From positions 1 through 29,808 of the IMG/VR virus record IMGVR_UViG_3300030098_000381: a stretch of DNA of 29,808 nt, one strand, 5' to 3'. The stretch comes from a virus. A program made the translations under genes and the position numbers. Shown one piece after another: positions 1 to 29,808 of the stretch. Position 1 is the stretch's first letter. Each line of letters opens with the position of its first letter. The notes below the pieces were generated by a model. That model was not told where the DNA came from. It made no database searches and was given only the letters and a program-made list of their open reading frames with translations.

Positions 1-201
1 AACGTCGTAGGTGCACGTATAGGAAGCTCACACAAAAAAGGTCTTGCAGCTGATATTGCTTGTGTAGGTAGTCGTGATAGATATATAATTGTAAAAGCAC
101 TAATGGATGTAGGAATTAATCGTATAGGAATAGGTAAGACTTTTATACATTGTGATGTTGATAAAAACAAAGATGCCAATGTAATTTGGCTTTACAATTA
201 A
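1..201 (+). CDS. M15-family peptidase (endolysin), 3' part only
   Basis: The reading frame is open from the first base and encodes the last 66 residues of a protein that matches, with few changes, the C-terminal half of the complete gene at 28492-28857. It carries the Peptidase_M15_3-type zinc motifs: SSHKKGLAADI (H, then D seven residues later) and FIHCDVD (H-x-D). Such enzymes cut peptide cross-links of peptidoglycan and act as phage endolysins. The 5' half, including the SGYRTP segment, lies outside the window. The first 77 bases are identical to the other copy, after which the two drift apart (YIIV against QIIV; KNKDAN against SLDAN). The truncation is caused by the window edge, not by a mutation. 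Confidence 0.85.
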   Translation, partial: NVVGARIGSSHKKGLAADIACVGSRDRYIIVKALMDVGINRIGIGKTFIHCDVDKNKDANVIWLYN

Positions 202-203
202 AA

Positions 204-211
204 TAAATTTG
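204..211 (+). promoter_or_regulatory. TAAATTTG box upstream of holin-like gene
   Basis: TAAATTTG fits the Bacteroidota -7 consensus TAnnTTTG. The same box, followed by GAATACTAACTAAAA, is kept at 28860-28867 in the second module copy although the flanking codons differ. A TTG at 186-188 is only 15 bases upstream, shorter than the usual 17-23, and copy 2 has no clear -33 element. It may be a weak promoter for the holin-like gene or part of a conserved leader. Confidence 0.35.
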
Positions 212-233
212 AATACTAACTAAAACAAAAAAA

Positions 234-428
234 ATGAACGAATTATTAAAAAACTTTCTAATCGGTAAAATTTTAAAATCTAAAAAAGCATGGTACACAA
301 TAGCTGCTATATTAGTACAGTTATTGCATGAATCATTTGGATTAAACCCAGAAGATACTACTGCTATTATGCATTCTATAATTGCATTAGTAATAGGTCA
401 AGGAATTGCAGATAGTGCAAAGAAGTAA
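234..428 (+). CDS. Holin-like small membrane protein (copy 1)
   Basis: A 64-residue protein with a basic N-terminus (KNFLIGKILKSKKAW) and two hydrophobic stretches, about residues 20-32 and 44-58 (IIALVIGQGIA), ending in a short charged tail. Size, membrane segments and position straight after an M15 endolysin fit a phage holin that would form lesions in the inner membrane. Homology to a named holin family cannot be shown by eye. The copy at 28891 differs by a single residue (D to E near residue 41), while many third codon positions differ, so the protein is under purifying selection. The start follows an A-run typical of Bacteroidota translation starts. The end overlaps the phosphoesterase gene. 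Confidence 0.65.
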   Translation: MNELLKNFLIGKILKSKKAWYTIAAILVQLLHESFGLNPEDTTAIMHSIIALVIGQGIADSAKK

Positions 429-1140
429 CAACAGATATAGATTAAAACCACACGAGATAGCCGCTATTCAAAGGATGCGTGAAAAAGAAGTACGCAATGT
501 TTTAGTAATAGGCGACTTGCACGAACCATTTTGTTTAGATGGCTATCTTGAATGGTGCTTAGAACAATATGAATCTTATGGCTGTAATGAAGTAGTATTT
601 ATTGGCGACATTATAGATAATCATTACAGCTCTTTTCATGAAATTGATATTGAAGCAGAATATACAGGAAAACAAGAATTAGAAGTAGCTATTAAAAAGA
701 TAGCACGTTGGTATAAAGCGTTTCCTGAAGCAAGTGTTATATTAGGTAATCACGATAGAATGATTATGAGAAAAGCACAAACATCATTAATTCCTAGTAA
801 ATGGATTAAATCATACAAAGAAGTATTAGAAGTACCTAATTGGAATTTTGTAGATAGATTAGAAATAGATGATGTACAATATATTCATGGTGAAGCAGGA
901 ACGAGTAGGAGTAAGTGCCGTGCAGATATGCAAAATACAGTACAAGGACATCTACATACACAATGCTACATAGAACATTATGTAGGACAAAACTTTAGAA
1001 TTTGGGGAATGCAGGTAGGCTGTGGGATAGATCACGATAGTTATGCTATGGCTTATGCTAAACGTGGTAAGAAGCCTGCTATTGCTTGTGGTGTTGTTTT
1101 AGGTGGGAAAACACCAATTAACCTTTTGATGCCTTTATAA
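415..1140 (+). CDS. Calcineurin-like metallophosphoesterase (copy 1)
   Basis: A 241-aa protein with the full metallophosphoesterase signature: DLH at about residues 34-36, GDIID at 64-68, GNHD at 111-114, HGE at 158-160 and GHLH at 178-181. These residues hold two metal ions and hydrolyse phosphoesters; the substrate is unknown and could be nucleic acid, nucleotide or another phosphoester. I chose GTG 415, overlapping the holin-like gene by 14 bases, because a GTG is kept at the same place in the second copy (29072). TTG 406 is the longer alternative. Homology between the copies already holds from VQ-SN-RYRLKPHEI, so the first ATG (475) is too late. Its coupling to the lysis genes is conserved in both copies. 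Confidence 0.85.
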   Translation: MQRSNNRYRLKPHEIAAIQRMREKEVRNVLVIGDLHEPFCLDGYLEWCLEQYESYGCNEVVFIGDIIDNHYSSFHEIDIEAEYTGKQELEVAIKKIARWYKAFPEASVILGNHDRMIMRKAQTSLIPSKWIKSYKEVLEVPNWNFVDRLEIDDVQYIHGEAGTSRSKCRADMQNTVQGHLHTQCYIEHYVGQNFRIWGMQVGCGIDHDSYAMAYAKRGKKPAIACGVVLGGKTPINLLMPL

Positions 1141-1217
1141 TGAAAGAAAAGCACCAATTACCTATTATTATTATATATATGCTAATCATAGTATTAGTTA
1201 TATCCCTATCCTTATAA
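1140..1217 (+). CDS. Tiny single-span membrane peptide (25 aa)
   Basis: The ATG shares its A with the stop of the phosphoesterase gene (TAATG), the same coupling seen at other junctions in this genome. The product is a short polar head (MKEKHQLP) followed by about 17 hydrophobic residues rich in Ile, Leu and Val. The second module copy also has TAATGAAA at the same spot, but the window ends after three codons there (MKP). It may be a spanin-like or holin-modulating peptide or simply a chance ORF. No function can be assigned. Confidence 0.4.
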   Translation: MKEKHQLPIIIIYMLIIVLVISLSL

Positions 1218-1251
1218 ACCTTTATTAACATACTCTTTGTTAATAACTTTT

Positions 1252-1285
1252 TTAATTATTTTGTTAATTATTTTGTTAATTATTC
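1252..1285 (+). repeat. 12-bp tandem repeats at the early promoter
   Basis: TTAATTATTTTG occurs at 1252-1263 and 1264-1275, and its first nine bases again at 1276-1284. The array sits between the -33-like TTG and the -7 box of the probable early promoter, so it could be an operator, an UP-like AT-rich element or an unwinding element. Confidence 0.6.
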
Positions 1286-1294
1286 TTATGTTTG
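1261..1294 (+). promoter_or_regulatory. Bacteroidota-type early promoter
   Basis: TTG at 1261-1263 and TATGTTTG at 1287-1294 are separated by 23 bases, within the TTG-N17-23-TAnnTTTG pattern described for Flavobacterium. The site lies in the longest AT-rich non-coding stretch of the left end. It is followed by a hairpin leader and then an unbroken run of small genes through 2626. Transcription would start close to 1300. This is the best host-type promoter in the window. Confidence 0.6.
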
Positions 1295-1318
1295 CACCAT
1301 AATTAATAACCATAACCA

Positions 1319-1358
1319 AGAGGGGTGGGCTAAATGCCAAATGACTAAACACCCCTCT
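1319..1358 (+). promoter_or_regulatory. Leader hairpin before first early gene
   Basis: AGAGGGGTG (1319-1327) pairs perfectly with CACCCCTCT (1350-1358), and GGC/GCC can pair inside the loop. The stem lies about 25 bases after the predicted transcription start and ends 15 bases before ATG 1374. There is no T tract after it, so it is more likely an mRNA-stabilising or attenuating leader than a simple terminator. Confidence 0.55.
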
Positions 1359-1373
1359 ATAAAACAAAAGAAA

Positions 1374-1592
1374 ATGGAAAAACAATTTAAAGTAATTAAC
1401 AGAGAATCAAGAAAGCAACAGATTATGAATGCTAAAGAAGTTGCTAGATTCTTTAAGCTAAACACCATAAGAGATTATGCTGTTAGCACAGTAAAACCAA
1501 CTCAAGAAAAATTCTTAGAAAATTTATTAATAAGCTGTATGTCTTTATTAATAATAGTATTAACAACTAAACTTTTTATACAATGGATATAG
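1374..1592 (+). CDS. Small early protein with C-terminal membrane segment
   Basis: A 72-aa protein starting MEKQFKVIN. The N-terminal two thirds are basic and polar. The last 24 residues (LLISCMSLLIIVLTTKLFIQWI) form one membrane span. I prefer ATG 1374 because it follows an A-rich leader. The upstream ATG 1341, which would add 11 residues, lies inside the loop of the leader hairpin. It is the first gene of the early run and overlaps the next gene by 10 bases. I recognise no family; early phage genes of this size are often host-takeover factors, but nothing in the sequence shows that. Confidence 0.55.
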   Translation: MEKQFKVINRESRKQQIMNAKEVARFFKLNTIRDYAVSTVKPTQEKFLENLLISCMSLLIIVLTTKLFIQWI

Positions 1593-1876
1593 TTTGTGAA
1601 GATCATGTAACAAAGTCTATCTACTGGAAAGATGAAAAAGCTAAATGTATAAATAGTGGTAAAACATTTTTTGACCTTAGTAAATGCAATAGAACTTATA
1701 GAATGATAGGTACAGTAGAACAAATTGATAAGATGTGTTGTGATATGATAGACAGGGGTGTACAATGGCAAGATTATTATAAAGCACCATTAAAAGAAAA
1801 ATACTTAGATTTGTACAAGAAAAATAATAGTGAAGTAGTAATTTTAAATTTAATAGAATGGAAAGAGAAATATTAA
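1583..1876 (+). CDS. Hypothetical early protein, 97 aa
   Basis: A 97-residue soluble protein with five cysteines (C5, C22, C35, C52, C53) spread through the first half and a charged, Lys/Glu-rich C-terminal part. The cysteines are not spaced as clear CxxC pairs, so a zinc site is not evident. It overlaps the previous gene by 10 bases and is followed closely by the next one, so it belongs to the early operon. The family is not recognised. Confidence 0.55.
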   Translation: MDIVCEDHVTKSIYWKDEKAKCINSGKTFFDLSKCNRTYRMIGTVEQIDKMCCDMIDRGVQWQDYYKAPLKEKYLDLYKKNNSEVVILNLIEWKEKY

Positions 1877-1881
1877 AAAGA

Positions 1882-2058
1882 ATGAATAACATAAACACAT
1901 TTCAATGTTGTGATGGTGAAGTGTATTTAAGAGGTACTGATGAGCAAGGAAAAGACTTTATGGTATGTTGGGATGCTTATGACTTTTTAAATTGGATAGA
2001 TTCAGATACAGTTAAATATATTAAAGAACAAGTAATTAAACACATAAAAGAAAAATGA
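1882..2058 (+). CDS. Hypothetical early protein, 58 aa
   Basis: A small acidic protein starting MNNINTFQCCDGEVYLRG, with aromatic residues (FMVCWDAYDFLNWID) and a charged helical end. I use ATG 1882, five bases after the preceding stop. The longer start at 1858 would overlap the upstream gene by 19 bases. The stop overlaps the next ATG (ATGA), which implies translational coupling. The family is not recognised. Confidence 0.5.
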   Translation: MNNINTFQCCDGEVYLRGTDEQGKDFMVCWDAYDFLNWIDSDTVKYIKEQVIKHIKEK

Positions 2059-2243
2059 AAGAACACATGCCACAAAACAGTATAAATACTAAATATGGTG
2101 AAGAACTTGCTAATGAAAAAATGAACTTTTATAAAACAGATAATGCTAGATTAAAACAGTATAATCTAAAATTAAAAATGCAAGTAATAGAATTAAGACA
2201 AAAATTAATAAACATAGAAAAAATATTAAATAAGAAAATATGA
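2055..2243 (+). CDS. Small coiled-coil protein, 62 aa
   Basis: A 62-residue Lys/Glu/Asn-rich protein. From about residue 20 it is a continuous predicted helix with leucine and isoleucine at heptad spacing (LKQYNLKLKMQVIELRQKL), so it is probably a coiled coil that oligomerises. It is joined by ATGA overlaps to the genes on both sides. The function is unknown. The next gene looks recombination-related, so it may be an accessory of that step. Confidence 0.5.
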   Translation: MKEHMPQNSINTKYGEELANEKMNFYKTDNARLKQYNLKLKMQVIELRQKLINIEKILNKKI

Positions 2244-2626
2244 AAACAGAAAAACTTAAAGAAAAGTATATAAGATATGAATTAACAAAAGATGATGTGT
2301 TTAAGCATCAACACTACATCATCATCACAAGGTCTGGCATTGAGAAGATTCAAGCTATTGAAAACATAACTATCTACTATGACATAATAAAAAGTGAACC
2401 TAATTTTGCAAGTGTAAAAGCTATTGCAAGAAAAGAAGGTAAAATGGTAGAAACATTTGGATCAGCTTTAAAAGGAAACAGCTTTAAAGATGGCAATACA
2501 AACACTTGGTATGTATTAGAAATGGCTGAAAAAAGAGCTTTATCAAGAGCAGTTCTTAAAATGACAGGCTTCTACGAGTTAGGAGTATTTGGTGAAGATG
2601 AATCAGAAGATTTTAAAAACAACTAA
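2240..2626 (+). CDS. Putative recombination-associated protein (annealase-like motif)
   Basis: A 128-aa protein with the segment EMAEKRALSRAVLKMTGFYELGVFGEDE near residues 93-120. This resembles the conserved E-A/E-x-R-A-x-x-R-A helix found in several phage single-strand annealing and recombination proteins (Erf/Rad52-like groups). A strand-rich region comes first (YIIITRSGIEKIQAIENITIYYDI). It ends the early run directly upstream of the SSB leader, which fits a DNA-recombination role. The family call is tentative; it could equally be an uncharacterised phage protein sharing this helix. Confidence 0.45.
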   Translation: MKTEKLKEKYIRYELTKDDVFKHQHYIIITRSGIEKIQAIENITIYYDIIKSEPNFASVKAIARKEGKMVETFGSALKGNSFKDGNTNTWYVLEMAEKRALSRAVLKMTGFYELGVFGEDESEDFKNN

Positions 2627-2631
2627 AACAC

Positions 2632-2703
2632 AATAGACAGGTTTATTATCATTATAATATTAACTGAGCGGTTATACTTTGTAAAGATGATGCCCTGTCT
2701 ATT
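2632..2703 (+). promoter_or_regulatory. Long leader hairpin upstream of the SSB gene
   Basis: AATAGACAGG (2632-2641) pairs perfectly with CCTGTCTATT (2694-2703) across a 52-base loop. After it comes TTAACTAAAAACAAA and the SSB start at 2730. The loop contains TATACTTTG, which is close to but not an exact TAnnTTTG box. This is probably an mRNA leader structure or protein-binding site controlling SSB expression; autoregulation by the SSB itself is possible. Confidence 0.5.
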
Positions 2704-2729
2704 TAATTATTAACTAAAAACAAAAAAAA

Positions 2730-3071
2730 ATGACAATTTCAGGAACATTAATTAAAAAACTAGAAGTACAAAGAGGAATAAGTAAAACAGGTAATGAATG
2801 GAAAAAACAATCTATTATAATTGAGCAAGAAGATCAATATAAAACAAAGGTATGTATTGATGTTATGGGGGATAAAATAGAAAGAGTAGAAAAGATGGAG
2901 GTTGGCAATCATTATGATATATCTGTTAATATAGGATCAAGAGAATATAATGGCAAATGGTACACTAATATAAGTGGATGGTTCTTTGCTAATGAAAAGA
3001 CTTCATCAAAAATATCTAAAGCTGATGATGTTTATAATGATGATGAAGATAATAATGATTTACCTTTTTAA
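2730..3071 (+). CDS. ssb: Single-stranded DNA-binding protein (DUF3127-like)
   Basis: A 113-aa protein with an OB-fold-like run of strands (ISGTLIKKLEVQRGISKTGNEWKKQSIIIE..., ending YNGKWYTNISGWFF at about 71-84). It then has an acidic linker and the tip DEDNNDLPF, the protein-docking tail typical of bacterial and phage SSBs. The N-terminal pattern matches the DUF3127 group found in Bacteroidota and their phages. It would coat single-stranded DNA in replication and recombination and recruit partners through its tip. The gene has its own hairpin leader and a strong A-rich start, suggesting high and separately controlled expression. Confidence 0.8.
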   Translation: MTISGTLIKKLEVQRGISKTGNEWKKQSIIIEQEDQYKTKVCIDVMGDKIERVEKMEVGNHYDISVNIGSREYNGKWYTNISGWFFANEKTSSKISKADDVYNDDEDNNDLPF

Positions 3072-3073
3072 TT

Positions 3074-3583
3074 ATGAAAGCAGAAGATAAATTTTTAAAT
3101 ATATGTAGACTAACAACAGATACACTTAATATTTGTTCAGATCATATATTTAGCAATTCAAGAATGAAAGAGGTTGTTATACCTAGAGCAGTAGCATGTA
3201 TGGTAGCTAGACTTGGTGAAAACACAAAGCATAGTGTAATTGCTAAAGTATTTAATAAAAATAGGGCTTCTATATATTATTATGAAAAGCAACATCCAAA
3301 TAACTTTTTATACTGGTCAGAATATAGAAGGTCTTTTAAGAAAGTTTTAAATGCTTATAATAAAATAGAAGGAGCAAAAAAAACTTTTGATAGTAAAAAA
3401 GAAATGCTTAAATATTTTAAATTACATAATATTGAAGATAGTAGTACCCTAGATTTACTTATAGTTATTAAATCAGGTGAAATTGAAGCTAAGGTAAAAA
3501 CTTCTTATTTTAATTTTTCTGATATTATGAAAAAAATTACATTTGCATTACAGCACTACAAATATGATTTTAAAATAATATGA
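3074..3583 (+). CDS. DnaA domain-IV-like DNA-binding protein
   Basis: A 169-aa protein. Residues about 29-75 (SRMKEVVIPRAVACMVARLGENTKHSVIAKVFNKNRASIYYY) resemble the DnaA C-terminal domain: the R-x-x-x-x-x-PR-x-x-x helix and then the helix that reads DnaA boxes, with Ser/Ile-Tyr in place of the usual HSTV. There is no AAA+ ATPase part, so it is not a full initiator. Lying between SSB and the HTH replication protein, it could mark the phage origin or interfere with host DnaA. The C-terminal half is not recognised. The stop overlaps the next start (ATGA). Confidence 0.6.
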   Translation: MKAEDKFLNICRLTTDTLNICSDHIFSNSRMKEVVIPRAVACMVARLGENTKHSVIAKVFNKNRASIYYYEKQHPNNFLYWSEYRRSFKKVLNAYNKIEGAKKTFDSKKEMLKYFKLHNIEDSSTLDLLIVIKSGEIEAKVKTSYFNFSDIMKKITFALQHYKYDFKII

Positions 3584-4179
3584 TAGAAAAGCCTAATTAC
3601 TATGCTATAATACCTGCAAGTGTAAGGTACTCTAATTTAAAACCTAATGCAAAACTATTATATGGTGAAATTACAGCATTAAGTGGCAAATTAGGGTACT
3701 GCTATGCAACTAACAATTACTTTGCAGAACTGTATGGAGTGAGTAAAAATACAGTAAGTAGATGGATAGGTGATTTAAGCAGCTTAGGATTTATTAATAT
3801 TGAAGTAGAACGCAATGATAAAAAGCAAGTGATAAAAAGAAGGATAGGTATAGTACAAAAAGATGATAGGGGTATATACAAAAAGAGCAAAGAGAATAAT
3901 ACAAGTATTAATAATACAAGTAATATAAATATAACTAAGGAAAAATTTATTTCTGAGGTTATGACTTTTGATTATCCAAAAGATATGCTAGAAGATTTTA
4001 TTAATTATTGGTGTGAAGGAAAAAAGAAAATGAGATACCAAAAACAAAGCACTTTTGAAATAAAATTAAGACTTTTACGTTGGGCTAAGAATCAAAAAAA
4101 ATGGAATAAACCTCAGCAAAAAATGTCTAAACTAGATGCACAAATAAGTGAATGGCAAAAAGCAAAAGAATTACTATGA
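3580..4179 (+). CDS. Helix-turn-helix replication protein (initiator/loader type)
   Basis: A 199-aa protein. Residues 5-72 form an HTH_36-type winged helix (YYAIIPASVRYSNLKPNAK..., ATNNYFAELYGVSKNTVSRWIGDLSSLGFI) as in phage and plasmid replication proteins. A low-complexity Asn/Ser/Ile linker follows at about 105-120. The C-terminal domain (FDYPKDMLEDFINYWCEG, FEIKLRLLRWAKNQKKW) is of the type seen in phage replisome organisers. It probably binds the origin and recruits the host helicase, as no phage helicase or polymerase is visible. It is coupled to both neighbours by ATGA overlaps. Confidence 0.65.
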   Translation: MIEKPNYYAIIPASVRYSNLKPNAKLLYGEITALSGKLGYCYATNNYFAELYGVSKNTVSRWIGDLSSLGFINIEVERNDKKQVIKRRIGIVQKDDRGIYKKSKENNTSINNTSNINITKEKFISEVMTFDYPKDMLEDFINYWCEGKKKMRYQKQSTFEIKLRLLRWAKNQKKWNKPQQKMSKLDAQISEWQKAKELL

Positions 4180-4385
4180 AAGATTTAGAATATAATGAAA
4201 ACATTATAGAAGATTTAGGGATTACTGAAATGCAAGTATTAAATATTATATCAGTATGGTACACAAATGGAATGATGCCTGATATAATACAAAATGAAGA
4301 TGGTTTTGAATTAGATGAATTAGTTGATAATTTATTTTTTGATAAATTTGAAGAAGAAGAAACAATTAGAAACATAAAGTTATGA
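4176..4385 (+). CDS. Small acidic hypothetical protein, 69 aa
   Basis: A very acidic 69-residue protein (MKDLEYNENIIEDLGITEMQV, then a Glu/Asp-rich second half) with a predicted helical make-up. I use ATG 4176, which forms an ATGA overlap with the preceding stop. The upstream start at 4152 would overlap the replication gene by 28 bases. It is also joined by ATGA to the next gene. The acidity recalls DNA-mimic or antirestriction proteins, but no specific family is recognised. Confidence 0.55.
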   Translation: MKDLEYNENIIEDLGITEMQVLNIISVWYTNGMMPDIIQNEDGFELDELVDNLFFDKFEEEETIRNIKL

Positions 4386-4747
4386 AACATTTAAAAGATT
4401 ACAACGTACAAGAACTTTCAGAAAAAGTTTTAGATTTACTTGCAAAGACTTCTGTAGAAATAGGACATAAAGTTGATGCACAAACTTTAGCAAGTCTAAG
4501 CAAGATATTTGCACAAGACTTAATTACAGAAAGAAGATTCAGAAATTTATACTTTAAGCAAATAGAAGAAGCCTTTTACATAGGTGTAAGATTTGGTAAA
4601 GATGAACCATTTATGAATATAAGAACTTTCTATAAGTGGGTGTATAGTCATAAAAAAACTATTGACAATGCTTACTATGAAGTACACACATTAGGTAATG
4701 ATCCAAAACAAGTACCATATTATGAACCTACAAAACTATTAACATGA
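4382..4747 (+). CDS. Helical hypothetical protein in the replication block
   Basis: A 121-aa, mostly helical protein with a conserved-looking core (LASLSKIFAQDLITERRFRNLYFKQIEEAFYIGVRFGKDEPFMNIRTFYKWVYSHKK). Its site behind the HTH replication protein suggests a replication accessory, such as a helicase-loader-like factor, but this is only context. Its last seven codons before the stop lie within the left 24-bp direct repeat flanking the methyltransferase gene. It now ends LLT; if the cassette were removed it would end LLN and overlap ATG 5404 as TAATG. Confidence 0.6.
   Translation: MKHLKDYNVQELSEKVLDLLAKTSVEIGHKVDAQTLASLSKIFAQDLITERRFRNLYFKQIEEAFYIGVRFGKDEPFMNIRTFYKWVYSHKKTIDNAYYEVHTLGNDPKQVPYYEPTKLLT
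4719..4742 (+). repeat. Left 24-bp direct repeat flanking the C5-methyltransferase gene
   Basis: Exact match to 5376-5399, starting ATTATGAACC and ending CTATTAA. The repeat covers the last codons of the gene at 4382 and ends two bases before the methyltransferase ATG. The bases on either side of the repeat differ from the other copy. Confidence 0.9.
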
Positions 4748-5382
4748 ATGTATTAGAATTATTTGCAGGTAGTAGAAGTTTTAGTAAAGTAGCAGAAGAA
4801 TTAGGACATAAAACTTTTACAAGTGATATAAAAAAATTTGATAAAATAGATTATGTAACAAATATATTAGAATTTGATTATACAAAAGTACCTTTTAAAC
4901 CTGATGTAATTTGGGCTTCACCACCTTGCACATATTTTAGTGTAGCAAGTATTGGAAAACATTGGAATAAAGACCATACACCAAAAACATTAGAAGCAAT
5001 AGTTGGCTGTCAAATTGTTAGAAAAACATTAGAGATAATAGATTTTTTACAACCTGATTATTTTTTTATAGAAAATCCAAGAGGCAAATTAAGGAAGTTA
5101 AGTTTTATGCAAAAATTACCTAGAGCAACAGTAACATATTGTCAATATGGAGATACAAGAATGAAACCAACAGATATATGGACTAATCATCTATCAAGCA
5201 ATGATTTGTTTGGTGACAACAAATTACAAGGTTGGTTACCTAGACCTATATGTAAAAATGGTGATACTTGTCATGTATCAGCACCAAGAGGTTCACAAAC
5301 AGGAACACAAGGTTTAAAAGGTAACTATGAAAGAAGTAAAGTACCTTATGAATTATGCAAAGAAATATTATTATCATTATGA
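4744..5382 (+). CDS. DNA (cytosine-5) methyltransferase, compact phage type
   Basis: A 212-aa protein with C5-methyltransferase motifs in order: motif I LELFAGSRSFSKVA (4-17), the SPPC loop with catalytic Cys62 in WASPPCTYFS, motif VI as ENPRG (110-114, in place of ENV), and QYGDTRMKPTDIWTN (134-148). The end, SKVPYELCKEIL, matches the family. It would methylate cytosine C5 in the phage DNA, probably against host restriction; no partner nuclease is present. It is shorter than typical bacterial enzymes and lacks a large target-recognition domain, so specificity cannot be guessed. The gene begins right after one 24-bp repeat and its TGA lies in the second, a sign of a mobile or recently acquired cassette. 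Confidence 0.8.
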   Translation: MNVLELFAGSRSFSKVAEELGHKTFTSDIKKFDKIDYVTNILEFDYTKVPFKPDVIWASPPCTYFSVASIGKHWNKDHTPKTLEAIVGCQIVRKTLEIIDFLQPDYFFIENPRGKLRKLSFMQKLPRATVTYCQYGDTRMKPTDIWTNHLSSNDLFGDNKLQGWLPRPICKNGDTCHVSAPRGSQTGTQGLKGNYERSKVPYELCKEILLSL

Positions 5383-5399
5383 ACCTACAAAACTATTAA
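5376..5399 (+). repeat. Right 24-bp direct repeat flanking the C5-methyltransferase gene
   Basis: Second exact copy of the repeat at 4719-4742, lying 657 bases downstream. It contains the methyltransferase stop codon (5380-5382). In the reading frame of the upstream gene it re-creates that gene's C-terminus (YEPTKLL) followed by Asn and TAA at 5402-5404. Confidence 0.9.
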
Positions 5400-5403
5400 A
5401 CTA

Positions 5404-5487
5404 ATGGAAACACTAATTGCAATACCAATTATATTATCTTTATTGTTTATGATAATATATCAAAACAACAAAAACTATGAAAACTAA
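5404..5487 (+). CDS. Tiny single-span membrane peptide (27 aa)
   Basis: ATG 5404 opens a 27-residue ORF: METLIAIPIILSLLFMIIYQ followed by a polar tail (NNKNYEN). It is one membrane span with a short cytoplasmic end. It fills the otherwise empty space between the methyltransferase and the next gene and overlaps that gene by 11 bases. Without the methyltransferase cassette its ATG would overlap the stop of the 4382 gene as TAATG, which supports it as a real ancestral gene. The function is unknown. Confidence 0.5.
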   Translation: METLIAIPIILSLLFMIIYQNNKNYEN

Positions 5488-5779
5488 AGAAGAAATAGAG
5501 AAACTATTAACAATAGATGAACGTTTAAGAGATTCAGATTGTAAATTAATAGCTAGATTTTGGGCAAATGAATTAGCAGCTAAGAATATAGATATACACA
5601 ACATATCTGCTTACGAATTTTTATCTATGTATGCTACTAACCAATTACATAATACAGAAGGTATTTCAAGAATGAGAAGAAAAGTACAAGAAGAAAACAA
5701 ACATTTAAGAGGTCAGTTCTACAAAGGTAGACAAACAACTAAGCAGGATGAATGGAAAGCTAAATTAGGATATGCCTAA
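5477..5779 (+). CDS. Conserved hypothetical phage protein, 100 aa
   Basis: A 100-residue helical protein: an acidic N-terminus, then DSDCKLIARFWANELAAKNIDIHNISAYEFLSMYA and a basic end (ISRMRRKVQEENKHLRGQFYKGRQ...WKAKLGYA). The basic tail looks suited to binding nucleic acid. It overlaps the NinG-like nuclease gene downstream by 8 bases, so the two are probably co-translated and may act together in recombination. I do not recognise a named family. Confidence 0.6.
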   Translation: MKTKEEIEKLLTIDERLRDSDCKLIARFWANELAAKNIDIHNISAYEFLSMYATNQLHNTEGISRMRRKVQEENKHLRGQFYKGRQTTKQDEWKAKLGYA

Positions 5780-6182
5780 AAAAACAATAAGCAAACTTAA
5801 AAAAGAACTAGACAAATGGTTTAGTTTGTTTATTAGATTGCGTGAAGCTACTGATGAAGGTATTTGTCAATGCTTTACCTGTGGAAAAATTGATCATTAC
5901 AAGAAAATGCAATGTGGACACTTTCAAAGCAGAAGGCATTTAGCAACAAGATGGCACGAATGGAATTGCCAAAATCAATGCCAAAAATGTAATATTTGGT
6001 CACAGGGCGAACAATGGAAGTTCGGTATTAGTCTTAACGCTAAATATGGTGAAGGTACATCAAATGAATTAGGATTTTTAGCACAACAAAATGGAAAGAA
6101 ATTAGCTTGGGAATTAGAAGAAGATATACTTTATTACAAAACGATTGTTAAAAACTTAAAAAAAGAAAAAGGATTGGAGTAA
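5772..6182 (+). CDS. NinG/Rap-like recombination nuclease
   Basis: A 136-aa protein with the Cys/His-rich core of lambda NinG (Rap): CFTC (34-37), QCGHFQSRRHLATRWHEWNCQNQCQKCN (47-74) and the following GE. This is an HNH-like zinc-bound nuclease fold. Rap-type enzymes cut recombination intermediates such as D-loops and Holliday junctions. The N-terminal KKTISKLKKELDKWFSLFIRLR is also typical. It fits with the SSB, the annealase-like protein and the NinB-like protein in a recombination set. A TAnnTTTG box follows just after the stop. Confidence 0.75.
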   Translation: MPKKTISKLKKELDKWFSLFIRLREATDEGICQCFTCGKIDHYKKMQCGHFQSRRHLATRWHEWNCQNQCQKCNIWSQGEQWKFGISLNAKYGEGTSNELGFLAQQNGKKLAWELEEDILYYKTIVKNLKKEKGLE

Positions 6183-6199
6183 TTTTTTTTCTATATTTG
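6174..6199 (+). promoter_or_regulatory. Possible promoter of the sigma-factor block
   Basis: TATATTTG (6192-6199) is an exact TAnnTTTG box with a TTG at 6174-6176, spacer 15, slightly short. It is preceded by eight T residues and contains TCTAT, partly resembling the late boxes found at 8983 and 10773. ATG 6204 lies only 5 bases after it. It would start the run that includes the sigma-like gene. Confidence 0.4.
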
Positions 6200-6203
6200 A
6201 AAT

Positions 6204-6560
6204 ATGCAAAAACCTATATATGCAAATAAGCAGCATGAAGTATTATTAGACAATTATATAAAGCTGATTAAAGAATTTGTAAGGGATGTTTCAAATGAAA
6301 CAAGATGGAGCAATTATCAAGAAATATTTAACGTAATAATAGAATACCATAATACTTATGGAAATCACAGAACTAAAAACAACTGGCATGACTGGTTAAT
6401 GATATTACCTATTAATCTTTCAGTAATGACAAATGGATATTTAGCAGGTATAGAAACTAAACGTAACGCTGCTATAGTAAAGTCTTATAAAGTTATATTA
6501 AATGATATGCTGCATGATTTGGTAGATGGATTAGAAAAACTACAACCAATTAATGAATAA
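6204..6560 (+). CDS. Hypothetical protein, 118 aa
   Basis: A 118-aa helical protein rich in aromatic residues (RWSNYQEIFNVIIEYHNTYGNHRTKNNWHDWLMILPINLSVMTNGYLAG) with a Leu-rich C-terminal helix (MLHDLVDGLEKL). It is the first gene after a TAnnTTTG box and overlaps the sigma-like gene by 8 bases. Tight coupling to the sigma gene raises the possibility of a regulator or partner of that factor, but no family is recognised. Confidence 0.55.
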   Translation: MQKPIYANKQHEVLLDNYIKLIKEFVRDVSNETRWSNYQEIFNVIIEYHNTYGNHRTKNNWHDWLMILPINLSVMTNGYLAGIETKRNAAIVKSYKVILNDMLHDLVDGLEKLQPINE

Positions 6561-7107
6561 GATTTATCATATAATATCTAAGCTATCAGCTAAATTTAAA
6601 GAAATGGCTTATGGATTAACAAATGATGAAGAAGCAATTAATGATAGCGTACAAGAATTAATGCTATATTTTTTAACGATCAATCCAAAGGTATTAATGG
6701 ATATATATGAAAAGGATGGTGAAGAAGGATTAATAAGATATGGTGCAGTTGCTTTAAGAAGGTCATTAACAAGCCCACGTAGTGCATACTATTATAAGTA
6801 CAGAAAGTATTACAATAATATTTCTAGTCATTATACAACAACAGTAACGCAAGAAAACCCTCATAAAAGCATTTACAATATACCAGAAACAATAGACGTT
6901 AACTATGACTTTGAAAAGCTAGATAAAATAGATGCTGAACTAGAAAAATTATATTGGTACGATTCTAAAGTTTTTCAGCTTTATTATTACGAAGGTAACA
7001 CATTAGATTCACTCGCTAAGAAAACAGGAATAAGTAGAAACAGTTTGTTTTCTACAATAGATAAGGTGCGTGAAATATTAAAAAAAGAATTAAATGAAAA
7101 TAACTAA
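6553..7107 (+). CDS. Sigma-70-family-like RNA polymerase sigma factor
   Basis: A 184-aa protein built like a small two-domain (ECF-type) sigma factor. The N-terminal region, residues 12-45 (FKEMAYGLTNDEEAINDSVQELMLYFL), resembles sigma region 2.1-2.2. After a Tyr-rich middle, residues 122-178 look like region 4: an acidic helix, then a helix-turn-helix (GNTLDSLAKKTGISRNSLFSTIDKVREILKKEL). It would redirect host RNA polymerase to phage promoters. It is encoded just before the late genes, which share an unusual promoter-like box, so it is the natural candidate for the late switch. Region 2.4, which reads the -10 box, is not clearly recognisable. It overlaps both neighbours. Confidence 0.65.
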   Translation: MNKIYHIISKLSAKFKEMAYGLTNDEEAINDSVQELMLYFLTINPKVLMDIYEKDGEEGLIRYGAVALRRSLTSPRSAYYYKYRKYYNNISSHYTTTVTQENPHKSIYNIPETIDVNYDFEKLDKIDAELEKLYWYDSKVFQLYYYEGNTLDSLAKKTGISRNSLFSTIDKVREILKKELNENN

Positions 7108-7684
7108 TGAAGATAATATGGAACTAATGGCAAGGTATAAGGACAATTACTTTGACCTTGCTATTGTTGACCCTCCTTACGGTATAGGAATAAGCAGTAA
7201 CCCAGTAAGGCAACAGCACGAAAAAAAACAATGGGATAACAATATCCCAAATAAAGAATACTTTAGCGAACTTTTTAGGGTAAGTAAAAACCAAATAATT
7301 TGGGGAGGTAATTACTTTGATTTACCACCGACACAAGGTTTTTTCATTTGGGATAAAAAACAACCGCACGACTTTAGTTTAGCTATGTGTGAATATGCTT
7401 GGAGTAGTTTACAAAAACCCGCTAAAATGTGGTCTTTGAGTGTACTTAAAGAAAAAGGGAAGATACACCCAACACAAAAACCCGTTGAATTATATGAATG
7501 GCTTTTGTTGAACAACGCAAAAGAAGGGGATAAGATACTTGATACACATTTAGGTAGTGGGAGTATTGCAATAGCCTGTCATAACTTAGGATATGATTTA
7601 ACAGCGTGTGAGTTAGACAAAGACTATTACGAATTAGCAATGAAAAGAATAAATCAGCATAAAGCTCAATTAAGATTAATATGA
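7094..7684 (+). CDS. DNA N6-adenine / N4-cytosine methyltransferase (DPPY type)
   Basis: A 196-aa protein with VDPPYGIG (motif IV, DPPY at 26-29) near the N-terminus, HPTQKP (125-130) and the AdoMet-binding DTHLGSGSIAIA (motif I, 150-161) near the C-terminus: the beta-class order. DPPY usually signals adenine-N6 methylation, though N4-cytosine cannot be excluded. No restriction enzyme is encoded nearby, so this is an orphan methylase, probably for protection or regulation. Codons in its middle look somewhat richer in G and C than the neighbours. It overlaps the sigma-like gene by 14 bases and the next gene by ATGA. Confidence 0.85.
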   Translation: MKITNEDNMELMARYKDNYFDLAIVDPPYGIGISSNPVRQQHEKKQWDNNIPNKEYFSELFRVSKNQIIWGGNYFDLPPTQGFFIWDKKQPHDFSLAMCEYAWSSLQKPAKMWSLSVLKEKGKIHPTQKPVELYEWLLLNNAKEGDKILDTHLGSGSIAIACHNLGYDLTACELDKDYYELAMKRINQHKAQLRLI

Positions 7685-8079
7685 ATAAATTTTTTACAAG
7701 TCAAGAAGTATATCAAGATAGACTTGCAATTTGCAGGGAATGTATTTATTATTTTAAACCTACTGGTACATGCAAACGCTGCGGCTGTTTTATGAAAATT
7801 AAGGCAAGACTAGCACCTATGGAGTGTCCAGAAAAGATGTGGCAAAAGACAACAGAAATAGATACACCTGATGATCTACCACAAGAAATAATAGATGAAA
7901 TACTTTTAATATGGAATGACATCAAAACAGGCAGGGCAAAAAATGTAAAAGTAAAAAAGAAGATGATAGAAATATACAATACTATACACATGACTAATTA
8001 CAGCACAGGTACTAATTGTGGTTCTTGTCTTAGCACTATGTTTAGCACTATGAGAAAACTATACGAAAAATACAAATAA
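7681..8079 (+). CDS. Cysteine-rich zinc-binding phage protein
   Basis: A 132-aa protein with a cysteine cluster at residues 18-57: CRECIYYF, TCKRCGCFMKIKARL and CPEKMW. This is probably a zinc ribbon or treble-clef knuckle of a kind common in Bacteroidota phages and in genes near terminases. The C-terminal half is helical and has another cysteine pair (NCGSC). A DNA- or RNA-binding role is likely, but the partner is unknown. Confidence 0.6.
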   Translation: MNKFFTSQEVYQDRLAICRECIYYFKPTGTCKRCGCFMKIKARLAPMECPEKMWQKTTEIDTPDDLPQEIIDEILLIWNDIKTGRAKNVKVKKKMIEIYNTIHMTNYSTGTNCGSCLSTMFSTMRKLYEKYK

Positions 8080-8080
8080 T

Positions 8081-8341
8081 ATGATAGACGAAATACCTGA
8101 ATACTATAAAGGAAAGAACGGATATATGGCCAAAGATGTTATATATAATTTTGATTTAAACTACAATATCGGTACGGCTATTACCTACTTAATACGTTGT
8201 AAAAAAAAGCATGATGACAATGGCATACAAGATATTAGAAAAGCTATAAACCATCTGCACTTTGAATTAGATGAAATAATAAAAAATCAACCTAAAAACG
8301 AAACAAGAACAGGCGGCTTGTATCCAAATGGAAAGCTATGA
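8081..8341 (+). CDS. DUF3310-like phage protein
   Basis: An 86-aa protein with the DUF3310 pattern: EYYKGKNGYMAKDVIYNFDLNYNIGTAITYLIRCKKKH...GIQDIRKAINHLHFELDEI. These small phage proteins are widespread and sometimes labelled nucleotide-kinase-like, but their function is unproven. It lies one base after the zinc-binding gene and overlaps the next by ATGA, so it is part of the same transcript. Confidence 0.75.
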   Translation: MIDEIPEYYKGKNGYMAKDVIYNFDLNYNIGTAITYLIRCKKKHDDNGIQDIRKAINHLHFELDEIIKNQPKNETRTGGLYPNGKL

Positions 8342-8601
8342 TAAAATTTGTGTGCAATAAATGTAATGATACTTTAGAACTTACTAAAGCCACTATAAAA
8401 AATATAGATGGTAAGTGGCGTACAGAACAGGCGTACTGTAAAAAGTGTGATGAATGGATGCAAGAATACGATAAGGAATTTAAAGGCTTTCCTAGTCTTA
8501 TAAGAACAGAACCTACATTAACAAAAAAAGGTGATAAGCTATGGGCTTCTGCAAAAGAAAAACTAATAGGTGAACGAGGTGTAAATGAATCTTTTGATTA
8601 A
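8338..8601 (+). CDS. Zinc-ribbon hypothetical protein, 87 aa
   Basis: An 87-residue protein with two CxxC knuckles, CNKC (6-9) and CKKC (33-36), separated by a strand-rich loop. This is a classic four-cysteine zinc ribbon. The rest is a basic tail (KGFPSLIRTEPTLTKKGDKLWASAKEKL). It may bind nucleic acid. It is coupled upstream by ATGA and downstream by TAATG. Confidence 0.6.
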   Translation: MIKFVCNKCNDTLELTKATIKNIDGKWRTEQAYCKKCDEWMQEYDKEFKGFPSLIRTEPTLTKKGDKLWASAKEKLIGERGVNESFD

Positions 8602-8984
8602 TGAAGTTTGTAATAAAGTGTGATAAAGATAAGCAAAGTCTGATAAACTATCTAAAAGAATTACAAAGTGATTATATAGTAGATGTAAAGAAACAAAGAA
8701 ACAATAGATCAAATATGCAGAATAGTTATTACTGGGCTTGTATAGTACAACCATTAGCACAAGAGATAGGGTACTTTCCTGATGAAATGCATGATATACT
8801 AAAAGTAAAATTTGCAAGTGAATGGCAAAGTATAGAAGTAAATGATAAACAAGTAGGGCTGCAAGTAGTCAATAGTTCAGCTAGAATGAACACAAAAGAC
8901 TTTGAAATATATGCAGATCAAATAAGAATATGGGCATTAAGTGAATTAGGTATTAGATTAATGCTACCAAATGAATACGAATAA
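8601..8984 (+). CDS. NinB/Orf-like recombination mediator
   Basis: A 127-aa protein with the pattern of lambda NinB (Orf): KQRNNRSNMQNSYYWACIVQPLAQEIGYFPDEMHDILKVKF near residues 34-74, then SARMNTKDFEIYADQIRIWALSELGIRLMLPNEYE. Lambda Orf is a recombination mediator that helps load recombinase onto SSB-coated DNA. The presence of SSB and NinG-like genes supports this reading. It is the last gene before the first late box, with only 15 bases to the terS start. Confidence 0.65.
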   Translation: MKFVIKCDKDKQSLINYLKELQSDYIVDVKKQRNNRSNMQNSYYWACIVQPLAQEIGYFPDEMHDILKVKFASEWQSIEVNDKQVGLQVVNSSARMNTKDFEIYADQIRIWALSELGIRLMLPNEYE

Positions 8985-8999
8985 TTTCTATTATATAGT
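8983..8999 (+). promoter_or_regulatory. Late promoter-like box before terS
   Basis: AATTTCTATTATATAGT directly abuts ATG 9000. The same 17 bases with one change stand at 10773-10789, abutting ATG 10790. Related boxes lie at 20547-20563, 21302-21318 and 23744-23760. In four of the five, TCTA is exactly nine bases before an ATG. I infer a phage-specific promoter, probably giving a leaderless or nearly leaderless mRNA. Confidence 0.6.
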
Positions 9000-9374
9000 A
9001 TGGAATACGAACAAAAGCGAACACAAATCAGTAAAGAAACAATGCTAGAAGCCCTTGAAAAGTCTTTAGGCATAGTTACAGAAGCGTGTGATAAAACAGG
9101 TCTTAGTAGAACGCAACACTACAAGTGGTATAAAGAAGATGAAGCGTATCGTAATTCAGTTGATAGCATAGATAGTAAATTTATAGACTTTGCAGAATCT
9201 CATTTAAAGAAACAAATAGAAAAAGGTAGCACACAAGCTACTACATTCTTTTTAAGAACAAGAGGGCGTAAACGTGGGTATAGCGAAAAACAAGAAGTAG
9301 ATATTACTTCAGGTAATGAACCAATAACTATAGAATTTAATATAGGTGCGAATAAAACCAACAATAACAGTTAA
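9000..9374 (+). CDS. terS: Terminase small subunit (putative)
   Basis: A 124-aa protein located directly upstream of and overlapping the large terminase gene. An N-terminal helix-turn-helix (MLEALEKSLGIVTEACDKTGLSRTQHYKWYKEDEAYRNSV) is followed by a helical oligomerisation segment (FIDFAESHLKKQIEKGSTQATTFFLRTRGRKRGY) and an acidic tail. This is the usual plan of small terminases, which recognise the packaging site and regulate the motor. It is the first late gene, with a late box touching its ATG. Confidence 0.75.
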   Translation: MEYEQKRTQISKETMLEALEKSLGIVTEACDKTGLSRTQHYKWYKEDEAYRNSVDSIDSKFIDFAESHLKKQIEKGSTQATTFFLRTRGRKRGYSEKQEVDITSGNEPITIEFNIGANKTNNNS

Positions 9375-10656
9375 ACAAGACGAAGCCTTTCAATACCTAA
9401 AAGATACTGAAACAAATGAAATACTTTTCGGTGGAGGTGCAGGAGGTGGCAAAAGTTGGTTTATATGTGCAGCAATAATATCTAGTTGTATTCAGTACAA
9501 AGGAATAAGAGTATTACTTGGCCGTGCTAAATTAGATACATTAAAGAAAACAACATTAAATACTTTTTTTGAAGTATGCAAACAATGGAACTTAACAACA
9601 CCTGAACACTACATATACAATGCACAAACAAACATTATTAAATTTTTTAATGATTCTGAGGTTGTTCTTAAAGACTTGTTTCAGTATCCTTCTGATCGTA
9701 ATTTCGATTCTTTGGGTTCTCTTGAGCTTACTATGGCAGCGATTGATGAGTGCAATCAGGTTACAGAAAAAGCGAAAAACATAGTAAGTAGTAGAATAAG
9801 ATATAAGCTAGATGAATATAATCTTATACCTAAACTTATATTAACTTGCAATCCTTCAAAGAATTGGGTATATACAGAGTTCTACAAAAAACATCAAGAA
9901 GGTAAACTACCAAAATACAGAAAGTTTATACAAGCCTTAGTAGATGATAATCAGAATATATCAAGGCATTACAAAGAACAGCTTAATAAATTAGATGAAC
10001 TAAGTAAACAAAGACTATTATTTGGTAATTGGGAATATGACCTTAGTAAAGATTCACTTATAGACTACAATGCAATATTAGGAATATTTGACAATAAAGG
10101 CATAGATGGTGATAAATATATATCTTGTGATGTAGCACGTTTTGGGGCTGATAGAACAGTTATTATGCTCTGGCAAGGGCTACACCTTAGATACATCAAA
10201 ACTATGCTTAAAAGTGCTGTAAATGATGTTGTAGATGAAATAAAGAAATTACAACAAGAGAATGGTGTACCATTGAGAAATATAATTGTAGATTCAGATG
10301 GTGTAGGTGGTGGTGTTACTGATTACCTTAGATGTCAGCAATTTCAAAACAATGCAAGAGCTTTGAAAGGTGAAAACTTTCAGAACTTAAAAACACAATG
10401 CTATTATAAGTTAGCAGAACTTATTAACAATGGTCAAGTGGGTATAAACTGTAATAATGTAAATGCAAAGAATGACATTATAGAAGAACTTGAACAGGTA
10501 AGAATGAAAGACATAGACAAAGACAATAAACTACAGATATTACCAAAAGATACAGTAAAAGACATAATAGGTAGATCACCTGACTATTCAGATGCTATGG
10601 CAATGCGTATGTATTATGAAATTGATAGTAACTATGGTAGGTATTTTGTACAATAA
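9346..10656 (+). CDS. terL: Terminase large subunit
   Basis: A 436-aa packaging ATPase-nuclease. Visible motifs are Walker A GGGAGGGKS (29-37), Walker B MAAIDEC (D134, E135), motif III LTCNPSKNWVYTEFY (166-180), and the RNase-H-like nuclease acids D262 (SCDVARFGADRT), D316/D318 (IIVDSDGVGGG) and D413/D417 (SPDYSDAMAM). It drives DNA into the prohead and cuts concatemers. The start is GTG 9346, overlapping terS by 29 bases. Homology-like sequence begins at once (TVKQDEAFQYL), which supports this start. The length is normal for the family. A 133-base hairpin-rich gap follows. Confidence 0.95.
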   Translation: MRIKPTITVKQDEAFQYLKDTETNEILFGGGAGGGKSWFICAAIISSCIQYKGIRVLLGRAKLDTLKKTTLNTFFEVCKQWNLTTPEHYIYNAQTNIIKFFNDSEVVLKDLFQYPSDRNFDSLGSLELTMAAIDECNQVTEKAKNIVSSRIRYKLDEYNLIPKLILTCNPSKNWVYTEFYKKHQEGKLPKYRKFIQALVDDNQNISRHYKEQLNKLDELSKQRLLFGNWEYDLSKDSLIDYNAILGIFDNKGIDGDKYISCDVARFGADRTVIMLWQGLHLRYIKTMLKSAVNDVVDEIKKLQQENGVPLRNIIVDSDGVGGGVTDYLRCQQFQNNARALKGENFQNLKTQCYYKLAELINNGQVGINCNNVNAKNDIIEELEQVRMKDIDKDNKLQILPKDTVKDIIGRSPDYSDAMAMRMYYEIDSNYGRYFVQ

Positions 10657-10660
10657 GAAA

Positions 10661-10716
10661 AGGGGCTGCACAAGGCAAACCCCTAGATAAGAAAATGGAA
10701 ACAGTAATTTTCTTAT
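10661..10716 (+). promoter_or_regulatory. Double hairpin in the gap after terL
   Basis: Hairpin A: AGGGG (10661) with CCCCT (ending 10684), plus an inner TGC/GCA pair. Hairpin B: ATAAGAAAA (10687-10695) pairs with TTTTCTTAT (10708-10716) across 12 bases. Neither has a clean T tract. The stretch ACCCCT..ATAA..GAAAATGGAAA resembles the leader at 1350-1380, so this may be a copy of that element or a terminator-like boundary before the tail operon. A seven-codon ORF (10695-10718) lies over hairpin B. Confidence 0.45.
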
Positions 10717-10772
10717 AGAATAATGGAATGGCAAATATAACAAAATTATATTACTGTAAACTAAATATTAAC

Positions 10773-10789
10773 AATTTCTATTATATATT
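10773..10789 (+). promoter_or_regulatory. Late promoter-like box before the tail operon
   Basis: AATTTCTATTATATATT directly precedes ATG 10790 and is identical to the terS box except at the second-last base. It follows the hairpins after terL, as expected for the start of a new transcript. Confidence 0.6.
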
Positions 10790-11392
10790 ATGAAAGTAAA
10801 AATCAAGAAAAATAAAAAAGTAAAAAAGTATAAAGTAGTAGAGAAGTGGAGTGAAGTAACATTAGATGACTGGATAAAGCTAATAGCAGCAGAAGAAAAG
10901 ATAACATCTGAATCAGCTTTAGAGCAAATTAAGTTATTATCTGATATTCCAGAAAAACTAATAAAAGCCTTAAGTATAGAGAATATAGCTTTAATACTTA
11001 AGCACATAAATAGAGTTAAAGATACAGCAGAAAACAAACTATCTAAGATAATTAAAATAGAAGGTAAAGAGTATGGTTTTCATCCTGACTTATCAGAAAT
11101 AACTTTAGGTGAATATGCAGATATTGAAACATTTATAAAAAATGGAATAGACAAGCATTTACCAGAGATGATGGCTATATTGTATCGACCTATTGTTGAA
11201 AAGAAAAATGATGTGTACACTATTGAAGCGTATGATGGTAAAATAAGTATAAGATCAGAGATAATGAAAAAGATGACTGCAGAACAAGTACAAGGTGCAA
11301 TGGTTTTTTTTTGGACTTTCGTGAAAGTGTTCTTGAAGATTTTGCCATCGTCTTTGAAGGAGCAGGCGAATCAAATGCTGAAGGAGCTGTAG
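10790..11392 (+). CDS. Tail assembly chaperone-like protein (short product of frameshift pair)
   Basis: A 200-aa protein: a strongly basic N-terminus (KVKIKKNKKVKKYKVVEKW), then a helical body with LDDWIKLIAAEEKITSESALEQIKLLSDIP and HPDLSEITLGEYADIETFI. It is the first gene of the tail operon. Near its end is a run of nine T residues (11304-11312). A -1 slip there leads into the open frame 11311-11580, as in lambda gpG/gpGT. Without the slip, translation ends ...FLKILPSSLKEQANQMLKEL. Tail chaperones coat the tape measure during tail assembly. The tape measure lies far downstream here, so the role is inferred from the architecture. Confidence 0.65.
   Translation: MKVKIKKNKKVKKYKVVEKWSEVTLDDWIKLIAAEEKITSESALEQIKLLSDIPEKLIKALSIENIALILKHINRVKDTAENKLSKIIKIEGKEYGFHPDLSEITLGEYADIETFIKNGIDKHLPEMMAILYRPIVEKKNDVYTIEAYDGKISIRSEIMKKMTAEQVQGAMVFFWTFVKVFLKILPSSLKEQANQMLKEL
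11304..11312 (+). promoter_or_regulatory. Putative -1 ribosomal frameshift slippery site
   Basis: Nine consecutive T residues. In the frame of the 10790 gene this reads ..T TTT TTT TGG, a perfect X-XXY-YYZ slippery heptamer at 11305-11311. A -1 slip continues into TTG GAC TTT CGT and stays open to 11580. The fused product would be 263 residues (174 + 89). Confidence 0.65.
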
Positions 11393-11580
11393 TAAGTGAA
11401 GACTTTGCTGAACGTTGGGGCTGGTTCGGTGTGATGTATAGATTAGCTAATGCTGAAATTGTGAATTTGCAAAGAATAACTGAATTAGGTCTTTTAGAAT
11501 GCTTGACTTGGTTAAGTTATGAAACAGACTTAAATATTAATAGAAGCGTAAAATTAAATAATAAAAATGGCGGTATATAA
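11311..11580 (+). CDS. C-terminal extension of the tail chaperone (-1 frame)
   Basis: An 89-codon open frame that overlaps the 3' end of the 10790 gene and has no convincing start of its own; the only candidate is the TTG inside the slippery region. The peptide looks like a real domain: FAERWGWFGVMYRLANAEIVNLQRITELGLLECLTWLSYETDLN, with conserved-looking Trp, Tyr and ECL..L.Y residues. I read it as the extension added by -1 frameshifting, equivalent to the T part of lambda gpGT. An independent short protein is possible but less likely. The next gene overlaps its end by 14 bases. Confidence 0.65.
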   Translation: MDFRESVLEDFAIVFEGAGESNAEGAVVSEDFAERWGWFGVMYRLANAEIVNLQRITELGLLECLTWLSYETDLNINRSVKLNNKNGGI

Positions 11581-12100
11581 CAAAACGTACAATAATGTAA
11601 TTGATACTTTAAAGCAATTAGGTGCAGAACACAATCAAATACACACTACTACTACTGGTGACATATTTGATATTGATTTATCTAAAAACACAAAGTTTCC
11701 TTTGCTTCATATAAATCCTGTAAATGTATCAACAGGTCAAGCAACACTCACTTACAACTTTCAATTATTTGTAATGGATGCAGTAAGTGAAAAAGAAGAC
11801 TGGACAAATGCTAATTTTCAATCAGCAGATTATCTTAGTAATGAGCAAGAAGTTTTAAGCGAGTGTTTACAAATATGTACAGATATTATTGGAATGTTTA
11901 GGCATTCTAAATGGCAATCACAATTAGCATTAGATATTGATGCTCCTGTATATTTTGGTGAAGGTGAATTTACACTAGAACCTTTTAATGAAAGATTTGA
12001 CAATATGCTAACAGGATGGGTGTTTCAATTACCTGTAACAGTACATAATGACTTTCAGACTTGTAATATACCTGTAGATAATGATTCAATAGGAAAATAA
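11567..12100 (+). CDS. Tail or neck structural protein (tail-terminator-like, tentative)
   Basis: A 177-aa protein with mixed helices and strands: an N-terminal helix (YNNVIDTLKQLGAEHNQIHTTTTGDIFDIDLSKN), then strands (FPLLHINPVNVSTGQATLTYNFQLFVMDAV) and a C-terminal beta part (WVFQLPVTVHNDF). Size, fold impression and position among tail genes recall tail terminator or completion proteins, which cap the tail and join it to the head. No hallmark residues prove this. It overlaps the frameshift ORF upstream by 14 bases and the tiny ORF downstream by TAATG. Confidence 0.45.
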   Translation: MAVYNKTYNNVIDTLKQLGAEHNQIHTTTTGDIFDIDLSKNTKFPLLHINPVNVSTGQATLTYNFQLFVMDAVSEKEDWTNANFQSADYLSNEQEVLSECLQICTDIIGMFRHSKWQSQLALDIDAPVYFGEGEFTLEPFNERFDNMLTGWVFQLPVTVHNDFQTCNIPVDNDSIGK

Positions 12101-12165
12101 TGAAATTTAAAATAGGAAAATATAAAATAGAGATAGGTTTTTTTAAAATTACTATAAACTTATGA
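12100..12165 (+). CDS. Tiny coupled ORF, 21 aa
   Basis: The ATG overlaps the preceding stop (TAATG) and its own TGA overlaps the next ATG (ATGA), so it fits the space between two genes exactly. The peptide alternates basic and hydrophobic residues (MKFKIGKYKIEIGFFKITI), like a single amphipathic beta hairpin. Such exact coupling suggests either a real microprotein or a translational bridge for the next gene. Confidence 0.4.
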   Translation: MKFKIGKYKIEIGFFKITINL

Positions 12166-12368
12166 AAGAGGTATTTGAATTAATAGAAAGTTATGGAGTA
12201 ACCTTAGTATTATTGATAGGTGCTTTTTATGCGTTGTATCAATTCTTTTTCTTTAGTATTAGAGAGGTTAAAAAGACATTTGAGAAACACCACGAAAAGA
12301 ATGCAGAAAATATGCAAGAAGTTAAAGATAAGTTAAATACTATATTAGAGTTTCTAAAAAATAAATAA
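12162..12368 (+). CDS. Small membrane protein with coiled-coil tail (holin-like)
   Basis: A 68-aa protein with one N-terminal membrane span (residues 12-33, VTLVLLIGAFYALYQFFFFSI) followed by a charged helical tail (REVKKTFEKHHEKNAENMQEVKDKLNTILEFLKNK). This is the layout of BhlA/UviB-type holin-like proteins. It sits in the tail block, away from the endolysin. It could be a second holin or a tail-associated membrane protein for DNA entry. Confidence 0.5.
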   Translation: MKEVFELIESYGVTLVLLIGAFYALYQFFFFSIREVKKTFEKHHEKNAENMQEVKDKLNTILEFLKNK

Positions 12369-12369
12369 T

Positions 12370-12720
12370 ATGGATTACGATAAAATACTAGAAAAATTAG
12401 AAGAAATAAGCATACAGCTAGAAACTTATAATGACTATCCACAAAGTGCTACAAACAATGCTAAAAGAGCAAGGAAGTGGAAAGAAGAAAATGGTAGTGA
12501 TTGTGGTACTAGAGTTGGGTGGACTAGGTCAGCACAATTAGCAAATAGAGAAAACATAAGTAGAGATACAATAGCAAGAATGGCTTCTTTTAAAAGACAC
12601 CAACAACACAAAGATGTACCTTATTCAGAAGGGTGTGGTGGTCTTATGTGGGATGCATGGGGTGGTACATCAGGAATAGAATGGGCAATAAATAAATTAA
12701 AACAAATAGATAAAAAATAA
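12370..12720 (+). CDS. Small protein with a WGG-type structural-gene domain
   Basis: A 116-aa protein. After an acidic helix (MDYDKILEKLEEISIQL) it has SATNNAKRARKWKEENGSDCGTRVGWTRSAQLANRENISRDTIARMASFKRH...GGLMWDAWGGTSGIEWA. This pattern usually occurs as an appended domain in phage prohead-protease or capsid-region proteins (MxSFxxRH...WGG). Here it stands alone among tail genes. The function is unknown. Conserved Cys, Arg, His and Trp residues suggest a structured, perhaps metal-dependent or assembly role. Confidence 0.6.
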   Translation: MDYDKILEKLEEISIQLETYNDYPQSATNNAKRARKWKEENGSDCGTRVGWTRSAQLANRENISRDTIARMASFKRHQQHKDVPYSEGCGGLMWDAWGGTSGIEWAINKLKQIDKK

Positions 12721-12722
12721 TT

Positions 12723-13172
12723 ATGGCGGATTTAACAACAACAGTAACAGAAAGTGTTACACTAAATGGAGCAGTAAGGGGTTCTACAAATACTATAACA
12801 ACAACAGGTATAGTAGATGTCTTTGAACGTATATTAACATGTGCGCATTCAAATACAACTACAATAGCAGTCTTTGGTTCAACACCTCATGCAAGTGCAG
12901 GGGCTTTGGATGTAGAGAATTGTAAATATCTTAGGATAACAAATCTTAGTGGAGACCAAGATATAAAATTAGCATTAGTAACAACTAACACTAATTACCA
13001 AGTAACAGTAAGAGCAGGTGGTTCACATATCTTATTTCAAGCAGAAGATGCTGCAATAGGTGAAACCGATACATCTCCTGCATTTGGTACATTAGAAGAT
13101 ATTACAAGTGTACAGGTAAGACCAGCAGCAACTACAGATGTACAAGTAGAAATATTTGCAGGGCTTGTGTAA
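12723..13172 (+). CDS. Virion structural protein, beta-rich, 149 aa
   Basis: A Thr/Val/Ala-rich, almost all-beta protein (ADLTTTVTESVTLNGAVRGSTNTITTTGIVDVFERIL...). The make-up is typical of phage surface, decoration or tail-tube-associated proteins. It ends at a TAATG overlap with the HK97-gp10-like gene. A tail-tube or decoration assignment is possible; I cannot separate them by eye. Confidence 0.55.
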   Translation: MADLTTTVTESVTLNGAVRGSTNTITTTGIVDVFERILTCAHSNTTTIAVFGSTPHASAGALDVENCKYLRITNLSGDQDIKLALVTTNTNYQVTVRAGGSHILFQAEDAAIGETDTSPAFGTLEDITSVQVRPAATTDVQVEIFAGLV

Positions 13173-13717
13173 TGAATCTAAAAAACCTAGAAAAGTATTT
13201 AGAAAGTTTTGGTAAGTATGTAATTAAGCAATCACGTACTAATTTATCAAAAGCTAAAAAGAACGTCACAAAAGACCTGTATAATTCTTTAGAATTTAGA
13301 GTTGTAAAGGATGCAGGGGGTATTTGGGGGCTTGAATTTTTAATGCTAGACTATGGTGAATATATAGATAAAGGGGTTTCAGGTAGTCAAAAGAAAAGGA
13401 CTTATAAAGATTTTACAGGTAAAAAAGTAGCAAGTCCATACGAATACAGTAATAAACAACCCCCTGCAGGGATTTTAGCTAAATGGATTAGTAAAAGAAG
13501 GATAAAAGGTAGAGATAAAAAAACAGGTAGATTCATTACTAATTTAAGTTTAGCTTTTGCAATGGCAAGAACAATTAAAAGAGATGGAATAAAAGGAATT
13601 AGCTTTTTCCAAAGACCAATAGAATTAGGATGGAAAAGATTTGGAGAAGGTGTATTAGACAATATAACAAAAGATATACTTGACGCAATACCTGATGAAA
13701 TACAAAAAAATGAATAA
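13172..13717 (+). CDS. HK97 gp10-like head-tail joining protein
   Basis: A 181-aa protein with the gp10-family pattern: LDYGEYIDKGVSGSQKKR at about 59-76, then SNKQPPAGILAKWISKRRIKGRDKKTGRFI and LAFAMARTIKRDGIKGISFFQRPIELGWKRF. Such proteins form part of the neck between portal ring and tail. The N-terminal Lys-rich helix fits. It is coupled upstream by TAATG and followed closely by the 513-aa gene. Confidence 0.65.
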   Translation: MNLKNLEKYLESFGKYVIKQSRTNLSKAKKNVTKDLYNSLEFRVVKDAGGIWGLEFLMLDYGEYIDKGVSGSQKKRTYKDFTGKKVASPYEYSNKQPPAGILAKWISKRRIKGRDKKTGRFITNLSLAFAMARTIKRDGIKGISFFQRPIELGWKRFGEGVLDNITKDILDAIPDEIQKNE

Positions 13718-13720
13718 ACA

Positions 13721-15262
13721 ATGGCAATAGTAATAGATCAAAAACCAAAATACAGAACAGCAGCAGTAGGACAGGAACTAATATATGTAGTGAGTGAAGA
13801 TACTGGAGTTGTAGTAAATCAAACAGGAGTAAAATTTTTAGCAAGTGTAATTTTTAGAGTAAACAGTTCTGAAATACCTGTAGTAATAAATGGAATTTTT
13901 AAAGCAACACCAAATAGTCAAGGTGTAGCTATATTTGATTTCAGTACAATATTAGAAAATTATTTAAAACCTGATTATAATGGTGTTAACACAACAATTA
14001 ATGCTAATGAATCAATAGTATCAACTTATGCAGGTGTTGACTTTGATGAATTTGATGCTTACCATCCAATACACTTAATAGATAGATATTGTATTGCTAG
14101 TGATTCAATTAAATTTCTATCAATAGTGTTTCAAATAGAATATATGGGTGCAGATTCACAATACCCTAATCAAGTTAATACTGACCTTTCAATGGTAGGC
14201 TATATTACAAATTCAACTATATTTAATGGTGTTTTATATGAAACTGATCCTTTAATAACTTCAGCAGGTAGCCCTGATTTTGGGTATAATTTGTCAGGTA
14301 ATGATATGGTGCTTACACACTCAGGAGGAGGTTTACCTACAGCTGAAGGTAGTTACCTAACCAATTCACCTAAAAGTGTTGATGCTAGAATTACAGATTA
14401 TGGTACTTTTGCTTTCTTTAATAATATGACAAATAACCTTAATGATGTAATTACAGGCTCACCATTTCCTGCAACACCAAATACAATAAAAGAAATTAAA
14501 TTTACTTTTTATGATGCATCAGCACAATTAGGCTCAGTAATAGTTTCTAATAGACAAATAACAGGTGGATATTCAGGTAATGGTCAAGACATTGGTAGTA
14601 ACAGCTATGCAACAACTAGACTATTATATATTGGTGCTTTTCCTGCTAATTTAACAGGAGGATATGAAGCAGATAATACAACATATGCAGACTGGAATAC
14701 ACATAAAGCAAATACAGTATATTATACAGTTCAAGCATTTGGTAATGACTCAAATCCAATAGGTGAAAGCTATAGAATAAACATAATAGAAGGTGATTGT
14801 AGATTTGAACACTTTAGATTGTGTTGGCTAAATAAATGGGGTGTTTGGGATTACTACACTTTTACTAAAAAGTCAATAAGAAGCCTAACAACAAATAGAA
14901 CAAATTATACGCAACTTGGTGGTACTTGGAATAGTAAAACATATTCAAGAAGAGGTGATAGAGGTGGTAAAAAGAATTTTAGAGTTAACACAAAAGAGAA
15001 GATAACAGTAAACACAGATTATATTACTGAAGATTACAATGAGATGATGGAACAGCTAATTAACAGTCCAGAAGTCTACATCATTAATCCTTATGATTCA
15101 AGTGTAGGCTTTTTTCCAAATACAGGTAATATTAATAGACACGTACAACCTGTTGTATTAACAACGTCTAGCTTTACAAGAAAAACAAAAGGTAATGATA
15201 AGCTAATACAATACACAATAGAATTTGAAAGAGTAACTAACAGAAGAACCCAAAGAATGTAA
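13721..15262 (+). CDS. Tail structural protein, 513 aa
   Basis: A 513-aa beta-rich protein (AIVIDQKPKYRTAAVGQELIYVVSEDTGVVVNQTGVKFLASVIFRVNSSEIPVV...). It has a central Ser/Thr/Gly/Asn-rich part and a C-terminal domain with CRFEHFRLCWLNKWGVWDYYTFTKKSIRSL and a final strand set (KLIQYTIEFERVTNRRTQRM). This is a recurrent type in flavobacterial phages, placed directly before a large tail gene, and is probably a distal tail or baseplate protein. No catalytic motif is seen. It is spaced two bases from the next gene, so they are co-expressed. Confidence 0.55.
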   Translation: MAIVIDQKPKYRTAAVGQELIYVVSEDTGVVVNQTGVKFLASVIFRVNSSEIPVVINGIFKATPNSQGVAIFDFSTILENYLKPDYNGVNTTINANESIVSTYAGVDFDEFDAYHPIHLIDRYCIASDSIKFLSIVFQIEYMGADSQYPNQVNTDLSMVGYITNSTIFNGVLYETDPLITSAGSPDFGYNLSGNDMVLTHSGGGLPTAEGSYLTNSPKSVDARITDYGTFAFFNNMTNNLNDVITGSPFPATPNTIKEIKFTFYDASAQLGSVIVSNRQITGGYSGNGQDIGSNSYATTRLLYIGAFPANLTGGYEADNTTYADWNTHKANTVYYTVQAFGNDSNPIGESYRINIIEGDCRFEHFRLCWLNKWGVWDYYTFTKKSIRSLTTNRTNYTQLGGTWNSKTYSRRGDRGGKKNFRVNTKEKITVNTDYITEDYNEMMEQLINSPEVYIINPYDSSVGFFPNTGNINRHVQPVVLTTSSFTRKTKGNDKLIQYTIEFERVTNRRTQRM

Positions 15263-15263
15263 A

Positions 15264-18074
15264 ATGAGTGTACAATTAGTATTATACCCACAAAATTATT
15301 TAGGCTATCTTTATAGCACCCTTGTATCAAGAAATATATTAGCAGATAGTCAATCTTTTCTATCTGTTTTATCCACATCTGTATATACTTATACAACTAC
15401 ACCTAATACTGTTGTTGATTCTTTCTCAGCAGGTGCAAATTGGAAAGGCTTTTATATTGCAGGACAAACAGCACCACAAAACACAAACAATACTTTAATA
15501 TTAACAGGTCAAAATGCTCCTGCACTCAATAGTGGTGTTTATCAAAAGTTAACAGGATTAACTGTAGGTCAAAACTATACTGTTACAATAGATATTTCAT
15601 CAGTAACAGCATCAGGTGTATTAACTGTAGGTTTACCACCAAGAACAGATACTTGTGGTGGTCAATTTGTTTCTAATAATCCAGTTACAGCTGCAACTAC
15701 TCTTACAATACAATTTGTAGCACAAAATGCTGTAGAAATATTTATTTTACAATGGAAACAAGCAGGAGCAGGTGTTATTACAATAGATAGTATGTCTATA
15801 GAAGAATCAACTGTAATATCAGGTCCAGCAGGTGGTGCTACAGGTGGCACTTTTAATGCCGACCCTATAGATGGTCAGGTTATAGTTGATTTATATGAAG
15901 AAGAAGGAATACCACTTACATTAAGTGTAGATGATTTTAAAAATGTAGCAGAAAAAGTACAAAGTTATTCTAAGGATTTTAACCTGCCTGGAACTAAAAG
16001 AAATAATCTAATATTTGATAATATATATGAAATTACTAGAACCATAGGAAACACACAATCCTTTAATCCATACATACAGACAAAAGCTATTTTAAAAGAA
16101 GATGGCTTTACTATATTTGAAGGTTTTCTTAGACTTATAGAAATAAAAGATCAAGAAGGAGAATTAAGCTATAATGTAAACTTGTATTCAAATGCAATAG
16201 CACTAGCAGATATTCTGAAAGGTCTTACATTTAGTGATTTAAACTTTGAAGAATTAAACCATATATATAATAGCACGAATATTGCTAACAGTAATAATGG
16301 CGTTCTAGCTTTATCTAATCCATTACCTACTGATTCATTTGCAGGAGCTGCAGGTGCTACAACTACTAATGTACTTAGATATCCTTTGTGTAATTGGAAT
16401 GGTAAAGTAAGAAGAAACCCAACAAGCACCCAAGTTACAGCAATTGGTGCAAATGCTGAATTTCCTGCTATATCTAATGAGGGTATCGCTACATTTTATA
16501 GGCCTTTTATAAAATTGAAATATATTATTCAGAATATATTTAAAGCAGCAGGTTTTACTTATACGTCTACATTTTTTGATTCAGCAGAATTTAGTAATTT
16601 ATATATGGATTTTAACTGGGGTGCAGGAAACCAACCAACCACGCTAGATGAACAGGTGCTTATAAAATACTTAAATACACCTCTTAATTTTGCTACACCA
16701 TCTGGTAGTTTTAAAACAATGATTTTTCCTAATAGTTCAGCTCCCTACAATTCAAGTCCATTACCTTCACAAATAAATCCTGCAACAGGTATTTTAACAG
16801 CAGATAGAGATGGATTAATAGTTGAAGTACCACAATATATATTTACGATAATAAACGAAGTAGATACTTACTCTGCTACAATACAATTAGTAAAAGTAGA
16901 AAATGGAACAAATGTTGAAACAATTATAGATGCTATAAGTTTTACAAATGTTTCAGCAGGGACAACGTCTCAATTTTATTTCTTAGGACAGCATATAATT
17001 AACTTAAATCAAAATGACACTTTATTTTTTAGATTTAGAGATGATGGTGGTTCTAATTTTACAAAACAACATTTTGATACAACGAGTGGTATTAGTGGTG
17101 TTTATTATTTTATACAAGGTGATGCAATAGCACAAGCAGCATTACTAAACAAACATAGAGGGAAACTAAAACAATGGGATTTTCTAAAAGACATTTTTAC
17201 AATGTTTAATCTAATTACACTACAAGATAAAACAAACCCAACGAACCTTATTATAGACACTTATGATGACACCTTTTTAAATAATCCAAATTCAGTAACC
17301 TATGACTGGACGCATAAAGTAGATGCTACAACAATTCAAATAGAGCCTTTAAAATTAAAAAGAACTATCACTTTAAAATATAAAACAGATGATAAGGATT
17401 ATTGTGCTAGAGTGTTTAAGGATGCTTGTTTCCAATATGAATATGGTAGTTTAGAAAGGGATGGTTCAACAGCATTACAAGGTTCAAATCAGCTAACCAA
17501 TTTAACAGGTGAAGAAAAAATAGAACTAAAAATATTTTCATCAACAGTTGTAAAACCAATATTTCAAGATCTTCCTGAATGGATAGCACCCTGTATATAT
17601 GGTGCAGATGAAGAAGGTGGTGAATTTAAAGGAATAGACAACAACCCTAGAATACTTTACAATGTAACAGGTGATGATAATTACCAATTACAAAATATGA
17701 CATTTTTTATGGATGCAGAAAATGGTTCAGGTGCTTTTAATCACACAACATATCAGCGTTTTAGTCATACGTCTACAATACCATCTGTTTCTGCAACTAC
17801 AAATGGATATAATTTTGGTAATACTTATGGATTAATAGGTATAGGACCGCCCCCTGTAAATGATTTATACAACAGATTTTATCAAGGTTATTTTAATGAA
17901 CTATACAATCCTGATACAAGGATAGTAAAATTATCTGCACTATTAACACCTGCGGATGTTGCAAACTTTGAGTTTTTTGACAAAGTTAGAATTAAAAATA
18001 GAGAATATAGAGTAAATAAAATAGACTACAAACCGAATGCTTTAACCAAATTAGAATTAATACTTATACCATAA
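15264..18074 (+). CDS. Large tail/baseplate protein with carbohydrate-binding-like N-terminal insert
   Basis: A 936-aa protein, the largest in the window. Residues about 50-182 (ANWKGFYIAGQTAPQNTNNTLILTGQNAP...VYQKLTGLTVGQNYTVTIDISSV...ITIDSMSIEES) look like a CBM_4_9-type jelly roll. From about 200 on comes the tail-protein body: LTLSVDDFKNVAEKVQSYSKDFNLPGTKRNN, IFEGFLRLIEIKD, WDFLKDIFTMFNLITLQDKTNPTNLIIDTYDD and a C-terminal FFDKVRIKNREYRVNKIDYKPNALTKLELILIP. It probably forms the baseplate hub or tail tip and binds surface glycans. It is followed with no gap by the fibre gene. Confidence 0.6.
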   Translation: MSVQLVLYPQNYLGYLYSTLVSRNILADSQSFLSVLSTSVYTYTTTPNTVVDSFSAGANWKGFYIAGQTAPQNTNNTLILTGQNAPALNSGVYQKLTGLTVGQNYTVTIDISSVTASGVLTVGLPPRTDTCGGQFVSNNPVTAATTLTIQFVAQNAVEIFILQWKQAGAGVITIDSMSIEESTVISGPAGGATGGTFNADPIDGQVIVDLYEEEGIPLTLSVDDFKNVAEKVQSYSKDFNLPGTKRNNLIFDNIYEITRTIGNTQSFNPYIQTKAILKEDGFTIFEGFLRLIEIKDQEGELSYNVNLYSNAIALADILKGLTFSDLNFEELNHIYNSTNIANSNNGVLALSNPLPTDSFAGAAGATTTNVLRYPLCNWNGKVRRNPTSTQVTAIGANAEFPAISNEGIATFYRPFIKLKYIIQNIFKAAGFTYTSTFFDSAEFSNLYMDFNWGAGNQPTTLDEQVLIKYLNTPLNFATPSGSFKTMIFPNSSAPYNSSPLPSQINPATGILTADRDGLIVEVPQYIFTIINEVDTYSATIQLVKVENGTNVETIIDAISFTNVSAGTTSQFYFLGQHIINLNQNDTLFFRFRDDGGSNFTKQHFDTTSGISGVYYFIQGDAIAQAALLNKHRGKLKQWDFLKDIFTMFNLITLQDKTNPTNLIIDTYDDTFLNNPNSVTYDWTHKVDATTIQIEPLKLKRTITLKYKTDDKDYCARVFKDACFQYEYGSLERDGSTALQGSNQLTNLTGEEKIELKIFSSTVVKPIFQDLPEWIAPCIYGADEEGGEFKGIDNNPRILYNVTGDDNYQLQNMTFFMDAENGSGAFNHTTYQRFSHTSTIPSVSATTNGYNFGNTYGLIGIGPPPVNDLYNRFYQGYFNELYNPDTRIVKLSALLTPADVANFEFFDKVRIKNREYRVNKIDYKPNALTKLELILIP

Positions 18075-18959
18075 ATGGACTATTTAAAAGGATATAATAT
18101 AAAACCCTATGAAATACAAGAACCTACAAATTTTGTTCTATTTACAGATGGAAAAACTAATGATATAGTTCCGAATCAGGCTGCTTGTGAAGCGTATGGA
18201 TATTATTATGATACAGCAACAGGTACTTGTAGATTAAAAGGCTTGAATAGTGGTTCTGTTAATGCTGCTTTAAGTAATGCAAGCAATACTGTTAGGAATG
18301 GTAGTTGTGTTAATAGTAATAATATGCTTTTAGCAGGTGTAGATAATCAATGCATACGTAGTAATAATGGCTTTATAACAGGTAAAGAAAATATAATAGA
18401 AAGCAGTAGGAATAATGCAGCAGTATTTGGTGTTAATGGTAATGTAAATAGACAAAATGAATTTGCAATAGGGGGTGGACAAAATGCAGTAGCTGACGAC
18501 CCAACTTTAGGTTCACCTACATATCTCTATACTAATAGAAAAATGTCTATTGTAGAACTATCAGGAGTAAGTACAGATAATAGTAATATCACACTAACAG
18601 TAGGTGGGGATGGATCAAGTCTTATAGATGTAAAACCAAGTTCAATTATAGGATATGAAATCTATATCACTAGACTAGAATTAGCAGGTACAGCAGCAAC
18701 AGTAGGTGATTTTTCATATAGAAACAGAAAAGGAGTAGTACAAATAGACAGTTCATATAATATGAATTTTATTGTAGGATTCACAAGAAACATAGGTAAA
18801 GTAGGTGGTGTTAATGGTACATTTACTGAAATAGATACATCATCAGGAGTTAATAAATCTTGGTCTATACAATGTAGTGATAGAAATAATGTAACAAATA
18901 TTTGGAGTGCAGTTGTGTATCTTCATGAAATAGTGTCTACTAATGTAGATATACCTTAA
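18075..18959 (+). CDS. Tail fibre with YadA-like beta-roll repeats
   Basis: A 294-aa protein. Residues about 60-140 carry degenerate repeats rich in Asn, Gly, Ser and Ala (SNNMLLAGVDNQCIRSNNGFITGKENIIESSRNNAAVFGVNGNVNRQNEFAIGGGQN). The 14-16-residue rhythm resembles the left-handed beta-roll head of trimeric autotransporters and many phage fibres. A C-terminal beta domain (about 150-290) could be the receptor-binding tip. It starts one base after the big tail gene, whose product it probably joins. Four cysteines near the repeat start are unusual for a fibre. Confidence 0.6.
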   Translation: MDYLKGYNIKPYEIQEPTNFVLFTDGKTNDIVPNQAACEAYGYYYDTATGTCRLKGLNSGSVNAALSNASNTVRNGSCVNSNNMLLAGVDNQCIRSNNGFITGKENIIESSRNNAAVFGVNGNVNRQNEFAIGGGQNAVADDPTLGSPTYLYTNRKMSIVELSGVSTDNSNITLTVGGDGSSLIDVKPSSIIGYEIYITRLELAGTAATVGDFSYRNRKGVVQIDSSYNMNFIVGFTRNIGKVGGVNGTFTEIDTSSGVNKSWSIQCSDRNNVTNIWSAVVYLHEIVSTNVDIP

Positions 18960-18970
18960 AAAAATAGAAA

Positions 18971-20527
18971 ATGGCAGATAAAACAGTAAGTTTAGAAATA
19001 AAATCAAATATAGGAGCAACAGCAAAAGACGCTAGTGAATTAGCTAATGAATTTAAGTTTATGGGTGTTTCTCTTAATGATATAAAAGGAGGATTTACAA
19101 AATTAACATCTACAGCAGCAAAGTCTTTTAGTAGTATTAAAGCAGGATTAATAAGTACAGGTATAGGTGCTTTTGTTATTGCTGTAGGTTCATTAGTAAC
19201 TTATTTTACACAAACTAAAAGAGGGGCTGAATTATTAGAAAAAAGTTTAGCAGGTTTAGGAGCTGCATTTAATGTTTTAGTAGATAGAGTGTCTAAATTT
19301 GGTGATGGTATTGTTAAGCTATTTAAAGGTGATACAAAAGGTGCTTTAGAAGATGTAAAAGGTACATTCAAAGATATAGGAGATGAAATTGTAAATGACA
19401 CAAAACAAGCCTTAGCTTTAAAAGATGCATTCCAAAAATTAAGAGATAGCAATAGAGATTTAAATGTAGAAACAGCTAAAAGAAGGTCTGAAATTGAAGA
19501 GCTTAAATTAATAGCAGAAGATGTTACAAAATCAGAAGAAGAAAGATTAGAAGCAGCAGAAAAAGCCTTTAATATAGAGAATGAATTACTTGACAAAAGA
19601 ATAGCAAATGCAGAAGAAGAATTAAGAATACAGCGAGAAGAAAACGCATTAGGTGAATCGACAGCAGAAGATTTAGACAAAGAAGCAGAACTTGAAATAA
19701 ATTTATTTAATATTAAACAAGAAAGTATAACTAAACAAATAGAACTTAATAATAAAATAAATGGCATAAAAAGAGAAGCTGAAGCAAAAGAATTAGAAGC
19801 ACTAAAAAAACTACAAGAAGCAGATAAAGAAAGGCTAGGAACGTTAGAAAAGTTGCCAGTAAGAACACAAGAAACAAATGACCAAATAATACAATCAGAT
19901 GCAGAATTAACAGAACAAATACTGGGCAACACCGACAAACAAGTATTAAGTCTTAAAGATTTAGAAGATTTTAAAATACAAGCTGCACAACAAGCACTAG
20001 ATATTGGCCTAACAGTTTTAGATACAGAAATATCATCCCTAGAAAGTTCTTATCAAAAGGAAAGGCAATTAGCAGAAAAGAATGGTGGTGATTTAGAAGC
20101 TATTGACCAAAAGTTTGAAAAGAAAAGACAAAGATTAGCAAAAAAGCAGAAGGCATTTAAAGTAGCACAAGCCTTAGTAAACACTTTTACATCTGCAACT
20201 GCTGCCTACAATCAGGCAATGGATGGAATACCTGCTCCTGCAGGTCTAATAGCAGCACCAATAGCAGCAGGTTTATCAGTAGCAGCAGGTTTAGCAAATG
20301 TAAGACAAATACTGAAGCAAGATACTGGTGGTGGTGCAGGTGGAGGTGGAGGAGGTGGAATGGGTGGAGTGGGTGGCGGTCAACCTGCTCCAGATATGCA
20401 GTCTGGTAAGTTTGAATTAACAGCACCTGCTCAAGAACAAGAGCCTGTACGTGCCTTTGTGGTAACAGATGATGTCACACAAGGACAGGATAAGCTAAGC
20501 ACAATAAGACGTAATGCAGTAATATAA
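18971..20527 (+). CDS. Tail tape measure protein (short)
   Basis: A 518-aa protein. The N-terminus has hydrophobic helices (FSSIKAGLISTGIGAFVIAVGSLVTYF, 54-80; LAGLGAAFNVLVDRVSKFGDGIVKLF). The middle (about 150-300) is a long charged coiled coil (EEERLEAAEKAFNIENELLDKRIANAEEELRIQ). Near the end is the typical FKVAQALVNTFTSATAAYNQAM...GLIAAPIAAGLSVAAGLANVRQIL, followed by an extreme Gly-rich stretch. Tape measures set tail length; at about 0.15 nm per residue this implies a short tail near 80 nm. It ends the tail operon. Opposite-strand open frames over it are shadows of the coiled coil. Confidence 0.85.
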   Translation: MADKTVSLEIKSNIGATAKDASELANEFKFMGVSLNDIKGGFTKLTSTAAKSFSSIKAGLISTGIGAFVIAVGSLVTYFTQTKRGAELLEKSLAGLGAAFNVLVDRVSKFGDGIVKLFKGDTKGALEDVKGTFKDIGDEIVNDTKQALALKDAFQKLRDSNRDLNVETAKRRSEIEELKLIAEDVTKSEEERLEAAEKAFNIENELLDKRIANAEEELRIQREENALGESTAEDLDKEAELEINLFNIKQESITKQIELNNKINGIKREAEAKELEALKKLQEADKERLGTLEKLPVRTQETNDQIIQSDAELTEQILGNTDKQVLSLKDLEDFKIQAAQQALDIGLTVLDTEISSLESSYQKERQLAEKNGGDLEAIDQKFEKKRQRLAKKQKAFKVAQALVNTFTSATAAYNQAMDGIPAPAGLIAAPIAAGLSVAAGLANVRQILKQDTGGGAGGGGGGGMGGVGGGQPAPDMQSGKFELTAPAQEQEPVRAFVVTDDVTQGQDKLSTIRRNAVI

Positions 20528-20546
20528 AAATCAAATAAATTAACAA

Positions 20547-20563
20547 TTAATCTATATAATAAT
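20547..20563 (+). promoter_or_regulatory. Late promoter-like box before the protease gene
   Basis: TTAATCTATATAATAAT abuts ATG 20564. TCTA again stands exactly nine bases before the ATG, although the following bases are TATAATAAT in place of TTATATAnT, so this is a variant of the late box. It lies in the 36-base gap after the tape measure gene. Confidence 0.45.
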
Positions 20564-21295
20564 ATGCCGTGTAAAAAATGTAAAGATGGAAAATATAAAT
20601 GGGGGAATACTGGTGAATGCAAGTATGACACCTTAGAAGAATGTGAAAAAGCTAATGCTGACTACTATGAAGAAGACCTTAAGACAACTAAAATAGTAGA
20701 ATTAGTAATTGAAGAAGATAATCAAGAATTAGCAATAGACGCTATAAGTTTAGTTTCAGCACCCGCCATAGAACAGGACTTTGTTTACTTTGGGAAAGAA
20801 AAACATAACTTGACTTTCGCAAAAGTAGATGAAGAAAAACGTATGTTGGTCAGTCCAGCCCTTATCCCAAATAAGCAAATCTTCCGATACGACCCACAAA
20901 AAGATCAAGAATTTTATGTCTATTTTAGCCCTGAAACAGTACGCAAATCAGCAGAACTTTATTTAAAACATAATAATCATCATAAGGCAACCTATGAACA
21001 CCAAGATAGAGTATCAGGTGTTTTGACTACAGAATCTTGGATAATAGAAGATCCAAAAATGGACAAGTCAAGACTTTATGGTTACAATTTACCTAGAGGA
21101 ACGTGGATGGTTTCTATGTCTATACAAAATGATGATTTATGGCAAGAAATTAAAGCAGGGAATCTAAGAGGTTTAAGTATTGAAGGGTACTTTGTCGATA
21201 AGATGCAAAATATGTCACAGCAACAACCTACTGATGAAGAAATACTTATAGCACTTAATGAAATTATACAAGAATCTGAAAAATCAAATAAATAA
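20564..21295 (+). CDS. XkdF-like prohead protease
   Basis: A 243-aa protein. The core, residues 92-212, matches the XkdF/prohead serine protease pattern: KRMLVSPALIPNKQIFRYD, FYVYFSPETVRKSAELYL, HKATYEHQD (H146 a catalytic candidate), ESWIIEDPKMDKS, LPRGTWMVSMSIQNDDLWQEIKAGNLRGLSIEGYF (S205 a nucleophile candidate). It would cleave scaffold and capsid proteins during maturation. The N-terminal 25 residues form an odd four-cysteine patch (CKKCKDGKYKW...CKYDTLEEC). Encoded just upstream of scaffold and capsid, in the usual order. Confidence 0.75.
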   Translation: MPCKKCKDGKYKWGNTGECKYDTLEECEKANADYYEEDLKTTKIVELVIEEDNQELAIDAISLVSAPAIEQDFVYFGKEKHNLTFAKVDEEKRMLVSPALIPNKQIFRYDPQKDQEFYVYFSPETVRKSAELYLKHNNHHKATYEHQDRVSGVLTTESWIIEDPKMDKSRLYGYNLPRGTWMVSMSIQNDDLWQEIKAGNLRGLSIEGYFVDKMQNMSQQQPTDEEILIALNEIIQESEKSNK

Positions 21296-21301
21296 ACTAT
21301 A

Positions 21302-21318
21302 TATCTATTATATAGTAT
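21302..21318 (+). promoter_or_regulatory. Late promoter-like box before scaffold and capsid genes
   Basis: The stretch contains TCTATTATATAGTAT (21304-21318), the late box in full, but here the next base is C, so no ATG is formed and the start codon is 25 bases further on at 21343. This copy argues that the motif acts on DNA as a promoter and is not merely part of a start-codon context. Confidence 0.6.
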
Positions 21319-21342
21319 CAACTTAAATTTAAGAATACAATT

Positions 21343-22056
21343 ATGGACATAAAAAAGCAAATCAAAATAGCACTTGGTCTAGAGAATGATGAAGTGAAAT
21401 TAGGGTGGCAATCCAAATCAGAGGATGGCACTATTTTAGTATCTACTGCTGAAGAACTAGAAGCAGGAGTAGATATATCTGTACTTACAGAAGATGGAAC
21501 AACTATACCTTTACCAATAGGTACTTATAAGCTAGATACTGGCGTTTCTTTTAGAGTAGAAGAAGAAGGTGTTGTTGCAGAAGTAATCGAATCTGAAACT
21601 GAAGAAGAAGATACTGCTGAAGAAGAAGATTTATCTACTGACTTAGCAGAAGAAGACAAAGAAGATTACGATGAAGAAGATGATAGAAAAGAAACAGCAG
21701 ACGTTGGTGATTGGAGAGGAATGGAAAAAAGAATCCAAAACCTTGAAGATGCAGTAGCTGACCTTAAAAGACAAATCGGTGAAACAGGTGATGTTGAAGA
21801 AATGTCAGAAGAAACTGAAGAGCCTTCAACAAATCCTAAATCAATAAAAACAACAGAAGTAGTTGAATTTTCAGCAGAAGAAGAAATTGAAAAATTAAAA
21901 GCTGAAAACGAAAAACTTAAAACTGAACTAAATGCAAAACCTGCTGACAATCCAGTTAATGTAAACAAATTTTCAACTGACAAACCTGTATTAAGCAGAA
22001 AAGATTATAATAAACTTTCTAAAAGAGAAAGATTTTTATACAATTTAAACAAATAA
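21343..22056 (+). CDS. Capsid scaffolding protein (putative)
   Basis: A 237-aa, extremely acidic, low-complexity protein. The N-terminal domain (1-80) is strand-rich (KLGWQSKSEDGTILVSTAEELEAGVDISVLTEDG). Residues 85-125 are almost pure Glu/Asp. There are two coiled-coil segments, about 125-150 (MEKRIQNLEDAVADLKRQIG) and 185-205 (EEEIEKLKAENEKLKTEL). The C-terminus is basic (LSRKDYNKLSKRERFLYNLNK), as expected for binding the capsid protein. Position between protease and capsid gene agrees with a scaffold that is digested during maturation. Confidence 0.7.
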   Translation: MDIKKQIKIALGLENDEVKLGWQSKSEDGTILVSTAEELEAGVDISVLTEDGTTIPLPIGTYKLDTGVSFRVEEEGVVAEVIESETEEEDTAEEEDLSTDLAEEDKEDYDEEDDRKETADVGDWRGMEKRIQNLEDAVADLKRQIGETGDVEEMSEETEEPSTNPKSIKTTEVVEFSAEEEIEKLKAENEKLKTELNAKPADNPVNVNKFSTDKPVLSRKDYNKLSKRERFLYNLNK

Positions 22057-22082
22057 ATATTAACTAAAAAACAAATAAAACT

Positions 22083-23015
22083 ATGGCTTTTAACGTAACG
22101 AGTAATTTCGCGGGGACGGCAGCGGGGATGTATATTTCTGCAGCATTAAAGGAAGCGAAATCACTAGATTTTATAACGCAAATGACTAATGTTCGTTATA
22201 AATCAAATGTACAATCTGTTGCTGGGGCAACATTATTAAGAGATGCTACGTGCGACTTTACAGATCACGGAACTCTCACAATGACTGAAAAGGTACTTGA
22301 AGTAAAACCTTTGCAAATAAATATTGATCTTTGTAAGCAAAACTTGGTGAGCAGCTGGGAATCTTTACAAATGAGAGGGCCTGAGGCTATGCCTCCTGCT
22401 TCTTTTGAAGATTATGTAATTTCTTATATGGGTTCAACTATTGCAGAAGGAGTAGAAAATTCAATATGGAATGGTGTAACAGCTACAAATGGTGAATTTA
22501 CAGGATTCTTAGGTGCAGCAGTTGGTTATTTATTACCAGGTGTTGATGCAACTGTAATTCAATCATCAGCTTCAGGTGCTTATACAGCAGCAAACATTAT
22601 AGCTAACTTACAGACTTTAACTTCTGATATGGCTGCTAACGTACCTGCAATACTAGGCAAAGAAGATTTATACATATACATGAACAATAAAACTTATGCT
22701 TTCTATATTTCAGCAGTATCTACATTAGGATATGTGAATGCATACAACATGAATGGCGACTATGAGCCTGTATTCGAAGGATACAAAATTGCAGTTTGCC
22801 CTTCTTTACCAGATAACCAAATGGTAGCAGCTCAAAAATCAAATCTTTATTTTGGTACGGATCTGGTTTCGGACTTTGGAGTAACAGGAACAGGGCCTAG
22901 AATAGCCCTAATGGATATGTCAGGCCTAGATGGCTCAGATAATATTCGAGTGGTTTGTAGATTCTCTGGTGGTGTTCAGACTGGAGTTGGTGCAGATATA
23001 GTAAGACAATCATAA
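22083..23015 (+). CDS. Major capsid protein (HK97-fold type)
   Basis: A 310-aa protein directly after protease and scaffold. Features of HK97-like capsid proteins include KEAKSLDFITQMTNVRYKSNVQSV near the start, a helical spine region around SFEDYVISYMGSTIAEGVENSIWNGV (102-127), and a C-terminal beta domain with EPVFEGYKIAVCPSLPDNQMVAAQKSNLYFGTDLVSDFG. The gene has a strong A-rich leader (TTAACTAAAAAACAAATAAAA) and a less biased codon choice at the start. A terminator follows, as expected for the most abundant virion protein. Confidence 0.8.
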   Translation: MAFNVTSNFAGTAAGMYISAALKEAKSLDFITQMTNVRYKSNVQSVAGATLLRDATCDFTDHGTLTMTEKVLEVKPLQINIDLCKQNLVSSWESLQMRGPEAMPPASFEDYVISYMGSTIAEGVENSIWNGVTATNGEFTGFLGAAVGYLLPGVDATVIQSSASGAYTAANIIANLQTLTSDMAANVPAILGKEDLYIYMNNKTYAFYISAVSTLGYVNAYNMNGDYEPVFEGYKIAVCPSLPDNQMVAAQKSNLYFGTDLVSDFGVTGTGPRIALMDMSGLDGSDNIRVVCRFSGGVQTGVGADIVRQS

Positions 23016-23026
23016 TATTACAAAAT

Positions 23027-23054
23027 AGGGAGTTGAAATATACTCCCTGTTTTT
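23027..23054 (+). terminator. Intrinsic terminator after the capsid gene
   Basis: AGGGAGT (23027-23033) pairs with ACTCCCT (23042-23048) across an 8-base loop, followed by GTTTTT. It lies 12 bases after the capsid stop. It could also attenuate read-through into, or stabilise the 5' end of, the next gene's mRNA (ATG 23075). Confidence 0.7.
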
Positions 23055-23074
23055 AACTTTTAAAACAAAAAACA

Positions 23075-23656
23075 ATGGCATGTACAAATTTAACGCGCGG
23101 AAGAGGATTAGATTGTAATAGAGTCAGTGGTGGCGTAAAATACATCTACTTTTCTGTTTATGATGAAATCACATCTTTTGCTTATGATGCAGTTGATAAA
23201 TCAACTATCGACACTATTGATTTTGGTGGTAATACTATATATAGATATACTGTGCCTAGAGGTTCAACTTCTATTACAGATACTATTACAGGAAGTGTAG
23301 AAAATGGAACAATCTTCTATACTCCAACTGTAAATATGGTAATAAATCGTCTTACGCAACAAGACCAAGAAGAGATTAAGTTATTAGGACAAACGCAAGT
23401 AAGAATATTTGCTCAACTTAATGGCACACTTGCTAATGGTCATGATATGATAGTTGCTTTAGGTATGACAAATGGAATGAGTTTAAATGCAGGTACTGCT
23501 GAAAGCGGAAGTAGCTTCGGGGACCGCTCAGGTTACACTCTGACCTTTGACGGTTTGGAGAGTGTTCCATTCGCATTCTTAGAGGATTATACTACTGAAC
23601 CATTCGATAATGCAGGATTTACTAACAAAGCGGGGACATTCCCTACTACATCATAA
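23075..23656 (+). CDS. Major structural protein, possibly the tail tube protein
   Basis: A 193-aa mostly beta protein starting MACTNLTRGRGLDCNRVSGGVKYIYFSVYDEI, with a central QQDQEEIKLLGQTQVRIFAQL helix. The C-terminal block NGMSLNAGTAESGSSFGDRSGYTLTFDGLESVPFAFL resembles the end of tube-like proteins in Bacteroidota phages. It sits between two terminators with a strong A-rich start, so it is probably made in large amounts. A major tail protein is my first choice and a capsid decoration protein the second. No better tail-tube candidate is seen in the tail block. Confidence 0.5.
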   Translation: MACTNLTRGRGLDCNRVSGGVKYIYFSVYDEITSFAYDAVDKSTIDTIDFGGNTIYRYTVPRGSTSITDTITGSVENGTIFYTPTVNMVINRLTQQDQEEIKLLGQTQVRIFAQLNGTLANGHDMIVALGMTNGMSLNAGTAESGSSFGDRSGYTLTFDGLESVPFAFLEDYTTEPFDNAGFTNKAGTFPTTS

Positions 23657-23685
23657 CACTTCACTTTAATTAGTGTTTTCATATT
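23655..23685 (+). terminator. Hairpin terminator 1 after the 23075 gene
   Basis: AACACT (23655-23660) pairs with AGTGTT (23672-23677) over an 11-base loop, followed by TTCATATTTTT. The stem starts within the last codon and stop of the gene. It is weaker than the second hairpin just downstream. Confidence 0.5.
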
Positions 23686-23696
23686 TTTCTTGATTA

Positions 23697-23723
23697 AGAG
23701 GGCTTAGGCTCTCTTTTTCTTTT
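23697..23723 (+). terminator. Strong intrinsic terminator
   Basis: AGAGGGC (23697-23703) pairs with GCTCTCT (23708-23714), one G-U pair, across a TTAG loop, followed by a T-rich tract (TTTCTTTTAT). It is a classic bidirectionally compact terminator and the clearest in the window. A late promoter-like box begins 20 bases later. Confidence 0.8.
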
Positions 23724-23743
23724 ATATGCAAATATTTAAACAG

Positions 23744-23760
23744 TTTTTCTATTATATAAT
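23744..23760 (+). promoter_or_regulatory. Late promoter-like box before the 23761 operon
   Basis: TTTTTCTATTATATAAT abuts ATG 23761, with TCTA nine bases before the ATG as in the terS and tail-operon boxes. It lies directly behind a strong terminator, so the downstream genes need a new promoter. This is strong positional support for promoter function. Confidence 0.65.
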
Positions 23761-24240
23761 ATGATTCAAGCAGTAACACAATCTTCATTTGACGCATATA
23801 TAAGTACAGAAGACAACCGTATTGACACTTCGGTAGGCTCTGATAAGATTAGGCACTTAGTAAAGTTTACTAATGACATGGACAAATCAGTTCAATATGC
23901 TTATCCTAATAATCACTTAATATACGATAGATATACTAAGATGTCTTTTACTTATAACGCTACACCAGATGTTTATACAGGTGACACAAAACTTATACCA
24001 TCAGGATATTATAAATATGAAGTTTATGAAGTTTCTTGGACAGGAGCTGTTGCAATAAGTGCAGGTAATGCACCTGTAACAGAAGATGATGTACTACCTG
24101 TAGGGCCTACACATGGAGTAGTGCAAGGATTAGTAGCAATAGGAAAATTAAATATGTCAGATTTAGCAGGAACAGGGCAAGTACAATATACGCAACATCC
24201 TGAACCATCAGGCACTAATTACATATATTACGGACAATAA
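23761..24240 (+). CDS. Structural protein, 159 aa
   Basis: A 159-aa beta-rich protein: IQAVTQSSFDAYISTEDNRIDTSVGSDKIRHLVKFTNDMDKSVQYAYPNNHLIYDRYTKMSFTYNATPDVYTGDTKLIPSGYYKYEVYEVSW..., ending YIYYGQ. It opens the operon containing lectin-like proteins and portal. It is likely a minor virion or head-decoration protein. The family is not recognised. Confidence 0.55.
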   Translation: MIQAVTQSSFDAYISTEDNRIDTSVGSDKIRHLVKFTNDMDKSVQYAYPNNHLIYDRYTKMSFTYNATPDVYTGDTKLIPSGYYKYEVYEVSWTGAVAISAGNAPVTEDDVLPVGPTHGVVQGLVAIGKLNMSDLAGTGQVQYTQHPEPSGTNYIYYGQ

Positions 24241-24252
24241 AAAAAATAAACA

Positions 24253-24513
24253 ATGGCAATAGAAAATGTTCAACAACTATTAACAGAACAATTAGGAAAA
24301 GGTACAACAGAAATATTTACAACAGCAGCACAAACAAGTAAAGACTATTATGCAGTTCATTTTCCTGTAACTTCAGTTATTTCAGCAATAACAGTGGCAA
24401 ATGCAACAGGCGAAAGTGCTTTACAAACGACAATGCCTGCTGGTACTGTGTTATACATGAATATTACCGCTATTACCCTTACTTCAGGTATTGGTATAGC
24501 ATACGTAGAATAA
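24253..24513 (+). CDS. Small structural protein, 86 aa
   Basis: An 86-aa protein with a short N-terminal helix (MAIENVQQLLTEQLGKG) and a beta-rich, Thr/Ala-rich remainder (FPVTSVISAITVANATGESALQTTMPAGTVLYMNITAITLTSGIGIAYVE). The composition recalls small capsid decoration or spike proteins. It lies between the 159-aa structural protein and a lectin-like protein, one base before the latter. Confidence 0.5.
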   Translation: MAIENVQQLLTEQLGKGTTEIFTTAAQTSKDYYAVHFPVTSVISAITVANATGESALQTTMPAGTVLYMNITAITLTSGIGIAYVE

Positions 24514-24514
24514 T

Positions 24515-25231
24515 ATGGCGTTATCATTAAAATTAGGAAACAGCTTAACAACAAGTGGTTATCTTTATGATAACATCTGGGCTTTAGGATTAAATGGTAC
24601 AGATGAATATGTAAGTGTAGATGGTGTTGCAGAAAATGTAGATAGTTCAAATGGAACTATTTCTGTATGGGCAAAGCTAAATACTATGAGTGCATCAGGT
24701 GTAATGTTTCAAACTAGGGTAGATTCTAATAATGTGATAAACCTATTATACCACGCTTCTTCTAATGAAGTAAGGTTTACATATAAAGCAGGTGGTGCAG
24801 CAGTTACAATAGCTTTTACAGATGCTATAGAAGCAGATGGAAAATGGCATAATATAGTTGCTACTTGGGATACATCAGAAGATGAAACAAAACTATATTT
24901 AGACGGCACTTTAAAACAAACAGGAACAAGTCTAGGTACATTTTCAGGAACACCAAGTATTGCAGATATAGGACAAAACACACAAGGTGGTGCTTTTTTT
25001 AATGGTACTATTGCAGAAGTAGGTGTATTTGCAGATGTGATAGATATAGGTAAATTATTTGTAGCTAATAGAGAGCCTATAAATTTAACAGGGATGGCTA
25101 GATTAAAAGGATATTGGCAGTTTAATAGTGGTTCAGGTAGTGTAGCTGTAGACAGTTCAGGTAATGGATTTAATGGTACATTATTTAATACACCAACGTG
25201 GGCAAAAAACGTACCATATAAAGCAAACTAA
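24515..25231 (+). CDS. LamG/concanavalin-like lectin-fold virion protein
   Basis: A 238-aa protein with a laminin-G-like (LamG_3) jelly roll at about residues 22-200: LGLNGTDEYVSVDG, GTISVWAKLNTMSASGVMFQTR, KWHNIVATWDTSEDETKLYLDGTLKQTGTSL, FFNGTIAEVGVFADVI, and the end YWQFNSGSGSVAVDSSGNGFNGTL. The DGKWHNIVATWD and LYLDG pieces are hallmark strands. Such domains bind glycans; on a phage head or tail they would help adhere to cells or polysaccharide. It is encoded far from the tail genes and close to the portal, so head surface is plausible. Confidence 0.75.
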   Translation: MALSLKLGNSLTTSGYLYDNIWALGLNGTDEYVSVDGVAENVDSSNGTISVWAKLNTMSASGVMFQTRVDSNNVINLLYHASSNEVRFTYKAGGAAVTIAFTDAIEADGKWHNIVATWDTSEDETKLYLDGTLKQTGTSLGTFSGTPSIADIGQNTQGGAFFNGTIAEVGVFADVIDIGKLFVANREPINLTGMARLKGYWQFNSGSGSVAVDSSGNGFNGTLFNTPTWAKNVPYKAN

Positions 25232-25232
25232 A

Positions 25233-25451
25233 ATGAAATACGTAATTATACCATCATCAGAATTATCAAATATAGACTTTAGTCAAGTATTAGAAACATC
25301 AGCTAGTACATTAAGATATTCATTAGATAGTTCAGAATTTTTACTTAAATTTGAAGGTGAAACACCTAGCTTTTTAGAAGGCAAAACAGAATATGATTAT
25401 TCAGCTATTATGGATATATTAAACGGATCAGACTGGTCAGAACAAGATTAA
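25233..25451 (+). CDS. Hypothetical protein, 72 aa
   Basis: A 72-aa acidic protein starting MKYVIIPSSELSNIDFSQVLETSASTLRYSLDSSEFLLKFEGETPSFLEG. I use ATG 25233, one base after the lectin gene. The longer frame from 25164 would overlap that gene by 68 bases. The N-terminal VIIPSSEL...DFSQVLETSASTLRYS pattern occurs in small phage proteins near structural genes, but its function is unknown. It is placed two bases before the portal gene. Confidence 0.6.
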   Translation: MKYVIIPSSELSNIDFSQVLETSASTLRYSLDSSEFLLKFEGETPSFLEGKTEYDYSAIMDILNGSDWSEQD

Positions 25452-25453
25452 CT

Positions 25454-27523
25454 ATGAAAGATAATATTTTACAAGTAAACTTAGAAACAGAAACAGCACC
25501 ACAAGTACAAGAAGTGCGTGGTAAAGACTATATCGAATATGGAACTGATAATTGGAAAAATGCATATCCACAGTTCTTAATAGACTTATACTATAATTCT
25601 AGTACACACGCTGCAATTATAAACGCAACAGCAGAAATGATTGCAGGTGAAGACATTATTATAGATGATGAATATAATGACAGCATAGATGTATATGTAA
25701 AACTTAAAAAGTTTTTTAAATTCGCAAATAGTAAAGAAAGTTTACATCAAGTAATTAAGAAACTATCTTTTGATTTTAAGCTGCAAGGTGCTTATGCTAT
25801 TCACGTTATTTGGAATCAATCACGTACAGAAATAGCAGAAATCTATCACGTTCCTGTAGAAAGAGTAAGAGCAGGTAGACCTAATGCTATGGGCAAAGTA
25901 GACACTTATTATATTAGTGCAGACTGGAGTAATACTAGAATACACAAACCTTATTCAATTCCTGCCTTTAATGTTAATGACAGGACTTCAGCTAGTCAGC
26001 TAATATACACAGGTTCTTACAGTCCTAATATGGATATATACCATACTCCTGATTACGTTTCTGGCTGCAATTGGGCATTAGTAGACCAAAGAGTAGCTGA
26101 ATTTCACTTAAACAATATACAGAATGGATTTAGCGGCTCTTATTTCATCTCTTTTGCGAATGGAGTACCAACGCAAGAAGAACGCTTTCAGATAGAAGAA
26201 AGTTTATCTCAAAAGTTTACAGGAGCATCAAATAGTGGTAAATTTGTATTAACTTTCTCTGATGATAGAAACAGAGTGCCTGAAATCACACCAATAGCTG
26301 TTAGCAACGCTGACAAGCAATATCTTGCTTTACAGGAGTTATTGGTTCAAAACATACTTACAGCCCATAGGGTGACTTCTAAGACGTTAATGGGGATAGA
26401 TTCTACAAATGGGTTTTCGTCAAATACTGATGAACTGATAAACGCTGCAAACTTTTTTCAAAATACTGTGGTAAGACCATTCCAGTTAAATATACTAGAA
26501 ACACTACATACAATATTTGAAGTAAACAATATGGATATGCCTGTTGAATTTGTACAGCTTAAACCTATCACAGTACAATTTGATTCTAAAACAGTTAGAG
26601 AGGTCATGACGCAAGACGAAATTAGAGAATCTTTAGGTTTACCACCATTAAACGAAGAAGAAGAAGTAGTAAGCGAGGAGTTTGCTAAAGTAGGTTCTAT
26701 GGTTACAGATGGTGTTGAATTACCATTATATGACAGTATAGAAGAAGCAGAAGCAGAAGCAGAAAAGATGGGATGTAAAGGACATCATGAACACAAGCAA
26801 GACGGCAAAACTTATTATATGCCTTGTGAAAGTCACGATCAAATAACTAGCTTAAACAAATGTAATTGTAGTGAAGAGAAAATAGAAAGATTTTCTAACA
26901 AAACAGAATTAGAAAGTTTTTTAGAAACACTAGAAGATATTCCTGAAGACTGGGAATTAGTACATGAAGAAGTAGTAGATGGTGAACACCAAGATTTTGA
27001 CTTTGAAGCTGAATTAAACAAAGTAGCAAAAGAAAAGATAAACCTAGCATCTACAGGCAGAGCAAATCCAAATGCAAGAAGTGAGCAAGATGGTCTTAAT
27101 AAAAGTGGTACTTTCTTTTACAAAGTAAGATATGTTTACACTACAGATAATTTTTTAATAAATAAATCTGGTACAAGTAGGGATTTTTGCAGGTTAATGA
27201 TAAATGCAAAAAAGATATATAGAAAAGAGGATATTATTAATATGGGTTCAAAAGCTGTAAATGCAGGGTTTGGGCCTAGAGGGGCTTCGACTTATTCTAT
27301 ATGGTTTTATAAGGGAGGTCCTGAATGCAGGCATTTTTGGCTGCGTCAGGTCTATCGTGCTCCAGCAGCAGATGATGATGCTGTATATTACAAAGATAAT
27401 ATAGATGATGATACAATGATAGGGTACACAAAAGCAATATCAGAAGGTTTTACAGCACAAAGAAATGACAGGCTAGTAGCAACACCACCACAAAGAATGG
27501 TGAACAGAGGATATTTAGACTAA
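25454..27523 (+). CDS. Portal protein with long C-terminal extension
   Basis: A 689-aa protein. Residues 1 to about 410 have portal features: KDYIEYGTDNWKNAYPQFLIDLYYNSSTHAAIINATAEMIAGE, YHVPVERVRAG, FSGSYFISFANGVPTQEERFQIEESLSQKFTGASNSGKFVLTFSDD and VTSKTLMGIDSTNGFSSNTDELINAANFFQNTVVRPFQLNILETL. A Glu/Ala linker and a Cys/His patch (MGCKGHHEHKQDGKTYYMPCESHD) follow. Then comes an extension (about 540-689) with GFGPRGASTYSIWFYKGGPECRHFWLRQVYRAP, a motif typical of protease/capsid-region add-on domains. The portal forms the DNA channel ring. Such a fused tail is unusual, and the gene sits far from terL. Confidence 0.8.
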   Translation: MKDNILQVNLETETAPQVQEVRGKDYIEYGTDNWKNAYPQFLIDLYYNSSTHAAIINATAEMIAGEDIIIDDEYNDSIDVYVKLKKFFKFANSKESLHQVIKKLSFDFKLQGAYAIHVIWNQSRTEIAEIYHVPVERVRAGRPNAMGKVDTYYISADWSNTRIHKPYSIPAFNVNDRTSASQLIYTGSYSPNMDIYHTPDYVSGCNWALVDQRVAEFHLNNIQNGFSGSYFISFANGVPTQEERFQIEESLSQKFTGASNSGKFVLTFSDDRNRVPEITPIAVSNADKQYLALQELLVQNILTAHRVTSKTLMGIDSTNGFSSNTDELINAANFFQNTVVRPFQLNILETLHTIFEVNNMDMPVEFVQLKPITVQFDSKTVREVMTQDEIRESLGLPPLNEEEEVVSEEFAKVGSMVTDGVELPLYDSIEEAEAEAEKMGCKGHHEHKQDGKTYYMPCESHDQITSLNKCNCSEEKIERFSNKTELESFLETLEDIPEDWELVHEEVVDGEHQDFDFEAELNKVAKEKINLASTGRANPNARSEQDGLNKSGTFFYKVRYVYTTDNFLINKSGTSRDFCRLMINAKKIYRKEDIINMGSKAVNAGFGPRGASTYSIWFYKGGPECRHFWLRQVYRAPAADDDAVYYKDNIDDDTMIGYTKAISEGFTAQRNDRLVATPPQRMVNRGYLD

Positions 27524-27547
27524 CAAATAACTGATAATCAACAAATT

Positions 27548-28123
27548 ATGGCATACGTATTATTCATATCAGAAAGTAAATTAAAAGACAGCACAGCAAT
27601 TAATCTAAATGTGGATGTAGACCTGTTGCTTCCATACGTAAGGCAAGCACAGAAGCTATATGTAGAAACTAAGCTAGGAACAGACCTTAACCAAAAGCTG
27701 AAAGACCTTATAATAGCAGGAACACTAGGAGACCCTGCAAACGCAGCATATAAGACTTTAGTAGATGATTATATTGGTGATATGCTGCCTAATTGGGCGT
27801 TCTATCACGCTATACCTTTTCTTAGATTTAAAATCGAGAATGGTAATATCTATTCAAAAACATCAGAAACAGGAACAGCTTTAAGCACAGAAGAAGCGCA
27901 GCACCTTAGAGAAGAAGTGAGAAATACAGCAGAATATTACACAGAAAGATTAATAGACTACATTAAAAACAATATATCTAGCTTTCCTGAATACTCGACA
28001 AATTCTGGTGCAGACGTTAATCCTGATAGCAATGCTTACTATGCAGGAATGAACCTTGAAAGACCAATGAATCAAGGTAGCAAATTAACATTAAGAGATT
28101 TTTTAACACCTGATCTTACATAA
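27548..28123 (+). CDS. Head-tail connector (DUF6712-like)
   Basis: A 191-aa helical protein directly after the portal gene: LFISESKLKDSTAINLNVDVDLLLPYVRQAQKLYVETKLGTDLNQKLKDLIIAG, then DDYIGDMLPNWAFYHAIPFLRFKIENGNIYSKTSE and a helix (LREEVRNTAEYYTERLIDYIKNN). This is the helical-bundle pattern of gp6/DUF6712-type adaptors that bind under the portal. The stop overlaps the next ATG (TAATG). Confidence 0.65.
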   Translation: MAYVLFISESKLKDSTAINLNVDVDLLLPYVRQAQKLYVETKLGTDLNQKLKDLIIAGTLGDPANAAYKTLVDDYIGDMLPNWAFYHAIPFLRFKIENGNIYSKTSETGTALSTEEAQHLREEVRNTAEYYTERLIDYIKNNISSFPEYSTNSGADVNPDSNAYYAGMNLERPMNQGSKLTLRDFLTPDLT

Positions 28124-28239
28124 TGAAAAAAAGATATAAAGTAAAAAACATAAATAAAACTAAATTAAAGTCTTACTTACAGACTAAAACGAATAAAGAT
28201 GAAAGAAATACAAGATACAGCACAAGTAGGACTAGCTAA
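28123..28239 (+). CDS. Small basic ORF, 38 aa
   Basis: The ATG shares its first base with the connector stop (TAATG). The product is very basic and polar (MKKRYKVKNINKTKLKSYL...). Its last 14 codons overlap the start of the 55-aa membrane ORF in another frame, so at least one of the two starts may be wrong. The function is unknown. Confidence 0.35.
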   Translation: MKKRYKVKNINKTKLKSYLQTKTNKDERNTRYSTSRTS

Positions 28240-28366
28240 TGGTACAGCGATAGGCATATCATTAGTGCAAATTAATGAAATACTAACCTTTGTTTCCTTA
28301 GCTATAGCAATAGTGTTTAGTATTTATAAATTTATAAACTATGAAAAAGAAAAAACTCGGAAGTAA
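28199..28366 (+). CDS. Small membrane protein, holin candidate (55 aa)
   Basis: A 55-residue ORF: a polar N-terminus (MKEIQDTAQVGLANGTA), a hydrophobic core from about residue 18 to 46 (IGISLVQINEILTFVSLAIAIVFSIYKFI) and a basic end (NYEKEKTRK). Size, membrane core and charged tail are those of small holins, and it lies immediately upstream of the M15 endolysin. It may be the main holin, with the 64-aa protein downstream acting as partner or antiholin. It overlaps the following small ORF by 26 bases. Confidence 0.5.
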   Translation: MKEIQDTAQVGLANGTAIGISLVQINEILTFVSLAIAIVFSIYKFINYEKEKTRK

Positions 28367-28487
28367 AAACCCTAAGTATAATAAAAAAGTAGCAAAAGAA
28401 CAAGATAAATATGAAGGAATGGATAAGGAATTTGTGAAAGAAGTTAAAGGAGTTAAAGTGTGGGTGTACACAGAACCAAGAAACTAA
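28341..28487 (+). CDS. Small basic protein, 48 aa
   Basis: A 48-residue Lys-rich ORF (MKKKKLGSKNPKYNKKVAKEQDKYEGMDKEF...) ending in VKVWVYTEPRN. It fills the space between the membrane ORF and the endolysin start, four bases before the latter. The ordered C-terminus suggests a real protein. It could be a lysis accessory or a small DNA-binding protein. No family is recognised. Confidence 0.45.
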   Translation: MKKKKLGSKNPKYNKKVAKEQDKYEGMDKEFVKEVKGVKVWVYTEPRN

Positions 28488-28491
28488 TTTT

Positions 28492-28857
28492 TTGGACTTA
28501 AAATATTTTACTCTTTCAGAGTTTGATTCACCTGATGAAATCGGATCAGGTGCTAACATGGATAAAGACTTTCTTGAAAAGCTTGATTATGCACGTGGGA
28601 ACGCTTCTATTGCATTTAAAATAACATCTGGATATAGAACCCCACATTGGAATGATAACGTCGTAGGTGCACGTATAGGAAGCTCACACAAAAAAGGTCT
28701 TGCAGCTGATATTGCTTGTGTAGGTAGTCGTGAAAGACAAATAATTGTAAAAGCCTTAATGGATGTAGGAATTAATCGTATAGGAATAGGTAAGACTTTT
28801 ATACACGCAGATGTTGATAAGTCGCTGGATGCTAACGTTATATGGCTCTATGATTAA
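28492..28857 (+). CDS. M15-family peptidoglycan peptidase (endolysin), complete
   Basis: A 121-aa Peptidase_M15_3-type enzyme. Zinc and catalytic residues: H66 and D73 in SSHKKGLAADI, H105 and D107 in FIHADVD. The SGYRTPHWN segment (46-54) is the usual substrate-loop start. The N-terminus YFTLSEFDSPDEIGSGANM is typical of this family, so the TTG start at 28492 is likely; an ATG start would lose it. It cuts peptide bridges in the cell wall for lysis. From base 28657 it is duplicated at the start of the window. It stands alone, with no binding domain or signal peptide, so it needs a holin. Confidence 0.85.
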   Translation: MDLKYFTLSEFDSPDEIGSGANMDKDFLEKLDYARGNASIAFKITSGYRTPHWNDNVVGARIGSSHKKGLAADIACVGSRERQIIVKALMDVGINRIGIGKTFIHADVDKSLDANVIWLYD

Positions 28858-28859
28858 AC

Positions 28860-28867
28860 TAAATTTG
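28860..28867 (+). promoter_or_regulatory. TAAATTTG box upstream of second holin-like gene
   Basis: Same box as at 204-211, followed by the same GAATACTAACTAAAA. A TAnnTTTG -7 element is possible, but no clear TTG lies at the right distance upstream. Conservation between the diverged copies is the main support. Confidence 0.35.
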
Positions 28868-28890
28868 AATACTAACTAAAATTAAATACA

Positions 28891-29085
28891 ATGAATGAAC
28901 TATTAAAAAACTTTTTAATCGGTAAAATTTTAAAATCTAAGAAAGCATGGTACACAATAGCTGCTATCTTAGTACAATTACTGCATGAGTCTTTTGGATT
29001 AAACCCTGAAGAGACTACTGCTATTATGCATTCTATAATTGCTCTTGTAATTGGTCAAGGAATCGCAGATAGTGCAAAAAAGTAA
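28891..29085 (+). CDS. Holin-like small membrane protein (copy 2)
   Basis: A 64-aa protein identical to the 234-428 product except for Glu in place of Asp near residue 41. The two hydrophobic stretches and basic N-terminus are the same. The DNA shows many silent changes, showing long separation with protein-level constraint. It follows the complete M15 endolysin by 33 bases and overlaps the phosphoesterase gene by 14 bases. A holin or lysis-timing role is inferred from context. Confidence 0.65.
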   Translation: MNELLKNFLIGKILKSKKAWYTIAAILVQLLHESFGLNPEETTAIMHSIIALVIGQGIADSAKK

Positions 29086-29800
29086 TAGATATAGATTAAA
29101 GCCCCATGAGATAGCTACTATCAAAAGGATGAGAAAAAAAGAGGTCAAAAATTTACTTATTATCGGTGACCTACATGAACCCTTTTGCTTAGATGGCTAT
29201 CTTGAGTGGTGCTTAGAGCAGTTTAAAATATACAACTGTAACCATGTGATATTTATTGGTGATATTATTGATTCACATGGATTTTCTTATCATGAGCCTG
29301 ATCCTGATGGCTTGAGTGCAGGTAATGAATTAAAGTTAGCTATAAAAAATGTGCAAAAATGGTACAAAGCCTTTGAGGGTGTACCTGTAGATGTTTGTAT
29401 TGGAAACCATGATAGGATGGCTGCACGGAAAGCAATGACAGGTGGAATACCTTCTGCATGGATAAGATCTTACAATGAAGTGTTAGGAACACCAGACTGG
29501 AACTGGGTGGAATCAGTAGTATATGATGATGTACTATATGAACACGGTGAAGGTGGTCGGGCACAAACAAAAGCAAAAAACAATCTGATGTCTAGTGTTT
29601 GTGGTCATACACATACGGAAGCTTACTGTAGATGGTATGTTGGCAAAAGATACAGAATATTTGGTATGCAGGTGGGATGTGGTGTTGATGCAAAAACCTA
29701 CGCAGCTGCTTACGCTAAAAACTTTAAAAAACAAGCTATAGGATGTGCTGTAGTGCTTAATAATGGTACACTACCTATAAACCTTTTGATGCCTTTATAA
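29072..29800 (+). CDS. Calcineurin-like metallophosphoesterase (copy 2)
   Basis: A 242-aa protein with the same motifs as copy 1: GDLHEPF, GDIIDSH, GNHDRM, HGEGG and CGHTHTE. The metal site is complete (GHTH in place of GHLH). The first 55 residues and the last 40 are close to copy 1, while the middle, around the HEPDPDGLSAGNEL insert region and NWVESVVYDD, is clearly different. This suggests different substrates or an immune- or host-driven allele. I chose GTG 29072 to match copy 1; TTG 29051 is an alternative. The gene is complete and ends eight bases before the window end. Confidence 0.85.
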   Translation: MQKSNRYRLKPHEIATIKRMRKKEVKNLLIIGDLHEPFCLDGYLEWCLEQFKIYNCNHVIFIGDIIDSHGFSYHEPDPDGLSAGNELKLAIKNVQKWYKAFEGVPVDVCIGNHDRMAARKAMTGGIPSAWIRSYNEVLGTPDWNWVESVVYDDVLYEHGEGGRAQTKAKNNLMSSVCGHTHTEAYCRWYVGKRYRIFGMQVGCGVDAKTYAAAYAKNFKKQAIGCAVVLNNGTLPINLLMPL

Positions 29801-29808
29801 TGAAACCT

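Follow-up and report, generated by a model that had tools for sequence, protein, structure and literature searches.

The window, that is, the whole 29.8-kb stretch analysed here, is an uncultivated phage genome related to phages of the Flavobacteriia. Its late genes form five groups, and exactly five sites with the organisation of a late promoter are found in it, one per group. Upstream of terL lies an operon encoding a sigma-like protein, which is the proposed late sigma factor. The features on which the analysis rests, all of them on the + strand, are the following.

6192..6203, +: TATATTTG at 6192-6199, a -7 promoter element of the host type, with the 4 nt that separate it from ATG 6204; putative promoter of the sigma operon
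6204..6560, +: 118-aa protein, function unassigned; opens the sigma operon and is conserved along with the sigma gene
6553..7107, +: sigma factor of the ECF type, 184 aa; candidate late sigma
8967..9000, +: late promoter 1; -35 CCAAATGAA at 8967-8975, box TCTATTATATA at 8987-8997
9000..9374, +: terS, terminase small subunit (PHROG 24579, E 3e-7); opens late group 1
10757..10790, +: late promoter 2; -35 TAAACTAAA at 10757-10765, box TCTATTATATA at 10777-10787
10790..11392, +: post-terL gene (PHROG 32199, E 6e-12, function unassigned); opens late group 2 and heads the tail genes
20531..20564, +: late promoter 3 (variant); -35 TCAAATAAA at 20531-20539, box TCTATATAATA at 20551-20561
20564..21295, +: head maturation protease (PF14550, E 2e-15); opens late group 3
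21284..21317, +: late promoter 4; -35 TCAAATAAA at 21284-21292, box TCTATTATATA at 21304-21314
21343..22056, +: scaffold-like gene; opens late group 4, with the major capsid gene next at 22083-23015
23696..23715, +: terminator-like hairpin, directly 5' of late promoter 5
23728..23761, +: late promoter 5; -35 GCAAATATT at 23728-23736, box at 23748-23758
23761..24240, +: opens late group 5, a group that extends to the portal gene at 25454

A bipartite motif before the late gene groups

Each of the five sites combines a -35 element (tCAAATAAA / TAAACTAAA) with the box TCTATTATATA across a fixed gap, and the -35 element of late promoter 1 lies within the end of the preceding gene. An earlier sequence-only reading had described a box touching the start codons of late operons, and its positions all hold, including the variant before ATG 20564 and the copy at 21304, which is followed by ATC and meets no ATG until 21343. 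Its further observations that TCTA lies nine bases before the ATG in four cases, that the sites open late gene groups and that one of them follows a terminator (the box at 23748, 3' of the hairpin) are borne out as well. Exact copies of the longer string TTTCTATTATATA start at 8985, 10775 and 23746, on the plus strand only, and TCTATTATATA occurs four times on the + strand and never on the - strand of the window, where first-order Markov copies of the window give 0.035 per strand (maximum 1 in 400). A position matrix trained on relatives returns exactly the five sites as its top + strand matches, with scores of 14-45, and the same five are recovered when the tested gene class is excluded from training. 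The next + strand site in the window scores about 4 at most, and on the - strand the top score is about 7.5. Maxima in random copies are mostly 8 or lower, and two copies, at 12.7 and 15.7, overlap the score of the weakest site, 20551, alone.

In related phages, where the sequence-only reading had proposed looking for the box before the same operons, it is present in many contigs and shows the distribution of a phage late promoter, being confined to the starts of late gene groups. Across 236 related loci, 303 distinct box sites lie on the coding strand, compared with 9 on the other strand, and all but two of them (301/303) precede seven late gene families. The dinucleotide AA is found at -18/-17 from the box in 300 of the 303, at fixed spacing, and the gap between the -35 element and the box is constant. 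An independent scan of IMG/VR with a bipartite, ATG-containing pattern recovered at least 119 sites; among the matches listed, 118 precede the same late families and the remaining one lies in a truncated gene similar to that of the post-terL protein. By family, the box is kept before terS in 57 loci, with the variant TCTATAATATA in several more, and the exact box precedes the post-terL gene in 58/64 loci and the first gene of group 5 in 59/67. It is exact before the head maturation protease in 28 of 56 loci, most others having variants at the same place, and before the scaffold-like gene in 34 of 69, nearly all others having TCTATTATATT-type variants. Since TCTATAATATA, TCTATATATAA and TCTATTTAATA occur in some relatives, strict identity at every letter of the box is not needed. 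A reading of the box as a symmetric operator was discarded, since its CTAT/ATAG symmetry requires a G immediately after the box, is confined to the boxes that have one and is therefore not conserved.

The position of the start codon relative to the box varies among relatives, and this variation points to the start of transcription. The ATG lies exactly at +13 in 145 sites, and a pyrimidine-purine step 13 nt after the start of the box is kept even where the start codon is 18-51 nt away. Among 51 distinct leadered sites this initiator-like step falls at +12/+13 in 44, and at the neighbouring positions 10/11, 11/12 and 13/14 in 0, 2 and 2. Close homologues in the ParB-like class have their ATG at +13, or at +26 after a 13-nt insert. 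Because its position is kept when the start codon lies farther off, the step is likely the transcription start, a placement that promoter geometry also suggests. With the start codon at the +1 position, leaderless late mRNAs would result from four of the five window promoters, the purine of the step being the A of the ATG. Transcription would then begin at 9000 (terS), 10790 (post-terL gene), 20564 (head maturation protease, Peptidase_S78_2) and 23761 (the operon reaching the portal gene), whereas late promoter 4 would start at 21317 and give a 26-nt leader to ATG 21343. Many orthologous sites would have leaders of 2 nt or of roughly 5-38 nt from the same predicted start. The suggestion of the sequence-only reading that the mRNAs are leaderless or nearly so thus describes the main predicted outcome, but not a universal one, as 21304 and many orthologous sites would be leadered.

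An ECF-type sigma factor and its operon

The product of 6553-7107 appears to be an ECF (group IV) sigma-70 factor, a class with sigma2 and sigma4 only and about 160-200 aa. The TIGR02937 (sigma70-ECF) profile matches 51/51 homologues, with a best E of 2e-12, and aligns with residues 7-180 of the window protein at 39.2 bits, slightly under the curated cut-off of 42.9; PHROG 1740, RNA polymerase sigma factor, is matched at E 2e-7. An AlphaFold model (pLDDT 77) has a disordered linker between two helical domains, and its low pTM of 0.46 means that the domains can be trusted and their arrangement cannot. The closest match of this model in the PDB is Mtb ECF sigma L (E 2e-4), and a sequence search of the PDB gave nothing significant.

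A syntenic ECF sigma homologue is present in 28/28 relatives with over 5.5 kb of sequence 5' of terL. Co-occurrence with the box is seen also in its absence, the 83 loci of the 11b-like group having neither a sigma profile match nor a + strand box, and, as a point against the pairing, five sigma-bearing loci have no exact box or just one. The window sigma has no tblastn match in 50,697 phage records. In bacterial and archaeal genomes it was found in two MAG contigs alone (L356, L357). These resemble phage contigs caught in binning and do not identify a host.

The sigma operon itself carries a promoter of the host type. Of 68 distinct upstream sequences, 66 have TAnnTTTG, with any bases at nn, exactly 4 nt 5' of the start codon, and under the spacing rule of this -7 element in F. 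johnsoniae (PMC6847099) the sigma operon mRNA would itself be leaderless. The phage uses the Bacteroidota housekeeping element (PMC6847099) for the sigma operon, here too right next to the start codon, whereas TAnnTTTG is found at neither element of any of the five late sites, confirming the mismatch noted for the box from the sequence alone. A scan for sigma-70-type (TTGACA/TATAAT) promoters gave hits no commoner than in shuffles and is uninformative. The proposal of a late-promoter box of the -10 type gains from the second element at fixed distance and from the syntenic ECF sigma, but the promoter is bipartite; the sequence-only reading had overlooked the -35 element as well as the sigma gene.

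A proposed late transcription circuit and its alternatives

The box is very probably the -10 element of a bipartite late promoter read by host core RNA polymerase carrying the phage ECF-type sigma, a reading built on the fixed geometry of the motif, its restriction to late starts, the initiator-like step and the co-occurring sigma gene. In the proposed circuit, host sigma A would transcribe the g6204-sigma operon from its TAnnTTTG promoter, and the phage sigma would guide RNA polymerase, late in infection, to the five promoters [TC][CA]AA[AC]T[AG]AA - 11 nt - TCTATTATATA - NY - R(+1). Four late mRNAs would begin with, and be translated from, a 5'-AUG, and the scaffold-capsid mRNA would carry its 26-nt leader. 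More tentatively, with odds somewhat short of even, the late programme may be leaderless by design, the ECF sigma setting the transcription start on the A of the AUG, so that virion proteins would be made through leaderless initiation, unlike the products of most host mRNAs, with sigma and promoter having co-diverged between the window (CTATTATATA) and P12024 (CGTTAATATA). In F. johnsoniae, leaders exceed 10 nt in 87% of cases (PMC6847099).

It is improbable that the host primary sigma reads the box and that the sigma-like protein is instead an activator which redirects it from the upstream element, in the manner of ArpU/RinA-type late regulators or Mor/C proteins. Pfam matches only region 4 of the protein, and weakly, and a weak match to a Q-like antitermination family of PHROG points the same way, but TIGR02937 spans residues 7-180 and hence covers region 2 as well as region 4. 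Furthermore, the -10 lacks TAnnTTTG although the same phage has it at the sigma operon, the gap between the elements is fixed, and the cultivated phage P12024L pairs a canonical ECF-type AAC...CGT promoter with a region-2-bearing sigma. A phage RNA polymerase as the reader of the box was rejected on the evidence that rules against these rivals, and none of the scanned window proteins was recognised as an RNA polymerase.

The exact placement of the ATG at +13 in so many sites would also be expected of a translation-initiation or other mRNA signal that is no promoter, an explanation made very improbable by the many orthologous sites that retain box, -35 element and step with the ATG 15-51 nt off, and by the two ATG positions of the ParB-like homologues. 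Scarcely credible is a chance A+T-rich string retained through common descent. Base composition (about 70% A+T in the region) and the lack of independence among orthologous sites in related phages speak for it, but five non-homologous sites in one genome, with four exact 11-mers against 0.035 expected, the near absence of the box from the other strand and the parallel system of P12024L argue against it, as does the persistence of the box before an unrelated terS gene that has replaced the original (class 6).

Phage-encoded sigma factors with late promoters of their own are known from several systems. The late promoters of T4 consist of TATAAATA only and need the sliding clamp, and the middle and late motifs of SPO1, as described, differ from the window box. 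The host core enzyme cannot carry out late transcription without the phage sigma factors concerned, gp55 of T4 and gp28/gp34 of SPO1 (PMC9429907). In phiEco32 and SU10, a gp36-type ECF sigma redirects host RNA polymerase to middle and late operons through a -10-type motif, tAATGTATAtA, which lies 6-8 nt before the start (PMC4281155). A podovirus-encoded ECF sigma and a short -10-type motif before operons are common to that system and the one proposed here, but phage group, host phylum and motif differ, and the paper names no -35 element and reports no leaderless placement (PMC4281155).

A parallel comes from Nonlabens phage P12024L (Inhavirus). Located solely via the capsid relative, gene P12024L_35 has a PF04542 match and lies shortly before terL, in the place corresponding to the window sigma. 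P12024L has seven putative late promoters of the form AAC-N16/17-CGTTAWTA with an ATG 11-12 nt after the C (AAC-N16/17-CGTTAATATA-N2-ATG), placed for leaderless transcripts at 6/7 sites. They precede the genes at 179, 3031, 5412, 22090, 24771, 26011 and 27612, and promoters of this type are conserved in several related contigs. ECF promoters are defined by a -35 AAC and a -10 CGT (PMC3426412), and the P12024L sites match this pattern (AAC, a gap of about 16 nt, CGT) as AAC-N16/17-CGTTA. In the window family the geometry is retained as AA[A/C]-N16-C, but AAC is AAAT at many sites and CTAT replaces CGTT, a departure from classical ECF promoters that counts against the ECF reading. The two phages share an ECF sigma before terL and the geometry AAC-N16/17-C...ATATA-N2-ATG, and differ in the -10 (CGTTAATATA instead of CTATTATATA in the window) and in the major capsid protein (28% identical). 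Similarity between their sigmas is weak (profile probability 60% over 50 columns), so that a common origin is not proven. No published description of the P12024L late promoters was found in the literature searched, which likewise describes no such promoters for Bacteroidota phages, most subscription papers lying outside its scope.

The proposal would provide a large group of uncultivated marine phages with a full regulatory circuit open to testing, from the host promoter through the phage ECF sigma to the late promoters, in a host phylum with unusual promoters and translation starts. Under it, virion genes with high expression would be translated from mRNAs that have no leader, in bacteria without Shine-Dalgarno pairing, and this can be tested at the bench because the cultivated P12024L has a parallel system. 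For studying -10 recognition by ECF sigmas, it would also supply two naturally occurring sigma/promoter pairs that agree in geometry and differ in their -10 elements.

Distribution of the late box

The sequence-only reading had placed a shared promoter-like box at the starts of the late operons, and exact copies, Markov expectation and a leave-class-out matrix agree in bearing this out. In the window, the 13-mer TTTCTATTATATA has three exact copies, on the + strand only and each 15 nt 5' of an ATG, and the 11-mer TCTATTATATA has four copies on the + strand and none on the - strand (0.035 expected per strand from Markov copies); a variant box ahead of ATG 20564 is the fifth site. A position matrix built from relatives alone, with the tested gene class omitted in turn, recovers these five sites and no others. 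The weakest, at 20551, scores 14.5-21, with two of 20 random copies reaching 12.7 and 15.7, and the remaining four score far above all random copies. These sites make up the complete set, matching the five late gene groups and nothing else.

The motif search over related phages proposed in the same reading located the box before the same operons, the genes 3' of 303 distinct box sites clustering into seven late families and two singletons.

Distinct box sites by family of the gene that follows
Post-terL gene: 80
g23761-type gene: 53
Protease: 44
terS: 42
ParB-like late gene: 31
Scaffold: 30
Unrelated terS: 20

A scan of IMG/VR contigs with a bipartite, ATG-containing pattern gave at least 119 sites; among those listed, 118 precede the same seven families and the last lies in a truncated gene whose start resembles that of the post-terL gene. 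Where relatives lack the exact box, a close variant mostly takes its place (TCTATAATATA, TCTATATATAA, TCTATTTAATA, TATATTATATA). In several relatives a ParB-like gene that has a late promoter of its own precedes terS (class 4, e.g. L001:2408, L021:8298, L157:11873); no homologue of it was recognised in the window. Elsewhere a different terS (MDKR.. / MNTHGGKR..) replaces the usual one and retains the late promoter (class 6, e.g. L088:6293, L132:8818), here followed by a leader of ~29 nt with the inverted repeat GATTGAATAATCAATC.

Promoter geometry and probable transcription start

While the box itself stood, the earlier reading had overlooked its -35 element, [TC][CA]AA[AC]T[AG]AA, which lies at a constant distance 5' of the box in all relatives and establishes, at the level of sequence, a bipartite motif. 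AA occupies -18/-17 in 300 of the 303 distinct sites, and the element starts at -20 in 196 of 300, any other offset accounting for at most four sites. At terS sites it falls within the 3' end of the preceding gene; where another gene stands ahead of terS (contigs L005 and L062), it is present again in different sequence.

Counting from the first box T, +12/+13 is a pyrimidine-purine step in 287 of 303 sites. As this could echo TATG in leaderless sites, the count was limited to sites with the ATG at least 18 nt from the box, where the initiator-like step persists in 44 of 51 distinct sequences, against 0, 2 and 2 for adjacent steps, which points to transcription starting at +13. The ATG lies exactly there in 145 sites, 14-16 nt from the box start in 78 (chiefly 15, a 2-nt leader) and beyond 16 nt in 75. 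Late mRNAs with the ATG at +13 would thus be translated leaderless. The box might instead have been part of a translation signal, a reading ruled out by close homologues in the ParB-like class, in which the ATG stands either at +13 or behind a 13-nt insert.

The sigma factor and the P12024L parallel

Residues 7-180 of ORF 6553-7107 match the ECF sigma model TIGR02937; the window protein scores slightly below the curated cut-off, and 51 of 51 non-redundant homologues match the model (best 2e-12). In the AlphaFold model of the window protein a low-confidence linker connects two helical domains that are modelled with confidence, and a Foldseek search of the PDB places ECF sigma factors on top, M. 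tuberculosis sigma L first. Among family loci that extend over 5.5 kb upstream of terL, 28 of 28 have a sigma homologue, including five with the exact box once or not at all; the Flavobacterium phage 11b group (83 loci) yielded neither a sigma homologue nor a + strand box. This sigma factor would read the late promoter, and the box-led gene groups would presumably be expressed late.

Of 68 distinct sequences, 66 have the host-type element TAnnTTTG, its nn free, precisely 4 nt 5' of the sigma operon start codon. Since transcription in F. johnsoniae begins 4-5 nt past this element (PMC6847099), the sigma operon mRNA should also be leaderless; such starts are exceptional in that species, where 87% of leaders exceed 10 nt (PMC6847099). 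The 118-aa protein encoded first in the operon (6204-6560) adjoins sigma in ~110 loci and is a candidate partner or anti-sigma.

The Nonlabens phages P12024L/S, found by capsid search (28% identity), provide a parallel. P12024L_35, annotated as Sigma-70 region 2 and encoded shortly 5' of terL, matched ECF models, and AAC-N16/17-CGTTAWTA stands at seven P12024L late gene starts, with the ATG 12 nt past the C, or 11 nt in one case; 0.15 such ATG-spaced sites are expected from Markov copies, and the motif is kept in related contigs. AAC and CGT are defining marks of ECF promoters (PMC3426412). Aligned on C, CTATTATATA-NN-ATG and CGTTAATATA-NN-ATG are of equal length. Geometry is alike in the two lineages, but the -10 sequences differ and the sigma factors have diverged, as expected if sigma and promoter had changed jointly. 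Three P12024L late promoters (~2994, 5377, 24737) have CAAATATA within or close to the -35 element; read from the other strand it is TATATTTG, the -7 element of the host, hinting at early and late promoters back to back.

Phage ECF sigma factors reading -10-type motifs are a kind already known from phiEco32/SU10 (PMC4281155), from which the present system is set apart by the -35 element, start-codon placement across operons, host group and a second sigma/promoter pair. A literature search of partial coverage found no earlier description of these late promoters.

The window genome

The virus record is complete at 29,808 bases, with every major gene on the + strand.

Gene order, + strand
DNA-processing genes
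6204-7107, operon of the 118-aa protein and sigma-like gene
Terminase
Tail
Head protease
Scaffold-like gene
Major capsid
Portal

A Bacteroidota host is likely, as phages with related terminases infect Flavobacterium, Cellulophaga and Polaribacter. The record ends (1-1145 and 28657-29805) are diverged copies, 77% identical, of a holin-like gene and a metallophosphoesterase. Because the metallophosphoesterase is single-copy in the stretch examined of the related contig L357, two strain variants of a circularly permuted genome may have been joined in this record; the repeated ends could also come from a genuine duplication. At both ends a host-type TAAATTTG (204-211 and 28860-28867) lies ~20 nt 5' of the holin-like gene and has the sequence of a leadered host-sigma promoter. 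A 12-pair terminator-like hairpin (23022-23074) separates the major capsid gene from a gene at 23075 that has no late box, and expression 3' of it may depend on read-through.
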